The position numbers were made by a program, and so were the translations under genes. A DNA stretch of 64,000 nucleotides from Agromyces mariniharenae (lineage in GTDB: Bacteria; Actinomycetota; Actinomycetes; Actinomycetales; Microbacteriaceae), in the NCBI RefSeq assembly GCF_008122505.1, contig NZ_VSSB01000001.1, positions 186,001 through 250,000 of the forward strand, read 5' to 3'. Below, piece by piece: positions 1 to 64,000 of the stretch (the stretch's first letter is position 1; every line of letters starts with the position of its first letter). The notes under the pieces are model-generated. The model saw nothing but the letters and a program-made list of their open reading frames with translations, had not been told where the DNA came from and made no database searches.

Positions 1-334
1 CCTCGCGCAGGAGCGCCTCGATGTGCTCGGCGTTCTCGGGGATCGCGTCGGCGATGAACTCGAGCGAGGGCGTGATGCGCGCGGTGATGTTGCGCCCGAC
101 CTCGGTGCGGAGCATCCCCGTCGCGGCCTTGAGGGCCGCCGCGGAGTCGCGACGCTCCTCGTCGGTGCCGTAGACGGTGTAGAAGATGCTCGCGTGCTGC
201 AGGTCGCCCGTGACGCGGACGTCCGTGATCGTCACGAACCCGAGTCGCGGGTCGCGCAGCCCCTTGTCGAGCCGGCGCGCGACGATCTCCTTGATGCGGT
301 CGGCCAGCTTCCTGGCCCGCTGCGGGTCGGCCAT
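1..334 (-). CDS. rbfA: Ribosome-binding factor A, C-terminus beyond window
   Basis: RbfA is a small KH-fold protein that binds the 30S subunit near the 16S rRNA 5' end during cold-sensitive late maturation. The 111 visible residues start MADPQRARKLADRIKEI and carry the family signature around the segment DPRLGFVTITDVRVTGDLQHA, followed by the helix with the AAALKAATGMLR region and IPENAEHIEALL near the edge. The ATG has a strong AGGAG ribosome site 8 nt upstream. It lies 125 nt downstream of infB in the same direction, the classic nusA-infB-rbfA order. About 20-40 residues of the C-terminus are probably missing; no stop is visible. Confidence 0.95.
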   Translation of the reverse strand, partial: MADPQRARKLADRIKEIVARRLDKGLRDPRLGFVTITDVRVTGDLQHASIFYTVYGTDEERRDSAAALKAATGMLRTEVGRNITARITPSLEFIADAIPENAEHIEALLRE

Positions 335-459
335 GATGTAACTCCTTTCGTGGCAAGGTCGCGACGGCTTCGCCGCCGTGACCGCCTCGATGTGAATCGG
401 GGTAGGGGCCCCCGTTCTTCACCCGAAGGGAAGATCCGGGAGCCCCGTCCCAGCCACGA

Positions 460-3213
460 TCAGGCGCGAGGCTTCTCGCGCAGCTCGATCGTCTCGATCT
501 CGTCTCCGACCTGGATGTCGTTGTACTTGCCGAGGCCGATACCCGCCTCGAAGTCCGTGCGGACCTCGGTGACGTCGTCCTTGAACCGGCGCAGCGACTC
601 GATGGCCAGGTTGTCGCCGACCACGACGCCGTCGCGGATGACGCGCGCCTTGGCGTTGCGCGTGATCGTTCCCGACCGCACGATGACACCGGCGATGTTG
701 CCGAACTTCGAGGAGCGGAACACCTCGCGGATCTCGGCGACACCCGACTGCACCTCTTCGAACTCGGGCTTCAGCATGCCCTTGAGCGAGTTCTCGATGT
801 CGTCGATCGCGTTGTAGATGACGTTGTAGAAGCGCACGTCGACGCCCTCGCGGGCGGCGCGCTCGCGCGCCTTCACATCGGGGCGGACGTTGAACCCGAT
901 GACGATCGCGTTGTCGATCGTCGCCAGGTCGATGTCGCTCTCGGTGACGGCACCCACACCGCGGTGGAGGATGCGCAGCTGCACCGAGTCGTCGACCTCG
1001 ATCTTCATGAGCGACTCCTCGAGCGCCTCCACGGCACCCGACACGTCGCCCTTGATGATGAGGTTGAGCGCCTCGACCTTGCCCTCTTCGAGCGCACGGG
1101 TGAAGTCCTCGAGCGAGATGCGCTTGCGAGCCTTGGCCAGCTGGGCGTTGCGCTCGGCGGCCTCGCGCTTCTCGGCGATCTGGCGGGCGGTGCGGTCCTC
1201 CTCGGTGACGAGGAAGGTGTCGCCCGCGCGCGGGACCGTCGAGAGGCCCTGCACCTGCACCGGGCGCGACGGGGTCGCGGCGGCCACGGGGTCGCCGTTC
1301 TCGTCGGCCATCGCACGAACGCGGCCGTAGGCGGTGCCCGCCACGATCGCGTCGCCGACACGGAGCGTGCCCGACTGGATGAGCACGGTCGCCACGGCGC
1401 CGCGGCCCTTGTCGAGCTTCGCCTCGATGGCCACGCCGCGCGCGTCCTTGTCGGGGTTGGCACGCAGGTCGAGCCCGGCGTCGGCGGTGAGGAGGACCGC
1501 GTCGAGCAGCTCCTGGATGCCGATGTTCTCGCGAGCCGACACGTCGACGAACATGACGTCGCCGCCGTACTCCTCGGCCACGAGGCCGAACTCGGTGAGC
1601 TGCTGGCGCACCTTCGCCGGGTTCGCGTCGGGCTTGTCGATCTTGTTCACCGCGACCACGATCGGCACGTTGGCCGACTGCGCGTGGTTCAGTGCCTCGA
1701 TCGTCTGCGGCATGATGCCGTCGTCGGCCGCGACCACGAGGATCGCGATGTCGGTCACCTGCGCACCACGGGCACGCATGGCGGTGAACGCCTCGTGACC
1801 CGGGGTGTCGATGAAGGTGATGGCCCGGTCGACGCCCTCGTGCTCGGTGTGCACCTGGTACGCACCGATGTGCTGGGTGATGCCGCCGGCCTCGCCCGCC
1901 ACCACGTTGGCGTTGCGGATCGCGTCGAGGAGGCGCGTCTTGCCGTGGTCGACGTGGCCCATGACGGTGACGACCGGCGGACGCTGCTCAAGCACCTCGT
2001 CGGTCTCGTCCTCGAGCTCCTGGTCGAGGTCGATGTCGAAGCCCTCGAGGAGCTCCTTGTCCTCGTCCTCGGGCGAGACGACCTGGATCTTGTAGCCCAG
2101 CTCGGCGCCGAGCACCTCGAACGTGGCCTCGTCGAGCGACTCGGTCGCGGTGGCCATCTCACCGAGGTGGAAGAGCACCGTGACGAGCGAACCGGGGTTC
2201 GCGTCGATCTTGTCGGCGAAGTCGGAGATGGAGGCGCCACGGCGCAGTCGGATGACGGTGTTGCCGTCGCCGCGGGGGACGCTCACGCCGCCCAGCGACG
2301 GGGCCTCCCGCATCTCGAATTCCTGCCGCTTCGTGCGCTTCGACTTGCGGGCCTTGGACTTGCCGCCGCCGCGACCGAACGCACCTGCCGTGCCGCCGCC
2401 GGGGCCGCGACCACGACCGCCGCCGCCCGCGGGACGCGGGCCGCCGAAGCCGCCGCCGGGGCGCTGGAAGCCGCCGCCCGCGCCGGGACCGCCCGGACGT
2501 GCGCCGGCACCGGCGCCGCCGCCACCGCCGGGGCGCTGGAAGCCGCCGGGACGACCGCCGCCTGCGCCCCCGGGACGGGGTGCGCCGGGACGCGGCGAGC
2601 CGGGGCGAGGAGCCTGCGGCCGCGGGATGTTGCCCGGGTTCGGACGCTGGCCCATGCCCTGCGAGCTGGAGAACGGGTTGTTCCCGGGGCGCGGCTGGGC
2701 CGGGCGCGAGCCCATGCCCTGCGAGCTCGAGAACGGGTTGTTGCCGGGACGCGGGGCGCCGGGGCGGGGGGCCGGGCGCGGGATCGCACCACTGGGCTTC
2801 GGCGCGGCCGGCTTGGCCACGTCGGATGCCGCCGCGGCGGGTGCTGCGGGCGCCTCGGCCGGCTTCGTGGCGGCGGCCTGCGCCGCCTTCTCCTCAGCCT
2901 GGGCCTGGCGCTCGGCGACCGTCATCGGCGCGTCGGCTGCCGGAGCAGCCGGTGCGGCCTGGGGTGCCGGCTTCGGCGCCGGCTTGGGGCCGGGCTTCGC
3001 TGCGGTCGCGGGCTTGGCCGCCGCCGCGGGCGCGGCCTTCGCGGCGGCTCCAGCCGCCTCGAGCGCCGCCCGCAGCTTGCGGGCGACGGGGGGTTCGATG
3101 CTGGACGAGGGTCCCTTGACGTACTCGCCCATCTCCTTGAGCTTCTCAAGGGCGATCTTGCTGTCGACACCGAGTTCGGATGCGATCTCGTGTACGCGTG
3201 GTTTGGCAGCCAC
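460..3213 (-). CDS. infB: Translation initiation factor IF-2
   Basis: IF-2 is the GTPase that delivers initiator fMet-tRNA to the ribosome and drives subunit joining. The 917-residue protein has an IF2 N-terminal helical module (1-55), a long Ala/Pro then Gly/Arg/Pro low-complexity region (about 56-290) with a duplicated [11 protein letters not shown] block, the G domain with GHVDHGKT (419-426), DTPGH (469-473) and NKID (523-526), and the C-terminal domains ending about residue 917. The start is GTG at 3211-3213, with AGGAG 5-6 nt upstream. The long N-terminal extension is usual for high-GC actinobacteria. It follows ylxR by 87 nt and precedes rbfA. Confidence 0.98.
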
Positions 3214-3300
3214 TTCTCTCCTGTTCCGGGCCCACCCCCGGACAGGGGCGGACCATCAATGGCGGACGGGTCTCATTTCGAGCCGCTCATGAGTTGTCCA

Positions 3301-3546
3301 TTAGCCGTTCAGCCTGTTCTCTACGTTGCTGGTGTCCACCTCGCCGCGAATGCGCAGCGCGCGCCCGAAGGCGCGCTTCCGCACGGCGAGCCGGTAGCAC
3401 TCGAGCGTCGGATGCAGCCACGCGCCCCTCCCCGGAAGCACGGCCGAAGCATCCGCTACGACGTGGGAGTTCTGGGAGACGACCCTCAGAAGGGAGGATC
3501 GCGGGGCGCGCGAACGGCATCCGATGCACGTTCTGACGGGTTCCAT
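3301..3546 (-). CDS. ylxR: YlxR (DUF448) RNA-binding protein
   Basis: An 81-residue protein of the YlxR/DUF448 family, a small basic protein encoded between nusA and infB in most Gram-positive bacteria. It opens with the family signature MEPVRTCIGCRSRAPRSSLLR and contains the second conserved block around PGRGAWLHPTLECYRLAVRKRAFGRALR. The family has been linked to RNA binding and, in some bacteria, to RNase P or transcription modulation; its exact role here is unknown. It starts 45 nt after nusA and ends 87 nt before infB, so the three are almost certainly co-transcribed. Confidence 0.93.
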   Translation of the reverse strand: MEPVRTCIGCRSRAPRSSLLRVVSQNSHVVADASAVLPGRGAWLHPTLECYRLAVRKRAFGRALRIRGEVDTSNVENRLNG

Positions 3547-3591
3547 CCTACACCTCCCCGCCAGGCGGCCCGGCGACGCCCGGCTCGCGGG

Positions 3592-4590
3592 TCAGTTCGA
3601 CTCGAGGATCGAGTCGGGCTGGATGTCGATCTTCGCGCCCGTGAGCTTCGCCGCGAGGCGCGCGTTCTGGCCCTCCTTGCCGATGGCGAGGGACAGCTGG
3701 TAGTCGGGAACCAGGGCGCGCACGGCGCGGGTCTGCTCGTCGATGACGAAGGCGCTCGTCACCTTTGCGGGCGAGAGGGCGCTCGCGACGAAGGTGGCGA
3801 GGTCGTCCGACCAGTCGACGATGTCGATCTTCTCCGCCCCGAGCTCGGCCGTGACCGCTCGCACGCGCTGGCCGAGCTCGCCGATCGCAGCGCCCTTGGC
3901 GTTCACCCCCGGCTGGTTCGCGCGCACGGCGATCTTGGTGCGGTGGCCGGCCTCGCGGGCGAGCGACACGATCTCGACGACGCCCGATGCGATCTCGGGC
4001 ACCTCGAGGGCGAACAGCTTGCGCACGAGTGCGGGGTGGGTGCGCGACACCGTGATCGACGGGCCCTTCGCGCCCTTCGCGACGCTCGTCACGTAGACGC
4101 GGATGCGCTGGCCGTGCGGGTACTCCTCGCCGGGCACCTGCTCCTCGGGAGGCAGGATCGCCTCGACCGTGCCGAGGTCGATGTGCACCATGCGCGGGTT
4201 GGGGCCCTGCTGGATGACGCCGGCGACGATGTCGCCCTCGCGACCGCGGAACTCGCCGAGCACGGCGTCGTCGGCGAGGTCGCGAAGCCGCTGGTTGATG
4301 ACCTGCTTCGCCGCGAACGCGGCGATGCGGCCGAAGTCGCTGGGGCTGTCCTCGGCCTCGCCGATGACGTTGCCCTCCTCGTCGTACTCGGGCACGTAGA
4401 TGGAGACGTGCCCCGTCTTGCGGTCGAGGTGCGCGCGGGCGCCCGTGGGGTTCGCGTGCCCGTGCTGGCCGGGGTTGGTGTGCTTCAAGTAGGCCATGAG
4501 GATCGCCTGCTCGATGATCTCCACCAGTTCGTCGAACGGGATCTCCTTCTCGCGCTCCATCATGCGGAGCACGCTGAGGTCGATGTCCAT
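3592..4590 (-). CDS. nusA: Transcription termination/antitermination factor NusA
   Basis: NusA binds RNA polymerase and nascent RNA, controlling pausing, termination and antitermination. The 332-residue protein has the NusA N-terminal domain (1-about 105), an S1 domain (about 110-185, containing the IVAGVIQQG strand) and two KH domains ending with LSLAIGKEGQNARLAAKLTGAKIDI. It lacks the acidic C-terminal repeats of E. coli NusA, which is normal in actinobacteria. An AGGAGG-like site (4597-4603) lies 7 nt before the ATG. No rimP gene precedes it; a divergent TetR gene does. Confidence 0.97.
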   Translation of the reverse strand: MDIDLSVLRMMEREKEIPFDELVEIIEQAILMAYLKHTNPGQHGHANPTGARAHLDRKTGHVSIYVPEYDEEGNVIGEAEDSPSDFGRIAAFAAKQVINQRLRDLADDAVLGEFRGREGDIVAGVIQQGPNPRMVHIDLGTVEAILPPEEQVPGEEYPHGQRIRVYVTSVAKGAKGPSITVSRTHPALVRKLFALEVPEIASGVVEIVSLAREAGHRTKIAVRANQPGVNAKGAAIGELGQRVRAVTAELGAEKIDIVDWSDDLATFVASALSPAKVTSAFVIDEQTRAVRALVPDYQLSLAIGKEGQNARLAAKLTGAKIDIQPDSILESN

Positions 4591-4648
4591 CGCCGGCCTC
4601 CTCTATTCAGCTCTCATGCCGCTTCGAACCCGGAGCGGACGACTCTCT

Positions 4649-4654
4649 ACCGTA
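4649..4654 (-). promoter_or_regulatory. Probable -10 box of the nusA operon
   Basis: TACGGT on the minus strand, about 58 nt upstream of the nusA ATG, in the divergent interval with the TetR gene. It fits the TANNNT pattern seen before many genes here. No convincing -35 is visible. Inference from sequence only. Confidence 0.4.
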
Positions 4655-4712
4655 CCGGAATGTCGGGACGACCGTCATCCGGGGCCAGGGTCCATGATTT
4701 CCATGTGAACAC

Positions 4713-4746
4713 CCATTGACATGAACCGTGGAATCCGTGTTAATGG
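4713..4746 (+). promoter_or_regulatory. TetR promoter with overlapping inverted repeat
   Basis: TTGACA (4716-4721), 18 nt, then TTAATG (4740-4745) form a promoter-like pair. An imperfect inverted repeat with arms CCATTGACATG (4713-4723) and CGTGTTAATGG (4736-4746), 9 of 11 positions complementary, covers both hexamers. A repressor bound here would block its own promoter. This is the only TTGACA-type -35 I found among the promoters. Confidence 0.5.
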
Positions 4747-5360
4747 ACATCATCATGAAAACGACGCGGACGTACGACATGCGGGGCCGGGCGGCCGAGG
4801 CCGACCGCACCAGGGCGCGCATCCTCGACGCGGCGGTGGCCCTCGCCGGCGAGGTCCCGCTCGCGGCGTGCACCCTCCCCGCGATCGCCGACCGGGCGGG
4901 CGTGTCGGTGCAGACCGTGCTCCGCGCCTACGGCAGCCGCGACGGCCTGTTCACCGCCGCGACCACCCGCGCACGCGAGCAGGTCGTCGCCCAGCGAGCG
5001 ACGCCCGTCGGCGACGCCGACGCTGCGCTCGACGTGCTCGCCGAGCACTACGAGGCCTGGGGCGACACCATGCTGCTGCTCCTCGCCCAGGAGTCGTGGG
5101 AGCCGGTCGCCGCCGAGATCACCGCGACCGGCAAGCTGCTGCACCGCGACTGGGTGCGGAGCGTGTTCGCTCCCGCCCTCGACCCGCTCGACGCCGCCGA
5201 CCGCGACCAGGCGGTCGACCTGCTCGTGGTGGCCACCGACCTCTACGCCTGGAAGCTGCTGCGGCGCGACCGCGGCCTCGACCGCGCGGCGACGCGCGAG
5301 CGCATGTACCGCCTCGTGGCATCCGTGCTCGCCGACATCATGGAAGGGGAACGCGCATGA
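4743..5360 (+). CDS. TetR-family transcriptional regulator
   Basis: About 205 residues. The N-terminal TetR DNA-binding domain spans roughly 20-65: DRTRARILDAAVAL, then the helix-turn-helix with AIADRAGVSVQTVLRAYGSRDGLF. The remaining helices form the ligand/dimer domain, with no recognisable inducer. Possible starts are ATG 4743 or ATG 4755; the -10 at 4740-4745 overlaps the first, so a leaderless message starting at 4755 (MKTTRTYDMRG) is quite possible. Its stop overlaps the glycosyltransferase start (ATGA), so the two are translationally coupled. It probably controls itself and that enzyme, as TetR repressors commonly do for glycosyltransferases acting on small molecules. Confidence 0.85.
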   Translation: MDIIMKTTRTYDMRGRAAEADRTRARILDAAVALAGEVPLAACTLPAIADRAGVSVQTVLRAYGSRDGLFTAATTRAREQVVAQRATPVGDADAALDVLAEHYEAWGDTMLLLLAQESWEPVAAEITATGKLLHRDWVRSVFAPALDPLDAADRDQAVDLLVVATDLYAWKLLRRDRGLDRAATRERMYRLVASVLADIMEGERA

Positions 5361-6496
5361 CGTCCGTCACCCTCGTGACCGTCGACGCCGGCGGGAACGC
5401 GCCGCCCATGCTCGACATCGCCCGCACGCTCGTGCGACGCGGCGAGGACGTGCGCGTCCTCGGCCACGAACGCCAGCGCGACCGCGTCGCGGCGACCGGC
5501 GCCGCGTTCGAGCCGCTCGACGCGCTCGCGTACTGGGACTGCACGATCCCGCGATCGCTGCCGTCGACGCTCGGGCAGTTCAGCCGGCTCGGTTCCGACG
5601 GGCCCCTCCGGCGCGAGGTCGCATCGCGCCTGCGCTCCGACGGAACCGACGTCGCGCTCGTCGACTGCCTCACGGCATCGGCGGTGCTCGGTGCCCGCGA
5701 CGCCGGCGTGCCGAACGCGGTGCTGTTCCACACGTTCCTCGCCTACTGGCGCGGCGCGTACGCGGGCGGGCCCGTCGGCGTGGTCTCCCGGCTCCGCGGG
5801 ATCGACCTGCGTGCCGCGTGGAAGGCCGCCGACGCCCGCATCGTGACGGCCGACGCGACGCTCGACCCGGCGGCGCGCGACGGCGAGCCCGGCACCGCCT
5901 GGGTCGGACCGACCGACACGGGTGTGCCGGCACGACCCGATCCCGACCGGCCTCCGCTCGTCGTCGTCAGCCTGTCCACGACCTGGCTGCCCGGCCAGAC
6001 GTCCGCCTACCAGCGCATCGTGACGGCGCTCGGGTCGCTGCCCGTGCGCGGGCTCGTGACCGCGGGCGGCATCGTGCCCGACCGGCCGATCGACCTGCCG
6101 GCGAACGTCGAGTGGGCCGAGCGGCGCCGGCACGCCGACGTCCTCCCCGAGGCCGCGCTCGTGATCGGCCACGGCGGGCACTCCACGACCTCGACCGCCC
6201 TCGCACACGACCTGCCGCTCGTCATCCTCCCGATGAACCCGCACGCCGACCAGCCGATGGTCGCGAACGCGATCGAGCGGAGGGGCGCGGGCGTCGCGCT
6301 GTCGCCGCGCGCTCGTCCCGAGCAGGTCGCGGAGGCCGTCGTGCGGGCGCTGGGCGATCAGGGCATGGCCGCCGCGGCGGCCGACCTCGGGCGGCGCATC
6401 CGGTCGGCCGACGCGGCCGACGCGGCATCCGACCGGCTGCTCGCACTCGTGCGGCGGGAGGCGCGCTCGCCCGAGCGGTCGCCCGAGGACGCCTGA
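5357..6496 (+). CDS. GT1-family glycosyltransferase (MGT/YjiC-like)
   Basis: A 379-residue GT-B fold glycosyltransferase related to macrolide/flavonoid and UDP-glucuronosyl transferases. The N-terminal acceptor domain starts TLVTVDAGGNAPPMLDIARTL; the C-terminal nucleotide-sugar domain has the family motif region VIGHGGHSTTSTAL with PMNPHADQPMVAN, matching the GT1 PSPG-like signature HGG-xST and the DQ pair. It overlaps the TetR gene by 4 nt, suggesting inducible inactivation of a hydrophobic small molecule or an antibiotic. The substrate and sugar cannot be read from the sequence. Two stem-loops follow it. Confidence 0.85.
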   Translation: MTSVTLVTVDAGGNAPPMLDIARTLVRRGEDVRVLGHERQRDRVAATGAAFEPLDALAYWDCTIPRSLPSTLGQFSRLGSDGPLRREVASRLRSDGTDVALVDCLTASAVLGARDAGVPNAVLFHTFLAYWRGAYAGGPVGVVSRLRGIDLRAAWKAADARIVTADATLDPAARDGEPGTAWVGPTDTGVPARPDPDRPPLVVVSLSTTWLPGQTSAYQRIVTALGSLPVRGLVTAGGIVPDRPIDLPANVEWAERRRHADVLPEAALVIGHGGHSTTSTALAHDLPLVILPMNPHADQPMVANAIERRGAGVALSPRARPEQVAEAVVRALGDQGMAAAAADLGRRIRSADAADAASDRLLALVRREARSPERSPEDA

Positions 6497-6520
6497 CCAC
6501 CCCGAGCACGAGAGGGGAAT

Positions 6521-6584
6521 GCGGCGGGCGGCTGCTCCCCAGGGCCGCCCGCCGCAGCGGATGGCGGATGCCCCCGCATCCGCC
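6521..6584. terminator. Tandem stem-loops between convergent genes
   Basis: A perfect 12-bp stem (arms 6521-6532 and 6544-6555, loop 11 nt) is followed by a perfect 9-bp stem GGCGGATGC / GCATCCGCC (6563-6571 and 6576-6584, loop CCCC). They sit between the convergent glycosyltransferase and PhoX genes and lack U-tracts, as usual for high-GC actinobacteria; likely a bidirectional terminator. Confidence 0.75.
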
Positions 6585-6604
6585 ACCCCGTTCATCGCCG
6601 CCGT

Positions 6605-8653
6605 TCAGTCGTGCCAGACCTGCACGACCGAGGGGCGCGGCGCGGCGACCGAACCGGCTGCCGTCGAGCCGTAGTCGGGGAAGAGCGAGGTCTGCGCGGA
6701 GACGGAGCCGTTCTCGCCCGGGTGCTGCACGGCCACGAAGACGAGGCCCTCGCGGTCGTGGATCACCGGGCCGCAGGTCTCGGCTTCGCGCGGCACCGAG
6801 AGGAACTGCTGCACGTTGCCGCGCTGGTCACCCTCGAGCGGCACCCGGAAGAGGCCGTCGTTGTACCCGATCGTGCCGGGCGCGCCGTCGGTCGAGATCC
6901 AGAGGTTGCCCTCGGAGTCGAACGCCAGGTTGTCGGGGCACGAGATGGGCGACACGAGCTCCTTCGGGAATCCGGCGAAGTACGTGTACGCCGTCTTCGA
7001 CGGGTCGCCGCAGAGCAGCAGGATGCTCCAGCCGAACGTCTCCCCCGCCTGGCCCGCGGTCTCGGTGAGCTCGATGACGTGCCCGAAGCGGTTGCCCGAG
7101 ATCGGGTTCGCCTCGTCGAGCGGCGAGGACGTGCCGCGCGCGCTGTTGTTCGTCAGGGCGACGTAGACCTTGCCGGTGCGCGGGTTCGGCTCGACGTCCT
7201 CGGGGCGGTCCATCTTGGTGGCGCCCACGAGGTCGGCGGCGCGACGGGTGTAGACGAGCACCTCCTCGACCGACATGCCCGGGACGACGCTCTGGCCGTC
7301 CCGCGTGAGCGGGATCCACTGGCCGGCGCCGTCGAAGAGCCCGTCGCTCGGGAGGGCGCCGCCGCCGGTGATCTCGCCGACCGGCGAGTTGCCCGTGAAC
7401 CTGGCGACGAAGAGGTCGCCCTCGCTGAGCAGGCGCTGGTTCTTCTTCTTCGCACCCGTCGACGTCGCGGCGGTGTAGCGCCCCTTCGACACGAACTTGT
7501 AGAGGTAGTCGTTGCGCTCGTCGTCGCCCATGTAGGCCACGACGCGGCCGTCCTCGGCGATGATCACGTTGGCGCCCTCGTGCTTCATGCGGCCCATGGC
7601 CGTGTGCTTGAGCGGCGTCGACGTCGGGTCGCTCGGGTCGATCTCGACGATCCAGCCGAAGCGGTTGGGCTCGTTCACGTAGTCGGCGTCGTGCGCGTCG
7701 AAGCGCGGGTCGTACGCCTCCCAACCCGTCTCGGTCGTGGTGGTCGACGTGCCGCTGTAGCGCTTCTGCTCGGCCGTGTCGGCCGCCCACGCGAAGTAGC
7801 CGTTGAAGTTCTCCTCACCCGAGAGCACGGTGCCCCACGGGGTGGTGCCGCCGGCGCAGTTGCCGAGGGTTCCCTTGACCCAGCGGCCCTCGGGGTCGGC
7901 CGCGGTCTTCACGAGGTCGGACCCGGCCGCGGGGCCGGTGAGCTCGAACACCGTCTCGACGGTGATGCGGCGGTTGCGCTCGCCGTCGACGACGTACGAC
8001 CACGGCTCGCCTGCCGCGCGACGGCGCAGCTCGACGACCGACATGCCCTGCGCCGCCTTGTAGATCTCGCCGCGGCGCTGCTTCTCGGCGGGGTCGCCCG
8101 TGGGCGGGAACATGATGCCCGGGTTGACGTACTCGTGGTTCGCGACGAGCACGCCGGTCTTGCCGCTCGGGTCGGCGATGATGTCGAGGTAGTCGTTGTT
8201 GTAGCCGAACTGGCCGGACTGGGCGGTCGCCGACTGGTTGGCGAAGTCGAGCGCCGGGGACGACGAGAACAGCGGGTCGCCCCAGCGGATGATCGGGCTC
8301 CAGTGGTAGCCCTCGGGCACCGTGAACGCGTCGACGAGGCGGTCGACCGGGTCGATCGCGCCGAACGCGAGGCCGGCCGTGCCCGGCTTCGCGGCGTACG
8401 CCGCACCCGAGCCGCCGCCGACGGCGTTGCCGACCACGAGCCCGACGGCGCCGGCGAGGCCGAGGCCGAGCAGCGAGCGCCGGGTGAGCGCCGCCGACGC
8501 GATGTCGCGGAAGTGGGCGTTGTCCGACGTGTTGCACTCGGGTCCGAGGCACGCATCGGCGCACTTCAGCCGGCACGTCACGGCGGAGCGCTTGCCGCGA
8601 ACGTGGTCGGCCATGGGGAGCAATCGCAGCGGGGTCTGGTCGGAAATCGTCAC
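6605..8653 (-). CDS. PhoX-like alkaline phosphatase (PF05787/DUF839), Tat-exported
   Basis: Secreted phosphatase family that uses Ca/Fe cofactors to release phosphate from organic esters. From a GTG at 8651-8653 the protein is about 682 residues and begins with the N-terminal block usual in actinobacterial members (LLPMADHVRGKRSAVTCRL, then Cys-containing CADACLGPEC and NTSD). A twin-arginine signal follows, TRRSLLGLGLAG at about 57-68, ending near AYAAKPG. The body has conserved stretches such as NCAGGTTPWGTVLSGEENFNGYF, KHEGANVI and EDVEPNPRTGKVYVALTNN. ATG 8612-8614 is an alternative start. Three GGTGA-type repeats upstream may be a PHO box. It is convergent with the glycosyltransferase. 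Confidence 0.88.
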   Translation of the reverse strand: MTISDQTPLRLLPMADHVRGKRSAVTCRLKCADACLGPECNTSDNAHFRDIASAALTRRSLLGLGLAGAVGLVVGNAVGGGSGAAYAAKPGTAGLAFGAIDPVDRLVDAFTVPEGYHWSPIIRWGDPLFSSSPALDFANQSATAQSGQFGYNNDYLDIIADPSGKTGVLVANHEYVNPGIMFPPTGDPAEKQRRGEIYKAAQGMSVVELRRRAAGEPWSYVVDGERNRRITVETVFELTGPAAGSDLVKTAADPEGRWVKGTLGNCAGGTTPWGTVLSGEENFNGYFAWAADTAEQKRYSGTSTTTTETGWEAYDPRFDAHDADYVNEPNRFGWIVEIDPSDPTSTPLKHTAMGRMKHEGANVIIAEDGRVVAYMGDDERNDYLYKFVSKGRYTAATSTGAKKKNQRLLSEGDLFVARFTGNSPVGEITGGGALPSDGLFDGAGQWIPLTRDGQSVVPGMSVEEVLVYTRRAADLVGATKMDRPEDVEPNPRTGKVYVALTNNSARGTSSPLDEANPISGNRFGHVIELTETAGQAGETFGWSILLLCGDPSKTAYTYFAGFPKELVSPISCPDNLAFDSEGNLWISTDGAPGTIGYNDGLFRVPLEGDQRGNVQQFLSVPREAETCGPVIHDREGLVFVAVQHPGENGSVSAQTSLFPDYGSTAAGSVAAPRPSVVQVWHD

Positions 8654-8727
8654 TTCTCGGGTCCTCACGATCGACGGACGGGTCGATCCGAGCGTCGTCC
8701 CCCGAGGAGACGCGAAGGCACCGCGTC

Positions 8728-8771
8728 GGTGAACAGGACATGGCGTCGGGGTGAAGCACAAGGGGGTGATC
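8728..8771 (-). promoter_or_regulatory. Candidate PHO box upstream of the phosphatase gene
   Basis: Read on the minus strand, TCACC cores lie at 8769-8765 (GATCACC), 8754-8750 (CTTCACC) and 8732-8728 (GTTCACC). The last two are exactly 22 bp apart, twice the 11-bp unit of the actinobacterial PhoP direct repeat (GTTCACC-like). They lie 75-120 nt upstream of the GTG start. Known from Streptomyces PHO boxes; binding here is inference. Confidence 0.45.
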
Positions 8772-8789
8772 ATGCGGCATCCGCGTCAT

Positions 8790-8795
8790 TACAGT
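8790..8795 (+). promoter_or_regulatory. Leaderless -10 box of the DUF1206 gene
   Basis: TACAGT followed by exactly 6 nt and the ATG at 8802, the spacing expected if transcription starts at the initiation codon. Confidence 0.6.
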
Positions 8796-8801
8796 ATGCG
8801 C

Positions 8802-9617
8802 ATGAACCCGACCTCCGTCTCCCCCTCGGCCGCCGTCGATGCCGCCCAGGATTCGCGCGCGTTCCGACTCGGCGCCCGCGTCGGCTACGTGGTGCTCGGA
8901 CTCGTGCACGTCGTCATCGGCATGATCGCCGTGTCGATCGCCGCGGGGGCGGGCGGCGGCGAGGCCGACCAGGGCGGCGCGATGGAGCAGATCGCGCGTG
9001 TCCCCTTCGGCGTCGTGGTGCTCTGGATCATCGTGGTCGGGCTCGTGGCGCTCGGCATCTGGCGGGTCGGTGAAGCCATCGTCGAGCGCGATCCCCACAC
9101 GAAGCGGCGGTGGGGACGGCGTGCCAAGGAGATCGGCACCGCGGCCGCCTACTTCGCGATCGCCGGCACGGCCCTCGTGTACGCCCTCGGCGGGCGCTCC
9201 GACTCCTCCGAGTCCACCCGGACGCTCACCGCCGACCTGCTCGCGAACCCCGCCGGAGTGGTGCTCGTCGTGCTCATCGGCCTCCTCGTGCTCGGCGTCG
9301 GCGCCGCGTTCGTCGTGCGCGGCGCCCGCCGCGACTTCGAGAAGCACCTGTCGCTGCCGGGCGGCGCGGTCGGCGGCGGCATCCGCGCGCTCGGCGTCGT
9401 GGGCTACGTGGCCAAGGGCGTCGCCGTCGCGATCGTCGGCGTGCTCTTCGTGGTCGCCGCGCTGACCCACGATCCCGAGAAGACCGGGGGCCTGGATGCC
9501 GCGCTGCGGAGCATGGCGGAGCTGCCGTTCGGCCGTGTCCTCCTCTGGCTCGTGGGCGCGGGCCTCGTCATCTACGGGGTGTACTGCTTCGCGCGGGCGC
9601 GGTACGCCCGCCTCTGA
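8802..9617 (+). CDS. DUF1206 membrane protein
   Basis: About 271 residues with six predicted membrane helices arranged as three repeats of a two-helix unit, the layout of DUF1206: LGARVGYVVLGLVHVVIGMIAV, RRAKEIGTAAAYFAIAGTALVY and IRALGVVGYVAKGVAVAIVG each open a repeat, and each second helix ends before an arginine-rich turn or at RARYARL. Family function is unknown. The ATG at 8802 was chosen because TACAGT sits 6 nt before it; longer readings begin at 8751. It is divergent from the phosphatase and convergent with proS. Confidence 0.85.
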   Translation: MNPTSVSPSAAVDAAQDSRAFRLGARVGYVVLGLVHVVIGMIAVSIAAGAGGGEADQGGAMEQIARVPFGVVVLWIIVVGLVALGIWRVGEAIVERDPHTKRRWGRRAKEIGTAAAYFAIAGTALVYALGGRSDSSESTRTLTADLLANPAGVVLVVLIGLLVLGVGAAFVVRGARRDFEKHLSLPGGAVGGGIRALGVVGYVAKGVAVAIVGVLFVVAALTHDPEKTGGLDAALRSMAELPFGRVLLWLVGAGLVIYGVYCFARARYARL

Positions 9618-9638
9618 GCACCGGGCGACACGCGCCGC

Positions 9639-11405
9639 TCAGCCGGCGAGCGCGGCGACGACCCCCTCGATCGGCACGGCGACCCGGTCGCCCGAGGCGC
9701 GATCCCACACCTCGACGACGCCGTCGGCGACGCCGCGGCCCGCGATGACGATCTTCGGCACGCCGATGAGCTCGGCGTCGGCGAACTTCACGCCCGGCGA
9801 GAGCTTGGGCCGGTCGTCGTAGACGACGTCGAAGCCCGCGGCCTCGAGGTCGGCGACGACCCGTTCCGCGGCGTCGAACGCCGCCTGGTCCTTGCCGGTG
9901 GCGAGCACGTGCACGTCGAACGGCGCGACCGGCGCAGGCCAGACGAGGCCCTTGTCGTCGTTGTTGAGCTCGGCGACGATCGCGAGGATGCGCGTGACGC
10001 CGATGCCGTACGAGCCCATCGTCACGGTCGCGAGCTTGCCGTTCTCGTCGAGCACCTTGAGCCCGAGCGCCTCCGCGTACTTGCGGCCGAGCTGGAAGAC
10101 GTGGCCCATCTCCATGCCGCGCGCGAGCTCGACCGGGCCCGAGCCGTCGGGCGCGGGGTCGCCGTCGCGCACGTTCGCGACCTCGACGACGCCGTCGGCG
10201 GTGAAGTCGCGGCCGGCGACGAGGCCGAACACGTGCTGCTCGTCGAGGTTCGCGCCGGTGATCCACTCGGTGCCGTCGACGACGCGCGGGTCGAGGAAGA
10301 ACCGGATGCCGGTCGACGACTCGGCGCCGAGCACCGGTCCGTCGGCCGACCACGGGCCGATGTAGCCCTTCACGAGCCCGGGGTGGCGCGCGAAGTCCTG
10401 CTCGGTCGCCGCCTCGACCTCGGCGGGGGCGAACGCCACCTCGACGCGCTTGGCCTCGATCTCGCGGTCGCCCGGGATGCCGACGACGACGACCTCGCGC
10501 GTGCCGTCGAGGTGGGTGAGCGCGAGCACGACGTTCTTCAGCGTGTCGGCCGCGGTCCAGTCGCGGCCGTCGGGGCGCGGGTACTCGAGGTTCGCGAGGT
10601 CGACGAGGGTCGCGATGGTCGGGGTGTTCGGCGAGTCGAGCACCTCGGCCTCGGGCAGGCCGTCGAACGGGATCGGCTCGGGCACCACGGTCGTGAACGC
10701 CTCGACGTTCGCGGCGTAGCCGCCGGCCGATCGCACGAACGTGTCCTCGCCGACGGGCGTCGGGTGCAGGAACTCCTCCGACTTCGAGCCGCCCATCGCA
10801 CCGGCATCCGCCTTGACGATGACGTACTCGAGCCCGAGGCGCGTGAAGATGCGCTCGTACGCGTCGCGCTGCGCCTGGTAGCTCGCGTCGAGGCCGGCGT
10901 CGGAGGCGTCGAACGAGTACGCGTCCTTCATCGTGAACTCGCGCCCGCGGAGCAGGCCGGCGCGCGGGCGGGCCTCGTCGCGGTACTTGTCCTGGATCTG
11001 GTAGATCGTGAGCGGCAGGTCCTTGTACGACGAGTAGAGGTCCTTCACGAGCAGCGTGAAGACCTCCTCGTGCGTCGGCGCGAGCAGGTAGTCGGCCTCC
11101 TTGCGGTCCTGCAGGCGGAACAGCGCGTCGCCGTACTCCGTCCATCGGCCCGTGACCTCGTAGGGCTCGCGCGGGAGCAGCGCCGGGAAGTGCACCTCGT
11201 GCGCCCCGGCGGCGGTCATCTCCTCGCGGATGATCCGCTCGATCTTCGCCTTCACGCGCAGGCCCAGCGGCAGCCACGCGAAGATGCCGGGCGCCTGGCG
11301 CCGGATGTACCCGGCGCGGACGAGCAGCTTGTGGCTCGCGATCTCGGCATCGGCCGGGTCTTCGCGAAGCGTGCGGAGGAAGAAGTTCGACAGGCGTACG
11401 GGCAC
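9639..11405 (-). CDS. proS: Prolyl-tRNA synthetase, bacterial type with editing insertion
   Basis: Charges tRNA-Pro with proline. The 588-residue protein has the class II core (motif 1 near [18 protein letters not shown], motif 2 region [33 protein letters not shown], motif 3 [11 protein letters not shown]), a YbaK-like editing insertion at about 245-385 that hydrolyses mischarged Ala-tRNA-Pro, and a C-terminal anticodon domain (about 490-588). Start is GTG at 11403-11405 with TAGAAT exactly 6 nt upstream, so the mRNA is probably leaderless. Its promoter has a decayed tandem copy (11461-11511). Confidence 0.97.
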
Positions 11406-11511
11406 CCGACGATTCTAGGACGCACGGATGCCGCGTCGTCTCGCCATCCGCGTCACCGCTGCACCCGGCGATTCTCGTGACGCACGGATGCCGCGTCCTC
11501 GCGTCATCCGC
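11402..11511. repeat. Tandem duplication of the proS promoter segment
   Basis: Two imperfect copies of about 50 bp, 11402-11451 and 11461-11511, each reading GCACCCG-CGATTCT, then ACGCACGGATGCCGCGTC and ending CATCCGC. Copy 1 contains the proS start codon and its -10 TAGAAT (11412-11417). In copy 2 the hexamer is GAGAAT and the duplicated GTG opens a three-codon frame. Each copy can fold CGGATG/CATCCG. The rnb promoter abuts copy 2. Confidence 0.8.
11412..11417 (-). promoter_or_regulatory. Leaderless -10 box of proS
   Basis: TAGAAT on the minus strand, 6 nt before the proS GTG. Confidence 0.6.
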
Positions 11512-11512
11512 C

Positions 11513-11518
11513 TAGGCT
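11513..11518 (+). promoter_or_regulatory. Leaderless -10 box of the RNB-domain gene
   Basis: TAGGCT, then 6 nt, then ATG at 11525. Confidence 0.65.
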
Positions 11519-11524
11519 TGCCGC

Positions 11525-12955
11525 ATGCCCCGACGCCGACCGCACGTCGCCGGCTCCGCCGCGCAGAGCGAGCTCGCCGCGGCGCTCGCGGAGCTTCGGG
11601 AGACCCTCGAACTGCCCGACGGGTTCCCGCCCGCCGTGCTCGCCGAGGCGGAGGCCGCCGCGGCCGCGGCACCGCCGCCCGCCGCCGACCGGCGCGACGT
11701 CCCCTTCGTCACGATCGATCCCCCGGGCTCGCTCGACCTCGACCAGGCATTGCACCTCTCGCGCCGGGCGGGCGGCTACCGCGTGCACTACGCGATCGCG
11801 GATGTCCCGGGGTTCGTGGAGCCCGGCGGCGCCGTCGACCTCGAGGCCCGCGGGCGCGGCCAGACGCTGTACGCGGCCGACGGCCGGGTTCCGCTGCATC
11901 CGCCCGTGCTCAGCGAGGACCGGGCATCCCTGCTGCCCGGCGTCGACCGCGCCGCCTACGTGTGGTCGTTCGACCTCGACGAGACCGGAGCCGTGCTCGC
12001 GACGCGCCTCGAACGCGCGGTCGTGCGCTCCCGCGCCCAGCTCGACTATGCGCAGGCGCAGTCGAGCATCGACGACGGGTCGGCCGACGGCTCGCTCGCC
12101 CTGCTCCGCGAGATCGGCGAGCTGCGGCTCGGGCAGGAGCGGGTGCGCGGCGGCGCGAGCCTCAACGTGCCCGACGAGGAGATCGTGCGAACGCCCGACG
12201 GCGGGTACGCGCTCGAGCGTCGACGGCTGCTTCCCGTCGAGGACTGGAACGCGCAGCTCTCGCTCATGACCGGCATGGCGGCCGCCGAGCTCATGATCGC
12301 CGAGCGCGTCGGCATCCTGCGCACCATGCCCAAGCCCTCCGACGAGGAGGTGGCATCGTTCCGCCGCCAGACCGTGGCGCTGGGCCGTCCCTGGCCCGCG
12401 TCGATCGGCTACGGCCAGTACCTCCACGAACTGCCCCGCGACGAGCCCGCCTCGCTCGCGATCCTGCAGGCCGCGAGCGGGCTGTTCCGTGGCGCCGGCT
12501 ACGTGGCGATGGACGGCACGGTGCCCGCCGACCCCGTGCAGTCCGCGCTCGCATCCCCGTACGCGCACGTGACGGCCCCGCTGCGCCGCCTCGTCGATCG
12601 GTGGGGTCTCGTGGTGTGCGAGGCGATCGCCGCCGGGCGCGAGGTCCCCGACTGGGCGCGGGCGTCGCTCGGCGAACTGCCGTCACTCATGGGGGCGTCG
12701 TCGCGGCGCGCGTCGCAGCTCGACGCGGGGTCGATCGCGCGCGTGGAGGCCGCCGTGCTCTCGGATCGCGTCGGCGACCGGTTCGACGCCACGGTGCTGG
12801 GACTGCGCAACGGATCTGCGGTCATCCAACTCGTCGAGCCGGCGGTCACCGCGACGTGTCCCGCGCCGCCCGAGGCGCGTCCGGGCGTGCGCATCCCGGT
12901 CGTGCTCGAGGGCGCCGACATCCGCACCGGCACGGTGCGGTTCCGGGCGGCCTGA
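11525..12955 (+). CDS. RNB-domain exoribonuclease (RNase II/R superfamily)
   Basis: 476 residues, about half the length of RNase R, consisting mainly of the RNB catalytic domain. The metal-binding aspartates are in TIDPPGSLDLDQAL (about residues 63-76), matching the RNase II D-x5-D-x-D arrangement though the third position is Gln. Other RNB landmarks: the downstream PLHPPVLSEDRASLLPG block, and the C-terminal SPYAHVTAPLRRLVDRWG motif with the conserved arginines. A cold-shock and S1 domain are not evident; the final 70 residues may be a reduced OB fold. Such short RNB proteins are common in actinobacteria. It converges on the small acidic gene, the two stops sharing TGACGTCA. Confidence 0.9.
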   Translation: MPRRRPHVAGSAAQSELAAALAELRETLELPDGFPPAVLAEAEAAAAAAPPPAADRRDVPFVTIDPPGSLDLDQALHLSRRAGGYRVHYAIADVPGFVEPGGAVDLEARGRGQTLYAADGRVPLHPPVLSEDRASLLPGVDRAAYVWSFDLDETGAVLATRLERAVVRSRAQLDYAQAQSSIDDGSADGSLALLREIGELRLGQERVRGGASLNVPDEEIVRTPDGGYALERRRLLPVEDWNAQLSLMTGMAAAELMIAERVGILRTMPKPSDEEVASFRRQTVALGRPWPASIGYGQYLHELPRDEPASLAILQAASGLFRGAGYVAMDGTVPADPVQSALASPYAHVTAPLRRLVDRWGLVVCEAIAAGREVPDWARASLGELPSLMGASSRRASQLDAGSIARVEAAVLSDRVGDRFDATVLGLRNGSAVIQLVEPAVTATCPAPPEARPGVRIPVVLEGADIRTGTVRFRAA

Positions 12956-12957
12956 CG

Positions 12958-13149
12958 TCAGACGTTGCCGTCGACGTCCTCCTCGTCCTGCATCGCGAAC
13001 TCGTCGAGCTCGTCCTCGGCCGTGTCCGCCTCGGCCGCCTCGCCGGCTGCCTCACCGGATGCCTCGTCGGTGCCCTCGTGCAGCGTGCCCATGCCGTCGG
13101 GGTACCCGGCTTCGTCGGGGTACTCGAACTGCGTGCCGTCTCCGCTCAT
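12958..13149 (-). CDS. Small acidic hypothetical protein
   Basis: 63 residues, highly acidic, opening MSGDGTQFEYPDEAGYPDG and ending DEEDVDGNV, with no cysteine, membrane segment or recognisable domain; probably disordered. Support for its being a gene is a GAGAGGGGA ribosome site about 5 nt before the ATG, start-to-stop filling of the gap between two real genes, and protein-like composition unlike the arginine-rich shadows nearby. Function unknown. Confidence 0.6.
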   Translation of the reverse strand: MSGDGTQFEYPDEAGYPDGMGTLHEGTDEASGEAAGEAAEADTAEDELDEFAMQDEEDVDGNV

Positions 13150-13223
13150 CGCGGTCCCCTCTCGCGAACGGATGCCGCGTGCACGGGCATCCCCTTGCGG
13201 CCCACGTTACCCGCGGGCTCGGG

Positions 13224-14219
13224 TCACCGCGATGCTGCCGCCATGAACGCTGCGACGAGCGCCGAGGAGGACGCGCGGTCGATGTCGGCCGGCACCGTGA
13301 CCCACGCGAGGTTCACCCCGTCGGTGGCGTACACCGCGGTGGCTCCGCCGTCGACCGGCAGCGCGATGGCCTGGAGCGCACCGTCCACGACGACCGGCTC
13401 GGCGCCGGCGCGGGCGGCGAGCTCGGTGATCGCCCATCCGGCTCCGGGCATGAGCTCGCTGCTGAAGAAGCGCCCGTACTCCGGGGTCGACCACACGCAC
13501 GGCAGGTCGCCGACGGCGCGGAGCGAACCGTAGAGTCCCGGTGCCGCCTCGCCGCCGAAGCCGCCCGGCTCAGCCCCGAACGGCTCGCCGAGGATCGATG
13601 TCGTGTCGACGCCCCATGCGAGGGCCGCACAGTCGTTCGCCGCCGACCACATTCCGGCCGGACGCGCGGCGGGGACGGGTGCGGCCGCGGCCGCGGCATC
13701 CGCGACCAGCGCAACGATCGCATCGATCGCATCGAGGGCGGTGTCCGCGGCATCCGCCATGCCCACGATGCCCGAGAGCCAGTAGCCGCCCACGACGGTG
13801 CTGAACGAGCAGCGGTTCCCGTAGCAGTAGGGCGAGTCCGGGTCCGCCTCGGCGACCTGCGCCTCGAGCCCCGCCGCGGGCATGACGGAGAGCGAGACGT
13901 ATGGATCGCTCGCCGCAGAACCCCAGGTGCACTCGAGGCCGCCGAGCACGGCGACGGCCCAGACACGCTCGTTCTGCTGCCCCGTGAACGCTGTCACGTC
14001 GCCACCGACGAGGTCGGAGAGCGTCGCGTCATCGATGATCGCCGTGCAGTCACCGTCGAACGCGACGGCCGGCTTCGCCGCGATCGATGGCGGCGGCTCG
14101 ACGCTGGGTGTCGGCGACGGCGGCTCGGAGGTGGGGGCGGCGGCATCCGCTGCGGGAACGCACCCGGTCAATGCCGCGAGGAGAATGCCGGCGAGTAGGG
14201 CGCCAGCCGTACGTGTCAT
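13224..14219 (-). CDS. Lipoprotein of unknown function, two repeated halves
   Basis: 331 residues. A type II signal peptide MTRTAGALLAGILLAALTGC ends in lipobox LTGC (Cys 20), followed by a Pro/Ser/Thr linker typical of exported actinobacterial lipoproteins. The mature part looks like two related modules, each with a Cys pair and a CVW/CTW element (GGLECTWGS and DLPCVWSTPEYG) plus a MPAAG/MPGAG segment, suggesting an internal duplication. Start chosen at 14217-14219 because TACATT lies 6 nt upstream; a longer frame to 14333 would run into ispG. Function unknown; probably surface-anchored. Confidence 0.78.
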   Translation of the reverse strand: MTRTAGALLAGILLAALTGCVPAADAAAPTSEPPSPTPSVEPPPSIAAKPAVAFDGDCTAIIDDATLSDLVGGDVTAFTGQQNERVWAVAVLGGLECTWGSAASDPYVSLSVMPAAGLEAQVAEADPDSPYCYGNRCSFSTVVGGYWLSGIVGMADAADTALDAIDAIVALVADAAAAAAPVPAARPAGMWSAANDCAALAWGVDTTSILGEPFGAEPGGFGGEAAPGLYGSLRAVGDLPCVWSTPEYGRFFSSELMPGAGWAITELAARAGAEPVVVDGALQAIALPVDGGATAVYATDGVNLAWVTVPADIDRASSSALVAAFMAAASR

Positions 14220-14225
14220 GACGAG

Positions 14226-14231
14226 AATGTA
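14226..14231 (-). promoter_or_regulatory. Leaderless -10 box of the lipoprotein gene
   Basis: TACATT on the minus strand, 6 nt before the ATG at 14219. Confidence 0.6.
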
Positions 14232-14295
14232 TCCGCCGGGAAGCCGCCGTCGGAAGCGACGCGGATATCGATTCGGATACGGCGCGCTCGAGCGC

Positions 14296-15447
14296 TCAGG
14301 GCGTGACGACCTGCGGGCTGCCGACCGGGGCATCCGCGCCCATCTCGTCGGCGATGCGGTTCGCCTCGGCGATGAGCGTCTCGACGATCTCGGACTCGGG
14401 CACGGTCTTGATGACCTCGCCCTTCACGAAGATCTGGCCCTTGCCGTTGCCGGATGCCACGCCGAGGTCGGCCTCGCGGGCCTCACCCGGTCCGTTGACG
14501 ACGCAGCCCATGACCGCGACGCGCAGCGGCACGCTCATGCCCTCGAGCCCGTCGGTGACGTCGTTCGCGAGCTTGTACACGTCGACCTGCGCGCGACCGC
14601 ACGACGGGCACGACACGATCTCGAGCTTGCGCTCCCGGAGGTTGAGCGACTGCAGGATCTGCAGGCCGACCTTGACCTCCTCGACGGGCGGTGCCGACAG
14701 CGACACCCGGATGGTGTCGCCGATGCCCTCCGACAGGAGGATGCCGAACGCCGTCGCCGACTTGATCGTGCCCTGGAACGCGGGACCGGCTTCGGTCACG
14801 CCGAGGTGCAGGGGCCAGTCGCCCCGCTCGGCGAGCATGCGGTAGGCCTTCACCATCACGATCGGGTCGTTGTGCTTCACCGAGATCTTGAAGTCGTGGA
14901 AGTCGTGCTCCTCGAAGAGGCTGGCCTCCCACACGGCCGACTCGACGAGCGCCTCGGGCGTCGCCTTGCCGTACTTCTGGAGCAGGCGCGGGTCGAGCGA
15001 GCCGGCGTTCACGCCGATGCGGATCGAGACGCCCGCCTCCTTCGCGCGGCGCGCGATCTCACCGACCTGGTCGTCGAACTTGCGGATGTTGCCGGGGTTC
15101 ACGCGCACGGCCGCGCACCCCGCGTCGATCGCTGCGTACACGTAGTTCGGCTGGAAGTGGATGTCGGCGATGACGGGGATCTGGCTCTTCTTCGCGATGA
15201 TCGGCAGCGCTTCGGCGTCGTCGCGGCTGGGCACGGCCACCCGCACGATGTCGCAGCCCGAGGCGGTCAGCTCGGCGATCTGCTGCAGGGTCGCGTTGAT
15301 GTTCGGCGTCGGCGTCGTGGTCATCGACTGCACGCTCACGGGCGCGTCGCCGCCGACGAGGACCTTGCCCACCTTGATCTGACGGGACTTGCGTCGCGGG
15401 GCCAGGGTTTCGGGGACCTTCGGCATTCCGAGATTCACTGCAGGCAC
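14296..15447 (-). CDS. ispG: 4-hydroxy-3-methylbut-2-enyl diphosphate synthase
   Basis: IspG (GcpE) makes HMBPP from MEcPP in the non-mevalonate isoprenoid pathway, using a [4Fe-4S] cluster. 383 residues: TIM-barrel domain with [31 protein letters not shown] and VRVNPGNI, and the C-terminal cluster domain with the ligands in VSCPSCGR and [10 protein letters not shown]. Length is normal. GTG start at 15445-15447 with TAGACT 6 nt upstream. dxr of the same pathway lies 10 kb away on the same strand. Confidence 0.97.
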
Positions 15448-15453
15448 CGTGCC

Positions 15454-15459
15454 AGTCTA
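15454..15459 (-). promoter_or_regulatory. Leaderless -10 box of ispG
   Basis: TAGACT on the minus strand, 6 nt before the GTG. Confidence 0.6.
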
Positions 15460-15511
15460 GTTCGGGTCTCCGCGAACGCGGCCGTGCGGAGCCGTCGGCC
15501 GGAGGTGATGC

Positions 15512-16246
15512 TCAGGCGCAGCCGTCGGCCTCCATCTCGGGTGCGCCGATCCACTTCACCGTCGACCCGTCGTCCGTGGGCTGTGCGACCACGTTCGCCC
15601 GGTCCGGTCCGGTCCAGGAGTCCGGCACGGCGACGACGAGCGCTTCCACGGACGATCCGGTGCACGTCCAGACGTCGGAATCGAAGCCCGGATCCGCCTC
15701 CGCGATCGACCACGCGTCGCCGGCCTGGAGTCCGCTCGCCGTGGAGAGCACGACACCGTCGGCCGCGGGGGCGTCGAAGTACACCGCGAATCGGGGCCAG
15801 ACCAGCCAGTCGATTGCCTCGGCCTGGCGGAGCTCCTCGTCGTAGAGCCGCTCGTCGAGGGCGAACTCGTCCCATCGGTGGACGATGCCGGCCGGGGAGT
15901 GGTTGGTGCCGGCGTACGGCTCGTCGACCGGCGGCTCCCCGAACACTTCGGTGAGCGCCGAGACGGCGTCGGCAGGCGGGGACATGTAGCCGAGCGTCAG
16001 GAGGACCGTCCCCCCGTCGCCGCGGAGTTCGAGTCCCTCGGGCCGAGCCACGAGCCCGATGACGGCCGTGAGGTCGACGGGCTCGACGGTGGGCGTCGCC
16101 GCCGGCGTCGGACGCGGCGTCGCGGCATCCGGCGTCGGCGTCGGCGTCGGCGTCGGGCTCGGCGTCGGGCCGAAGCAACCGGCGAGCGCAAGCATGAGCG
16201 AGATGGCGGCGGCGGTGAGGGCGCCGGCGCGGAGCGTGCGGGTCAT
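15512..16246 (-). CDS. Lipoprotein of unknown function
   Basis: 244 residues with a type II signal peptide whose lipobox is LAGC (Cys 24), followed by a repetitive Pro-Thr linker encoded by GTCGGC repeats (about 16130-16170). The mature part has two later cysteines in DVWTCTGSS and MEADGCA that could pair. No known domain recognised. An AGGAG site 5 nt before the ATG supports the start. It shares its exported-lipoprotein style with the 14219 gene but no clear sequence similarity. Function unknown. Confidence 0.78.
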   Translation of the reverse strand: MTRTLRAGALTAAAISLMLALAGCFGPTPSPTPTPTPTPDAATPRPTPAATPTVEPVDLTAVIGLVARPEGLELRGDGGTVLLTLGYMSPPADAVSALTEVFGEPPVDEPYAGTNHSPAGIVHRWDEFALDERLYDEELRQAEAIDWLVWPRFAVYFDAPAADGVVLSTASGLQAGDAWSIAEADPGFDSDVWTCTGSSVEALVVAVPDSWTGPDRANVVAQPTDDGSTVKWIGAPEMEADGCA

Positions 16247-16302
16247 CGGACTCCTGGGTCTGAAGGTCGGCGACTCGAAGGACGCCTCTTCCGATCATGC
16301 CT

Positions 16303-16332
16303 GCGGCGCGGCACCCGCCGGTGCCGCGCCGC
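16303..16332. terminator. Terminator hairpin after the scoA-scoB operon
   Basis: Perfect 12-bp GC-rich stem, arms 16303-16314 and 16321-16332, loop CCGCCG, 39 nt past the scoB stop in the direction of transcription. Confidence 0.75.
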
Positions 16333-16370
16333 ATCACGATTCCGTCTCGGAGGACGCCCTCCGCTTCGAG

Positions 16371-17012
16371 CTACGCCACCGCGCTCGTGTCGAGCGGCGG
16401 CTCGGTCGCCGCCACGACCTCCTCGACCGTGACGCCGGGGGCGACCTCGACGAGCTTCAGCCCGTCGGGCGTGACGTCGATCACGGCGAGGTCGGTGATG
16501 ATGCGGTCGACGACGCCCTTGCCGGTGAGCGGCAGCGAGCACTCGTGCACGATCTTGGGCGAGCCGTCCTTCGCGACGTGCTCCATGAGCACGATCTTGC
16601 GGCGGGCGCCGTGCACGAGGTCCATCGCGCCGCCGGGGCCCTTCACCATCTTGCCGGGGATCATCCAGTTCGCCAGGTCGCCCGCGGCCGACACCTGCAT
16701 CGCGCCGAGGATCGCGGCGTCGATCTTGCCGCCGCGGATCATGCCGAAGCTCGTGGCGGAGTCGAAGTACGCAGCGCCCGGGAGCACGGTGACCGTCTCC
16801 TTGCCCGCGTTGATGAGGTCGGGATCGACCTCTGGCTCGGTCGGATACGGGCCGACGCCGAGGATGCCGTTCTCCGACTGCAGCAGGATCGTCACGCCCT
16901 CGGGGACGTAGTTCGGCACGAGCGTGGGGAGCCCGATGCCGAGGTTGACGTAGGAGCCGTCGTGCAGCTCGCGCGCCGCGCGCGCGGCCATCTCGAATCG
17001 CGTCAGCGCCAT
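16371..17012 (-). CDS. scoB: 3-oxoacid CoA-transferase, subunit B
   Basis: Beta subunit of the enzyme that moves CoA from succinyl-CoA to acetoacetate (or another 3-oxoacid). 213 residues, normal length. The catalytic glutamate that forms the enzyme-CoA thioester is in [12 protein letters not shown] (Glu 47); [13 protein letters not shown] start, [14 protein letters not shown] and the [12 protein letters not shown] block are diagnostic. It begins 1 nt after the subunit A stop region, so both are translated from one message. With the neighbouring dehydrogenase and thiolase it completes 3-hydroxybutyrate use. Confidence 0.93.
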
Positions 17013-17013
17013 C

Positions 17014-17784
17014 TCAGTTCTCCCTCACGGTGCGGCGCTCGATGCGCTTCTCGATGTCGGTGCCGACGACCACGACGCGGTCGACGTAGATGCCGGGCAG
17101 GTGGATCGTGTCGGGGTCGAGCTCGCCGGGCTCGACGAGCTCCTCGACCTGGGCGATGCAGACGGCGCCCGCCATGGCCGCGAGCGGCGAGAAGTTGCGG
17201 GCCGACTTGTCGAACACCAGGTTGCCGAAGCGGTCGCCGCGCAGCGCGTGCACGAGCGCGAAGTCGGTGGTGATCGCCTCCTCGAGCACGAAGTCCGCCG
17301 CCTCGCCGCGCACCGTGAACGACTGCACCGGCTTCGCGGGGCTCGCGATCGCGATCGACCCGTCGACGTGGTAGCGGCGCGGCAGCCCGCCCTCGGCGAC
17401 CTGCGTGCCCACCCCGGTCTGCGTGAAGAACGCGGCGATCCCGCTGCCCCCCGCCCGCAGCTTCTCGGCGAGCGTGCCCTGCGGCGTCAGCTCGAGCTCG
17501 AGCTCGCCCGAGAGGTACTGCCGCTCGAACTCCTTGTTCTCGCCGACGTACGACGACGTCATCTTGGCGATGCGCTGCTGCGCGAGCAGCACGCCGAGCC
17601 CCCAGTCGTCGACGCCGCAGTTGTTCGACACGACCGAGAGTCGGTCGACGCCGGACTCCAGCAGCGCCTGGATGAGCACCATCGGGATGCCGCAGAGGCC
17701 GAACCCGCCGACGGCGAGGCTCGAGCCCGAGGGGATGTCGGCGACCGCTTCTTGGGCGGACCCGACGACTTTGTCGAGTGTCAC
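17014..17784 (-). CDS. scoA: 3-oxoacid CoA-transferase, subunit A
   Basis: Alpha subunit of the CoA-transferase, 256 residues. Family features: [23 protein letters not shown] near the N-terminus, [35 protein letters not shown] and the C-terminal [12 protein letters not shown]. Start taken as GTG at 17782-17784 with AGGAAGG upstream. Followed immediately by subunit B. The 3-hydroxybutyrate dehydrogenase gene lies 124 nt upstream on the same strand, so all three are probably one operon. Confidence 0.93.
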
Positions 17785-17908
17785 GATGCACCTTCCTGAG
17801 CTTCCGCGGCCCCGGGTCGGGCGCGGGTTGCAGTGATCACGCTACCGGCGTCGGCGGGCGACGCGGTCATCCGTCGGGGCGCGACGCCACGGGCCGGCGC
17901 AGTAACGC

Positions 17909-18655
17909 TCATCGCGCGCTCCATCCGCCGTCCATGGTGTAGCTCGCGCCCGTGACCATGCCCGCCTGCTCGCCGGCGAGCCAGAGCGCGAGCCCCGCCA
18001 CCTCGGCGGGTTCGACGAGCCGCTTGACGGCCGGCTCGGTGAGCATGACCTTCGGCAGCACCTCCGCCTCGCTGATGCCGTGCAGGCGCGCCTGGTCGGC
18101 GATCTGCTTCTCCACGAGCGGCGTGCGCACGTAGCCCGGGTTGATGCAGTTCGACGTCACGCCGTGCGCGCCGCCCTCGAGCGCGGTGACCTTCGAGAGG
18201 CCCTCGAGCCCGTGCTTGGCGGCCACGTAGGCCGACTTGAACGGCGAGGCCTGCAGGCCGTGCACGCTCGACACGTTGACGATGCGTCCGAACCCGCGCT
18301 CGTACATGGCCGGCAGCGCCGCCCGGATGAGCAGGAACGGGGCCTCGAGCATCACGCGGATGATCCGCGAGAACTGGTCGGGCTCGAACTCCTCGATCGG
18401 CCGCACGTGCTGGAGGCCGGCGTTGTTCACGAGCACGTCGACGTCGAGCGTCAGGTCGGCGAGGGCCGCGGTGTCTGCGAGGTCGACGGCCCACGCCTCG
18501 CCGCCGATCTCCTCGGCGGCCTCCGAAGCTGCGCCGGCGTCGACGTCGGCCACGACGACCGATGCGCCACGCGCCGCGAATGCCTCGGCGCACGCGCGCC
18601 CGATGCCGCTCGCCCCGCCGGTGACCAGCACCCGGCGCCCGTCGAATCCAGTCAT
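17909..18655 (-). CDS. bdhA: 3-hydroxybutyrate dehydrogenase (SDR family)
   Basis: NAD-dependent oxidation of 3-hydroxybutyrate to acetoacetate. 248 residues; classical SDR features are TGGASGIG (12-19), NNAG (77-80), Ser 130 and the YxxxK pair (Tyr 143, Lys 147). The segment SSVHGLQASPFKSAYVAAK and the GYVRTPLVEKQI stretch are characteristic of bacterial D-3-hydroxybutyrate dehydrogenases. GGAGG site before the ATG. Divergent from the thiolase gene, with a shared 216-bp control region; upstream of scoA-scoB. Confidence 0.88.
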   Translation of the reverse strand: MTGFDGRRVLVTGGASGIGRACAEAFAARGASVVVADVDAGAASEAAEEIGGEAWAVDLADTAALADLTLDVDVLVNNAGLQHVRPIEEFEPDQFSRIIRVMLEAPFLLIRAALPAMYERGFGRIVNVSSVHGLQASPFKSAYVAAKHGLEGLSKVTALEGGAHGVTSNCINPGYVRTPLVEKQIADQARLHGISEAEVLPKVMLTEPAVKRLVEPAEVAGLALWLAGEQAGMVTGASYTMDGGWSAR

Positions 18656-18713
18656 TCGGCGACTCCTCCACCTCGTCGTGCGGCGCGGCGGCAGGACCGG
18701 CCGGATCCGAGTC

Positions 18714-18777
18714 TGCATTGCGCACGAACGCACCGACAATGACGAGATCTGCAGCGTCGCTGTGCGTGAATGCACAG
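18714..18777. promoter_or_regulatory. Candidate operator pair between bdhA and the thiolase gene
   Basis: CTGTGC-N6-GCACAG (18760-18777) is a perfect 6+6 inverted repeat. Its minus-strand reading TGCATTCACGCAC resembles TGCATTGCGCAC on the plus strand at 18714-18725, so two related half-sites face each other about 40 bp apart. This arrangement would suit an IclR- or LysR-type regulator controlling both directions; no such regulator is encoded nearby. Confidence 0.45.
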
Positions 18778-18820
18778 CTCGCACGTCCCGCCCGGCGGCG
18801 CCCACCCGCTCGAGCCGACA

Positions 18821-18826
18821 TAGACT
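18821..18826 (+). promoter_or_regulatory. -10 box of the thiolase gene
   Basis: TAGACT, 45 nt before the ATG at 18872; the leader carries GAAGGAG. Confidence 0.5.
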
Positions 18827-18871
18827 GCAAACGGGGCGATCCCCCCATCGAGACGAAGGAGTCCACCACCG

Positions 18872-20056
18872 ATGAGCATCCCCGACGTCGTCATCATCGC
18901 CGGAGCCCGCACGCCGTTCGCCCGCATCAACGGCAACCTCGCGGGCCAGGACGCGGTGCAGCTCGGCACCGTCGCGATCCGCGGCGCACTCGAGAAGGCG
19001 GGGGTCTCCCCCGACGACGTGGACGCGGTCATCATGGGCCAAGTGCTCCAGGCAGGGGCCGGCCAGAACCCCGCGAAGCAGTCCGCGGTCGCCGCCGGCA
19101 TCCCGTGGCGGGTGCCCGCCACGACGGTCAACAAGGTCTGCCTGTCGGGCCTCGTCGCGATCACGGATGCCGCGCGCCTGATCCGCCTCGGCGAGGCATC
19201 CGTCGTCGTGGCCGGCGGGCAGGAGTCGATGACCAAGGCCCCGCTGCTGCTGCCCGGATCGCGCAAGGGCTGGGCGTACGGCGCCGTCGAGATGCTCGAC
19301 CACGCCGCGAACGACGGCCTGACCGACGCGTTCGACCACGACTCGATGGGTGCGTCGACCGAGCGCTTCAACGCCCGCTACGGCCTCACGCGCGAGGAGC
19401 AGGACGAGATCGCCTCGGAGTCGCACCGTCGCGCCGGCGCCGCGCAGGCCGACGGCGTGTTCGACGACGAGATCGTGCCGGTCGAGGTACCGCAGCGCAA
19501 GGGCGACCCCGTCGTCGTCGCGGTCGACGAGGGCGTGCGCGCCGACTCGACCGTCGAGGTGCTCGCGAAGCTGCGCCCGGCGTTCGCCGAGGGCGGCGCC
19601 ATCACCGCCGGCAACTCGTCGCCGCTCTCCGACGGCGCGGCCGCGGTCGTCGTGGCCAGCCGGGAGTGGGCGGAGTCGCGCGGACTGCCGTGGCTCGCGC
19701 TCGTGGGCGCCGCCGGCCAGGTCGCCGGTCCCGACAACTCGCTGCACTCGCAGCCGTCGAACGCGATCGCCGCGGCCCTCGAGAAGGAGGGCGTCTCGGC
19801 GGCCGACCTCGACCTCGTCGAGATCAACGAGGCGTTCGCGGCGGTGTCGCTGCAGTCGATGCGCGACCTCGACCTCGACCGCGCGAAGGTCAACATGCAC
19901 GGCGGCGCGATCGCCGTCGGCCACCCCATCGGCGCCTCCGGCGCCCGCCTCGCGCTGCACGCGGCACTCGAGCTGTCCCGTCGGGGCAGCGGCCGCGCCG
20001 CGGTCGCGCTGTGCGGCGGCGGCGGCCAGGGCGAGGCGCTCATCCTGTCCCGCTGA
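18872..20056 (+). CDS. Acetyl-CoA C-acetyltransferase (thiolase)
   Basis: Thiolase that splits acetoacetyl-CoA to two acetyl-CoA or runs in reverse. 394 residues. Catalytic residues: Cys 90 in [11 protein letters not shown], His 351 in [10 protein letters not shown], Cys 381 in [14 protein letters not shown] is also present. AAGGAG ribosome site upstream. Divergent from bdhA-scoAB, which together would convert 3-hydroxybutyrate to acetyl-CoA, so it is most likely the degradative thiolase of that pathway. Followed by an 11-bp hairpin. Confidence 0.94.
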
Positions 20057-20075
20057 TCCGAAGCCGCGCCGCGGC

Positions 20076-20114
20076 GTGACGGACGGTCGACGGCCCGCCC
20101 GTTCCGTCCGTCAC
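20076..20114 (+). terminator. Terminator hairpin after the thiolase gene
   Basis: Perfect 11-bp stem GTGACGGACGG / CCGTCCGTCAC (20076-20086, 20104-20114) with a 17-nt loop, 20 nt after the stop. Confidence 0.65.
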
Positions 20115-20193
20115 GTCCGGCGCGCGGACGCGACGACGCCTGTGGCAGCATGATGCGACGGGCGCCGCCGGTGCGCCCCGAGAGGGCCGCACC

Positions 20194-21480
20194 ATGAGCG
20201 AGCAGCACACGCACGACGCGCACGCCGCGGCATCCGCTCGACCGCCCCTCGACCACCGGCTGCGCCGGATGGTCGGCCGCGACCCCGACGAGGAGCACCG
20301 CGCGGCGACGCCGCTCGAGCTGCTCTTCGACCTGACGTTCGTGGTGGCGTTCAGCCAGGCGGGCGCGCAGACCGCGCACCTGCTCGAGCTCGGCCACTGG
20401 GGACCGGCGATCGGCGGATTCCTCTTCGCGGTGTTCGCGATCTGGTGGGCGTGGATCAACTACTCCTGGCTCGCCTCGGCGTATGACAACGACGACATCT
20501 TCTTCCGCGTGGCGACCATGGTGGAGATGCTCGGCGTGCTGATCCTCGCCCTGGGCCTCCCCACGATGTTCCACTCGCTCGACGAGCGCGCCCACGTCGA
20601 CAACGGGGTGGTGGTGGCCGGCTACGTCGTGATGCGCGTCGCGACCATCGCGCTCTGGGTGCGGGCCGCGAAGCACGATCCCGCCCGCCGGCGCACCGCG
20701 CTCACCTACGTCGGGTTCGTCTCGGTCACGCAGCTGGGCTGGGTCGCCCTCATCTTCATCAACCTGCCGCTCACGCCCACCGTCTGGTTCACGCTGCTGC
20801 TCATCGCGCTGGAGCTCATCGGGCCCTACGTCGCCGAGCACGGCCGCGAGGGCGGCACGCCATGGCACGCGCATCACATCGCGGAGCGCTACGGGCTGCT
20901 CGTCATCATCACGCTCGGCGAGATCATCCTCGGCACGATCCTCGCCATCTCGGCGGTCATCGACGAGCAGGACTGGTCGGTGGAGGCCGTCATCGTCGCG
21001 TTCGGCGGCACCGCGCTCGCGTTCGGACTCTGGTGGGTGTACTTCACGATGCCGTCGGGCAAGGTGCTCGCCCGCTTCCGCCCGCGCGGCTTCGTGTGGG
21101 GCTACCTCCACTACTTCATCTTCGTCGCGCTGGCCGGCACGGGCGCCGGGCTGCACGTCGCCGCCTACGAGATCGAGGGCGTCGCGCACATCGACCTCAT
21201 GCAGGCGCTGCTGACCATCGTCGTCCCGGTCGGCCTGTTCATGGTCGCGCTCTTCACGATCTACTCGCTGCTGCTCAAGCAGTTCGACCCGTTCCACATC
21301 TGGCTGTTCGTCGGCAGCATCGTCGCGCTCGTGCTCGCGGTGGTCGCGGTCGCGATGGGCGCGAGCTTCGGCGTGGGCATCCTCATCACCGCGGCGTCGC
21401 CGTTCGTCGTCGTGGTCGGCTACGAGACCGTGGGCCACCGGCACCAGGAGGCCGCGCTGCGCCGCGCGCTCGGCGACTGA
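20194..21480 (+). CDS. LtrA (low temperature requirement A) family membrane protein
   Basis: 428 residues with roughly eleven membrane helices. The diagnostic N-terminal block TPLELLFDLTFVVAFSQ and the second family block HIAERYGLLVIITLGEIILG are both present, as in the LtrA family named after a Listeria locus. The biochemical role of the family is not settled. GAGAGGG lies 7 nt before the ATG. It is monocistronic between a hairpin and two palindromes, and convergent with the SHOCT gene. Confidence 0.9.
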   Translation: MSEQHTHDAHAAASARPPLDHRLRRMVGRDPDEEHRAATPLELLFDLTFVVAFSQAGAQTAHLLELGHWGPAIGGFLFAVFAIWWAWINYSWLASAYDNDDIFFRVATMVEMLGVLILALGLPTMFHSLDERAHVDNGVVVAGYVVMRVATIALWVRAAKHDPARRRTALTYVGFVSVTQLGWVALIFINLPLTPTVWFTLLLIALELIGPYVAEHGREGGTPWHAHHIAERYGLLVIITLGEIILGTILAISAVIDEQDWSVEAVIVAFGGTALAFGLWWVYFTMPSGKVLARFRPRGFVWGYLHYFIFVALAGTGAGLHVAAYEIEGVAHIDLMQALLTIVVPVGLFMVALFTIYSLLLKQFDPFHIWLFVGSIVALVLAVVAVAMGASFGVGILITAASPFVVVVGYETVGHRHQEAALRRALGD

Positions 21481-21486
21481 GCGCGA

Positions 21487-21504
21487 CGGATGCCGCGGCA
21501 TCCG
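21487..21504. terminator. 18-bp perfect palindrome after ltrA
   Basis: CGGATGCCGCGGCATCCG, 7 nt after the LtrA stop. It is made of the octamer that is strongly over-represented in this window and may act as a terminator arm pair. Confidence 0.5.
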
Positions 21505-21572
21505 GGACACGACACGTCGAAACGTCGCGGCTGCAGGGTGCGACCCGGCATGCGAGCCGTCTCGACGCACGA

Positions 21573-21606
21573 CGACGGGGCGGATGCCGCGGCATCCGCC
21601 CCGTCG
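21573..21606. terminator. 34-bp perfect palindrome between convergent genes
   Basis: Arms of 17 bp with no loop bases, centred at 21589/21590, built around CGGATGCCG/CGGCATCCG. It lies 15 nt from the SHOCT gene's stop; a likely bidirectional terminator, though a palindrome with no spacer could also be a cruciform or protein site. Confidence 0.6.
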
Positions 21607-21620
21607 CGTCGGTCGGCGCG

Positions 21621-21917
21621 CTACGCGTTCGGCCGGTTCGCGCGCAGGACCTCGAGGCGCGCGCGGTACTCGGTCTCGTCGATGTCGCCCTTCGCGAAGC
21701 GCTCGGCGAGCGTCAACTCGGCGCTCGCGCCGCGCGCCCACGGCGGACCGTAGTCGCCGTTCGCCCACGCGCGGCGACGCCCGCGCGTGACGAGGAAGAT
21801 GATCAGCCCGATGACGAGGATCCAGAAGATCGGGATGAGGAAGAAGGCCCAGCCCCAACCGGCCGCCCAGGGGCCGGCGTGGGCGACGACCGCGGTGGTC
21901 GCGAGCGTGGTGAGCAT
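21621..21917 (-). CDS. Small membrane protein with SHOCT domain
   Basis: 98 residues: one or two hydrophobic helices (about 17-45, WGWAFFLIPIFWILVIGLII), an Arg-rich stop-transfer RGRRR, then a C-terminal SHOCT motif ELTLAERFAKGDIDETEYRARL (about 66-90). SHOCT is a short C-terminal oligomerisation-type motif of unknown detailed role. AGGGAA precedes the ATG. A CTCCC-N2-GGGAG palindrome 97 bp upstream resembles the one upstream of the adjacent histidine kinase, so it may be a target of that two-component system. Confidence 0.85.
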   Translation of the reverse strand: MLTTLATTAVVAHAGPWAAGWGWAFFLIPIFWILVIGLIIFLVTRGRRRAWANGDYGPPWARGASAELTLAERFAKGDIDETEYRARLEVLRANRPNA

Positions 21918-22013
21918 GGTGTGATTCCCTTGATCGCGCGGTCCCGGAGTGGACCGTCGACTCCATGCTCGTTACGGCGCGGCCTGCGCGAATCCGCCCG
22001 GCGGAGACACCTG

Positions 22014-22035
22014 CGCTGCTCCCCCGGGAGCAGCG
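22014..22035. promoter_or_regulatory. Palindrome between response regulator and SHOCT gene
   Basis: CGCTGCTCCC-CC-GGGAGCAGCG, perfect 10-bp arms. It contains the same CTCCC-N2-GGGAG core as 23969-23984. It may be an operator for the SHOCT gene, the response regulator's terminator, or both. Confidence 0.5.
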
Positions 22036-22048
22036 CGACGCGCGATCG

Positions 22049-22744
22049 TCACGACGTGCCCGGCTCCTGCTGCCAGCCCGGCGCGACGAGCCCCGACTCG
22101 TAGGCGACGACGACGAGGTGCACCCGGTCTCGGGCGTGCAGCTTCGCCATGATGCGCGACACGTGCGTCTTGGCCGTCAGCGGCGAGAGGAACAGCCGCT
22201 CGGCGATCTCGTCGTTCGTGAGGCCCTGGCCCACGAGGCGCAGCACCTCGCGCTCCCGCTCGGTGAGCGCGGCGAGGAGCTCGGCGTCGGGCGCGTCCCG
22301 CAGGCCCACGGCCATGCGCTCGAGCAGCCGCTTCGTGACGCCCGGCGAGAGCAGCGCCTCGCCGCTCGCGACGACGCGCACCGCCCGCACGAGGTCCTCG
22401 GGCTCGGTGTCCTTGACGAGGAAGCCGCTCGCGCCGGCGCGGATGGCGCGTGCGACGTACTCGTCGAGCTCGAACGTGGTGACGATGACGACGTGCACCC
22501 CCGCGAGCCCGGGGTCGGCGGCGATCTGCTCGGTGGTCCACAGCCCGTCGCCGCCCGGCATCCGGATGTCCATGAGCACGACGTCGGCCGGCTCGCGACG
22601 CACGAGGGCGAGCAGTTCCTCGCCGCCCGACGCCTCGCCGACGACCTCGATCCCGTCCTCGGCCTGCAGCAGGGCGCGGAAGCCCGCGCGCACGAGCACC
22701 TGGTCGTCGGCCAGCGCGACGCGGATCACGGCGTCGCTCCCCAT
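22049..22744 (-). CDS. NarL/FixJ-family response regulator
   Basis: 231 residues. Receiver domain 1-125 with acidic pair Asp 13/Asp 14, phospho-acceptor Asp 59 in VVLMDIRMPG and the conserved Lys in GFLVKDTEPEDLV; LuxR-type helix-turn-helix at about 165-215 (LTEREREVLRLVGQGLTNDEIAERL, SPLTAKTHVSRIM). ATG at 22744 is used; a GTG five codons later is an alternative. The coding end of the histidine kinase overlaps its start by 19 nt, so the pair is translationally coupled. Targets unknown, but see the two CTCCC palindromes flanking the system. Confidence 0.93.
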   Translation of the reverse strand: MGSDAVIRVALADDQVLVRAGFRALLQAEDGIEVVGEASGGEELLALVRREPADVVLMDIRMPGGDGLWTTEQIAADPGLAGVHVVIVTTFELDEYVARAIRAGASGFLVKDTEPEDLVRAVRVVASGEALLSPGVTKRLLERMAVGLRDAPDAELLAALTEREREVLRLVGQGLTNDEIAERLFLSPLTAKTHVSRIMAKLHARDRVHLVVVAYESGLVAPGWQQEPGTS

Positions 22745-23910
22745 GGCAGGCGCGCCGTCACGCGCGTGCCGCCGCGCGGCGACGGGCCGACCTCGACCGA
22801 GCCGCCGAGGAGCGCCGCGCGCTCCCGCATGCCCAGGATGCCGCTGCCCTCGGCCGCCCCCTCGAGGCCTCCGTCGGCGATGCCCGAGCCGTCGTCGTCG
22901 ACCGTGAGCATGAGCTCGTCGCCGAGACGCTCCACGGCGACGACCGCCGACGAGGCGCCCGCGTGCCGGACGACGTTCGTGAGCGCCTCCTGGGCGATGC
23001 GGTAGGCGGCGAACTGGGCCGCCCGGCCCGGCACCGCCCCGTCGAGCCGGTCGACGAGCTCGGCGTCGAACCCGGGCGATCGCACGCCGGCCACGAGCCG
23101 GGGCAGCTCGGCCAGCTCGGCCTGCGGCGCGAGCGGGGCATCGCCCTCGTTGCGGATGACGCCGAGCACGCTGCGCACCTCCTCGAGCGCGGTCTTGGAC
23201 GTCTCCTTGACGGCCGCGAGCGCGGTGCGGGCCTGTTCGGGGTCGCGGTCCATGAGGTGCAGGCCGACGCTCGCCTGCACGTTGATCTGCGACAGCGCGT
23301 GGCCGATCACGTCGTGCAGCTCGCGGGCGATGCGCACGCGCTCGCGCTCCTCGGCGGTCTGCCGGCGCCGCGCGGCCTCGGCGCGCCACTCCGCCGCGCG
23401 TTCGCGTCGCACGCGCAGGAACGCCCCGACGCCGAAGCACGCGGCGAGCAGCACGGTCGTGAGCGCGATGCGGAACGGATGCCAGTCGAGCCCGATCACG
23501 GCGCCGAGCGCGATCGCGGCGACCCAGGCCACGACGACCGACACGACCGCCCACGTGATGGCGCCGCGCGCCACTGCGAGCACGATCGCGAAGGCGAGCG
23601 CGACGTACGGCGGTCCGATGTCGGGGCCGGTGAGCAGGTCGGCGAGCGCGGCGGCCGAGACGAACGCCACCGTGGGGCCCGGGTATCGCCGCGAGGCGAG
23701 CAGCGCCAGCGGGCCGATCACGGCGAGCGCGAGCATGCCGAGCCCTGCGGGCACCCCGACGCGGAACCACACCGCGATGCCGATCGCTGCGGGAACCTGC
23801 ACGAGGAGGCTGATGATCACGGGCACGAGCAGCACGGCGCCCGGCGGGGGGCGGAAGCGCTCGGGTCGTCCGTCCCAGGGGGGCCGTCCGTCCCACTGGG
23901 TGACCGGCAT
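22726..23910 (-). CDS. Sensor histidine kinase, HisKA_3 (NarX/DesK-like) class
   Basis: 394 residues. Membrane part of five or six helices within about 25-165, DUF-like with very short loops, so the signal is probably sensed in the membrane. HisKA_3 domain follows with phosphorylated His 199 in IARELHDVIGHALSQ; the HATPase_c domain has EALTNVVRHAG (N box) and DDDGSGI plus GSGILGMRERA (G boxes). ATG at 23908-23910, with TACGAT 6 nt upstream: leaderless. Overlaps its response regulator. Confidence 0.93.
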   Translation of the reverse strand: MPVTQWDGRPPWDGRPERFRPPPGAVLLVPVIISLLVQVPAAIGIAVWFRVGVPAGLGMLALAVIGPLALLASRRYPGPTVAFVSAAALADLLTGPDIGPPYVALAFAIVLAVARGAITWAVVSVVVAWVAAIALGAVIGLDWHPFRIALTTVLLAACFGVGAFLRVRRERAAEWRAEAARRRQTAEERERVRIARELHDVIGHALSQINVQASVGLHLMDRDPEQARTALAAVKETSKTALEEVRSVLGVIRNEGDAPLAPQAELAELPRLVAGVRSPGFDAELVDRLDGAVPGRAAQFAAYRIAQEALTNVVRHAGASSAVVAVERLGDELMLTVDDDGSGIADGGLEGAAEGSGILGMRERAALLGGSVEVGPSPRGGTRVTARLPWGATP

Positions 23911-23916
23911 TCCCCG

Positions 23917-23922
23917 ATCGTA
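23917..23922 (-). promoter_or_regulatory. Leaderless -10 box of the histidine kinase gene
   Basis: TACGAT on the minus strand, 6 nt before the ATG at 23910. Confidence 0.6.
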
Positions 23923-23968
23923 TCGCCGCGCCGTGCGCGCCGGATCGGCCGCCCGGAGGCTCATGGGG

Positions 23969-23984
23969 TACTCCCGAGGGAGTA
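23969..23984. promoter_or_regulatory. Palindromic operator candidate upstream of the two-component system
   Basis: TACTCCC-GA-GGGAGTA, a perfect 7+7 inverted repeat centred about 66 bp upstream of the kinase start, at about -60 relative to a leaderless start site: a typical activator position. The CTCCC-N2-GGGAG core recurs at 22014-22035. Confidence 0.6.
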
Positions 23985-23998
23985 GGCGCGGCATCCGC

Positions 23999-25324
23999 TC
24001 AGAGGAGCGTGACCGGCTTGACGATGTCGGCGTAGATCAGCAGCGCGCTCATGGCGCCGAGCACGATCACCACCCCGAACGTGAGCGGCATGAGCTTCGC
24101 GAGGTCGACGGGACCGGGATCGGGCCGTCGGAAGACCCTCGCGAACCCGCGCCGGATCGCCTCCCACAGGGCGCCGGCGATGTGGCCGCCGTCGAGCGGG
24201 AGCAGCGGGATGAGGTTGAAGACGAACAGCGCGATGTTCAGCGACGCGAGGATGCCGATGAGGCCCGCGGCCTTCGAGGCGAGCGGGATCTCGTCGAGGC
24301 TCGCGATCTCGCCCGACAGGCGGCCGACTCCGACCACCGAGATCGGGCCGTTGGGGTCGCGCTCCTCGGTGCCGAACGCGGCGTTCCACACGTCGACCAT
24401 GCGCTGCGGCAGGTTGACGATGATCCCCGCGACGCCCGTGATCTGCTCGCCGACCGCGGGCAGCACGGCCGTGACGGGCTGCTGCACGGTCTCGCTGGCC
24501 GGGCTGATGCCGACGAAGCCCGCCTGCACGGTGACCGGGTCGCCCGAGGCATCCGTCACGACCTGCCCGTTCTCATCGGTCGCATACCGCTCGCTGAGCA
24601 TCGGCGTGACCTCGAGGGTCACCTGCTCGCCGTCGCGGACCACGACGAGCTCGATCGGCTCGTCGGGGTGGTCGCGGATGATCGTGGTCGACTCGTTCCA
24701 CGACGTGACCGGTTGCCCGTCGACCGACACGATGCGGTCGCCGGGCTCGATCCCCGCGGCCGCGCCGGGAGCGGCCGGGTCGCCGGGCTCGCAGGTCTGC
24801 CGTTCGCTCGTCGCGGGCAGCGCGCACGCCGACACGGAGCCGACCGTGGTCGAGGGCTGCGTCACGCCGAAGCCCATGAGGATCACGGCGAACAGCGCGA
24901 CCGCGAGCACGAGGTTCATGAACGGGCCGCCGAACATGACGACGATGCGCTTCCACACCGGGAGCCTGTAGAACGCGCGGTCCTCGTCGCCGGGGGTGAT
25001 CGACTCCATGCTGGAGTCGCGCGCGTCCTGCACGAGGCTGCGGAAGAAGCCCGTGGAGTCCTCGTGCACCTGCTGGCCCTTGGCCGGCGGGAACATGCCG
25101 ATCATCGCGATGTAGCCGCCGAGCGGGATGGCCTTCACGCCGTACTCGGTCTCGCCCCTGCGTCGCGACCAGATGGTGGGCCCGAAGCCGATCATGTACT
25201 GCGTCACCTTGACACCGAAGAGCTTGGCGGGGACGAGGTGCCCGATCTCGTGCAGGCCGATGGACACGGCGAGGCCGATCACGATGATGACGACGCCGAT
25301 CACGAAGGCGAGCACGGAATCCAC
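23999..25324 (-). CDS. Site-2-type M50 membrane metalloprotease (RseP/Rip1-like)
   Basis: Zinc protease that cuts membrane-embedded substrates such as anti-sigma factors. 441 residues: HExxH active site His 25-Glu-x-x-His 29 in the first helix, a PDZ domain around 185-260 (AAGIEPGDRIVSVDGQPV), and the second motif NLIPLLPLDGGH near the C-terminus supplying the third zinc ligand; four membrane helices. An elongated charged insertion at about 80-115 precedes the second helix. GTG start with TACGCT 6 nt upstream. It lies 58 nt downstream of dxr on the same strand, the usual actinobacterial order. Confidence 0.94.
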   Translation of the reverse strand: MDSVLAFVIGVVIIVIGLAVSIGLHEIGHLVPAKLFGVKVTQYMIGFGPTIWSRRRGETEYGVKAIPLGGYIAMIGMFPPAKGQQVHEDSTGFFRSLVQDARDSSMESITPGDEDRAFYRLPVWKRIVVMFGGPFMNLVLAVALFAVILMGFGVTQPSTTVGSVSACALPATSERQTCEPGDPAAPGAAAGIEPGDRIVSVDGQPVTSWNESTTIIRDHPDEPIELVVVRDGEQVTLEVTPMLSERYATDENGQVVTDASGDPVTVQAGFVGISPASETVQQPVTAVLPAVGEQITGVAGIIVNLPQRMVDVWNAAFGTEERDPNGPISVVGVGRLSGEIASLDEIPLASKAAGLIGILASLNIALFVFNLIPLLPLDGGHIAGALWEAIRRGFARVFRRPDPGPVDLAKLMPLTFGVVIVLGAMSALLIYADIVKPVTLL

Positions 25325-25330
25325 CCGACG

Positions 25331-25336
25331 AGCGTA
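25331..25336 (-). promoter_or_regulatory. Leaderless -10 box of the M50 protease gene
   Basis: TACGCT on the minus strand, 6 nt before the GTG. Confidence 0.6.
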
Positions 25337-25382
25337 CTGCCGGCGCCTTCGCGTCCGCTGGCGGTCGGCTGTGAGGAGCCGA

Positions 25383-26474
25383 TCAGCGGGCCGTGCGCCC
25401 GAGGCGCTCGTTCGCCGCGCGACGCGCCGCGCGCTCCGCCTCGGCGAGCGACGCGACCGTGAGCTCGCCGGCGCTCGCCTCGTGGGCCTCGACGACGGCG
25501 CGCACGGTGTCGACGATGTCGAGGAACCCGATCCGGCCCGCGTGGAAGGCCGCCACGGCCTCCTCGTTCGCGGCGTTGAACACGGCCGGGTACTCGCCGC
25601 CCGCGCGACCCACCTGCTTGGCGAGCGCGACCGCGGGGAACGCGCCCGCGTCGAGCGGCTCGAACGTCCAGCTCGTGGCCTGCGTCCAGTCGAGCGGGCG
25701 CCCCGCGGCGGCGACCCGGTTCGGCCAGTCGAGCCCGAGCGAGATCGGCAGGCGCATGTCGGGCGGCGACGCCTGCGCGATCGTCGAGCCGTCGACGAAC
25801 TCGACCATGGAGTGCACGATCGACTGCGGGTGCACGACGACGTCGATGCGGTCGTACGCCACGTCGAAGAGCAGGTGCGCCTCGATGACCTCGAGGCCCT
25901 TGTTCACGAGCGTCGCCGAGTTCGTGGTGACGACGAGCCCCATGTCCCAGGTCGGGTGGGCGAGCGCCTCGGCCGGCGTCACGTCGACGAGCTCGTCGCG
26001 GGTGCGGCCCCGGAACGGCCCGCCCGATGCGGTCAGCACGAGTCGACGCACCTCGTCGTCGGTGCCCGACCGGAGCGCCTGCGCGATGGCGGAGTGCTCG
26101 GAGTCGACCGGCACGATCTGGCCGGGGGCGGCCAGGCGCGTGACGAGGTCGCCGCCGACGATGAGCGACTCCTTGTTCGCGAGGGCGAGTGTTGCACCCC
26201 GCTCGAGCGCCGCGAGGGTCGGCCCGAGGCCGACGGAGCCCGTGATGCCGTTGAGCACGACGTCGGCGTCGACGTCGCGCACGAGCTGCACGGCCTCGTC
26301 GATGCCCACGGCGGTCTGCTCGACCCCGAACTCGGCGGCCTGCTGCTCGAGCAGCGCGCGGTTCGAGCCGACCGCGAGGCCGACGACCTCGAACCGCCGC
26401 GGGTTGGCTCGGATGACGTCGAGCGCCTGGGTGCCGATCGAACCGGAGGAGCCGAGGATGATGACGCTGCGCAC
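25383..26474 (-). CDS. dxr: 1-deoxy-D-xylulose-5-phosphate reductoisomerase
   Basis: Second step of the MEP isoprenoid pathway: DXP to MEP with NADPH. 363 residues; NADPH-binding [14 protein letters not shown] (7-20), [10 protein letters not shown], metal/substrate residues in [31 protein letters not shown] and [12 protein letters not shown] start with TAGGGT 6 nt upstream, so leaderless. Followed by the M50 protease gene; ispG of the same pathway is downstream. Confidence 0.97.
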
Positions 26475-26480
26475 GCTCCC

Positions 26481-26486
26481 ACCCTA
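26481..26486 (-). promoter_or_regulatory. Leaderless -10 box of dxr
   Basis: TAGGGT on the minus strand, 6 nt before the GTG. Confidence 0.6.
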
Positions 26487-26518
26487 AGGCGGCGGCGATG
26501 GCTCGTGACGAACGCGCC

Positions 26519-27157
26519 TCAGCCGATGACGGCGACGGATGCCGCGCGGTTGCCCGGCACCGGCACGTCGTGGAAGCGCACCTGCCGCCAGACCGACCCG
26601 AACTCGGGCACGCTCCGCAGGATGCGCCCGGTCCCGCCGTCGTCGCCGGGGATCGACAGCTCGAGCCGCGACGGCTCGATGAAGTCGGTGTGGCCGACGG
26701 CGCGCAGGAGGGCCGTCTTGCGCGCCCAGAGCGTCGCCCGCACGAGGGCGCGCCGGGCGGGGTCGAGGTCGGCGAGCGCGGCCCGCTCGCTCGCGTGGAA
26801 CGCCGCCTCGTCGATCACGTCGCCCGTGTCGAGCGTCGCCGTCTCCATGCCGACCCCGAGCGGATGCCGCGTCGCCACGGCCGCGACGGTCGCGTCGCCC
26901 GACACCGCGATGTCGGCGAACCACGACGCGCCCGAGGCCGTGAGCGGGTACGGGATGCCGACGCGACCGTGCCGCGCGCCGCAGACGCCGCACGCGTGCA
27001 CGAGCTCGACGTCGTCGGCCGGCACGCCCGAGACCTCGGCGATGAGGCCGCGCAGCACCGCGTCGGCCGCCGGCTGGCGGCGGGCGCCGCCGAGCACGAG
27101 CACGCGCGCGCCCGCGTCCTCGAGCTCGATGAGCTCGCCGTCGGCCGAGATGTCCAT
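26519..27157 (-). CDS. 4'-phosphopantetheinyl transferase-like protein, degenerate active site
   Basis: 212 residues with the layout of Sfp-type PPTases, which load carrier proteins from CoA: ACGVCGARHGRVGIP (55-69) resembles the C-x2-CG-x2-HG-P element, then ATRHPLGVGMET (95-106), FHASERAAL and LWARKTALLRAVG (143-155). The usual GIDxE metal motif reads GVGME, with Gly 103 where the Asp is expected, and the usual W-xx-KEA reads WARKTA, Glu replaced by Thr. It may be a divergent or inactive member. ATG 27164-27166 is an alternative start. It lies 44 nt upstream of dxr, divergent from plsC. Confidence 0.6.
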   Translation of the reverse strand: MDISADGELIELEDAGARVLVLGGARRQPAADAVLRGLIAEVSGVPADDVELVHACGVCGARHGRVGIPYPLTASGASWFADIAVSGDATVAAVATRHPLGVGMETATLDTGDVIDEAAFHASERAALADLDPARRALVRATLWARKTALLRAVGHTDFIEPSRLELSIPGDDGGTGRILRSVPEFGSVWRQVRFHDVPVPGNRAASVAVIG

Positions 27158-27273
27158 GCCCACCATCCTCGCGCATGACGGGCGGATCGCGGGCCTCATC
27201 GGCCGCTCCTCCGGCGCCGGCGCCCACGGTCGGCGGAGTCGTCCATATGCCCGACCCGGCATGCCGACCGGCC

Positions 27274-27279
27274 TATCGT
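27274..27279 (+). promoter_or_regulatory. Leaderless -10 box of the acyltransferase gene
   Basis: TATCGT, 6 nt, then GTG at 27286. Confidence 0.6.
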
Positions 27280-27285
27280 CGGAAG

Positions 27286-28047
27286 GTGACCGAGATCGAG
27301 GCCGTCGCCGTCCCTCACTCCCCTGTGCGCCAGGGTCCGCTCTACCGGATCGTCCGCGGCATCCTCCGCCCCCTCGTCCGGCTCGTCTACCGGCCGACGA
27401 TCACCGGCGCCGAGCTCGTGCCGAAGCACGGGCCGATCATCCTCGCGAGCAACCACCTCTCGTTCGTCGACAGCATCGTGATCCCGCTCGCGTCGCCGCG
27501 CCCGGTGCAGTTCCTCGCCAAGTCGCACTACTTCACCGGAACCGGTTTCTCGGGCTGGGTCTCGCGCACGTTCTTCTCGGCCATCGGCGCGGTCCCGGTC
27601 GAACGCGGCGCCGGCGCGCAGGCGCAGGAGGCGCTCGAGCAGGGCCGGCGGATCCTCGAGTCGGGCGCGGCGTTCGCGCTCTACCCCGAGGGCACGCGCT
27701 CGCTCGACGGACGCCTCTACCGCGGCCGCACCGGCGTCGCGTGGCTCGCGCTCGAGACGGGCGCCACGGTCGTGCCCGTCGGGCTCACCGGCACGCAGGA
27801 GATCCAGCCGGTCGGCGCCAGGCTCCCGCGGATCCGGCCCGTCACCGTGCGCTTCGGCGCTCCCCTCGACCTCAGGGGGCACGGTCCGGCGTCGTCGGGT
27901 CGCGCCCGGCGGGCCGCGACCGACGACATCATGGCGGCGATCCACGAGCTCACGGGGCAGGAGCTCGCCGGGCGCTACAACGAGGTCCCGCCGTCGGGCG
28001 CCCTCGCCAAGCTCGCCGACCGCGTCGCGCCGCGCGAGCGCGTCTGA
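27286..28047 (+). CDS. 1-acyl-sn-glycerol-3-phosphate acyltransferase (PlsC family)
   Basis: Transfers an acyl group to lysophosphatidate or a related lipid at the membrane. 253 residues from GTG 27286, chosen for the TATCGT box 6 nt upstream; longer in-frame reading begins at 27175. Motif I NHLSFVD (56-62) carries the His/Asp pair, motif III is FALYPEGTRSLDG (about 130-142), and VVPVGLTGT is motif IV. Divergent from the PPTase-like gene. Confidence 0.9.
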   Translation: MTEIEAVAVPHSPVRQGPLYRIVRGILRPLVRLVYRPTITGAELVPKHGPIILASNHLSFVDSIVIPLASPRPVQFLAKSHYFTGTGFSGWVSRTFFSAIGAVPVERGAGAQAQEALEQGRRILESGAAFALYPEGTRSLDGRLYRGRTGVAWLALETGATVVPVGLTGTQEIQPVGARLPRIRPVTVRFGAPLDLRGHGPASSGRARRAATDDIMAAIHELTGQELAGRYNEVPPSGALAKLADRVAPRERV

Positions 28048-28080
28048 CGGGATTCCCAGCGGAGACCGGGCGCGGCCCGG

Positions 28081-28086
28081 TATCGT
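28081..28086 (+). promoter_or_regulatory. -10 box of the lipoprotein gene at 28094
   Basis: TATCGT, 7 nt before the ATG: probable leaderless start. Confidence 0.5.
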
Positions 28087-28093
28087 CGGCACG

Positions 28094-29008
28094 ATGAGCC
28101 TCGCCGACGTCGCAGCCCGCCTCGCCGCGGCCGCCCTCGTCGTCGTCGCCTTCGCCGCCTGCACGGGCCCCGCCGACGGCGGCGCGCCCACCGCCGAGCT
28201 GTCCACCCGGGCGACCCTTCCCGAGCCGCCGGCGACCGAGTTCGACCCCGGCTTCATCGTGAGCGACGACTCGTTCTACGACAGCGCCGCCATGACCGAG
28301 GACGAGATCCAGGCCTTCCTCGAGAAGGTCCCGTGCCGCCCCGACGCGGGCGTCAGGTGCCTCGCCGACTACACCCAGTCGACGACGACCCAGCCGGCGG
28401 TCGGCGGCTCGCACTGCGCGGAGTACCGCGGCGGCATCCGCGAGCGCGCGAGCCGCATCATCGCGAAGGCCGCGGAGGCCTGCGGCATCAGCCCGCGCAC
28501 CCTGCTCGTGCTGCTGCAGAAGGAGCAGTCGCTGCTCACGCGCCCGAGCGCCTACGGCTACGAGCGCTCGACGGGCTACGGATGCCCCGACACGGCCGAC
28601 TGCGAGCAGCAGTACTTCGGCTTCTTCAACCAGGTGTACAACGCGGCCTGGCAGTTCCGCCAGTACACCGAGGAGCCCGACCGGCAGTACCGGGTCGGCA
28701 CGGTGAACGTCGGCTACCACCCCGACGCCGCGTGCGGCGCGTCGCCCGTCGACATCCGCAACCAGGCCACCGCGAACCTCTACAACTACACGCCGTACCA
28801 GCCGAGCGACGCGACGCTCGCAGACCCCGACCAGGGCGACGCGTGCTCGGCGTTCGGCAACCTCAACTTCTGGCGCATCTGGCACCGCTGGTTCGGCGAC
28901 CCCGAGTCCGAGCGGCTCCCCGCGTTCTTCCCGCCGTGCTCGCGCCTCGTCGGCGGCCACCCGTGCCCGCCCGCGGAGCCGCAGCTGCCGTCGCCGCCGC
29001 TGAGCTGA
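28094..29008 (+). CDS. Secreted lipoprotein, actinobacterial hemagglutinin-like domain
   Basis: 304 residues. Signal peptide with lipobox FAAC (Cys 23). The mature domain begins FDPGFIVSDDSFYDSAAMTEDEIQAFL and includes IRERASRIIAKAAEACGISPRTLLVLLQKEQSLL, a layout I recognise from actinobacterial secreted proteins often labelled hemagglutinin or lysozyme-like; the helix ending LLQKEQSL resembles goose-type lysozyme/transglycosylase folds, with a possible catalytic Glu. Eleven or so cysteines suggest disulfides, and GFFNQVYNAAWQFRQY is highly conserved in the family as I recall it. Peptidoglycan binding or cleavage is plausible but unproven. Convergent with the OsmC gene. Confidence 0.7.
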   Translation: MSLADVAARLAAAALVVVAFAACTGPADGGAPTAELSTRATLPEPPATEFDPGFIVSDDSFYDSAAMTEDEIQAFLEKVPCRPDAGVRCLADYTQSTTTQPAVGGSHCAEYRGGIRERASRIIAKAAEACGISPRTLLVLLQKEQSLLTRPSAYGYERSTGYGCPDTADCEQQYFGFFNQVYNAAWQFRQYTEEPDRQYRVGTVNVGYHPDAACGASPVDIRNQATANLYNYTPYQPSDATLADPDQGDACSAFGNLNFWRIWHRWFGDPESERLPAFFPPCSRLVGGHPCPPAEPQLPSPPLS

Positions 29009-29024
29009 ACGCGGCGCGGGCGGA

Positions 29025-29501
29025 TCAGCTCGCGACGACCACCGTGGGCTCGTGGCGCACCGGGAAGGCGACGGATGCCGCGATGAAGCACTTCTCGCTC
29101 GCCTCCCCGTGGATGCGCTGCGCCGTCGCGACCATGGACTCGTCGGCGACCACGACCCGCGGTCGCAGCACGACCTCGCTGAACGCGCCGCCGCCGCGTC
29201 CGTCCTCGAGCATGGTGCCAGTCGCGGCATCCGTGTAGCCGCGCACCACCACGCCGTGGCGGGTCGCGACGTGCAGGTAGGAGAGCATGTGGCACTGACT
29301 CAGCGCGGCGATCAGCAGCTCCTCGGGATTCCAGCGCTCGCGATCGCCGTGGAAGACGCGATCGCTCGAGCCCGCGAGGTCGTGGAGCTTGCCCTCCGCG
29401 CGCACCACGTGCTGCCGCCCGTAGGCGCGGTAGCTCGACGTGCCCTCGCCGCGATCGCCCTGCCACTCGACCTCGACCGCGTAGTGGTGCTCGCCGAACA
29501 T
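29025..29501 (-). CDS. OsmC-family protein
   Basis: 158 residues. OsmC/Ohr proteins reduce organic hydroperoxides with two reactive cysteines, here Cys 70 (ALSQCHMLSYLH) and Cys 138 (ASEKCFIAAS), with a catalytic-type Arg in the N-terminal part and NPEELLIAAL before Cys 70. The start at ATG 29499-29501 is supported by GGGAGG 6 nt upstream; an in-frame ATG nine codons earlier has none. Divergent from gabT. Exact substrate unknown. Confidence 0.88.
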   Translation of the reverse strand: MFGEHHYAVEVEWQGDRGEGTSSYRAYGRQHVVRAEGKLHDLAGSSDRVFHGDRERWNPEELLIAALSQCHMLSYLHVATRHGVVVRGYTDAATGTMLEDGRGGGAFSEVVLRPRVVVADESMVATAQRIHGEASEKCFIAASVAFPVRHEPTVVVAS

Positions 29502-29609
29502 CGGGGCCTCCCGTCGTTGCGAGCCCATCGGGAGCGGGTCCGCGACTCCGATTCTGCACCCTCGGGGCCTCGGGGGGCCACGCGCGACGGCGATAGGGTG
29601 GGAGGCACC

Positions 29610-30986
29610 ATGACTGACACCAACATCCCCGCAGAGACCGCGACCGCGCCGGTGTACTCCGTGCCGCAGGAGCGTCGGATCGTGACCGCCATCCCCGGCC
29701 CCAAGTCCGAGGAGCTGCACGCCCGACGCACGAAGGTCGTCTCCGCCGGCGTGTCGTCGGCGCTGCCGGTGTACATCGAGCGCGCCAACGGCGCCATCCT
29801 CGTCGACGTCGACGGCAACCGGTTCATCGACTTCGGGGCCGGCATCGGCGTGACCACCGTCGGCCACACCGAGGAGCGCGTCGTGGCCGCGGCCGCGAGC
29901 CAGCTGCAGGACGTCATCCACACGCTCTTCACCATCACGCCCTACGAGGAGTACGTGCGCGTCGCCGAGCTCCTCGCGAAGCACACGCCCGGCGGCTGGG
30001 AGAAGCGCAGCGTGCTCGTGAACTCGGGCGCCGAGGCGGTGGAGAACGGCGTGAAGATCGCCCGCAAGCACACGGGTCGCCGCGCCGTCGCGGTGCTCGA
30101 CCACGCCTACCACGGCCGCACCAACCTCACGATGGCCATGAACTACAAGGCGAGCCCGTACGCGACGGGGTTCGGCCCCTTCGCGGGCGACGTGTACCAC
30201 GCGCCCAGCTCCTACCCCTACCGCGACGGGCTCTCGGGCCAGGATGCCGCGGCGCGCACGATCGCATACCTCGAGAAGGTCGTTGGCGCCAGCGACCTCG
30301 CCTGCCTCGTGGTCGAGCCCATCCAGGGCGAGGGCGGCTTCATGGTGCCCGCCCAGGGGTACCTGCCGATCCTGCAGCAGTGGTGCACCGAGCACGGCGT
30401 CGTCATGATCGCCGACGAGATCCAGAGCGGCATGGCGCGCACCGGCCGCTACTACGCGAGCGAGCACTTCGAGTGGAAGCCCGACCTCGTGCTCTCGGCC
30501 AAGGGCATCGCTGGCGGACTCCCGCTCGCCGCGGTGACCGGCCGCGCAGAGATCATGGACGCGTCGCAGCCCGGCGGCCTCGGCGGCACGTTCGGCGGCA
30601 ACCCCGTCGCGTGCGCCGCTGCGATCGCGGTGTTCGAGTCGATCGAGGAGAACCACCTGCTCGCCGAGGCCGAGCGCATCGAGCAGACGCTGCGCACCGG
30701 CCTCGAGCGCCTCAAGCAGCGCTACGACATCATCGGCGACATCCGCGGCCGCGGCGCCATGATCGCGATCGAGCTCGTGCAGCCCGGCACCGCCGACACG
30801 ACCAAGGTGCCGAACGCCGAGGCCGTCTCGCGCCTCGTCGCGTTCGCGGCGCAGCACGGCGTGCTGTTCCTCAGCGCGGGCACCTGGGGCAACGTGCTCC
30901 GGTTCCTGCCGAGCCTCGCGGTCACCGACGCCCTGCTCGAAGACGGACTCCGCGTGCTCGACGACGGCTTCGCGTCGCTCGGGTGA
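29610..30986 (+). CDS. gabT: 4-aminobutyrate aminotransferase
   Basis: PLP enzyme converting GABA and 2-oxoglutarate to succinate semialdehyde and glutamate. 458 residues; class III signature MIADEIQSGMARTGRYYA...LVLSAKGIAGGLPL with PLP-binding Lys 298, VNSGAEAVENGVKIARK, and HGRTNLTMAMNYK typical of bacterial GabT. GGAGG 4 nt before the ATG. Four nt separate it from the asparaginase gene. It would take the product of the aminobutyraldehyde dehydrogenase encoded at 55 kb. Confidence 0.92.
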   Translation: MTDTNIPAETATAPVYSVPQERRIVTAIPGPKSEELHARRTKVVSAGVSSALPVYIERANGAILVDVDGNRFIDFGAGIGVTTVGHTEERVVAAAASQLQDVIHTLFTITPYEEYVRVAELLAKHTPGGWEKRSVLVNSGAEAVENGVKIARKHTGRRAVAVLDHAYHGRTNLTMAMNYKASPYATGFGPFAGDVYHAPSSYPYRDGLSGQDAAARTIAYLEKVVGASDLACLVVEPIQGEGGFMVPAQGYLPILQQWCTEHGVVMIADEIQSGMARTGRYYASEHFEWKPDLVLSAKGIAGGLPLAAVTGRAEIMDASQPGGLGGTFGGNPVACAAAIAVFESIEENHLLAEAERIEQTLRTGLERLKQRYDIIGDIRGRGAMIAIELVQPGTADTTKVPNAEAVSRLVAFAAQHGVLFLSAGTWGNVLRFLPSLAVTDALLEDGLRVLDDGFASLG

Positions 30987-30990
30987 CCCG

Positions 30991-31980
30991 GTGACCGGCA
31001 CCTTCTCCGTCGACGACGCCCTCGAACTCGCCGTGGTCGAGCGAAGCGGTTTCATCGAGTCCCGTCACGCCGGCTCCGCCGTCGTGCTCTCCCCCGAGGG
31101 CGAGGTGCTGCGCGACCTCGGTGACACGCGCACGCCGATCTTCCCCCGGTCCAGCCTGAAGCCGTTCCAGGCGGTCGCCGTCATGACGTCGGGCGTCACG
31201 CTGCGCGGCGAGGACGCGGCGATCGCGACGGCGAGCCACTCCGGCACCGCCGCGCACGTCGCGCTCGTGCGGGGGCTCCTCGCCCGCGCGTCCCTGCCCG
31301 TGTCGGCGCTCGGCTGCCCGCCGGCGACGCCGACCGACCACGCGGCGCGCGACGGGCTCATCCGCAGCGGCGGTCCCCGCGAGCGGGTCTACATGAACTG
31401 CTCGGGCAAGCACGCCGCCATGCTCCTCGCGTGCGCCGCGAACGAGTGGCCGCTCGACGGCTACCTCGACCCCGAGCACCCGCTGCAGAAGCGGATCCTC
31501 GACGTGCTCGAGCGGTTCACCGGCGAACGGCCGGCCGCGACGGGTGTCGACGGCTGCGGCGCGCCGGTGCACGCGATCAGCCTGCACGCGCTCGCACGCG
31601 GCATCCAGAAGATCACGACCGCCTCGCCGTCGTCGCCGTTCGCGCTCTACCGCGAGGCGGCGGCGCTCACCGAGGCGTCGCGCGAGCACGCGTGGGCGGT
31701 GGGCGGCCCCGGCCAGCCCGACACCGTCGCGATGGAGCGCCTCGGCGTGTTCGCGAAGATCGGGGCGGAGGGCGTCATGGTCATGACCGCGCCCGACGGC
31801 ACGACGACCGCCCTGAAAGTGCTCGACGGCTCGTCGCGCGCGTCGACGATCATCGCGCTCCGACTGCTCGCCGCCGCGGGGGCCGTCGACGACGATGCGG
31901 TCGACGCCGTGCAGACCGAGCTCGACCTCTGGGTCATGGGCGGCGAGCGACGGGTCGGGCGCATCCGCGCGACGGTCTGA
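30991..31980 (+). CDS. Asparaginase II-family protein (PF06089)
   Basis: 329 residues, of the family typified by the Rhizobium etli thermolabile asparaginase and unrelated to the AnsA/AnsB type. Family blocks: RSSLKPFQAVAV, ATASHSGTAAHV, YMNCSGKHAAML and TGVDGCGAPVHAISLHALARG. It should release ammonia from asparagine or a related amide. GTG start 4 nt after the gabT stop, so translationally coupled. The link with GABA degradation suggests shared use in nitrogen scavenging. Confidence 0.88.
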   Translation: MTGTFSVDDALELAVVERSGFIESRHAGSAVVLSPEGEVLRDLGDTRTPIFPRSSLKPFQAVAVMTSGVTLRGEDAAIATASHSGTAAHVALVRGLLARASLPVSALGCPPATPTDHAARDGLIRSGGPRERVYMNCSGKHAAMLLACAANEWPLDGYLDPEHPLQKRILDVLERFTGERPAATGVDGCGAPVHAISLHALARGIQKITTASPSSPFALYREAAALTEASREHAWAVGGPGQPDTVAMERLGVFAKIGAEGVMVMTAPDGTTTALKVLDGSSRASTIIALRLLAAAGAVDDDAVDAVQTELDLWVMGGERRVGRIRATV

Positions 31981-32005
31981 CGCTTCCGGGCTCGATGCAG
32001 GCGAG

Positions 32006-32042
32006 CGGATGCCGCGGCGGGATCGCTCCGCCGCGGCATCCG
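32006..32042. terminator. 15-bp hairpin between asparaginase and potC
   Basis: Perfect 15-bp stem (32006-32020 with 32028-32042), loop GATCGCT, built on CGGATGCCGCGG. Placed between convergent genes, so bidirectional. Confidence 0.8.
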
Positions 32043-32047
32043 TCGTC

Positions 32048-32944
32048 TCAGAGCTTCGCCAGGCGCCTGACCCTCGCCGCCCGGGACACCTGCGCCGTGA
32101 TCACGATCACGAGCGCGATGATGAACACCGCCGACGCGATGACATTCGCCTCGGCGGGGATGCCGCGCGACGCCGAGATGTAGATGTACTTCGGGAACGT
32201 CGACACCGAGCCGGAGTTGAAGTTCGTGATGATGAAGTCGTCGAAGCTCAGCGCGAACGACAGGAGCGCGGCCGCGAGGATGCCGGGCAGCAGGAGCGGG
32301 AACGTCACCCGCCAGAACACCTGCGAGGGCGATCCGTAGAGGTCGCGGCCCGCCTCCTCGAGTGCCGGGTCGAGGCTCGCCACACGCGCCTTGACCGTCA
32401 CCACGACGAAGCTGATGCAGAACATCGTGTGCGCGAGGATGATCGTCAGCATGTCCTTCGGGACGCCCACCGCGAGGAACTGCGCGGCGAGGCCCGCACC
32501 GAGCACGACCTCGGGGGTGGCCATCGGCAGGAACAGCAGCAGGCTGATCGACGAGCGCGCGCGGAACCGGTAGCGCACGAGCGCGATGGCGATCATCGTG
32601 CCGAGCGTGGTCGCGATCACCGTCGCCACGAGGCCGATCACGATGCTGTTGCCGAACGCCTGGCAGACCGCGCCGCCCTCGACGTTGCAGACGTTCAGCC
32701 ACTTGTCGAGCGTGAACCCGCGCCAGGCGATGTTCGACTTGATCGAGTCGTTGAAGGAGAACACGAACGTGTAGACGATCGGGATCAGCAGGAACACGAA
32801 CGCGATGATCGTGTACGCCGGGAGGAGCCAGTCGCCGAGGCCCAGTCGACGCGGCCGTGCCGGGCCGGCCGGACGACGGTTGTCGAGCTCCTCGTTCTCC
32901 TGGAAGCCGCCGAGCACGGCGGCGGCCTGGACTTCGCCGCTCAC
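32048..32944 (-). CDS. potC: Polyamine ABC transporter permease PotC
   Basis: Second inner-membrane permease of a spermidine/putrescine importer. 298 residues, six helices, and the EAA loop SLDPALEEAGRDLYGSPSQVFWRVTFPLLLPGI that contacts the ATPase. An N-terminal cytosolic tail of about 45 residues (VSGEVQAAAVLGGF...) is longer than usual. GTG start overlaps the potB stop (GTGA). Last gene of potD-potA-potB-potC. Confidence 0.93.
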   Translation of the reverse strand: MSGEVQAAAVLGGFQENEELDNRRPAGPARPRRLGLGDWLLPAYTIIAFVFLLIPIVYTFVFSFNDSIKSNIAWRGFTLDKWLNVCNVEGGAVCQAFGNSIVIGLVATVIATTLGTMIAIALVRYRFRARSSISLLLFLPMATPEVVLGAGLAAQFLAVGVPKDMLTIILAHTMFCISFVVVTVKARVASLDPALEEAGRDLYGSPSQVFWRVTFPLLLPGILAAALLSFALSFDDFIITNFNSGSVSTFPKYIYISASRGIPAEANVIASAVFIIALVIVITAQVSRAARVRRLAKL

Positions 32945-33852
32945 AGCAGGTCCTCCGTTCCCGAACGCCTCACGTAGATGCCGACGAGCACGAGGATCGC
33001 GGCCATGAGGATGATCGACAGCGCGGCGGCCGCCGGGTAGTTGAGCAGCACGAGGAAGTTCGCCTCGATCACGTTGCCCATCATCTGCGTGTCGGGCCCG
33101 CCGAGGAAGTCGCGGCTCGCGTTCACGTAGTCGCCCGCGGCGGGGATGAACGTGAGGAGCGTGCCGGCCACGATGCCCGGCATCGACAGCGGGATCGTGA
33201 TCTTGCGGAACACCGTGAACGGGTTGGCGTACAGGTCGGATCCCGCCTCGAGGTAGCGCAGGTCGAGCCGCTCGAGCGTCGTGTAGAGCGGGAGCGTCAT
33301 GAACGGGATGAAGTTGTAGGTGAGGCCGAAGATCACCGCGAACGGCGTGCCCGTGAAGTGCGCGTCGGGTGCGAGCAGCGACAGCGCCTTCAACGACGTG
33401 ATGATGAACGACTCGTCGGACAGCAGCTGCTTCCACGCGAGCGTGCGGAGCAGGAAGCTGATGAAGAACGGGGCGATCACGAGCACGAGCATCAGGCTCT
33501 GCAGCAGCGGCCACCTCCGCGCCTTCACGCCGATGAAGTACGCGAGCGGGTAGCTGAACAGCAGCGCGAGCACGGTCGCCGCGAGCGCGTAGCCGAACGA
33601 GCGGAGGATGTGCGGCCAGTACAGCTGCACCACGTCGACGTAGTTCTGCCAGTTGAACGCGTAGTCGTACTGGCCGATGTCGCCGAACTCGCTCGGCACC
33701 TGCAGTGACGTGAGGGTGAGCGAGATGAGCGGGGTGAGGAAGAACAGGACGAGGTAGAGGATGCCGGGCAGCAGCAGGAGGAGCGCGATGCGGCTCTTGC
33801 GCTTGGGTGCCTGTGGCTGTGCCTCCGCCGTCGCGAACGCTGCGAAGGCCAT
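32941..33852 (-). CDS. potB: Polyamine ABC transporter permease PotB
   Basis: 303 residues with six membrane helices and an EAA motif LRYLEAGSDLYANPFTVFRKITIPLSMPGI. PotB-type N-terminus KSRIALLLLLPGILYLVLFFLTPLISL. It starts 2 nt after the potA stop (TGACGATG), and its stop overlaps potC, so all four are one operon. Confidence 0.93.
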   Translation of the reverse strand: MAFAAFATAEAQPQAPKRKSRIALLLLLPGILYLVLFFLTPLISLTLTSLQVPSEFGDIGQYDYAFNWQNYVDVVQLYWPHILRSFGYALAATVLALLFSYPLAYFIGVKARRWPLLQSLMLVLVIAPFFISFLLRTLAWKQLLSDESFIITSLKALSLLAPDAHFTGTPFAVIFGLTYNFIPFMTLPLYTTLERLDLRYLEAGSDLYANPFTVFRKITIPLSMPGIVAGTLLTFIPAAGDYVNASRDFLGGPDTQMMGNVIEANFLVLLNYPAAAALSIILMAAILVLVGIYVRRSGTEDLL

Positions 33853-33854
33853 CG

Positions 33855-35054
33855 TCAGTGCTCCTCGAGCTCCGAGACGAGAGCCTCGCGTCGCTGCACG
33901 GCGATCGAGGTGGTCGAGTCGTCGGCGGGGAAGCGTCCGGTCTCGGCCAGCTCGTCGGCGAGTCCGAAGCCGTGCGTCAGGTCCCAGCTCAGCCACACCT
34001 CGGTGCCGAGCCCGGCGACCGGTGCGAAGCCGACGTTCTGCGCGAAGACGAGGAGCGTGCCGAGCGCGCCGAGGTCGACGAGGTACTGGGTGCTCACGCC
34101 CGAGAAGGACACGTCGATGACGCGACCCGGCCCGAGCAGGTTGCGCCCCGCGGTCTCGGTGGGCGCCTCGGTGTGGAGCACGACCTTCTCGGGCCGCACG
34201 CCGACCGTGACCTCGCCCTGGTGCTTCTGCGAGCGCGCGGCCGGCACGACGATGCGCGTGCCCGCGGCCTCGACCGTGATCGCGTCGGCGGTCGTGCCGA
34301 CGACCTCGCCGGTGAAGAGGTTGGACTGACCGAGGAAGTTCGCGACGAACGCGGTGCGGGGCAGGTCGTACAGCTCCTCGGGCGCGCCCATCTGCTCGAT
34401 GGCGCCCTTGTTCATGACCGCGACGGTGTCGGCCATGGTCATGGCCTCCTCCTGGTCGTGCGTCACGTGGAGGAAGGTGAGTCCGACCTCCTCCTGGATC
34501 GTCTTCAGCTCGAGCTGCATCTGGCGGCGGAGCTTCAGGTCGAGCGCGCCGAGCGGCTCGTCGAGGAGGAGGAGCGCCGGGCGGTTCACGATCGCGCGGG
34601 CGAGGGCGACGCGCTGCTGCTGGCCGCCCGAGAGCTGCTGCGGCCGGCGCTGCGCGAGGTGGTCGAGCTCGACGAGCTTCAGGGCCTCATGCGCCTTGCC
34701 CATCGGGTCGGACATGCGCCGACGCTTCAGCCCGAACGCGACGTTCTCGATGATCGTCATGTGCGGGAACAGCGCGTAGCTCTGGAACACCGTGTTGACC
34801 GGACGCTCGTGCGACTTCGTGTCGGTGACGTCCTTGCCGCCGATGAGGATGCGGCCGCGGGTCGGCTCCTCGAGCCCGGCGACGAGCCGGAGGGTGGTCG
34901 TCTTGCCGCAGCCCGAGGGGCCGAGCAGGGCGAAGAACGAGCCGGCCGGGATCACGAGATCGAGCTCCTCGATCGCCGTGAACCCGGGGAACCGCTTCTG
35001 GATGCCGACGAGCTCGAGGTCGGCGCCCCGCTCGGCGAATTCGCGTACTGCCAT
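33855..35054 (-). CDS. potA: Polyamine ABC transporter ATPase PotA
   Basis: 399 residues. Walker A LLGPSGCGKTTT (45-56), Q-loop VFQSYALFPHM, signature QLSGGQQQRVALARA, Walker B LLLLDEPLGALD, and switch His in LHVTHDQEEAMTMAD. The C-terminal TOBE-type domain (about 280-370) is typical of PotA/MalK ATPases. Energises uptake through PotB-PotC. 19 nt after potD. Confidence 0.95.
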   Translation of the reverse strand: MAVREFAERGADLELVGIQKRFPGFTAIEELDLVIPAGSFFALLGPSGCGKTTTLRLVAGLEEPTRGRILIGGKDVTDTKSHERPVNTVFQSYALFPHMTIIENVAFGLKRRRMSDPMGKAHEALKLVELDHLAQRRPQQLSGGQQQRVALARAIVNRPALLLLDEPLGALDLKLRRQMQLELKTIQEEVGLTFLHVTHDQEEAMTMADTVAVMNKGAIEQMGAPEELYDLPRTAFVANFLGQSNLFTGEVVGTTADAITVEAAGTRIVVPAARSQKHQGEVTVGVRPEKVVLHTEAPTETAGRNLLGPGRVIDVSFSGVSTQYLVDLGALGTLLVFAQNVGFAPVAGLGTEVWLSWDLTHGFGLADELAETGRFPADDSTTSIAVQRREALVSELEEH

Positions 35055-35073
35055 GTCGTCTTTCCCGCTCGTC

Positions 35074-36291
35074 TCAGGAACCGAGCAGGATGCTCTGGAA
35101 CGCCGCCTGGTACTTCTGCTCCTCCGCCGGGGTGAGCGTGCGGAAGATGTGGGCCTGCGACAGCGTGTCCTCGTCGGGGAAGATCAGCTGGTTCTCGGCG
35201 AGCGCGGGGTCGATCGCGATCGCGGCCTCCTTCGCGCCGACGACCGGCGTGATGTAGTTCACCCACGCGGCGACCTCGGCGGCGACCTCGGGCTCGTAGT
35301 AGTAGTTGATGAGCGTCTCGGCGTTGGTCTTGCGCGGCGACCCGATCGGCACGAGGAAGTTGTCGTTCCAGAGCGTGCCGCCCGCCGTGGGGATCGCGAA
35401 CTCCCACTTGTCGCCGGCCTCGGCGTTGATGACCGTGATGTCGCCCGACCAGCAGATGGCGGCCAGGGTGTCCTCGCTCTTCAGGTCCTCGAGGTACGAG
35501 TTGCCCTTGATGTTGCGGACCTGGCCCGACTCGACCTGCTCGCGGAGGATCTCGTTCGCCGCCTCGAACTCGGCGTCGCCCCAGTCGCCCGCGATGTCGA
35601 CGCCGTTCTGCAGCATGAGCAGGCCGATCGTGTCGCGCATCTCGGAGAGCACGCCCACGCGGCCCTTGAGCTCGGCGTTCCACAGGTCTTCGACGGACTC
35701 GAGGCCGCCCGGGATCGCCTCCTTGTTCCAGCAGATGCCGGCGAAGCCGCCCTGCCACGGCACCGAGAACTTGCGGCCCGGGTCGAAGTCGGGGTCCTGC
35801 AGCGCGGGCGTGAGGTTGGCGAGGTTCGGGATGTTGGCGTGGTCGAGCTCCTGCGTGTAGCCGAAGCGGATCCAGCGGCCGACCATCCAGTCGGTGAGGC
35901 AGACGGTGTCGGCGCCGATGTCCTGGCCGAGGGCCAGCTGGTCCTTCACCTTGCCGTAGTACGTGTTGTTGTCGTCGACGGCGACCTCGTAGTTGACCTC
36001 GATGCCGGTCTCCTCGGTGAACGCCACGAGCGTCGGGTAGTTGCCGTCGTCGTCCTCGTCGATGTAGGCCGCCCAGTTCGCCCAGTTCAGGGTCTTGTCG
36101 GTCTCCGACGTGTCGGCGGCCGCAGAGGGCTTCGCCGAGCCGCCGCCCGTGTTGGCACAGGCGGCGAGCGCGAGCGCGGACACGCCGGCTCCAGCGCCGG
36201 CGAGGAGCGTGCGACGGTTGAGCTGCGCCCGTCGCGCCTGGGCGATCAGGGAGCGGATCATCGGATCCTGGGGAACGGGCCGAGCGGTCAC
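35074..36291 (-). CDS. potD: Polyamine-binding lipoprotein PotD
   Basis: Solute-binding protein of the polyamine importer. From GTG 36289-36291 (GGAG 7-8 nt upstream) the protein has 405 residues; a longer frame extends to 36345. The signal is both Tat- and lipoprotein-like: LNRRTLLAGAGAG followed by lipobox LAAC, so export may be folded and lipid-anchored. The mature part begins DKTLNWANWAAYID, with the PotD-type VNYEVAVDDNNTYYGKVKDQ and CWNKEAIPGGLESVEDLWNAELKGRV. Putrescine, spermidine or GABA specificity cannot be read off. First gene of the operon. Confidence 0.92.
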   Translation of the reverse strand: MTARPVPQDPMIRSLIAQARRAQLNRRTLLAGAGAGVSALALAACANTGGGSAKPSAAADTSETDKTLNWANWAAYIDEDDDGNYPTLVAFTEETGIEVNYEVAVDDNNTYYGKVKDQLALGQDIGADTVCLTDWMVGRWIRFGYTQELDHANIPNLANLTPALQDPDFDPGRKFSVPWQGGFAGICWNKEAIPGGLESVEDLWNAELKGRVGVLSEMRDTIGLLMLQNGVDIAGDWGDAEFEAANEILREQVESGQVRNIKGNSYLEDLKSEDTLAAICWSGDITVINAEAGDKWEFAIPTAGGTLWNDNFLVPIGSPRKTNAETLINYYYEPEVAAEVAAWVNYITPVVGAKEAAIAIDPALAENQLIFPDEDTLSQAHIFRTLTPAEEQKYQAAFQSILLGS

Positions 36292-36442
36292 GGGGGAACT
36301 CCATTCGGAATCGGGCGCGTGCTGGGGGTGGGTCGATACTGACACACTGGGGCGCGAGATTCACGGAATAATGTCCGAATCGTTAATTTCTGCGAACATC
36401 GTGTGCGGATTCAGTGCCGTTCACGCCCATATACGCACGTTT
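36292..36442 (-). promoter_or_regulatory. potDABC upstream region, locally AT-rich
   Basis: 151-bp gap between the FtsK-like gene's end and potD. The stretch 36357-36410 is AT-rich against the surroundings and holds CATTAT (minus strand 36374-36369) as a possible -10, TTAACG as a weak -35 and an inverted repeat CGGA-N6-TCCG (36364-36377). Likely the potD promoter; the rest shows nothing else. Confidence 0.45.
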
Positions 36443-39349
36443 TCAGTTGTCCACGTGGACAGGCCACGCGCATCTCATCGGTTCCCCACCGGGCGGTGCC
36501 AGCCAGCACTGCGCGACGGGGTCGTCGAGCAGCGGCGGCAGCGCCGAACCGGCCGCGAACACGCGGAACTCGCGCGATCCGCCGTGCACCACGATCGCGG
36601 CCTCCTCGCGCACGAGCGCGGTGAGCGTCCAGTTCGCCGTCCACGCGTCGGCGTCGCCCACGATGACGAGCGGATGCCCCGCTCCCCCGCCTGCGGCGAT
36701 CGCGGCACGCGCGACGGCGTCGAGACCCGGCTCGAGGAGCACGGGCTCGTGACCGAGTCCCCGGAGCGTCGCGGCATCCGCCCGCGGACGCATGCTCACG
36801 ACCGCGGTGACCGCGGCCGTGCCGACGCGCAGGGGCCGTGCCTCGGCGCCCGGGTCGGACGGAAGGGACGGGACGTCGACCACCTGCAGCCGCCGCTCGC
36901 GCCACTGGCCGGAGCCCGGCGGGTCGCCGGAACGCCAGAGCGCAGCAGATCCGCCCGCCTGTGCGAGGTCGGTCCGCGTCGGATGCCGCAACAGCACGGT
37001 CGAGCCGAACGACTCGCGCAGGCCGGCCGGGAGGCGGTGCGTCGAGCCCGCCGACGCCGCGATCCCGAGCCCTCGCTCGCGCCCCTCGCGCAGCAGCCGC
37101 TCGAGCATGCCGACGGCCGCGATGCGGTGGTCGTCGGGCCAGTCCCGGAACGCGACGTCCAGGTCGTCGACGAGCAGGAGGCACGACGTCGTGGTGCGGC
37201 GATCATCCTCGACGAGCGCGCGCAGGGTGTCCCACCGCGCGCTCGCCGGTCGAACGAGACGACGGACGTCGACCCGGATCGCCGTCGCCGCTTCGGCGAG
37301 CGCCGCCAGCGCCGTCGACCGGCCGCTGCCCGGTTCGCCGAGGATGAGCAGGTGCCCGTCGGACTCGGGCGTCCAGGTCGCCGGGACGTGCCGCTGGCGC
37401 TCGGGGTCGTCGAGGATGCCGAAATCGAGCGCCGGGCCCCGCTCCGTCTCCTCGGCATCTCGCGCCGGGGTCGCGGCGCGCACGAGTCGGATGAGTGCGC
37501 TCTGCGCGACACGCGCTGGCAGGGGGTCCACCCACGGGCGGCGCGCGGCGGCCATGTCCGACGTCGACCGCCGCAGCCGTTCGAGCGTGCCCGGGTCGAC
37601 CATGGCGGACTGGAACACCACGGGGCATCCGTCGCCCGCGTCGACCACCCCGCGGCCCGGCGTGTCGGGCCGGATGGCCGCCGCCGCGTCGGTGCCGACG
37701 ACCGCGACGCTGTCTGCCCGCTGGCGCACGCGCAGCGACACCCGGATGGCGCAGTTCGCCGACACCTGCTCGCGCACGACGCCGTTCGGGCGCTGCGACG
37801 CGAGCACGAGGTGCACGCCCAACGACCTGCCGCGCGCGGCGACGTCGGCGACGACCGGCCCGAGGTCGGGGAACCGGTCGATCATCGCCTGGTACTCGTC
37901 GACCACGAGCACGAGGCGCGGCAGCACGACCCGGTCGGGGAGCGCAGCGAGGTCGCGCTCACCCTCGGCGAGCAGCACGGCCTCGCGGTGCCGCAGCTCG
38001 GCGCGCAGGCTCAGGACGGCGCGCTCCGCCTCGGCCTCGTCGAGGTCGGTGACGATGCCCGTGACGTGCGGCAGCCCGCGCAACGGCTCGAACGCCGCGC
38101 CGCCCTTGAAGTCGACGAGCAGGAAGGACACCCGGTCGGGTGGATGGCACGTGGCGAGCGCCGCGAGCCACGCGACGAGGAACTCGCTCTTGCCGCTTCC
38201 GGTCGTGCCGGCGACGATCGCGTGCGGCCCGTGCTCGACCAGGTCGAGGGCGAGCGGTCCGAGGGCGGACTGGCCGACGACCGCCCGCAGCGTGGTCCTG
38301 GATCCGTCGTCGGACGCCGGTTGCTCGAGGGCGTCGAATGCGATGCGTGCGGGCACGCCCGACTCCGGTCCCCACCGCTCGCGCTCGGCCATCGCCCGCA
38401 CGCGATCGGCCCACTCGGATGCCTCGACGGCGCCGACGAGGTCGGGCACGATGCGCGTGGGGCCCGCGGCCTCCCCGCGGCGCTCGATGACCGCGCGCCG
38501 GTGATCCTCGACCCGGACCAGCGTCTCGAGGCCGGGAGGCAGGTGCTCGGCCGCGTCGGCCACTGCGATGGTCGCGACGCCATCGGCGTCGGTCGGCGCG
38601 GAAGGGGTCGTCGTCGCATCGCGTTCGGATCGCCCGACGACGCGCAGCGCGGTCGGGCCGCTCCGATGCGGCAGCGGTGTCGACCACCCCCATGCCTCGC
38701 CCGCCGGCACGGCGATGCCGACCTCGTCGGGGCGGCCGCCGTGCGTGACCTGGACCACGAGGGCTCGCGCGAGCGCGTCGGCGACGGGCTCGATCCCGAC
38801 GACGCCGATGCCGCCGGCGAGCGAGGCCACGACGGGTGCGTCGTCGAGCGCTCCGGCGGCGCGGAGCAGCGCACGATCATGGTCGTCGGCGGGGACGCCG
38901 TCGACCCTCACGCCGCTCGCGACCGTGCCGTGCCCGAGCACGACCCTGCCCGGCGGCCCGGCACGCCAGTCGAGGGGGCGGGCGCCGTCGACGATCTCCC
39001 GCGCCGAGGTGACGCGGCGCCATCGCGCGGCGCGCTCGCCGGCATGCCGGTCGGCGACCGCGGACCGGAGCTCGGCCAGCAACGCCGCCCGCTCCGCCGC
39101 GCCTCGACGACGTGCCCGGCGCCCCTGGCGTCGCGCGTCGACGACCGACGCGACGGCCACGAGCGGACCGAGCGCCGCGAACGCGAGCGAGAGCGCCGAC
39201 CCCGTCACCGCCCAGAGCACCGCCGCGCCGGCGAGCGGGGCGATCGCCGCGAGCCACGGGAAGCCGGGCGCGACGGGGTCGGGCGCCCGGGGCGGGAGCG
39301 CGAGCTGCGGGTCGCCGGGCGGGGCGTGCTCGGGCGGAGGTCGGTCCAC
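36443..39349 (-). CDS. FtsK/SpoIIIE-domain ATPase, EssC/EccC-like
   Basis: 968 residues. Two adjacent membrane helices at about 29-75, then a cytosolic region and two ATPase modules, the layout of type VII secretion EssC/EccC proteins. Module 1 is intact: Walker A GTTGSGKSE (381-389), Walker B LLVDFKGGA (410-418), DEYQ (484-487) and LASQRPNG (517-524). Module 2 is degenerate: GEPGSGRST (671-679) has Arg for the Walker Lys; LLLVDD at 724-729. The N-terminal FHA domains of Firmicutes EssC are absent, but an FHA protein is encoded just upstream. No WXG100/Esx gene is nearby. GTG start 39347-39349 is uncertain. Last gene of the FHA-kinase cluster. Confidence 0.8.
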   Translation of the reverse strand: MDRPPPEHAPPGDPQLALPPRAPDPVAPGFPWLAAIAPLAGAAVLWAVTGSALSLAFAALGPLVAVASVVDARRQGRRARRRGAAERAALLAELRSAVADRHAGERAARWRRVTSAREIVDGARPLDWRAGPPGRVVLGHGTVASGVRVDGVPADDHDRALLRAAGALDDAPVVASLAGGIGVVGIEPVADALARALVVQVTHGGRPDEVGIAVPAGEAWGWSTPLPHRSGPTALRVVGRSERDATTTPSAPTDADGVATIAVADAAEHLPPGLETLVRVEDHRRAVIERRGEAAGPTRIVPDLVGAVEASEWADRVRAMAERERWGPESGVPARIAFDALEQPASDDGSRTTLRAVVGQSALGPLALDLVEHGPHAIVAGTTGSGKSEFLVAWLAALATCHPPDRVSFLLVDFKGGAAFEPLRGLPHVTGIVTDLDEAEAERAVLSLRAELRHREAVLLAEGERDLAALPDRVVLPRLVLVVDEYQAMIDRFPDLGPVVADVAARGRSLGVHLVLASQRPNGVVREQVSANCAIRVSLRVRQRADSVAVVGTDAAAAIRPDTPGRGVVDAGDGCPVVFQSAMVDPGTLERLRRSTSDMAAARRPWVDPLPARVAQSALIRLVRAATPARDAEETERGPALDFGILDDPERQRHVPATWTPESDGHLLILGEPGSGRSTALAALAEAATAIRVDVRRLVRPASARWDTLRALVEDDRRTTTSCLLLVDDLDVAFRDWPDDHRIAAVGMLERLLREGRERGLGIAASAGSTHRLPAGLRESFGSTVLLRHPTRTDLAQAGGSAALWRSGDPPGSGQWRERRLQVVDVPSLPSDPGAEARPLRVGTAAVTAVVSMRPRADAATLRGLGHEPVLLEPGLDAVARAAIAAGGGAGHPLVIVGDADAWTANWTLTALVREEAAIVVHGGSREFRVFAAGSALPPLLDDPVAQCWLAPPGGEPMRCAWPVHVDN

Positions 39350-39471
39350 CCCGTCATCCGATCACGCGGGGCTCGCCGCCTGTGCGGCAGTCGCGCGACC
39401 GACGAGGCGACGCGGCATCCGCTCGGCTGGGGAGGACGGGACGACGCCGGACGGATCGCCGGTCGCCCGCG

Positions 39472-40188
39472 TCAGGCGACGGTGAACGACTGCTCGGCCA
39501 GCTCCACGAGGCTCCCGCGCGGGACGAGGTACCGTCGCCCGGGCTCGCAGCGCAGCGCGCCGTCGTCGGGGCGCCGCACGATGGTGCCGTTGCCCGAGAA
39601 GCGGTCCGCGATCCAGAGCTCGCCCTCGTGCTCGCCGAACTCGAGGTGCGTCTTCGACACCGAGAGCGTGCGGTCGGCGATCTGCACCAGGTGGTCGAAC
39701 GCCTCCCCGGGCTGCGGCAGCGGCCTGCGTCCGATGAGGCCCGTGCCGAACACCGTGCGGGTCTCGCCGGTGCTGAACGCGAGCACGAATCGCGACCCGG
39801 AGCGCGCCGACGGCGCCGCGTCCGTAGACGGGGCCGTCGCCCCGGGCGCCGCGAGCGCCGACGACGCGGCAGCGTCGAGCACGCGCGCGATGGCGGCATC
39901 CGCTCGCTCGTCACCCGCGTAGGCGCTCGCGGACGCCGCCGCCTCGTCGAGCACCCGGGCGACGCCCGCCTCCGCCCGCGCATCGTCGTCGCCGACGGCG
40001 CGGAAGCCGTGCACCGGGATGCTGACGACGCCGCTGTTGCGGCGCGCCGGGCGCTCGATGGCGGTCGTGTCGCCCGGTCGCGGATCGGGTCGGCGGCGTG
40101 ATTCGGGCGTCGCGCTCGTGGAGCTGCCGCACTCGCCGCAGAACATCGCCCCCTCGGGGAGGTCCGCACCGCAGATCCGACACGTCAC
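39472..40188 (-). CDS. Zinc-ribbon/FHA-domain protein
   Basis: 238 residues. An N-terminal zinc ribbon (Cys 3, 6, 17, 20: CRIC...CGEC), a low-complexity Ala-rich linker with two related segments (VARVLDEAAASASA and IARVLDAAASSALA), and a C-terminal FHA phosphothreonine-binding domain at about 140-235 (LIGRRPLP, SVSKTHLEF, RFSGNGTIV). GTG start overlaps the transglutaminase-like gene's stop (GTGA). Probably reads phosphorylation by the cluster's kinase and could dock on the neighbouring FtsK-like ATPase; both are inference. Confidence 0.87.
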   Translation of the reverse strand: MTCRICGADLPEGAMFCGECGSSTSATPESRRRPDPRPGDTTAIERPARRNSGVVSIPVHGFRAVGDDDARAEAGVARVLDEAAASASAYAGDERADAAIARVLDAAASSALAAPGATAPSTDAAPSARSGSRFVLAFSTGETRTVFGTGLIGRRPLPQPGEAFDHLVQIADRTLSVSKTHLEFGEHEGELWIADRFSGNGTIVRRPDDGALRCEPGRRYLVPRGSLVELAEQSFTVA

Positions 40189-42482
40189 GGCCTGGCTCCT
40201 CTCCGCGTCACAGCGTACCCGGCCAGCGAGTTCAGCGAGATCGCGGCGCGGAGCCGGTCGCGGCGGGTGCGCGGCGCGCCGAGTCGTTCCTGCAGCTCGT
40301 CGACCGTGTCCCACACGCGCTCGTCGTCGCCGTCGGCCGGCCCGTCGGGCGCGTAGACCGCCCGGTCGACGACGGAGGCGAGCACGAGCGGACCGAGTCC
40401 GCCCACGGTGGCCGCCTGCTCGGCCCGGGTCGCGTTCTGGCGGATCGGGTATCCGTAGTCTGCGGCGGAGTCCGCGAACTCCTGCCAGCCGCCCTCGATG
40501 CGCTCCACCGGGGTGGGCGCCCGCCGGCGGAGGCGCCGGCGCCGGAGCTTGGCGACGATGATGGCGAGGAACGGGCTCACGAGCACGGCGAGGCCGAGGA
40601 GCACGAAGCCGGCGACGGCGAGCGCCGCGAGCAGCGCCTCGACCCACGGCTCGATCCCCTGATCGGGCTGGTCGAGCGTGAGGTCGGGATCGGGATCGAG
40701 GTCGTCGACCGGCGTCCGCTCGGCGGGCGGCGGCAGCGCCGACTGCGGCCGGGACACGACGGTGGGCTGGTCGGGCTCGCGCTCGGGGATCTCGCGTGGC
40801 GTGGGATTCGGGTCGATCGGCACCCACTCCCCCTCCGCGGTCTGCACCTCGATCCAGGCCTGGAGGTCGTCGCGCTCGAAGACGACGGCCTCGCCGGCGC
40901 CGACCTGTGGCTCCTCGGGGTCGGAGAGGTAGCCCACGACCGTGCGCGCCGGGAAGCCGATCTCGCGGGCCATGAGCGCGGCGGCCACCGCGTACTGCTC
41001 GCCGTCGCCGAGCATGGGCCGCTCCTCGGCGAGTTCGATGATCCGGTCGAGCGAGTGCCCCGAACGACTGAACTCCTCGTCCTCGGTGCCGTGGCTCACG
41101 AACCCCGTGGCCTTCAGGCCCGAGATCATGCCCTGCAGTCGCTGGCCGGGGGTGCCGGAGGCCGGTGCCCACTCGTCGAGCAGCGGCCCGAGCTCGTCGG
41201 GCATCGCGGGCGACGCGGGCAGCACGCTCGTGCCGGGCTGCAGCGACTCGAGGCTCTCGGGGCGAAGCGGGGTGATCGAGTCGGCCGTGTAGCGATCGCC
41301 CGCGCTGAGCCCGGTCTGCACGGCGCCCGTGCCCGTCACGTCGTTGTAGAAGAACCCGTCGGCGAGCACCGGTGCGCGGTCGCCGCCGAACGTGATGCGC
41401 TCGAGCTGGCCAACGCCGGGCACCCAGACGTCGTCGTAGCCGAGCACGAGCACCTCGAGGTGCGTGGACGTGCCGTCGACGTCGCCCTGGTCGAGCCGGT
41501 ACGGGACGCGCGTGAACCGGCCGGACTCCCCCGTGCCGTCGTTGCCGCCCACGTTGTAGACGATGCCGTCGTAGGTGTCGAGCGTCGCGATCCGCAGTCC
41601 CGCGCCCGGAGGCAGCCCGGTGACCTCGAGCATCTCGTCGTCGGTCGTGTCGGGCTCGAACGCCGTGCGGAATCCGGCGAGCGGGCTCTCGTGCTCGCGC
41701 GGCTCGAACGGCGGCTGCAGCTCGGCGCGCACGACGCTGCGGGGCGGCGACGGCAGGGCGACGGCGGCCGCGGTGGCACCGACGAGCGCGACGGCCACGA
41801 GGGCGGATGCCCCGAGCACGCGTCGGGCGTCGGCGAGGGCGGCCTCGACCGGCCGTCCGGTGGTGATCGCGCGCCGTCGGGCGATGGCGACGCGCACGAG
41901 CCACGCGATCGAGGTGACGAGGAAGGCGAGGCCGGTCTCGACGGCGAGGGTCGCGTGCACGACCCCGAGCGCGATACCAGCCAGGAGCAGCAGCGCCGGC
42001 GGGATGACGGCCGCAGCCGGCCGCCGGCTGCGGAGGGCGATCGTGACGGCGGTCGTGGCGGTGACGAGCGCGAGGAGGAAGGCCGGCACGAGCAGGGCCT
42101 GGTAGGAGCCGACGGGCACGGCGATCGTCACGAGCTGCTTCCACGACAGCGCGGCCCCGGCCAGCAGCTCGACCAGCCCGTGCGGCGTGACGATGACGCC
42201 CGCGATGGCGCTCCCGGGCACCGCGGCGGGGACGCCGAGGGTGACGTAGGCGCCGAAGACGGCGACGACGACGGCCCAGGCCGGCCAGTGGAACCGCGCG
42301 CCCGCGAGCCCGATGCCCGAGCCCGCGACGATGGCGACCGTCGCGGCCACGACGAACGCGGTGCTCTCGTAGATCGGCCACCACGGGATCATCGCCGCCA
42401 CGAGCATCGCGGCCACGAGGGCCATCGAGATCGCGGTGGACCACACGCCCTCGGGCGCCGCAGACCGCTGCTGCGCGCTCAT
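40185..42482 (-). CDS. Transglutaminase-like membrane protein with missing catalytic Cys and His
   Basis: 765 residues, as in the DUF3488/TgpA-type transglutaminase proteins: seven or so membrane helices (13-245), an extracellular domain with the transglutaminase core (about 485-560), one helix (about 605-640) and a cytosolic tail. In active members the core reads GDCEQ...HAW...D. Here GDGEQ has Gly 494 in place of the nucleophile Cys (codon GGC at 41001-41003), and LQAW has Gln 541 in place of His (CAG at 40860-40862); only Asp 557 remains. So it is probably an inactive scaffold. ATGA and GTGA overlaps join it to both neighbours. Confidence 0.87.
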   Translation of the reverse strand: MSAQQRSAAPEGVWSTAISMALVAAMLVAAMIPWWPIYESTAFVVAATVAIVAGSGIGLAGARFHWPAWAVVVAVFGAYVTLGVPAAVPGSAIAGVIVTPHGLVELLAGAALSWKQLVTIAVPVGSYQALLVPAFLLALVTATTAVTIALRSRRPAAAVIPPALLLLAGIALGVVHATLAVETGLAFLVTSIAWLVRVAIARRRAITTGRPVEAALADARRVLGASALVAVALVGATAAAVALPSPPRSVVRAELQPPFEPREHESPLAGFRTAFEPDTTDDEMLEVTGLPPGAGLRIATLDTYDGIVYNVGGNDGTGESGRFTRVPYRLDQGDVDGTSTHLEVLVLGYDDVWVPGVGQLERITFGGDRAPVLADGFFYNDVTGTGAVQTGLSAGDRYTADSITPLRPESLESLQPGTSVLPASPAMPDELGPLLDEWAPASGTPGQRLQGMISGLKATGFVSHGTEDEEFSRSGHSLDRIIELAEERPMLGDGEQYAVAAALMAREIGFPARTVVGYLSDPEEPQVGAGEAVVFERDDLQAWIEVQTAEGEWVPIDPNPTPREIPEREPDQPTVVSRPQSALPPPAERTPVDDLDPDPDLTLDQPDQGIEPWVEALLAALAVAGFVLLGLAVLVSPFLAIIVAKLRRRRLRRRAPTPVERIEGGWQEFADSAADYGYPIRQNATRAEQAATVGGLGPLVLASVVDRAVYAPDGPADGDDERVWDTVDELQERLGAPRTRRDRLRAAISLNSLAGYAVTRRGARP

Positions 42483-43798
42483 GCGACCGACGCCGATCTG
42501 GCGAGCATCGCGCGGAGGTCCTCGAGGTACCCGATGCCGAACACGGTCAGGCCCGCGACCGTCCGAGCGGAGGCCTCACCGCCGGGCGAGCACTGCACCG
42601 CGATCGCCTCGACGCCGGCCGGCAGCCGCGATGACGCCGCGCGCAGCGTTCCGGCGCCGCGGGCCGTGCCGGTGATGAGGAAGGCGAGCGAGACGCCGGG
42701 AAGCGACTCGGTGGCCGCACGCGCGACGTCGGGCAGCAGGACCGCGGCGTCGTCGCGTTCGACGACGCAGAGGGCATCGAGCAGCCGGTCGCGCGACACG
42801 GTCGGCAGCTCGCGCATCCCGCTGCCGCGCGTGCCCACGCGGCCGCGCCCGGAGACGACGAACGACACCGTGCGTGCGTCGCGGATGGCCCGGGCGCCGA
42901 GGGATGCCGCGGCGCTCACCGCGAGCTCGAACTCCTCGTCGTCGGCGTAGGCGCCGGGTTCGAGGTCCAGCAGCACCATGAGCCGGCTGCGCCGGGTCTC
43001 CTCGAACTGGCGCACCATGAAGGTGCCCGTCTTCGCCGAGCTCTTCCAATGGATGAACCGGCGGTCGTCGCCGGGCACGTACTCGCGCAGCGCGTGGAAC
43101 GCGATGTCGCTCGCGGTGAGGTCGCGAGTGGGCGACCCCTCGAGGTCGCGGATGAAGCCCGTGCTGAGCGTGCCGATCGCGATCGTGCGCGGATGCACGT
43201 GCAGGTCGACCGACTGCGACCACACGATCTCACGGCGCATGAGGCCGATGGGATCGGCGCGCACCGTGCGCGCGGGCCCGACGGGCACGATGCCGCGTCG
43301 CTCGGTGGGGATGCGGAACTGGTCGTCGAACGCCCCGCCGCGCGGGAGCCCGGGCAGCACGCGCTCGACGACCCTGTTCCCGACCGGCACCTCGAGCTGC
43401 ACCCCGCCGAAGCGACGTCGCCCGGGGTTCGCCGCGATGAGGCGCGCCTGCGCCTGCTCGCCGACGACCACGCGCGGGGTGGGCAGCATGAGCTCGATGG
43501 TCGACGCGCCGCGGCCGATGAGCCAGACGGATGCCACGCCGACGAGCAGCACGAGCCCCCACCCGATGGCGATGAACTCGACCCAGCCCCAGGTGTATCC
43601 GACGGCGAGCGCCGCGACCGCGCCGGCGACGACCGCCCAGCCGAGCGGCGTGACGACGCCCTGCACGGCGCGCGCCCAGTCCCGGACGACCCCGGCCGCC
43701 GCCACGATGCCGCGGACGGCGCGTCCGATGACGACCGCGAGGAGTCCCTCTCTCTTCGCCTCCTCGGGGATCGACGTGCGGGTCTGGGTGAACGTCAC
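42479..43798 (-). CDS. DUF58-family membrane protein
   Basis: 439 residues with a membrane pair at about 50-92 and the DUF58 signature REYVPGDDRRFIHWKSSAKTG (about 238-258) ahead of a vWA-like segment beginning LMVLLDLEPGAYADDEEFE. DUF58 proteins routinely accompany MoxR ATPases, and the vWA part is thought to be the MoxR-dependent chaperone client or metal-binding adaptor. GTG start overlaps the MoxR stop, and its stop overlaps the transglutaminase-like start (ATGA). Confidence 0.9.
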   Translation of the reverse strand: MTFTQTRTSIPEEAKREGLLAVVIGRAVRGIVAAAGVVRDWARAVQGVVTPLGWAVVAGAVAALAVGYTWGWVEFIAIGWGLVLLVGVASVWLIGRGASTIELMLPTPRVVVGEQAQARLIAANPGRRRFGGVQLEVPVGNRVVERVLPGLPRGGAFDDQFRIPTERRGIVPVGPARTVRADPIGLMRREIVWSQSVDLHVHPRTIAIGTLSTGFIRDLEGSPTRDLTASDIAFHALREYVPGDDRRFIHWKSSAKTGTFMVRQFEETRRSRLMVLLDLEPGAYADDEEFELAVSAAASLGARAIRDARTVSFVVSGRGRVGTRGSGMRELPTVSRDRLLDALCVVERDDAAVLLPDVARAATESLPGVSLAFLITGTARGAGTLRAASSRLPAGVEAIAVQCSPGGEASARTVAGLTVFGIGYLEDLRAMLARSASVA

Positions 43799-44760
43799 AC
43801 GGCCTGCCTGCTGGACGGCGGCGGGGTCTCGATGAGCACCTGCGAGATCATGTTCGACGTCGTCACCCCGTCGAACTCCGCCTCGGGGTCGAGGATCAGC
43901 CGGTGCGCGAGCACGGGCTCGGCGAGCGCCTTCACGTCGTCGGGCACCACGTAGTGGCGGCCGCGTCCGGCGGCGTGCGTCTTCGCCGCGCGGATGAGGG
44001 CCAGGGCGCCGCGGACGCTCACGCCGAGCCGCACCTCGCGCGCGGTGCGGGTGGCGTCGACGAGGCGCGAGACGTAGTCGTGGATGGTCGGGTCGACGTA
44101 GACGGTGCGCGCGAGCGCGGCCATCTCGACGATCTCGTCGGCGCTGAGCTGCGCGTCGACGCGGTGGTCGTGGGCGCGCTGGTCGGCGCCCTCGAGGATG
44201 CGGATGGTCGAGGCGTGGTCGGGGTAGCCGATCGACGACTTCATGAGGAACCGGTCGAGCTGCGCCTCGGGCAGCCGGTACGTTCCGGCCTGCTCCACGG
44301 GGTTCTGGGTCGCGATCACCATGAACGGATGCCCCACGGGGTGCGTCTGCCCGTCGACGGTGACCTGTCCCTCCTCCATGACCTCGAGGAGCGCGGACTG
44401 CGTCTTCGGGCTGGCGCGGTTGATCTCGTCGGCGAGGATGATGTTCGCGAAGACGGGACCCGCGTGGAACTCGAAGACGCCGCTGCGCTGGTCGTAGACC
44501 GTCACGCCCGTGATGTCGCCGGGGAGCAGGTCGGGCGTGAACTGCACCCGGTTGCTCGAGCCGGCGACCGACTGCGCCATCGCGCGGGCGAGGGACGTCT
44601 TGCCGGTGCCGGGCACGTCGTCGAGCAGCAGGTGGCCCTCGCTGAGGAACGCGGTGAACGCCAGGCGCACGACCCGGTTCTTGCCGAGGAGCACCTCCTC
44701 GACCGCACCGACGAGTCGGTCGAGGTTCGCGGCGAACCGCGTCGCCTCCTCGGGGGTCAT
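43795..44760 (-). CDS. MoxR-family AAA+ ATPase
   Basis: 321 residues. Walker A DDVPGTGKTSLA (47-58), Walker B IILADEINRASPKTQ, Sensor 1 ATQNPVEQAGTYRLPEAQLDRF, and a lid ending RGALALIRAAKTHA. MoxR proteins act as chaperones for maturation of partner complexes, usually with DUF58/vWA proteins. I use the second ATG (44758-44760) because GAGGAG lies 7 nt before it; the ATG at 44764-44766 would leave 1 nt. It begins 20 nt after the giant surface protein's stop. Confidence 0.92.
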   Translation of the reverse strand: MTPEEATRFAANLDRLVGAVEEVLLGKNRVVRLAFTAFLSEGHLLLDDVPGTGKTSLARAMAQSVAGSSNRVQFTPDLLPGDITGVTVYDQRSGVFEFHAGPVFANIILADEINRASPKTQSALLEVMEEGQVTVDGQTHPVGHPFMVIATQNPVEQAGTYRLPEAQLDRFLMKSSIGYPDHASTIRILEGADQRAHDHRVDAQLSADEIVEMAALARTVYVDPTIHDYVSRLVDATRTAREVRLGVSVRGALALIRAAKTHAAGRGRHYVVPDDVKALAEPVLAHRLILDPEAEFDGVTTSNMISQVLIETPPPSSRQAV

Positions 44761-44779
44761 CGTCATGCTCGCTCCTCGC

Positions 44780-47700
44780 TCATCGGTTCCAGTAGCGGGC
44801 GACCACGCCCGCCACCTCAACATCCAACCAGACCCGGTCCCCGGGCTTGGCTTCCGGCACCTGGCACGTCGTCGCCGTCTGGGCCGTGCGCGGGGGTCCG
44901 CCCGCGCCCTCGATCCCGCAGCGGAAGACGGCGGGCAGTCCGGAGTTGTCGGGCGCGGCCGTCCACGACCAGGTGCCCGTCGCCTCGTTCCACACCCGGC
45001 TCGGCAGGGCGAAGGTCAGCGACGGCTGGGCGTCGGCCGGCAGGATCGCCGACCACGGACCGCAGCTGCCCCACACCGAGCACGAGCGCACCTGGAACCG
45101 CGCGGCCTCGCCGAACGGCCGGTTGAGGAGCGTCCGCAGCCAGCCCGTGCCGCGGAACTCGGCAGGGCTGCCGATCTGGGCGCCGTTCGCGTCGACGGCG
45201 ACGATCTGCAGGCGTGGGCCGCCCGCGTCCACCCGGTCGATGTAGCGATCCCAGGTCTCGGTGTTCATCCAGTCCATGCGGCTGTCCACGCCGCCGACGG
45301 CGCCCGGCGCCGGCCGTACCACGATCCCGGCGACCTCGGTGTTGACGCAGGCCGACCGGTTGTAGCCCCAGACCACGAAGGAGTAGCGCGCCGACTCGGT
45401 GGCGGTGCCCGTGAACTGCACGCTCGAGGCATCCGGCCCCACCTGCACGACCTCGGCGACGGTGCCGCCGCTCGCCGGCGCGACCACGCTTCCCGGAGCC
45501 GGGCTCGTCACCGAGCACGCCTGCGGACCGCTCGGCACGGCCGACTGCCCGTCGGCGAGGCGCTGCACGAAGTAGCCGCCCATGGCGTCGCCGTTGCCGT
45601 TGAACGGCGCCCACGCGACCGTGACCGTGCCGGCGAGCGCGTCGCCCGTGACGGTGATCCCGCCCGCGATCGGCGGGCCGAACGGCGTGCCGGTGCCGCC
45701 CGCCTCGGTCCACGCGGCGAGGGCCGGGTAGGCCTGGTTGCGCGCGCTGACCGTGAACGGCACCTGCGTCCCGTTGGGGATGCCCTGCGACACGGTCGAG
45801 CAGGCCGTCGCGGTGCAGGTCGCGGCATCCACCTCGCTCGAGACGCCGGCGACCGTGACGACGTACGAGCGGACGGCACTGCCCGCACCCGTCGAGACGG
45901 GCTGCCACTCGATCGCGAGGCGGCCGTCGAGCGGCAGTGCGCGGAGGCCCTGCGGGGGCGGCGGGACGACGTCGGACCAGATCGGGCCGGGTGCGTCGAC
46001 CGGGTCGGAGAGGCCGATCGCGTTCCGGGCCTGCACGCGCACGACGACCGCATTGCCCTGGCCGTTGCCGGGCGTGCCGACGGTGCAGGTCGTCGCCGCG
46101 CAGGTCGACGTGCCGACCACTCCGCCGTTCGCGGGGTCGACGAGTGCGATCTCGTAGCCCGTGATCGGCGAGTTGTTGAACCCGCCGGCGCCGAACACGA
46201 CGTCGAGCGTCCCGTCGCCGAAGCCCGTCACCTGCGGGGCGCTCACCGGCTCGGGCCGGTCCTGGACGGAGATCGTGATGGTGCCCCAGGCGTACCGGCT
46301 CGGATCGCCGGTGGCGTCGGCGACCTGGTACTGCAGCGTCGTGTTCACGGGAGCCGCGCCCTGCGACACGTCGACCGTGAGCGTGGCGTTGTCGGCGCTG
46401 GGCTCGATCGACACGCCTGCGGGCAGGCTGTCGTCGATGCCGCGGACGCCGACCACCCGCAGCGGGGTTCCCGGGAACGGGTTCGTGGCCGAGTCGTTCG
46501 CGAGCACGTCGATCGTCGTCGTGCGTCCGCGCGCGGCAACGGCGAGGTCGGCTGCGGGCTGGGCGAGCGGCCGCGTCGACGGGACCACGCGCAGTTCGAT
46601 GCGACCCGGCGTGCCCTGGCCCGAGGCGTCCTCGACCGCCACCGTGACCGACTGGCGGGCGCCGGTCGGCGTGGCCTCGAGCGCGGTGATCTCGAGTTCC
46701 CGCCCCGTCGCGACGAGGCGGAAGCCCTCGGGCTCGGGCGCGAGCACGCGGTAGGTCAGCTCGTCGATCGCATCGGGATACGGGTAGTTGGTGAGGCGCA
46801 CCAGGTCGACGGTCTTCGACTGGCCGGGCTCGAAGTCGATCACGCCGCCGGTGAACGCGGGAGGCTGGTCCTCGGTCGGCTCGACCGTGATCGGGATCAC
46901 GATCGTGCCCGTGCGGGCCGTGGGATCGCCGTCGGATTCGCCATCGGTCACCGTGAACGACAGCGACGCGAGGCCGAAGTAGCCCGGCTCGCTGCGGAAC
47001 CGCAGCGTGTCCTGGTCGACCACGAGATCGCTGCCGTCGCTGTGCGAGGCGCGCACCGTCGCGGTGTCGGTGATGCGCACCGGCCGACCGGATGCCGCGA
47101 TGACGTAGTCGTCGAGGTCGAGCACGACCTCCTCGCCGCTCTCGACCCTCACGTCGGGCGCGTCGCGGCGCAGTTGCGGCAGCGCGTCGTCGCGTCCGGG
47201 GACCCAGATGAACGCGTACGCCGTCACCTCGGGGTCTTCAGGGTGGGTGACCGAGAACGGGATGATGCGCCGCTCGTCCTCGACGGCGACCCGGATGCTG
47301 CCGTCGCGGCGCACCTGCGCGCCCCGATCGTAGTTCGCGACGAGGCCGACCTGCAGGTCGGCGGGGTTGCCGTCGGCGAGGAACACGTTCCGCAGCACCT
47401 CGACGTCGACGAACTCCTCGTCGAGGATGTCGCTCAGGCTGAGCACGGTGTCGGATGCCTCGGGGCGGGCGAACGGCGCGTCGTCGTCGGCCGTGACCGT
47501 GAGGAACGCCTGCGCCGAGCCGAGCCCCTCGTTCTCGACGGTGTAGACGAAGCCGAAGACGCCTTCGTGGTCGGGCACGTCGACGCGCACTACGCCGGCG
47601 TCCTCGTCGATCGAGGCCTGGGCGTCGTTGCCGTTGGCCTCCACGTCGACGAGCGCGAGCCCGCCGCCGTCGGGGTCGGAGTCGTTCGCGAGGACGCGCA

Positions 47701-50656
47701 CCGCGATGGTGCGGCCCGGGCGCACCGTGACCTCGTCGGCGACGGCCATCGGCGGACGCGAACCGTCGATGCGGGGCGCGATGCCCACTCGGATGGTGCC
47801 GTCGGCGCGGGCGCCGAGCGCGTCGATGATCGAGTACTGGAACGCGTCGGTGCCCGCCGAGTACTCGCCGGCCTGGTACTCGAGCCAGTCGCCGCCGCGG
47901 TCGGTGACCGCGCCGCGGTCGGGGTTGGACTCCTGCGCGAGCAGCTGCACCGAGTCGCCGTCGGGGTCGACGCCGCCCAGCGGGATCGGGATGCGCACGG
48001 TCTCGCCGGCGAGCACGCGCGCGGTGATGGTCGGCGGCACGGGCGCGGTGTTCGTCGCGGGGTCGGCGTCGCGCACCGAGATGTGCACGTCGGCGGTGGC
48101 GTTCTGCCCGTCGGGCCCGGCGACCCGGTACTGCGCGTCGTACTCGCCGGGCGCGTCGGGTGCGAAGTAGCGCAGGCGGTCGCCCGCGGCGAACAGGAGG
48201 CCGGCGGCGGGCTCCAGCACGAGCTCGGGCGCGAGCGTGAGCGGCAGGCCGTCGGGCTGCTCGTCGTTGTCGAGCACCGCGATGTCGACGACGTCGCCCG
48301 TGCGCGCCGAGATCGTGTCGGGCACGGCCACGGGCGGCTGGTCGACGGGCGGTGGCGGCACCTCGACCACGGTGACCTCGCCGTCGGCCTCGGCGAGGCC
48401 GTTGCTCACGCGGTAGCCGAACACCGTCGACCCCGTCGCGAGCGGCCGCGAGAGGGTGACGCGCAGGATGCGGTGGTCGACGACCTCGACCCGCACGCCC
48501 TCGTCCTCGGCGGTGTCGGTGAGGCCCGTGACGACGAGCACGCCGCCCGTGGGGTCGATGTCGGTCGCGAGCACGTCGACGTCGAACGGCTGGTTCGCGC
48601 GCAGGAACGCGGTGTGCGGCACGGTGATCGGGGTCGTGTCGCGGTCGGGCGGTGCCGACACGTCGACACGCACCGTGCCCGTCGCGGTCATGGTGCCGTC
48701 GGTCACGGAGTACTCGATGAGGTGCGTGCGCACCGCCGAGCTCGTGAACCGGAAGCTGCCGCCGTCGAAGTCGGGCGTGACCTCGACGTCGGGCTTGGCC
48801 GGCACGGCGCTCAGGCGCACCGGTCCGGAACCCCCGCGCACGTGCCGAAGCGGGTCGATCCGGATCTCCTCGCCCGCCGTGGCGAGCGCGACGAACGGCT
48901 CCGCGACGAGGGGCACGTCGCCGGGCGCGCGCACCGCGACCGTGAGCTCACCCCCGCCGTCGTCACGCCCGTCGGACACGAGGAGCGACACGGAGCGCTC
49001 CCCGCCGACGCCGCCGCGCTCGTCGAACACGACCACGCCCTCGGCCGTCGACGAGGCGGCATCGGGTTCCTCCGTCGTGGCCGAGCGCAGGAAGAACGGG
49101 TCGCCGTCGGGGTCGATCCATTCGCCGAGCACCGCCGTGGTGACGCGTCCGCCGACCGCGACGGCGGCGTGGTTCGCCCGCTGCTGCACGGGCGGCGAGT
49201 TCTCCTCGGTCTCGCGCACCGTCACGTTCACGCTGGCGTGCGCAGTGCCGCCGCGGCCGTCGCCCACGGTGTAGCCGAACGAGACGACGCCGGATGCCGC
49301 GTCGTCGAGCGTGAGCTGCAGCTGCTGGTTGCTCGACACCCGGTCGACCTTCGCGCCGGGCGGCAGCTCGCCGTCGACGGAGTCGACGACGAGCACGTCG
49401 CCGTTCGCGTCGTAGTCGTTGAGCAGCACGGGCAGGAGCGTCGACCGGCCCGGTCGTGCGCCGAGCTCGTCGTCGGTCGCGACAGGCGCCACCTGGCCCT
49501 TCTCGAGGATGGGCGGCGTGTCGGGATCGTTCTCCTCGATCGTCTCGTCGTCGCGCTCGGTCTCGAGCAGGTCCGCCCAGTTGTCGATGAGCCCGTAGTC
49601 GGCGGAGGCCGCCCACGTGTGGCCGCTGGGACGATCGTTCAGCACGAGGGCGTCGCCGTTCTCGCCGAAGTCGAGCGCGGTCGCGCCCTCGCCGTCGTCG
49701 AGCTCGAACCGCTCCCCCTGGCCGCCCGGACAGGCGACGGCCGCGTCACCGCCCGCCCACGCGGCATGGAGGCATCCGTCGAATCGCACCGGTGCGGCGG
49801 GTGCGCCGGCGACGTCGTCGACGACCGCGACCGGCGCGCCGCCGTCGAGGTCCACGACGACGAGACCACGTCGGTGCGCGACGGCGACCGATTCGCCGTT
49901 CGACGCCGGCTCCTGCAGGCGGACCTCGTCGCCGATCCGGATCATGGTGGAGAGGTCGATGCGGCGACCGTCGATCGTGAGCGTCCGGTCGGTCGCGTCG
50001 AGCACCACCCAGTGCTGGTCGATCGAGGTGACCTGCACGTCGTGGTCGTCGTCGACGGGCTCGGCCTGCCATCTGGCGGCGACGGTCTCCTCGCCGGCCG
50101 CGTCGACCCGGGCGACCTCGCCCGTCGACGGCGTGAAGGCGAACAGGACGCCCTCTGGGTCGACCGACGTGACCGTGCCCTGGCCGAACGTGAGCAGCGG
50201 ATCGGCCTCCGCGTCGAAGTCGACGAAGTCGGCGGCGGGCACCGACCAGAGGTCGCCGTCCGTGGCGACGACGACCCGGTCGCCGGCGAGGGCGAGCGAC
50301 GTGTCGCCGGGCGGGACGGGAACGGTCTCGACGACCTCCGACGTCGTGGCGTCGACGACGCCGACGCTCGCGCTGTCGCGGTCGACGACGAGCACGGTCG
50401 AGCCCTGCTGCACGACCTCCGTGTCGGAGCCGCCCGTCTGCACCACGGAGTTCAGCTCGTGGATCTTCGTGTTGGCCCGGCCCACGGATTCGAGGCCGCC
50501 GTTCACGACCCAGACCGCCGCGTCGCCGAGGTCGACCCGCTGCGCGGCGTACCCGCCGGAGGCGACGGCGACCCCGACCACGATCGCGATCACGCCCGTG
50601 ATCGCGCCTGCGGTCACGAGGGCGGAACGGTGGCCGCCGAGCTTCGGCAGCCGCAT
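44780..50656 (-). CDS. Giant surface protein with propeller, cadherin/Ig-like and FN3 repeats
   Basis: 1958 residues. A single N-terminal membrane helix (14-36) after a short cytosolic tail, with no cleavage site, so type II orientation. Residues about 80-350 repeat VVD/DLWSVP/VDP strands like a beta-propeller. About 390-1465 holds a run of cadherin/Ig-like (VCBS/Big) modules marked by NDYDANGDVL, DIDPTGGVLVV, DNDEQPDGLPL, NDSDPDGGGL and NDSATNPFPG. About 1470-1790 has FN3 repeats with paired cysteines (CAATTC, CTATAC), then a 170-residue C-terminal domain with cysteines (CSVWGSC). No LPxTG. Starts by TGATG overlap with the kinase. Equivalent of fn3 in the bifidobacterial PFNA cluster; ligand unknown. 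Confidence 0.88.
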   Translation of the reverse strand: MRLPKLGGHRSALVTAGAITGVIAIVVGVAVASGGYAAQRVDLGDAAVWVVNGGLESVGRANTKIHELNSVVQTGGSDTEVVQQGSTVLVVDRDSASVGVVDATTSEVVETVPVPPGDTSLALAGDRVVVATDGDLWSVPAADFVDFDAEADPLLTFGQGTVTSVDPEGVLFAFTPSTGEVARVDAAGEETVAARWQAEPVDDDHDVQVTSIDQHWVVLDATDRTLTIDGRRIDLSTMIRIGDEVRLQEPASNGESVAVAHRRGLVVVDLDGGAPVAVVDDVAGAPAAPVRFDGCLHAAWAGGDAAVACPGGQGERFELDDGEGATALDFGENGDALVLNDRPSGHTWAASADYGLIDNWADLLETERDDETIEENDPDTPPILEKGQVAPVATDDELGARPGRSTLLPVLLNDYDANGDVLVVDSVDGELPPGAKVDRVSSNQQLQLTLDDAASGVVSFGYTVGDGRGGTAHASVNVTVRETEENSPPVQQRANHAAVAVGGRVTTAVLGEWIDPDGDPFFLRSATTEEPDAASSTAEGVVVFDERGGVGGERSVSLLVSDGRDDGGGELTVAVRAPGDVPLVAEPFVALATAGEEIRIDPLRHVRGGSGPVRLSAVPAKPDVEVTPDFDGGSFRFTSSAVRTHLIEYSVTDGTMTATGTVRVDVSAPPDRDTTPITVPHTAFLRANQPFDVDVLATDIDPTGGVLVVTGLTDTAEDEGVRVEVVDHRILRVTLSRPLATGSTVFGYRVSNGLAEADGEVTVVEVPPPPVDQPPVAVPDTISARTGDVVDIAVLDNDEQPDGLPLTLAPELVLEPAAGLLFAAGDRLRYFAPDAPGEYDAQYRVAGPDGQNATADVHISVRDADPATNTAPVPPTITARVLAGETVRIPIPLGGVDPDGDSVQLLAQESNPDRGAVTDRGGDWLEYQAGEYSAGTDAFQYSIIDALGARADGTIRVGIAPRIDGSRPPMAVADEVTVRPGRTIAVRVLANDSDPDGGGLALVDVEANGNDAQASIDEDAGVVRVDVPDHEGVFGFVYTVENEGLGSAQAFLTVTADDDAPFARPEASDTVLSLSDILDEEFVDVEVLRNVFLADGNPADLQVGLVANYDRGAQVRRDGSIRVAVEDERRIIPFSVTHPEDPEVTAYAFIWVPGRDDALPQLRRDAPDVRVESGEEVVLDLDDYVIAASGRPVRITDTATVRASHSDGSDLVVDQDTLRFRSEPGYFGLASLSFTVTDGESDGDPTARTGTIVIPITVEPTEDQPPAFTGGVIDFEPGQSKTVDLVRLTNYPYPDAIDELTYRVLAPEPEGFRLVATGRELEITALEATPTGARQSVTVAVEDASGQGTPGRIELRVVPSTRPLAQPAADLAVAARGRTTTIDVLANDSATNPFPGTPLRVVGVRGIDDSLPAGVSIEPSADNATLTVDVSQGAAPVNTTLQYQVADATGDPSRYAWGTITISVQDRPEPVSAPQVTGFGDGTLDVVFGAGGFNNSPITGYEIALVDPANGGVVGTSTCAATTCTVGTPGNGQGNAVVVRVQARNAIGLSDPVDAPGPIWSDVVPPPPQGLRALPLDGRLAIEWQPVSTGAGSAVRSYVVTVAGVSSEVDAATCTATACSTVSQGIPNGTQVPFTVSARNQAYPALAAWTEAGGTGTPFGPPIAGGITVTGDALAGTVTVAWAPFNGNGDAMGGYFVQRLADGQSAVPSGPQACSVTSPAPGSVVAPASGGTVAEVVQVGPDASSVQFTGTATESARYSFVVWGYNRSACVNTEVAGIVVRPAPGAVGGVDSRMDWMNTETWDRYIDRVDAGGPRLQIVAVDANGAQIGSPAEFRGTGWLRTLLNRPFGEAARFQVRSCSVWGSCGPWSAILPADAQPSLTFALPSRVWNEATGTWSWTAAPDNSGLPAVFRCGIEGAGGPPRTAQTATTCQVPEAKPGDRVWLDVEVAGVVARYWNR

Positions 50657-52071
50657 CAGCCGACCCCCGTCACGTCGACGCACCGCTCGGCGCTGGGGTC
50701 GCCCGACTTGCCCTCGCGGGTCACCGTGACGGTGACGCACACCCGGTCGCCCTCCTGCACGGGCACCTCGACGCGGGCGACGCGCTGGATGGGCTCGGGC
50801 TCGCCGTCGACGGCGACGAGGTAGGCGTCGCCGCCCTGGATCCCGGGGTCGTCCCAGGTGAACACGGCCGAGTCGCCGACGACCGAGCCCTGCACGTTCG
50901 CGACGACCGGGATCGAGCGGGTGCCCTGCAGGACCGCGACGACGCCGGCGCCGACGAGCGCGACGATGAGGGCGGCGGCGATCGAGATGCCCCACACGAG
51001 CCGCCTCATGGTGGGCGGCGCGGTGCGCTGGCGGCCCGTGGACACCTCGTGCGAGCGGCCGTCGATCCCCTGCGCGGCGCTCGAGGCCCGCACCGGGATG
51101 CGCCGCGAACGGCGCCGGCTCCCCTGCGCGTCGACGTTCGAGTGATGGCCGCTCACGCGCGTGCGCTCGTCGAGGTCGACCGCGGTCGCGAGGGCCCAGT
51201 CGTCCATGGCGACCTCGAGCGGCGTCTGCGGCAGCCCGAGCTCCTCCTCCGCCGACTGCAGGTCGCGGATGAACTCGAGCGCGCTCGCCTGCCGGTCCTG
51301 GGGCCGCTTCGACATCGAACGTGCCAGGACGCGCTCGAGGCTCGGCGGCACGTCGACCCGTCCGGTCGGCGCCGGCTTCGCCTTCTCGATGCGCCCCATG
51401 AGCGTCACGGGCGCGTTGTCGCCGCCCGGCACCTCGAACGGGCTGCGGCCGGCGAGGAGCGAGTAGACGGTGGCCCCGAGCGACCACACCTCGCTCGCGA
51501 CGGTGCCCGACACGTCGTCGTGCAGCACCTCGGGCGCCGACCACGGGATCGACAGGCCGACGGCCTCGGTCGTCTCGGCCTCGCCGAGGGTCGCCGCGAT
51601 GCCGAAGTCGGAGAGCACGGGGTGTCCGTAGGCGGTGGTGAGGATGTTCGACGGCTTGATGTCGCGGTGCAGGACGCCCTGCCGGTGGGCCGTCTCGACG
51701 GCGCTGGCGATGCGCACGCCGATCGAGAGCACCTCGGCGAGCGGCAGCTGCACGGCGCGGTAGCGCTGCCCGAGCGTCGACGAGCAGTACTCCATCACGA
51801 GGTAGGGGCGCCCGTCGGCGGCGACGCTCGCCTGGTACACCGTGAGGATGGACGGATGCGACGACAGCTGGGCCATCAGGTTGGCCTCGGCCTGGAACAT
51901 CCGGCGCAGGTCGTCGTTCACGACCTCGGCGAGCAGCACCTTCACGGCGACGAGCCGACGCGGCATGTTCTGCTCGTAGAGGAAGACGTCGGCGAACCCG
52001 CCCGAGCCGAGCACGCGGATGAACGCGAACCCGGGCAGGTTCGGCGGGGTGGACGGCAGGCGCCTCGTCAC
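50656..52071 (-). CDS. Membrane Ser/Thr protein kinase (PknB-like)
   Basis: 471 residues. Gly-rich loop LGSGGFADVF (21-30), catalytic Lys 44 in VAVKVLL, HRDIKPSN (135-142), DFG (155-157), SAPEVL (178-183). A linker with Arg clusters leads to a membrane helix (about 357-381) and an extracellular domain of about 90 residues with two cysteines (Cys 445, Cys 464), FN3-like rather than PASTA. GTG start with GGGAGG upstream. Gene order kinase then giant FN3/Ig protein, with TGATG overlap, mirrors pkb2-fn3. The extracellular part could sense the adjacent surface protein. Confidence 0.92.
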   Translation of the reverse strand: MTRRLPSTPPNLPGFAFIRVLGSGGFADVFLYEQNMPRRLVAVKVLLAEVVNDDLRRMFQAEANLMAQLSSHPSILTVYQASVAADGRPYLVMEYCSSTLGQRYRAVQLPLAEVLSIGVRIASAVETAHRQGVLHRDIKPSNILTTAYGHPVLSDFGIAATLGEAETTEAVGLSIPWSAPEVLHDDVSGTVASEVWSLGATVYSLLAGRSPFEVPGGDNAPVTLMGRIEKAKPAPTGRVDVPPSLERVLARSMSKRPQDRQASALEFIRDLQSAEEELGLPQTPLEVAMDDWALATAVDLDERTRVSGHHSNVDAQGSRRRSRRIPVRASSAAQGIDGRSHEVSTGRQRTAPPTMRRLVWGISIAAALIVALVGAGVVAVLQGTRSIPVVANVQGSVVGDSAVFTWDDPGIQGGDAYLVAVDGEPEPIQRVARVEVPVQEGDRVCVTVTVTREGKSGDPSAERCVDVTGVG

Positions 52072-52135
52072 GATCCTCCCAGCGTTCGAGTCCGTCGGCG
52101 CCCGCACCAACGCCCGGCGGGCCCCGGTGACCCCC

Positions 52136-52141
52136 ATTGTA
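52136..52141 (-). promoter_or_regulatory. -10 box upstream of the kinase gene
   Basis: TACAAT on the minus strand, 64 nt before the kinase GTG: a promoter able to transcribe kinase and all downstream genes without the phosphatase. Confidence 0.5.
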
Positions 52142-52204
52142 GGCGGGCGCACGGATGCCGCCACGACGGCTGTGGGGACGTGCCGCGGCGGCCCGCGGCA
52201 TCCG

Positions 52205-53032
52205 TCAGTCGACGTCGCTGTCGGGGCTGCGGTGCTGGGGCGCGTGGGCGGGTCGGACGACCTTGAGCACGTCGACCACGACGACCGTGATGTTGTCGCG
52301 ACCGCCGTTGCCGACCGCCGCATCGACGAGCTGGCGGGCGGCCTGCTCGGGCTTCGGGTTGGCCACGAGGAAGTGCCGGATGCCGTACGACGTGAGCTCC
52401 TTCGTGAGCCCGTCGGAGCAGATCAGCAGGCGCATGCCCGGCTCGACCGCGATGGCGCGGTAGTCGGGGATCGGCGCCTCGTGGAAGCCCACGGCGCGCG
52501 TGATCACGTTGGAGTGCGGGTGCGTGTCGGCCTCCTCGCGCGTGATCTGGCCGGCATCGACGAGCTCCTGCACGATCGAGTGGTCGACGGTCAATTGCTC
52601 GAGCACGCCGCCGACGAGCCGGTAGACGCGCGAGTCGCCGATGTTGAACACGATCCAGGCGGGCTCGTCGGAGATGCTGCCGAGCGCGGCGCCCGTGACC
52701 GTGGTGCCGCTGCCCTCGTCGGTGACGCCGGCGCCGCGGCCCATGTCCTGCACCGCGAGCCGGAGGGCCGCGTCGATCTCGGGGGTGCCCATCATCGACT
52801 TGCCGCCGTGCTCGGCGAGCCGGGTGACCACGGCGGCGCTGGCGAAGTCGCCGGCCGCGTGCCCGCCCATGCCGTCGGCGACTGCGAAGATCGGCGCCTG
52901 CGCGACGAAGCTGTCCTCGTTGACCTCGCGGCGCAGGCCCGTGTCGGTGACGGCGGCCCATGCGATCGTGATCTCGGTGCCGTCGGGCAGCGTGACGCGA
53001 TGACGGGCGTTGCCGTTGCCGATCTGGGTCAC
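52205..53032 (-). CDS. PP2C-family Ser/Thr phosphatase (Stp/PrpC-like)
   Basis: 275 residues. Metal-binding aspartates: Asp 40 in REVNEDSF, Asp 53 in AVADGMGGHAAGD, Asp 207 in LICSDGLTKEL and Asp 246 in GRDNITVVVVD. SGTTVTGA and NIGDSRVYRL are also typical. Soluble, so it acts in the cytoplasm to reverse kinase phosphorylation. GTG start 53030-53032, 25 nt after the FHA gene's stop; the ribosome site is weak. Ends 133 nt before the kinase. Confidence 0.93.
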   Translation of the reverse strand: MTQIGNGNARHRVTLPDGTEITIAWAAVTDTGLRREVNEDSFVAQAPIFAVADGMGGHAAGDFASAAVVTRLAEHGGKSMMGTPEIDAALRLAVQDMGRGAGVTDEGSGTTVTGAALGSISDEPAWIVFNIGDSRVYRLVGGVLEQLTVDHSIVQELVDAGQITREEADTHPHSNVITRAVGFHEAPIPDYRAIAVEPGMRLLICSDGLTKELTSYGIRHFLVANPKPEQAARQLVDAAVGNGGRDNITVVVVDVLKVVRPAHAPQHRSPDSDVD

Positions 53033-53057
53033 GGGACGTGCCTGCTGTCTGTTCGGG

Positions 53058-54347
53058 TCACTCGGGTGGAGCGGTGGGGGCGGGGAGGATCTCGATGATC
53101 GTATCGTCTCCGAGGTCGAGGCGGGTGCCCGGTGCGACCACGATGGACTCGCCCGCGCGCATGCGGCGCACACCCGCCGCACTCCGCACGATCGTGCCGT
53201 TCGTGGAGCGCAGGTCGGTCGCCACGACGCGGGTCCCCTCGACGCGCAGCTCGAGGTGCGTGCCCGACACCACGGCGCGCGGCGACGCGACGGTGACGAG
53301 CTCGGGGACGACGCCTCGAGGATCGGGGACGCGCGGCGCGTGCGGCCGTCGGCCGATGAGCACCGGGCCCGTGACCGGGCGCGGCTCGCCGGTGCCGATG
53401 CGGAACGCGGGCGCGCCGGGCGCCGCGCGCGGCTCGACGGATGCCGCGGCGGGGGGCTCGACCGATGCCACGACGTGGGCTTCGGCCGCGCGGTCGTGCT
53501 CGGCGGGGCCGTCGTGTCCGGTCGGCGCGTCCCGGTCGGCCGTCGGCGGTTCAGGCGGTACCGGGATGCTCGCCGGCTCCAACCGCAGGCCCGCGCCGAG
53601 CACGCGCGGCTCGAGACCGGCGAGGTCCTGGTCGGGCGACGGGGACGGCGTCGCCGCCGGAGCGATGGCGCGGATGCGGGACGTGGGCGGCGAGGCGAGG
53701 TCGAACTGGGGCTCCCGCAGGGAGCTCGTCGTGCGGACGGTGTCGGCGACGGCGTGCTCGTCGGCGGTGTCGTCCTGGCGGGTGCGCACCGTGTCGGGAT
53801 CGTGCGGACGCGGCAGGAGCACCGTGTCGGCGTCGGCGACCGCGGCATCGGGTCGGCGGGGCGGCTGCGGCGCCGCCGACCACTCGACGGCGGACGCGCG
53901 GAAGCCGGCGCGCGCATGCCCCACCGCGTCGCCCGACTCGCCGAGGCGGTCGAGGGGCGCGTCGACCCCGGTGACGCGCAGCGCGATCACGGAGCCGAAG
54001 TCCGCCAGGTGCCACGGGCGGATGCCGCGGGCATCGAAACGCCGAGTGCCGCCGGGCGACGTGAGGTCGACCACCGCGTCGCCGCGCACCACGGCGGTCA
54101 CCTCGTCGGTGCCGGGGCCGGGCCACCACACGATGGCGAACGACTCGACGGCGCCGGCACCGCCGAGCGGGATCGTGCCGACGAGCGCCTCGACGGTCAC
54201 CGCGTCGTCGGCGGCCGCGGCGGCGAGCGCCGACGTGGTCGCGTCGGGCGAGGGCGCGGCGATGGCGACGATGAAGCGGTGGCCGACCACGACGTCCCAC
54301 GCGGGTGCACCGGGCACCGCCGCGCTCGTGACGGTTCCCGCGACCAT
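53058..54347 (-). CDS. FHA-domain protein
   Basis: 429 residues. An N-terminal region of about 130 residues, beta-rich with AWDVVVGHRFIVAI and GSVIALRV, of unknown fold; a long Pro/Asp/Ala disordered linker (about 140-330) with threonines that could be kinase sites (ADADTVLLP, PDTVRT, ADTVRTT); and a C-terminal FHA domain at about 335-425 (VLIGRRPHAP, SGTHLELRV, STNGTIV). ATG start with CAGACT 7 nt upstream. First gene of the cluster; 45 nt downstream of the aldehyde dehydrogenase on the same strand. Confidence 0.87.
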   Translation of the reverse strand: MVAGTVTSAAVPGAPAWDVVVGHRFIVAIAAPSPDATTSALAAAAADDAVTVEALVGTIPLGGAGAVESFAIVWWPGPGTDEVTAVVRGDAVVDLTSPGGTRRFDARGIRPWHLADFGSVIALRVTGVDAPLDRLGESGDAVGHARAGFRASAVEWSAAPQPPRRPDAAVADADTVLLPRPHDPDTVRTRQDDTADEHAVADTVRTTSSLREPQFDLASPPTSRIRAIAPAATPSPSPDQDLAGLEPRVLGAGLRLEPASIPVPPEPPTADRDAPTGHDGPAEHDRAAEAHVVASVEPPAAASVEPRAAPGAPAFRIGTGEPRPVTGPVLIGRRPHAPRVPDPRGVVPELVTVASPRAVVSGTHLELRVEGTRVVATDLRSTNGTIVRSAAGVRRMRAGESIVVAPGTRLDLGDDTIIEILPAPTAPPE

Positions 54348-54354
54348 GTCGAAC

Positions 54355-54360
54355 AGTCTG
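54355..54360 (-). promoter_or_regulatory. -10 box of the FHA gene (cluster promoter)
   Basis: CAGACT on the minus strand, 7 nt before the FHA ATG: probable leaderless promoter of the FHA-PP2C-kinase cluster. Confidence 0.45.
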
Positions 54361-54392
54361 GCACCGCCGCGAGCGCGAACGCGTGCGCGATG

Positions 54393-55844
54393 TCAGCCGA
54401 TGTGGCTCATCACGTGCTTGATGCGCGTGTAGTCCTCGAAGCCGTAGTTGGAGAGGTCCTTGCCGTAGCCCGAGTGCTTGAAGCCGCCGTGCGGCATGTC
54501 GGACACGAACGGGATGTGCGCGTTGATCCAGACGCAGCCGAAGTCGAGGTGCTTCGCGAACCGCATCGCCCGCGTGTGGTCGCCGGTCCAGACGGATGCC
54601 GCGAGCGCGTAGTCGACGCCGTTGGCCATGGCGAGCGCATCGGCGTCGTCGCGGAACGACTGCACGGTGAGCACCGGGCCGAAGATCTCGCGCTGCACGG
54701 CCTCGTCGTCCTGGCGGAGCCCGGTCACGACGGTCGCCTCCCAGAAGTAGCCGCGGTCGCCCTGGCGGCGGCCGCCGAGGGCGACGTCTGCGTGGACCGG
54801 CAGGCGGTCGATGAAGCCCGACACGTGCGCGAGCTGGTTCGCGTTGTTGAGCGGGCCGAAGAGGACGCCGTCCTCGCGCGGGCCGCCCGTGCGGGCGTTG
54901 GCCGAGGCCTCGGCCACGAGCGCGGCGACGAACGCGTCGTGCACGGACTCGTGGACGATGACCCGCGTCGCGGCCGTGCAGTCCTGGCCGGCGTTGAAGT
55001 ACGCGGCGGTGACGATGCCGGCCGCGGCGGCCTGCAGGTCGGTGTCGGGGAAGACGATCGCGGGCGCCTTGCCGCCGAGCTCGAGGTGCACCCGCTTGAG
55101 GTCGGATGCCGCAGCGCGCGCGACCTCCATGCCGGCGCGGACCGAGCCCGTGATCGCGACCATCTGCGGCGTGGGGTGCTCGAGGAGCGCGGCACCCGTG
55201 CCGCGGTCGCCGGTGACGACGTTGAGCACGCCGGCGGGCAGGAACTCGGCCGCGACCTCGGCGAGCTTCAGCGTCGAGAGGGGCGTCGTGTCCGACGGCT
55301 TCAGCACGACCGTGTTGCCGGCGGCGATGGCCGGTGCGACCTTCCAGACGGCCATGTTCAGCGGGTAGTTCCACGGCGTGACCTGGCCGATGACGCCGAT
55401 CGGCTCCCGGCGCACGAACGAGGTGTGGCCGGCGAGGTACTCGGCGGCCGACCGGCCCTCGAGGTTGCGGGCGGCGCCCGCGAAGAACCGGAGCTGGTCG
55501 ACCGACTGCAGGATCTCGTCGGCGACGAGCGAGGCGCGCGGCTTGCCCGTGTCCTGCGACTCGAGGTCGGCGAACTCGTCGGCGCGCGACTCCATCGCGT
55601 CGGCGATGCGGAAGAGCGCGAGCTGGCGCTGGGCCGGGGTGGTCTCCCCCCACGTCTCGAACGCGTCGGACGCCGCGCGGTAGGCGAGGTCGAGGTCGCC
55701 CGCGGTGGAGATGGGCGCGGAGCCGTAGACCTCCTCGGTCGCCGGGTCGACGAGGTCGAGCGCGTCGTCGCCCTGCGACTCCACGTACTCGCCGCCGACG
55801 AAGTTCCGGAGGGTGCCGGTGCTGAGGAGGGTGCCGCTGCTCAT
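54393..55844 (-). CDS. Aminobutyraldehyde dehydrogenase (PatD/PuuC-like)
   Basis: NAD(P)-dependent oxidation of 4-aminobutanal to GABA, inferred from family likeness and neighbours. 483 residues; catalytic Cys 289 in YFNAGQDCTAATRV, Glu 255 in HLELGGKAP, Asn 159 in VTPWNYPLNMA. FNAGQDCTA is typical of PatD. Divergent from the Lrp gene across a 191-bp region carrying a phased GAA array and TATCAT at 55925-55920. GABA formed here would go to gabT at 30 kb. Confidence 0.88.
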   Translation of the reverse strand: MSSGTLLSTGTLRNFVGGEYVESQGDDALDLVDPATEEVYGSAPISTAGDLDLAYRAASDAFETWGETTPAQRQLALFRIADAMESRADEFADLESQDTGKPRASLVADEILQSVDQLRFFAGAARNLEGRSAAEYLAGHTSFVRREPIGVIGQVTPWNYPLNMAVWKVAPAIAAGNTVVLKPSDTTPLSTLKLAEVAAEFLPAGVLNVVTGDRGTGAALLEHPTPQMVAITGSVRAGMEVARAAASDLKRVHLELGGKAPAIVFPDTDLQAAAAGIVTAAYFNAGQDCTAATRVIVHESVHDAFVAALVAEASANARTGGPREDGVLFGPLNNANQLAHVSGFIDRLPVHADVALGGRRQGDRGYFWEATVVTGLRQDDEAVQREIFGPVLTVQSFRDDADALAMANGVDYALAASVWTGDHTRAMRFAKHLDFGCVWINAHIPFVSDMPHGGFKHSGYGKDLSNYGFEDYTRIKHVMSHIG

Positions 55845-55919
55845 GGATGTCGATCCTCGGATGTGATGGCGTCGGCGCGGCGCGCGCGCCCGCGGCGCCG
55901 GACCGGCGCCGTGGCGCCC

Positions 55920-55925
55920 ATGATA
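55920..55925 (-). promoter_or_regulatory. -10 box of the aldehyde dehydrogenase gene
   Basis: TATCAT on the minus strand, 75 nt before the ATG. Confidence 0.45.
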
Positions 55926-55938
55926 GGCGCGATCCGTG

Positions 55939-55998
55939 GTGAAACGCGAGTGAATGCATAGGAATCAGTTGTGAAATGGGTGGAAATCGACGGAATCG
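55939..55998. promoter_or_regulatory. Helically phased GAA array (Lrp binding region candidate)
   Basis: Six GAA tracts start at 55941, 55952, 55962, 55973, 55983 and 55993, that is 11, 10, 11, 10 and 10 bp apart. Their contexts are GTGAAA, GTGAAT, GGAATC, GTGAAA, TGGAAA, GGAATC. This is one helical turn each, on the same face, between the divergent dehydrogenase and Lrp genes. Such arrays suit wrapping of DNA round an Lrp octamer. Confidence 0.65.
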
Positions 55999-55999
55999 C

Positions 56000-56028
56000 T
56001 TGCTTGCGGCATCCGCCACTGACACAAT
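56000..56028 (+). promoter_or_regulatory. lrp-type regulator promoter
   Basis: TTGCTT (56000-56005), exactly 17 nt, CACAAT (56023-56028), then 7 nt to the ATG at 56036. The phased GAA array ends just upstream of this -35. Confidence 0.55.
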
Positions 56029-56035
56029 CGGTCGC

Positions 56036-56518
56036 ATGACGAACGCCCCGCGCTCCGCCTCGTCGCGCCCGGTGCACCTCGACGACGTCTCGAAGGCGAT
56101 CATCGAGCAGCTCCAGGTCGACGGCCGGCGCTCCTATGCCGACATCGGCAAGGCCGTCGGCCTCTCCGAGGCGGCGGTCAGACAGCGCGTGCAGCGGCTC
56201 ACCGAGTCGGGCGTGATGCAGATCGTCGCCGTGACCGACCCGATGCAGCTCGGCTTCACGCGGCAGGCGATGATCGGCATCCGTGCCGGCGGGGACACCC
56301 GCGAGCTCGCGGAGCGACTCGCGGAGATCCCCGAGCTCGACTACGTCGTGCTCACGGCGGGGAGCTTCGACCTCATGGCCGAGGTCGTGTGCGAGAACGA
56401 CGAGGAGCTCATCAACCTCCTCAACTCGCGCATCCGCAACCTGCCCGGCGTGCACAGCACCGAGACGTTCGTCTACCTGAAACTGCAGAAGCAGTTCTAC
56501 AACTGGGGCACCCGCTGA
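56036..56518 (+). CDS. Lrp/AsnC-family transcriptional regulator
   Basis: 160 residues. N-terminal winged-type helix-turn-helix (LDDVSKAIIEQLQVDGRRSYADIGKAVGLSEAAVRQRVQRL, about 15-55) and C-terminal RAM effector domain (FTRQAMIGIRAGGD to the end, with AGSFDLMAEVVCENDEEL). Divergent from the aldehyde dehydrogenase and 27 nt upstream of the aminotransferase, so it most likely controls polyamine/GABA catabolism in response to an amino acid or amine. ATG chosen for the promoter spacing. Confidence 0.92.
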   Translation: MTNAPRSASSRPVHLDDVSKAIIEQLQVDGRRSYADIGKAVGLSEAAVRQRVQRLTESGVMQIVAVTDPMQLGFTRQAMIGIRAGGDTRELAERLAEIPELDYVVLTAGSFDLMAEVVCENDEELINLLNSRIRNLPGVHSTETFVYLKLQKQFYNWGTR

Positions 56519-56545
56519 CCGCGGGCCGCCCGGAAGGAGATCCCG

Positions 56546-58018
56546 ATGACCACCATCGACGCAGCGACGAGCCTCGGCTCGTCCGGCTTCGACGACGCCG
56601 CACTGCAGCAGAAGGCGAAGGACCACCTCTGGATGCACTTCGCGCGGCAGTCCACGATGGAGGAGAACGGCGTCCCCATCATCACGCGCGGCGAGGGCCA
56701 TCACATCTACGACATCCACGGTCGTGAGTACTTCGACGGCCTCTCGGGCCTCTTCGTCGTCAACGCCGGCCACGGGCGCCGCCGCCTCGCGGAGGTCGCC
56801 GCGAAGCAGGCGCAGGAGCTCGCGTTCTTCCCGATCTGGTCGTACGCCCACCCCTCTGCGATCGAGCTCGCCGACCGGCTCGCCGATTACGCGCCGGGCG
56901 ACCTCAACCGCGTGTTCTTCTCCACGGGCGGCGGCGAGGCCGTCGAGACCGCCTTCAAGCTGGCGAAGTACTACTGGAAGCTGAAGGGCCAGCCCACGAA
57001 GCACAAGGTCATCTCGCGTGCGGTCGCCTACCACGGCACCCCGCAGGGCGCGCTCGCCATCACGGGCATCCCGGCGATGAAGCAGATGTTCGAGCCGCTC
57101 ACCCCCGGCGGCTTCCGCGTGCCCAACACGAACTTCTATCGCGCGGCCGACGTCGGCGCGCCCGCCGACGACCTCGAGGCGTTCGGCGTCTGGGCGGCGA
57201 ACCGCATCGAGGAGATGATCCTCTTCGAGGGCCCCGAGACCGTCGCCGCCGTCTTCCTCGAGCCGGTGCAGAACTCGGGCGGCTGCTTCCCACCGCCTCC
57301 CGGGTACTTCCAGCGCGTGCGCGAGATCTGCGACCAGTACGACGTGCTGCTCGTGAGCGACGAGGTCATCTGCGCATTCGGCCGGATCGGCCACATGTTC
57401 GCCTGCGACGCCTACGGCTACGTGCCCGACATGATCACCTGCGCCAAGGGCATGACCTCGGGCTACTCCCCCATCGGCGCGACGATCGTGTCGGAGAAGA
57501 TCTACGAGCCGTTCTCGAAGGGCACGACGAGCTTCTACCACGGGTACACCTTCGGCGGACACCCGGTGTCCGCGGCCGTCGCACTCGCGAACCTCGACAT
57601 CTTCGAGGAGGAGCGCCTCAACGAGCGCGTGCGCGAGAACTCCCCGCTGTTCCGGGCCGAGCTCGAGAAGCTCCTCGACCTGCCGATCGTCGGCGACGTG
57701 CGCGGCGACGGGTACTTCTTCGGCATCGAACTCGTGAAGGACAAGGCCACCCGCGAGACGTTCAACGACGAGGAGTCCGAGCACCTGCTGCGCGGGTTCC
57801 TGTCGAAGGCCCTCTTCGACGCCGGGCTGTACTGCCGTGCCGACGACCGTGGCGACCCCGTGATCCAGCTCGCGCCGCCGCTCACGATCGGCGTGCCGGA
57901 GTTCCAGGAGATCGAGCAGACGCTGCGCTCGGTGCTCACCGAGGCGTCCAACCGAGCGGAGGACTTCAAGGGTCACCAGCACGGCGGAGAGCACCTCCTC
58001 GTGCCCGCGCGCGTCTGA
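56546..58018 (+). CDS. Class III aminotransferase, putrescine/omega-amine type
   Basis: 490 residues. PLP Lys 301 in CAKGMTSGYSPIGA, Asp in SDEVICAFGRIG, FSTGGGEAVETAFKLA and YHGTPQGALAITG; these resemble SpuC-like putrescine/pyruvate and omega-amino acid aminotransferases rather than GabT. AAGGAG 5 nt before the ATG. TGATG overlap with the FAD oxidase gene. Likely forms 4-aminobutanal from putrescine, but substrate is inferred from context. Confidence 0.88.
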   Translation: MTTIDAATSLGSSGFDDAALQQKAKDHLWMHFARQSTMEENGVPIITRGEGHHIYDIHGREYFDGLSGLFVVNAGHGRRRLAEVAAKQAQELAFFPIWSYAHPSAIELADRLADYAPGDLNRVFFSTGGGEAVETAFKLAKYYWKLKGQPTKHKVISRAVAYHGTPQGALAITGIPAMKQMFEPLTPGGFRVPNTNFYRAADVGAPADDLEAFGVWAANRIEEMILFEGPETVAAVFLEPVQNSGGCFPPPPGYFQRVREICDQYDVLLVSDEVICAFGRIGHMFACDAYGYVPDMITCAKGMTSGYSPIGATIVSEKIYEPFSKGTTSFYHGYTFGGHPVSAAVALANLDIFEEERLNERVRENSPLFRAELEKLLDLPIVGDVRGDGYFFGIELVKDKATRETFNDEESEHLLRGFLSKALFDAGLYCRADDRGDPVIQLAPPLTIGVPEFQEIEQTLRSVLTEASNRAEDFKGHQHGGEHLLVPARV

Positions 58019-59463
58019 TGGCGAGCCTGCACCGCGCCACCGACGGCACGGCTGCCGGCTACCGCCGGGCGAGCTTCTGGCTCGACGACCTCGTGACGAC
58101 GGGGCGCGACGATCTCACGCCGCGCCCCGCCCTCACGGCCGACGCCCGCTTCGACGTGTGCATCGTCGGCGGCGGGCTCACCGCCCTCTGGACGGCGTAC
58201 TCCCTCGCGAAGGCCGACCCCGACCTGCGCATCGCCGTGCTCGAGCGCGAGATCTCGGGATTCGGGGCGTCGGGCCGCAACGGTGGCTGGTGCTCCGCCC
58301 TCTTCCCGCGCTCCCCCGGCTCGCTCGAACGACGGCACGGGTTCGACGCTGCCGTCGCGATGCGGCGCGCCATGGTCGACACCGTCGACGAGGTGGGCCG
58401 GGTCGCCGCCCTGGAGGGGATCGACTGCGACTACGAGCGCGGCGGCACGGTCGTGTTCGCGCGCAACGACGTGCAGCGCGAGTTCGCTCGCGCCGACGTG
58501 GCGGAGGCGCGGCAGTACGGCGTCGATCGCACCGAGTACTGGGACGAGCGCACCGTCGGGGCGCGCTTCGGCGCGACCGGCCGCGACGGCCGGACTCCGG
58601 CCGCCGTGTTCGATCCCGCGTGCGCGAGCGTGCACCCGGCCAAGCTCGTCCGCGGGCTGGCCCGAGTGGTCGAGGCGATGGGCGTCTCGCTCTTCGAGCG
58701 CACCGAGGTGCGGGACTGGGCCGCCGGAACGGTGCGGTTCCGCTCGGTGGACACGGGGTTCGAGGGCCGGGTGTCGGCCCGGCACGTGATCGTCGCCCTC
58801 GAGGGCTACGGTTCGCAGCTGCCGCGCGTGCGCAGACGGGTCATGCCGCTGTACTCGCTCATGATCGCCACCGAGCCGCTCGACGACGACGTGTGGGACG
58901 CGATCGGCGTCGACCACGGGCAGACGTTCAGCGACTACCGGCACCTGCTGATCTACGGACAGCGCACCGCCGACAACCGGTTCGCGTTCGGCGGACGCGG
59001 GGCCCGCTACCACTGGGGCAGCAGCGTCGACCCGTCGTACGAGCGCGTCGACGACGTGTTCGAGCACCTGCAGGATGCACTGCGCGACCTGTTCCCGGCC
59101 GTCGGGAACGCCCGGATCACGCATCGGTGGGGCGGTCCCCTCGGCATCGCGCGCGACTGGCACGCCACCGCGAGCTACAACCCGCGGACGGGCGTCGGCT
59201 TCGCGGGCGGCTACGTGGGCGATGGGCTCTCGACCACCAACCTCGCCGGCCGCACGCTCGCCGACCTGGTGCTCGGCCGAGAGACCGAGCTGACGACGCT
59301 GCCGTGGACGAATCACCGCTCGCCGCTCTGGGAGCCCGAGCCGCTGCGCTTCGCCGGGGCCAACCTCGGCATCCTCGGCATGCAGTTCGCCGACCTGGAG
59401 GAGCGCATCACGAGGCGTCCATCGCTCGCCGCTCGCCTGATCGCGCCGCTCGTCGGCCACTGA
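58018..59463 (+). CDS. FAD-dependent amine oxidoreductase (PuuB-like)
   Basis: 481 residues of the DAO family. FAD-binding Rossmann motif DVCIVGGGLTALWTAYSLA (46-64) with the ribose-binding Glu in VLERE; then GRNGGWCSALFP, and C-terminal GYVGDGLSTTNLAGRTLADL. Such proteins include gamma-glutamylputrescine oxidase; no glutamylputrescine synthetase is seen here, so it may oxidise a free amine or N-alkyl amino acid. Starts by overlap with the aminotransferase stop. Convergent with the DUF4192 gene. Confidence 0.85.
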   Translation: MASLHRATDGTAAGYRRASFWLDDLVTTGRDDLTPRPALTADARFDVCIVGGGLTALWTAYSLAKADPDLRIAVLEREISGFGASGRNGGWCSALFPRSPGSLERRHGFDAAVAMRRAMVDTVDEVGRVAALEGIDCDYERGGTVVFARNDVQREFARADVAEARQYGVDRTEYWDERTVGARFGATGRDGRTPAAVFDPACASVHPAKLVRGLARVVEAMGVSLFERTEVRDWAAGTVRFRSVDTGFEGRVSARHVIVALEGYGSQLPRVRRRVMPLYSLMIATEPLDDDVWDAIGVDHGQTFSDYRHLLIYGQRTADNRFAFGGRGARYHWGSSVDPSYERVDDVFEHLQDALRDLFPAVGNARITHRWGGPLGIARDWHATASYNPRTGVGFAGGYVGDGLSTTNLAGRTLADLVLGRETELTTLPWTNHRSPLWEPEPLRFAGANLGILGMQFADLEERITRRPSLAARLIAPLVGH

Positions 59464-59471
59464 TCCCGGAC

Positions 59472-60659
59472 TCACGGCCGGCGACGGCTCGATGAGCGCG
59501 GGTCCACGAACGCCCACTCGGGCAGGGCGCCGCTGCCGATGAACGCCGACAGCAGCGTGGCCATGGAGTGGCCCGGCGAGGCCTCGACGGCCAGGTCGAT
59601 GAGGGCGCCGGCCGCGGAACCGCGGCCGAGCGACCATGCGAGCCAGGCCGCGATGCACAACGGGGCGACGTGGAGGTCGCCTGGGGCGTTCGCCGCCGCG
59701 ATGCGGGACACCTCGAGTGCGCGCTCGACACGGCCCGGGTCGGGCCGAACGGTGGACCGTCCGAGCAGCAGCCGGCCGAGCAGCTCCGACACCTCGCCCT
59801 CGGCCCCGTCGGTGAGCTCGCGCCGCACCAGCTCGTCGACGGTCTCGCCGGTTCGCTCTGCGCGCTCCGCGGTCTCGACCGCGTCATCGTGCGCGGCCGC
59901 ACCCACGACCGGCCCGAAGGCGAACTGGAGCATCATGGCGTCGCGGACGGGCGGCCGCTCCGCGAGGTGCAGGAACCAGGCGAGGCGCAACGCGGTGGGC
60001 GACTCGGATGCCGCGCCGGCAGGCGGCTCGTCGAGGAGCGCCTCCACGAGGGCGACCGGGTCGGCGAGGTCGCCGAGGCGGTCCAGTTGCGCCCCGATGC
60101 CCTCGAGTGCGTCGAACGCGGCGAGCTCGGCGGCGATCGCCGCCGAGAGGTCGACGTCGCGCTCGGGCAGTCGTCCGCTCGCGGTCGACGACGCATGGAC
60201 GGGCTCCCGCTCGGGCAGGGCCGCCGCGGCGGGGCTCTCGTCGATCATCGCCAGCGCGTGCCCACCGGCCGGCGTCGCGGGATCGAGCAGCGACCCCCAG
60301 CCGTCGGCGGCTCGGCAGAGCGCGTCGCGCACGTCGAAGCCGGCCTGCTCGGCCCGGCGGACGAGGAGGGCGAGCAGCGCCCGCTCGGGGAGCCCGCGGG
60401 ACCCCTCGAAGGTGCGGTCGGTGTAGGCGATCGGGACCACGGCGTCGACGCCCGGCATCCGGCACAGCGTGCCCACGATCGCCGACACGAGCGACGGACG
60501 GTCGCGAGCGCGGCGCGGGAGGTCGTGGCGCAGCAGTCCGGCCGATCTCGAACCGCGGAACGCGACGCAGACGATCGAGCGCTCGGGCGCGAAGCCGGCG
60601 AGGGCGGGGACGAGCGCGAGCAGGTCGTGGGCCGCAGCGGCTCGGATGATGGTGGTCAT
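59472..60659 (-). CDS. DUF4192 protein
   Basis: 395 residues, starting MTTIIRAAAAHDLLALVPALAGFAPERSIVCVAFRGSR, the hallmark opening of DUF4192 proteins of actinobacteria. Later segments YTDRTFEG and DALCRAADGWGSLLDP fit the family. The C-terminal half is alpha-helical (ALRLAWFLHLAE, CIAAWLAWSLGRGSAAGALIDLAV), resembling tetratricopeptide-type repeats. Function unknown. The ATG at 60657-60659 is used; the frame extends further without family similarity. Confidence 0.85.
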   Translation of the reverse strand: MTTIIRAAAAHDLLALVPALAGFAPERSIVCVAFRGSRSAGLLRHDLPRRARDRPSLVSAIVGTLCRMPGVDAVVPIAYTDRTFEGSRGLPERALLALLVRRAEQAGFDVRDALCRAADGWGSLLDPATPAGGHALAMIDESPAAAALPEREPVHASSTASGRLPERDVDLSAAIAAELAAFDALEGIGAQLDRLGDLADPVALVEALLDEPPAGAASESPTALRLAWFLHLAERPPVRDAMMLQFAFGPVVGAAAHDDAVETAERAERTGETVDELVRRELTDGAEGEVSELLGRLLLGRSTVRPDPGRVERALEVSRIAAANAPGDLHVAPLCIAAWLAWSLGRGSAAGALIDLAVEASPGHSMATLLSAFIGSGALPEWAFVDPRSSSRRRP

Positions 60660-60785
60660 GCCGGCAGCCTGGGGCCCGCGGCATCCGTCGCCCGAGGAGG
60701 ACGGCCGCGATGTGGTGGATGCCGTCCTCGCGCCACCTGCCGAGGACGAGTCCCCAGCGGGTCGCCGCATCGGCGCGTCGGCGCG

Positions 60786-61754
60786 TCAGCGCCCGGCGAA
60801 GAGCTCCGAGACCTCCTCCGCCTCGGCCTCGGTCGGCCGCCACGCGCCGCCCGCCGCCGCGTTCTGGCGGACCTGCTCGGGACGCGTCGCGCCCGCGATC
60901 ACGCTCGCGAGCCCCGGCTGCGCGAGCATCCAGCCGAACGTCGCCTCGAGCATCGTGATGCCCCGCTCCTCCGCGAACGCCCGGTAGCGATCGAGCACGT
61001 CCCACGGCGCGTCGTCGACGATGTGCCGGCGCTGGCGCATGATGCGCGTGTCGGCCGGGTGCTCGTCGCGACGGAACTTGCCCGTCAGCAGGCCGTTCTG
61101 CAACGGGAAGAACGGCAGGAAGCCCAGCCCGAAGTGGCGTGCGGCCGGCAGGACCTCCGCTTCGGCGCCGCGCGAGAGCAGGTTGTACTCGTTCTGCGCC
61201 GACACGAACCGGGCCGCCCCGAGCTCCCGGGCGACGAGCTCCGCCTCGGCGATCTGCCAGCCGCTCAGGTTGGAGTGGCCGACGTAGCGGACCTTGCCCG
61301 CGCGCACGAGGTCGTCGAGGGCCGCGATGGTCTCGTCGATCGGGGTCGCAGGGTCGGGCGTGTGCAGCTGGTAGAGGTCGATCCAGTCGGTCTGCAGGCG
61401 GCGGAGCGAGCCCTCGACCGCGAGCCGGATGTACCGTCGCGAGCCGCGCGCGCCCCATGCGGGCAGCGGCGACGGCAGGGAGGCGTGGCCGAACTTCGTC
61501 GCGATGACGACCTCGTCGCGCCGGCCGCGGAGCGCCTCGCCGAGGAGCGCCTCGCTGAGCCCGTACTCCTTGCCGTAGATGTCGGCCGTGTCGATGAAGT
61601 TGACGCCGGCGTCGAGCGCCGCCTCGACCACCGCGTTCGTGCCGTCCTGGGTCTCGGTCGCGGTTCCGGTGCGTCCGAAGTTGTTGCCGCCGAGGCCGAC
61701 CGCCGAGACGCGGAGCCCCGAACGGCCGAGCGAGCGGTACTCGAGATCGGTCAT
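60786..61754 (-). CDS. Aldo/keto reductase
   Basis: 322 residues, TIM-barrel NADPH reductase. Catalytic tetrad: Asp 55 and Tyr 60 (DTADIYGKE), Lys 87 (ATKFGH), His near 131 (DLYQLH). The GSLRRLQTDWIDLYQLH and IAGATRPEQVRQNA segments are typical of the AKR11/YajO-like branch. Substrate unknown. TAGGCT 6 nt before the ATG: leaderless. Divergent from ogt. Confidence 0.9.
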   Translation of the reverse strand: MTDLEYRSLGRSGLRVSAVGLGGNNFGRTGTATETQDGTNAVVEAALDAGVNFIDTADIYGKEYGLSEALLGEALRGRRDEVVIATKFGHASLPSPLPAWGARGSRRYIRLAVEGSLRRLQTDWIDLYQLHTPDPATPIDETIAALDDLVRAGKVRYVGHSNLSGWQIAEAELVARELGAARFVSAQNEYNLLSRGAEAEVLPAARHFGLGFLPFFPLQNGLLTGKFRRDEHPADTRIMRQRRHIVDDAPWDVLDRYRAFAEERGITMLEATFGWMLAQPGLASVIAGATRPEQVRQNAAAGGAWRPTEAEAEEVSELFAGR

Positions 61755-61760
61755 CCGACC

Positions 61761-61766
61761 AGCCTA
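61761..61766 (-). promoter_or_regulatory. Leaderless -10 box of the aldo/keto reductase gene
   Basis: TAGGCT on the minus strand, 6 nt before the ATG. Confidence 0.65.
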
Positions 61767-61909
61767 GGCGTGCCCTCGCGGGGGTCGCGACCGGGGCGAT
61801 CGGATGCCGCGCCGCCGCACCGCCCGCGGGACTCGTCCTCCCCAGCCGCACGTCCCGGACCTCAGCTCGCGATGTCCGATTCCCGCGAGTCGATGTCGGA
61901 TGCCGCGGC

Positions 61910-61915
61910 TACGCT
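61910..61915 (+). promoter_or_regulatory. Leaderless -10 box of ogt
   Basis: TACGCT, 6 nt, then ATG at 61922. Confidence 0.65.
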
Positions 61916-61921
61916 CGAAGC

Positions 61922-62413
61922 ATGACCAACGTGTTCCTCATCCGCCTCGACAGCCCCATCGGGCGCCTCGAGCTCACCGGCGACGACGAGGCCGTGACCG
62001 GCCTCACCATCGAACGCGACGGCGCACTCCCCCACGACGGGGAGCCCGAGCGGTCCAACGCGGTGCTCGACGACGCGCGCACGCAGCTCACCGAGTACTT
62101 CTCCGGCTCCCGCACCGAGTTCGACCTCCCCGTCCGCTTCTCCGGCACGCCGTTCCAGGAGGCCGTCTGGGCCGAGCTCGAACGCCTCGGCTGGGGCGAG
62201 GCCACCTCCTACGGGGCACTCGCCGCCGCCGTCGGCAAGCCCGGATCCGCGCGGGCGATCGGCGGTGCCGTGGGCGCCAACCCGATCCCCATCATCGTCG
62301 GCTGCCACCGCGTGCTCGCGTCCGACGGGCGCATCACCGGCTACTCCGGCGGCGAGGGCATCCCCACCAAGCTCTGGCTCCTCGGGCACGAGCGCATCGG
62401 CTTCGCCGCGTGA
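61922..62413 (+). CDS. ogt: Methylated-DNA-protein cysteine methyltransferase
   Basis: Removes alkyl groups from O6-alkylguanine by transfer to its own cysteine. 163 residues, normal for Ogt. Acceptor Cys 128 sits in PIIVGCHRVLAS; most family members have Pro before the Cys (PCHR), here Gly. RFSGTPFQEAVWAELERLGWGEATSYGALA and GGAVGANP are standard. Leaderless promoter. GTGA overlap with tag, forming an alkylation-repair pair. Confidence 0.94.
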   Translation: MTNVFLIRLDSPIGRLELTGDDEAVTGLTIERDGALPHDGEPERSNAVLDDARTQLTEYFSGSRTEFDLPVRFSGTPFQEAVWAELERLGWGEATSYGALAAAVGKPGSARAIGGAVGANPIPIIVGCHRVLASDGRITGYSGGEGIPTKLWLLGHERIGFAA

Positions 62414-63036
62414 GCGTGGTTCCGCGGCCCGAGATCGTCACGGGCGACGACGGGCTCGCGCGCTGTGCGTGGGGTGCCGCCGACCCCGAGTACCGGCGCT
62501 ATCACGACGAGGAGTGGGGCACGCCGCAGCACGATCCGGTGCGGCTGTTCGAGAAGGTGTGCCTCGAGGGATTCCAGTCGGGCCTCTCGTGGATCACGAT
62601 CCTCCGACGCCGTCCCGCGTTCCGCGAGGTCTTCCACGACTTCGACGCGTCGCAGGTCGCGGCGATGATCGAGGCCGATGTCGAGCGCCTCCTGGGCGAC
62701 GCCCGCATCATCCGCCATCGCGGCAAGATCGAGGCCACCATCCAGAACGCCCGCGCGACGCTCGCGCTCGACCAGCCGCTCGACGAGCTCCTCTGGAGCT
62801 TCGCACCGTCGCCCCGCGACGACTCGCCCGTCTCGTTCGCCGAGGTGCCGTCGACCACGCCCGAGTCCACCGCCATGAGCACGCAGTTGCGCAAGCTGGG
62901 CTTCCGGTTCGTCGGTCCCACGACGATGTACGCGCTCATGCAGGCGGCGGGCATGGTCGACGACCACCTCGCCGGTTGCTTCCGCTCGAACGCCGAGCGT
63001 CACGCCGATGAGGCGGCCGCCGCGGTTCGAGCCTGA
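62410..63036 (+). CDS. tag: DNA-3-methyladenine glycosylase I
   Basis: Excises 3-methyladenine from alkylated DNA. 208 residues. Zinc ligands: Cys 19 (ARCAWG) and His 32 (RRYHDEEWG) near the N-terminus and the H-x3-C pair in DDHLAGCFR near the C-terminus; catalytic Glu in FEKVCLEGFQSGLSW, followed by ITILRRRPAFREVF. GTG start inside the ogt stop (GTGA). Convergent with yaaA. Confidence 0.94.
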   Translation: MSVVPRPEIVTGDDGLARCAWGAADPEYRRYHDEEWGTPQHDPVRLFEKVCLEGFQSGLSWITILRRRPAFREVFHDFDASQVAAMIEADVERLLGDARIIRHRGKIEATIQNARATLALDQPLDELLWSFAPSPRDDSPVSFAEVPSTTPESTAMSTQLRKLGFRFVGPTTMYALMQAAGMVDDHLAGCFRSNAERHADEAAAAVRA

Positions 63037-63046
63037 TCGCGCGGCG

Positions 63047-63089
63047 GGTCGGGCGCGTCGGCGGCCGAATCGGCCCCGCCCGCCCGACC
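63047..63089. terminator. Hairpin between tag and yaaA
   Basis: GGTCGGGCG (63047-63055) pairs with CGCCCGACC (63081-63089), with an inner GGCCG/CGGCC stem. Between convergent genes. Confidence 0.5.
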
Positions 63090-63103
63090 GCTCGCTCGCT
63101 CGC

Positions 63104-63862
63104 TCAGGCGACCAGTTCGAGTTCGCGCACGGCGTCGGGCCGGTCGGATTCCCGCAGATCGAGGCGGAACCCCTCGGCTTGGGCCCACTCGACGAGCTCC
63201 TCGAGCGAGCCGATCTCGGGCCGCGACTCGACGAACGCGCGAGTGAACCGGCCCTTCGCGTGCTTGTTGAAGTGATTGAGCGCGCGACGGCGTCCGTCGG
63301 CCTCCACCGACACGACGCGCGCGAAGACGCTCCCCTCGCGCGCCGGCGCGGGCCCGAGGTCGGCGTATCCCTCGGATCGCATGTCGAGGATCACACCCGG
63401 CGTCGCGGCGAGCCGGGCCGACAGCGGCTCGCGCCAGAACCGGCGCAGCCGGACCTCGGGCACCCGGGAGTCGTGCGAGAGGCGATACGCCGGGATCGGG
63501 TCCATCGCCCGCACGAGGCCGAACAGCGCCGAGTGCACGACCACCGCGCGGTGTGCGAAGGCGCGGGCCTCGGCGTCGAGCGTCGGCGCGTCGAGGGCGT
63601 CGTACAGCACGCCCGTGTAGCGGTCGATCGCCGGCATCGTCGGTGCCTCGCGGAGCGCGCGATTGCGATCGACCTCGGCGGCCTGACGCGGCCCGAGCTT
63701 GAGCGCGCGCATCGCGGCCTCGTGGTCCTCGGCGAGCTCGACCACCCGCTCGACGAGCTCGGCACGTGCTGCGGTGAGCTCGGGGAACGAGAGCGCCGAG
63801 AGGTCGAGGATGCCGTCCCCGCCGTCGCGCTTCGTCTCCGACGGCGGCAGCAGGAGCAGCAC
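63104..63862 (-). CDS. yaaA: YaaA-family (DUF328) peroxide stress protein
   Basis: 252 residues. N-terminal LLLLPPSETK, then HSALFGLVRAMDPIPAYRL, and the C-terminal NHFNKHAKGRFTRAFVE block are the three YaaA landmarks. E. coli YaaA limits intracellular free iron and binds DNA during peroxide stress. GTG start at 63860-63862 overlaps the previous gene's stop by one base (TAGTG), so they are co-translated. Confidence 0.9.
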   Translation of the reverse strand: MLLLLPPSETKRDGGDGILDLSALSFPELTAARAELVERVVELAEDHEAAMRALKLGPRQAAEVDRNRALREAPTMPAIDRYTGVLYDALDAPTLDAEARAFAHRAVVVHSALFGLVRAMDPIPAYRLSHDSRVPEVRLRRFWREPLSARLAATPGVILDMRSEGYADLGPAPAREGSVFARVVSVEADGRRRALNHFNKHAKGRFTRAFVESRPEIGSLEELVEWAQAEGFRLDLRESDRPDAVRELELVA

Positions 63863-64000
63863 TAGGCGGCGATGAACGACAGCGCGGCGTCGACGTTCGA
63901 CCCCAGCGACTCGACGCTGTCGATCGTGATGCGCGGCAACGCCGACGAGGGCCCCGTCCACGGCGCGTACCCGTCGAGGCTCTGCTCGACGGCCCGCCAG
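63862..64000 (-). CDS. C-terminal end of an unidentified gene
   Basis: The last 45 residues of a leftward gene that begins beyond the window: WRAVEQSLDGYAPWTG, then LPRITIDSVESLG and the end DAALSFIAA, stopping at TAG 63862-63864. Real-gene support comes from the one-base overlap with yaaA and non-shadow composition. Too short to name. Confidence 0.65.
   Translation of the reverse strand, partial: WRAVEQSLDGYAPWTGPSSALPRITIDSVESLGSNVDAALSFIAA

Follow-up and report, generated by a model that had tools for sequence, protein, structure and literature searches.

Nine consecutive genes in a 64-kb stretch of the Agromyces mariniharenae genome (hereafter the window) raise the question of whether a kinase/surface-protein gene set of the bifidobacterial PFNA type and an FtsK-like ATPase belong to one system, and what such a system would do. 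As the original prediction had it, genes for an FHA protein, a PP2C phosphatase, a membrane kinase, a giant surface protein, MoxR, DUF58, a transglutaminase-like protein, a zinc-ribbon/FHA protein and the ATPase are all present at 36443-54347 and all read leftward (reverse strand, as does every feature below), according to gene calls and Pfam. They mostly overlap, by 1 nt between kinase and giant and by 4 nt each at MoxR/DUF58, DUF58/transglutaminase-like and transglutaminase-like/zinc-ribbon, and a gap of 122 nt lies upstream of the motor gene.

For PFNA, the order pkb2, fn3, aaa-atp, duf58 and tgm is given in the available part of PMC8430577. Compared by Pfam domain types rather than by bifidobacterial sequences, the window carries kinase, giant, MoxR, DUF58 and transglutaminase-like genes in that same order, with PP2C and FHA genes also present, as far as the accessible portions of PMC8430577 and PMC6803598 describe the set; the predicted resemblance is therefore borne out. 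Differences are the upstream position of PP2C and FHA in the window and its extra zinc-ribbon/FHA gene and EccC-lineage motor. By word search, FtsK, EssC and type VII are absent from the main text of the PFNA review, and MoxR, DUF58, transglutaminase, fibronectin and PFNA from that of the paper on T7SSd (PMC11217815, Garrett, Higginson and Palmer 2024). Neither the available parts of PMC8430577, PMC6803598, PMC5720513 and PMC11217815 nor the titles and abstract openings among the matches listed from the open-licence literature connected PFNA or MoxR/DUF58 with type VII secretion.

The identity of the motor (36443..39349, 968 aa) is central to the question. It comprises two N-terminal TM helices, a DUF domain and three ATPase domains, and by sequence (profiles, PDB matches and a quick tree) it is closer to EccC/EssC than to FtsK, which agrees with the predicted lineage; grouping with DNA translocases was not observed. 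AlphaFold fold comparison indicated that the EccC fold is retained along its full length. By sequence and modelled fold, the motor is a member of the EccC/EssC family of secretion ATPases. The DNA-translocase reading was rejected on profiles, PDB matches, tree and fold, and a translocase adjoining a PFNA cluster by chance is extremely improbable, the more so as the linkage described below recurs in 34 of 50 motor-bearing genera. In a quick tree without bootstrap (58 rows chosen by label and length), in which some rows, including that of the window, differ in letter composition and L094 is a long branch, the window-type motor is sister to the full-length EccC of operon-linked loci in other families. 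A second set of 59 rows, chosen likewise, has a short-motor clade of seven Agromyces loci. Across 57 aligned Agromyces motor proteins, the P-loop residues of ATPase 1 are invariant (GTTGSGKS, residues 381-388, 38186..38209), the Lys of the ATPase 2 P-loop is replaced by Arg in all 57 (GEPGSGRS, residues 671-678, 37316..37339), and the third P-loop is degenerate or replaced, GDADAW (residues 898-903, 36641..36658) standing at the expected site in the window. Pfam called no N-terminal FHA domain in the motor; EccC of T7SSa likewise has none, and EssC and TsdC have them (available part of PMC11217815). Because the FHA head and the ATPase 3 P-loop are lost, classical substrate binding may be absent.

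In a family sample, the short motor was present in 67 of 120 Microbacteriaceae genomes, and the transglutaminase-like gene lay just upstream of it in 45 of these 67 (34 of 50 genera), a count that covers all 67 motor places and most transglutaminase-like places and omits some weaker second copies. Within Agromyces, the two are neighbours in 53 of 57 motor-bearing genomes, second, leuC/D-type copies being omitted. Such neighbouring is far beyond chance. The expectation that the two extra genes accompany the other seven holds as a rule across Microbacteriaceae and fails as a strict one. Gene labels come from profiles built on window and L006 genes rather than from a curated library, unless Pfam is given as the source. 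By these labels, the motor is accompanied by PP2C and zinc-ribbon/FHA genes, and in some cases by FHA, but not by the core from kinase to transglutaminase-like gene in four Agromyces genomes (G154, G179, G180 and G188) and two family-mates (L255 and L258). Conversely, L259-L261 keep the core and the zinc-ribbon/FHA gene with no labelled motor, and in five Microbacterium stretches PP2C alone stands beside the motor. The modules are partly separable, against a strict unit. In the quick tree G179, G180 and G188 nest among core-bearing Agromyces, which suggests loss of the core in these sequences, while G154, also coreless, is basal; the core may have been inserted into a motor locus or lost from one. 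Four further stretches are recorded individually: in L253 three unlabelled genes separate the motor from the transglutaminase-like gene, L254 has nearly no gene calls, labels for kinase, PP2C, FHA and zinc-ribbon genes are all missing from L262, and the gene map of L077 has no short motor.

The zinc-ribbon/FHA protein (39472..40188, 238 aa) and the ATPase had been read as the two parts of a divided EssC, the former as its FHA subunit and the latter as its membrane ATPase. Pfam made no FHA call in the former, and its zinc ribbon (Zn_Ribbon_1) falls just under the cut-off; CxxC pairs and the SxxH/N FHA motif are kept in all 11 Agromyces copies examined. Nine copies matched an RDD/FHA-type profile at 104-110 bits (window copy 106), whereas an EccC FHA-head profile gave 17 bits in one of the nine and no match in the other eight, both profiles being built from the first 40 sequences per set and the RDD domain itself Pfam-checked only in L006 and L086. 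The split-EssC reading was rejected, since the FHA part resembles RDD/FHA-type proteins and hardly the EccC head. Judged by these profile scores, the gene corresponds to the separate RDD/FHA gene of full T7SS-type loci.

Such full loci occur elsewhere in Actinomycetales. In Arthrobacter, Microbacterium and Cellulosimicrobium genomes, gene order places a type VII motor in one operon with genes of the PFNA type, and in Actinomycetales families other than Microbacteriaceae the operon often reads giant, MoxR, DUF58, transglutaminase-like, RDD/FHA, PP2C, FHA, kinase and FHA/HTH-like gene plus a full-length, FHA-bearing EccC. This EccC is about 1400-1500 aa long, with an FHA head in both proteins checked, and WXG100 genes lie beside it in several loci. 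Where EccC scored more than 900 bits (41 genomes; 33 lower-scoring rows omitted), the transglutaminase-like gene was near EccC in 23, far or on the opposite strand in 7, on another contig in 6 and without a hit in 5, which leaves 18 lacking the linkage. The operon-linked loci (e.g., L086-L090 and L121-L123) share with the window homologous, co-directional giant, MoxR, DUF58, transglutaminase-like, PP2C, FHA and kinase genes; they differ in permuted order, the long EccC with its FHA head, the FHA/HTH-like gene and, in some, WXG100. The FHA/HTH-like protein, about 230 aa and encoded between kinase and EccC, was named for an FHA-like and a helix-turn-helix-like part recognized by eye; Pfam matched nothing in the L086 and L119 copies and gave a single subthreshold match in that of L061. 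As a candidate for TsdH it was rejected, hydropathy showing no TM in either of two copies examined. A phylum-wide search at E 1e-150 recovered full EccC from 15 of 296 genomes, and 12 stretches from 11 genomes were inspected. Giant, MoxR, DUF58 and FHA/HTH-like genes lie near EccC in L237, and in L236 EccC and WXG100-like genes are opposite in strand to DUF58, transglutaminase-like, PP2C, FHA and FHA/HTH-like genes. EccC stands without the accessory set in L238 and L240-L246 (L244 with a weak transglutaminase-like and kinase match), and L235 and L239 have no EccC label. Since the same genes share operons with an FHA-bearing EccC, several with WXG100, the PFNA genes of bifidobacteria seem to form part of a type VII locus similar to T7SSd.

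That likeness of the operon-linked loci to T7SSd is drawn from described features rather than from Olsenella or named Bifidobacterium sequences. An EccC/EssC-type ATPase, a membrane Ser/Thr kinase and a very large Ig-like envelope protein are common to T7SSd and the window, and FHA and phosphothreonine control has been raised for T7SSd (available part of PMC11217815). The window kinase fits TsdD by architecture, no Olsenella sequence being compared. TsdI, also a giant, combines a signal peptide, Ig-like domains and a C-terminal TM (PMC11217815, in the part available), whereas the window giant has Ig-like repeats and an N-terminal TM, with no C-terminal TM by hydropathy. Furthermore, the window ATPase lacks the FHA head, gene calls gave no WXG100 gene in the nine-gene cluster, and no small single-TM protein that could be TsdH was seen among the window gene calls, no TsdH sequence serving as query. 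The cluster is likely a reduced sister version, with headless motor, degenerate third P-loop and no WXG100 gene. In the genome itself, a WXG100 (PF06013) search gave two hits, both more than 2.3 Mb from the cluster along the contig; the genome has its own full-length EccC locus with WXG100, and a WXG100 protein is encoded apart from the cluster between rpoC- and rpsL-like genes. EccB of T7SSa (PF05108) had no match at E 1e-5 in this genome, while 23 of the 149 genomes sampled gave a match. WXG100 proteins elsewhere in the genome, together with a locus that carries the kinase, the Ig-bearing giant and a motor of EccC lineage, would suit an ordinary, complete T7SSd-type paralogue supplied with WXG100 in trans. 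This is nevertheless improbable, given the missing FHA head, TsdH candidate and local WXG100 gene and the full-length EccC locus that the genome already has.

Features of the remaining proteins bear on what the reduced form would do. The kinase (50656..52107, start alternatively 52137; Pkinase 139 bits) has one TM (residues 374-392), intact VAVK, HRDIKPSN and DFG motifs and a C-terminal part Ig-like by eye. NEDS, DGMGG, GDSR and RDNIT are intact in the PP2C phosphatase (52205..53032, 275 aa; PP2C_2 40 bits, Stp1 model 199 bits, below the cut-off of 230), and the FHA protein (53058..54347, 429 aa) scores 28 bits against Pfam FHA. Phosphorylation gating, as originally envisaged, is plausible, being compatible with the intact kinase, phosphatase and FHA motifs. 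The giant (44780..50656, 1958 aa; Pfam, TM prediction, AlphaFold, Foldseek) begins with a TM, followed by a beta-propeller (residues ~45-372, 49541..50524) modelled by AlphaFold with pLDDT mostly at least 90 and best matched in fold by 1l0q, a YVTN propeller with PKD (Foldseek), and then by Big_9/cadherin-like repeats, comprising six Big_9 stretches and cadherin-like domains in Pfam. Of the FN3/Ig description given earlier, the Ig-like part stands; at E 0.01 Pfam did not report fn3 anywhere in this protein, although its C-terminal repeats look FN3-like by eye, and the giant of a relative, L203 (family f4), has two fn3 stretches in Pfam.

MoxR (43795..44766, start 44766 or 44823; AAA_3 209 bits) and DUF58 (42479..43798, 3 TM; 48 bits) adjoin the TgpA-like membrane protein (40185..42482; TgpA_N and Transglut_core in Pfam), whose motif GDGEQYA has Gly at the catalytic Cys position by alignment (residue 494, codon 41001..41003). 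Its match to 6g49, which we take to be TgpA of Pseudomonas, scores 21 bits and starts at residue 495; the residue preceding the matched segment in 6g49 is presumably the catalytic Cys. Both proteins share TgpA_N and a transglutaminase-like domain, but the Cys is replaced in the window protein. None of 59 readable motifs has it in 61 proteins retrieved independently of the motif; 80 named loci were left out of this count because they were retrieved with the motif GDxEQ[YF]A itself. By its residues, the 'transglutaminase' of the cluster is probably not an enzyme.

On this evidence we favour, with somewhat better than even confidence, reading the conserved Microbacteriaceae cluster as a likely reduced relative of T7SSd-kind type VII secretion loci that would work as a kinase-switched machine for envelope export or assembly. 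A different reading is mainly a surface-signalling or wall-homeostasis device. Kinase and giant would sense the envelope, maturation of the giant would fall to MoxR, DUF58 and the pseudo-transglutaminase, and the degenerate motor would serve as a membrane scaffold or chaperone motor exporting nothing. This reading draws on the lack of WXG100 in the cluster, the altered second and third P-loops and the core without labelled motor in L259-L261; the invariant ATPase 1 P-loop, the full-length EccC fold and sister loci with full EccC, several with WXG100, make it rather unlikely.

In the favoured export or assembly machine, the giant, with propeller and Ig domains, would be held by its N-terminal helix and cross the wall as the likely outer part. 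The membrane kinase would sense an envelope signal and phosphorylate threonines of partners, and the two FHA proteins would bind these sites and draw the headless motor into the membrane complex, free adaptors thereby assuming the FHA role of the full EccC's head; PP2C would reset the switch. MoxR, DUF58 and the Cys-less transglutaminase-like protein likely form an assembly or maturation complex rather than a cross-linking enzyme. ATPase 1 would power the movement of cargo encoded outside the cluster, perhaps the WXG100 protein of the rpoC-/rpsL-like locus.

More tentatively, and at slightly less than even confidence, the PFNA genes, investigated so far as an operon for host sensing in gut bifidobacteria, may supply the missing half of a type VII secretion machine of Actinomycetota, of which Microbacteriaceae would keep a second form without WXG100 genes at the locus or an FHA motor head, gated by free FHA proteins and with a structural pseudo-transglutaminase. 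The literatures on the PFNA operon, with its cytokine-binding giant, and on the newly named T7SSd appear to treat pieces of one system. The operon link gives the PFNA proteins a testable job and suggests a candidate for the wall-spanning part of such a T7SS, and the Microbacteriaceae form raises the question of whether a type VII motor can function without WXG100 genes at its locus.

The nine-gene cluster (54347 to 36443, leftward, from gene calls) lies in a 4.08 Mb assembly of three contigs. Pfam and NCBIfam give the order as FHA, PP2C, kinase, Big_9/cadherin giant, MoxR, DUF58, TgpA_N with transglutaminase core, zinc ribbon (scoring slightly under the cut-off) and an FtsK/SpoIIIE-type motor of 968 residues without FHA head (36443..39349). 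Judged from the sequence, the catalytic or binding motifs of the kinase, phosphatase and FHA protein are all intact. A polyamine transporter stands on one flank, and an aldehyde dehydrogenase, an Lrp-like regulator and an aminotransferase on the other (all named by eye). The motor shares 92 percent identity with a protein of Agromyces sp. NPDC004153, and the genus is Agromyces wherever the name shows one among the 120 motor relatives listed.

Within Agromyces, the motor was found in 57/60 genomes and the window-type transglutaminase-like gene in 55/60; in 53 of the 57 motor-bearing genomes the two share a strand and lie within 1.6 kb of each other. The gap in four of these 53 loci (108-127 nt) is too small for the zinc-ribbon gene. 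Among 120 Microbacteriaceae genomes from 85 genera, 67 contain the motor (E 1e-75). In 45 of the 67 (34/50 genera) the transglutaminase-like gene precedes it on the same strand by 4.4 kb or less; in the others it is far away on the same contig (6), on another contig (11) or absent (5). Gene maps showed all nine genes, ordered as in the window, in three loci (L247, L248 and L251), while L249 and L252 have no labelled zinc-ribbon gene and the L250 stretch begins at PP2C. The set is modular: the motor accompanies PP2C and zinc-ribbon/FHA genes, with the core (kinase to transglutaminase-like genes) absent, in L255, L258 and four Agromyces genomes; PP2C is its sole cluster neighbour in five Microbacterium stretches; and L259-L261 have the core without labelled motor. 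The co-occurrence expected in the original prediction holds for most of these relatives, with partial separation of the modules.

Across the order Actinomycetales, genes of the type found in PFNA, the bifidobacterial kinase/giant surface protein set, often accompany full-length EccC. A typical locus comprises, in this order, giant, MoxR, DUF58, transglutaminase-like, RDD/FHA, PP2C, FHA, kinase, FHA/HTH-like and EccC genes, in some followed by WXG100. In the 41 best-scoring EccC genomes of 149 sampled, the transglutaminase-like gene was located within 15 kb of EccC on the same strand in 23, far off in 7, on another contig in 6 and without match in 5. Of 80 named loci retrieved with the transglutaminase-like motif, 56 extend 8 kb or more downstream, and EccC is contained in 45 of these 56; loci with EccC come, for instance, from Microbacterium, Agreia, Herbiconiux, Subtercola, Cryobacterium, Promicromonospora, Oerskovia, Isoptericola, Cellulosimicrobium, Arthrobacter and Pseudarthrobacter. 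The T7SSa marker EccB occurs in 23/149 sampled genomes (controls 0/14) and in two of the 41 EccC genomes (G007 and G067). Adjoining linked EccC, Pfam called WXG100 genes above its cut-off in L084, L086, L088 and L092; the WXG100 match in L082 narrowly misses that cut-off. A conserved protein of 200-250 aa between kinase and EccC (L086 14230-14907; L119 16169-16888) gave no match in a Pfam search of these two loci; by eye, an FHA-like part precedes a helix-turn-helix-like part, and it is perhaps a phospho-dependent regulator.

Several side observations concern these loci. In L122, L138, L139, L142, L153, L183 and others, the giant gene is immediately preceded by a second gene (~360-480 aa) that also matches the profile of the giant protein. 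The operon adjoining EccC in L219 (G090) seems decayed, with an in-frame stop in the transglutaminase-like match and several weakly matching neighbours. Records titled Sphaerisporangium, Stenotrophomonas and Planococcus (L125, L131, L133) carry Micrococcales-type loci, and these assemblies are likely mislabelled or contaminated.

The PFNA-T7SSd link that we infer is based on shared operons rather than on sequences of the named species. PMC11217815 describes T7SSd in Actinomycetota, Olsenella and Bifidobacterium among them, and lists as its parts WXG100, FHA-headed ATPase, kinase, small TM protein and giant Ig-like protein; in a word search, the main texts of this paper and the PFNA paper (PMC8430577) name none of each other's genes, and T7SSd appears in one paper of the collection searched. 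In family f4, which to judge by this gene order is probably Bifidobacteriaceae, locus L203 has the order kinase, giant (bearing two fn3 stretches), MoxR, DUF58, transglutaminase-like, PP2C and LRV protein, followed by FHA on the opposite strand. The LRV-repeat protein (14983-15735), behind PP2C, may correspond to the gene that is called 'hypothetical' in the published PFNA cluster. In the f4 genomes with EccC over the score limit (G082, G138), EccC lies ~33 kb from the transglutaminase-like gene.

Passages of the PFNA paper presume an enzymatic transglutaminase (PMC8430577), whereas the proteins compared here point against such a role. The Cys position of the motif GDxEQ[YF]A is occupied by D, E, G, A, S or Q, Cys being absent in 44/44 proteins of the first set, 4/6 of the third (unreadable in the other 2) and 11/11 of the last; thus, 61 proteins gave 59 readable motifs and no Cys. 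The protein therefore probably has a structural or binding role. At the N-terminus of the giant stand a TM helix and a predicted beta-propeller, followed by Ig/cadherin-like repeats (Pfam); in the modelled structure, the propeller's best fold match is a YVTN propeller with PKD domains from an archaeal surface protein, then BamB.

A quick motor tree (SH-aLRT, no bootstrap, uneven letter make-up) united 17 short motors in a single clade (100), nearest to a single 1072-aa protein from family f14 (98) and then to 28 EccC proteins that form a clade of their own (fork 90; clade 100), 20 of them located in the operon; three T7SSa-type EccC with EccB nearby were placed apart. This tree bears out the proposed EssC/EccC kinship of the motor. 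The further idea of an EssC split into FHA subunit and membrane ATPase was not supported by profile comparison, in which zinc-ribbon/FHA is the counterpart of the RDD/FHA-type gene and not a piece of EccC. The short f14 EccC-like proteins (L094 6918-10136, tree neighbour of the window-type motor; L095 7956-10439) have three P-loop motifs each and no PFNA-type neighbours in these stretches. The MoxR/DUF58/transglutaminase-like tree unites the seven Agromyces loci of the window type in a single clade (100), whose sister group has three members, among them L091, which lies in an EccC operon.

As for its most likely working, the kinase would take input at the envelope, FHA proteins would bind phosphothreonine, the headless motor could then be recruited and PP2C would reset the switch; MoxR, DUF58 and the pseudo-transglutaminase may constitute an assembly complex, and the giant would be the part reaching the wall. 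The main rival holds that the cluster is a non-secreting envelope device. A PF06013 search of the genome itself gave two matches, both far from the cluster (controls: matches in 4/14 genomes, one over cut-off).

The same genome contains two related loci. L006 (4998-15772; C1:2566997-2577771), a separate locus of T7SS type flanked by an rpoC-like and an rpsL-like gene (both identified by eye), comprises genes for an RDD/FHA protein and for a 1494-aa EccC that carries an FHA head, one WXG100 gene called by Pfam with a neighbouring 108-aa gene, and several unassigned genes, one with three TM helices. L061 (C2:476000-495900), adjoining aconitase-family (leuC/leuD-like) and EPSP-synthase-family genes, is a second PFNA-like set without EccC. 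The L006 EccC falls in the 28-protein clade, in one group of six (SH-aLRT 100) with that of Agrococcus casei. Since this A. casei copy lies within the operon, the standard machine of Agromyces seems to be split between L006 (EccC, RDD/FHA, WXG100) and L061, and the window contains one more, paralogous set.
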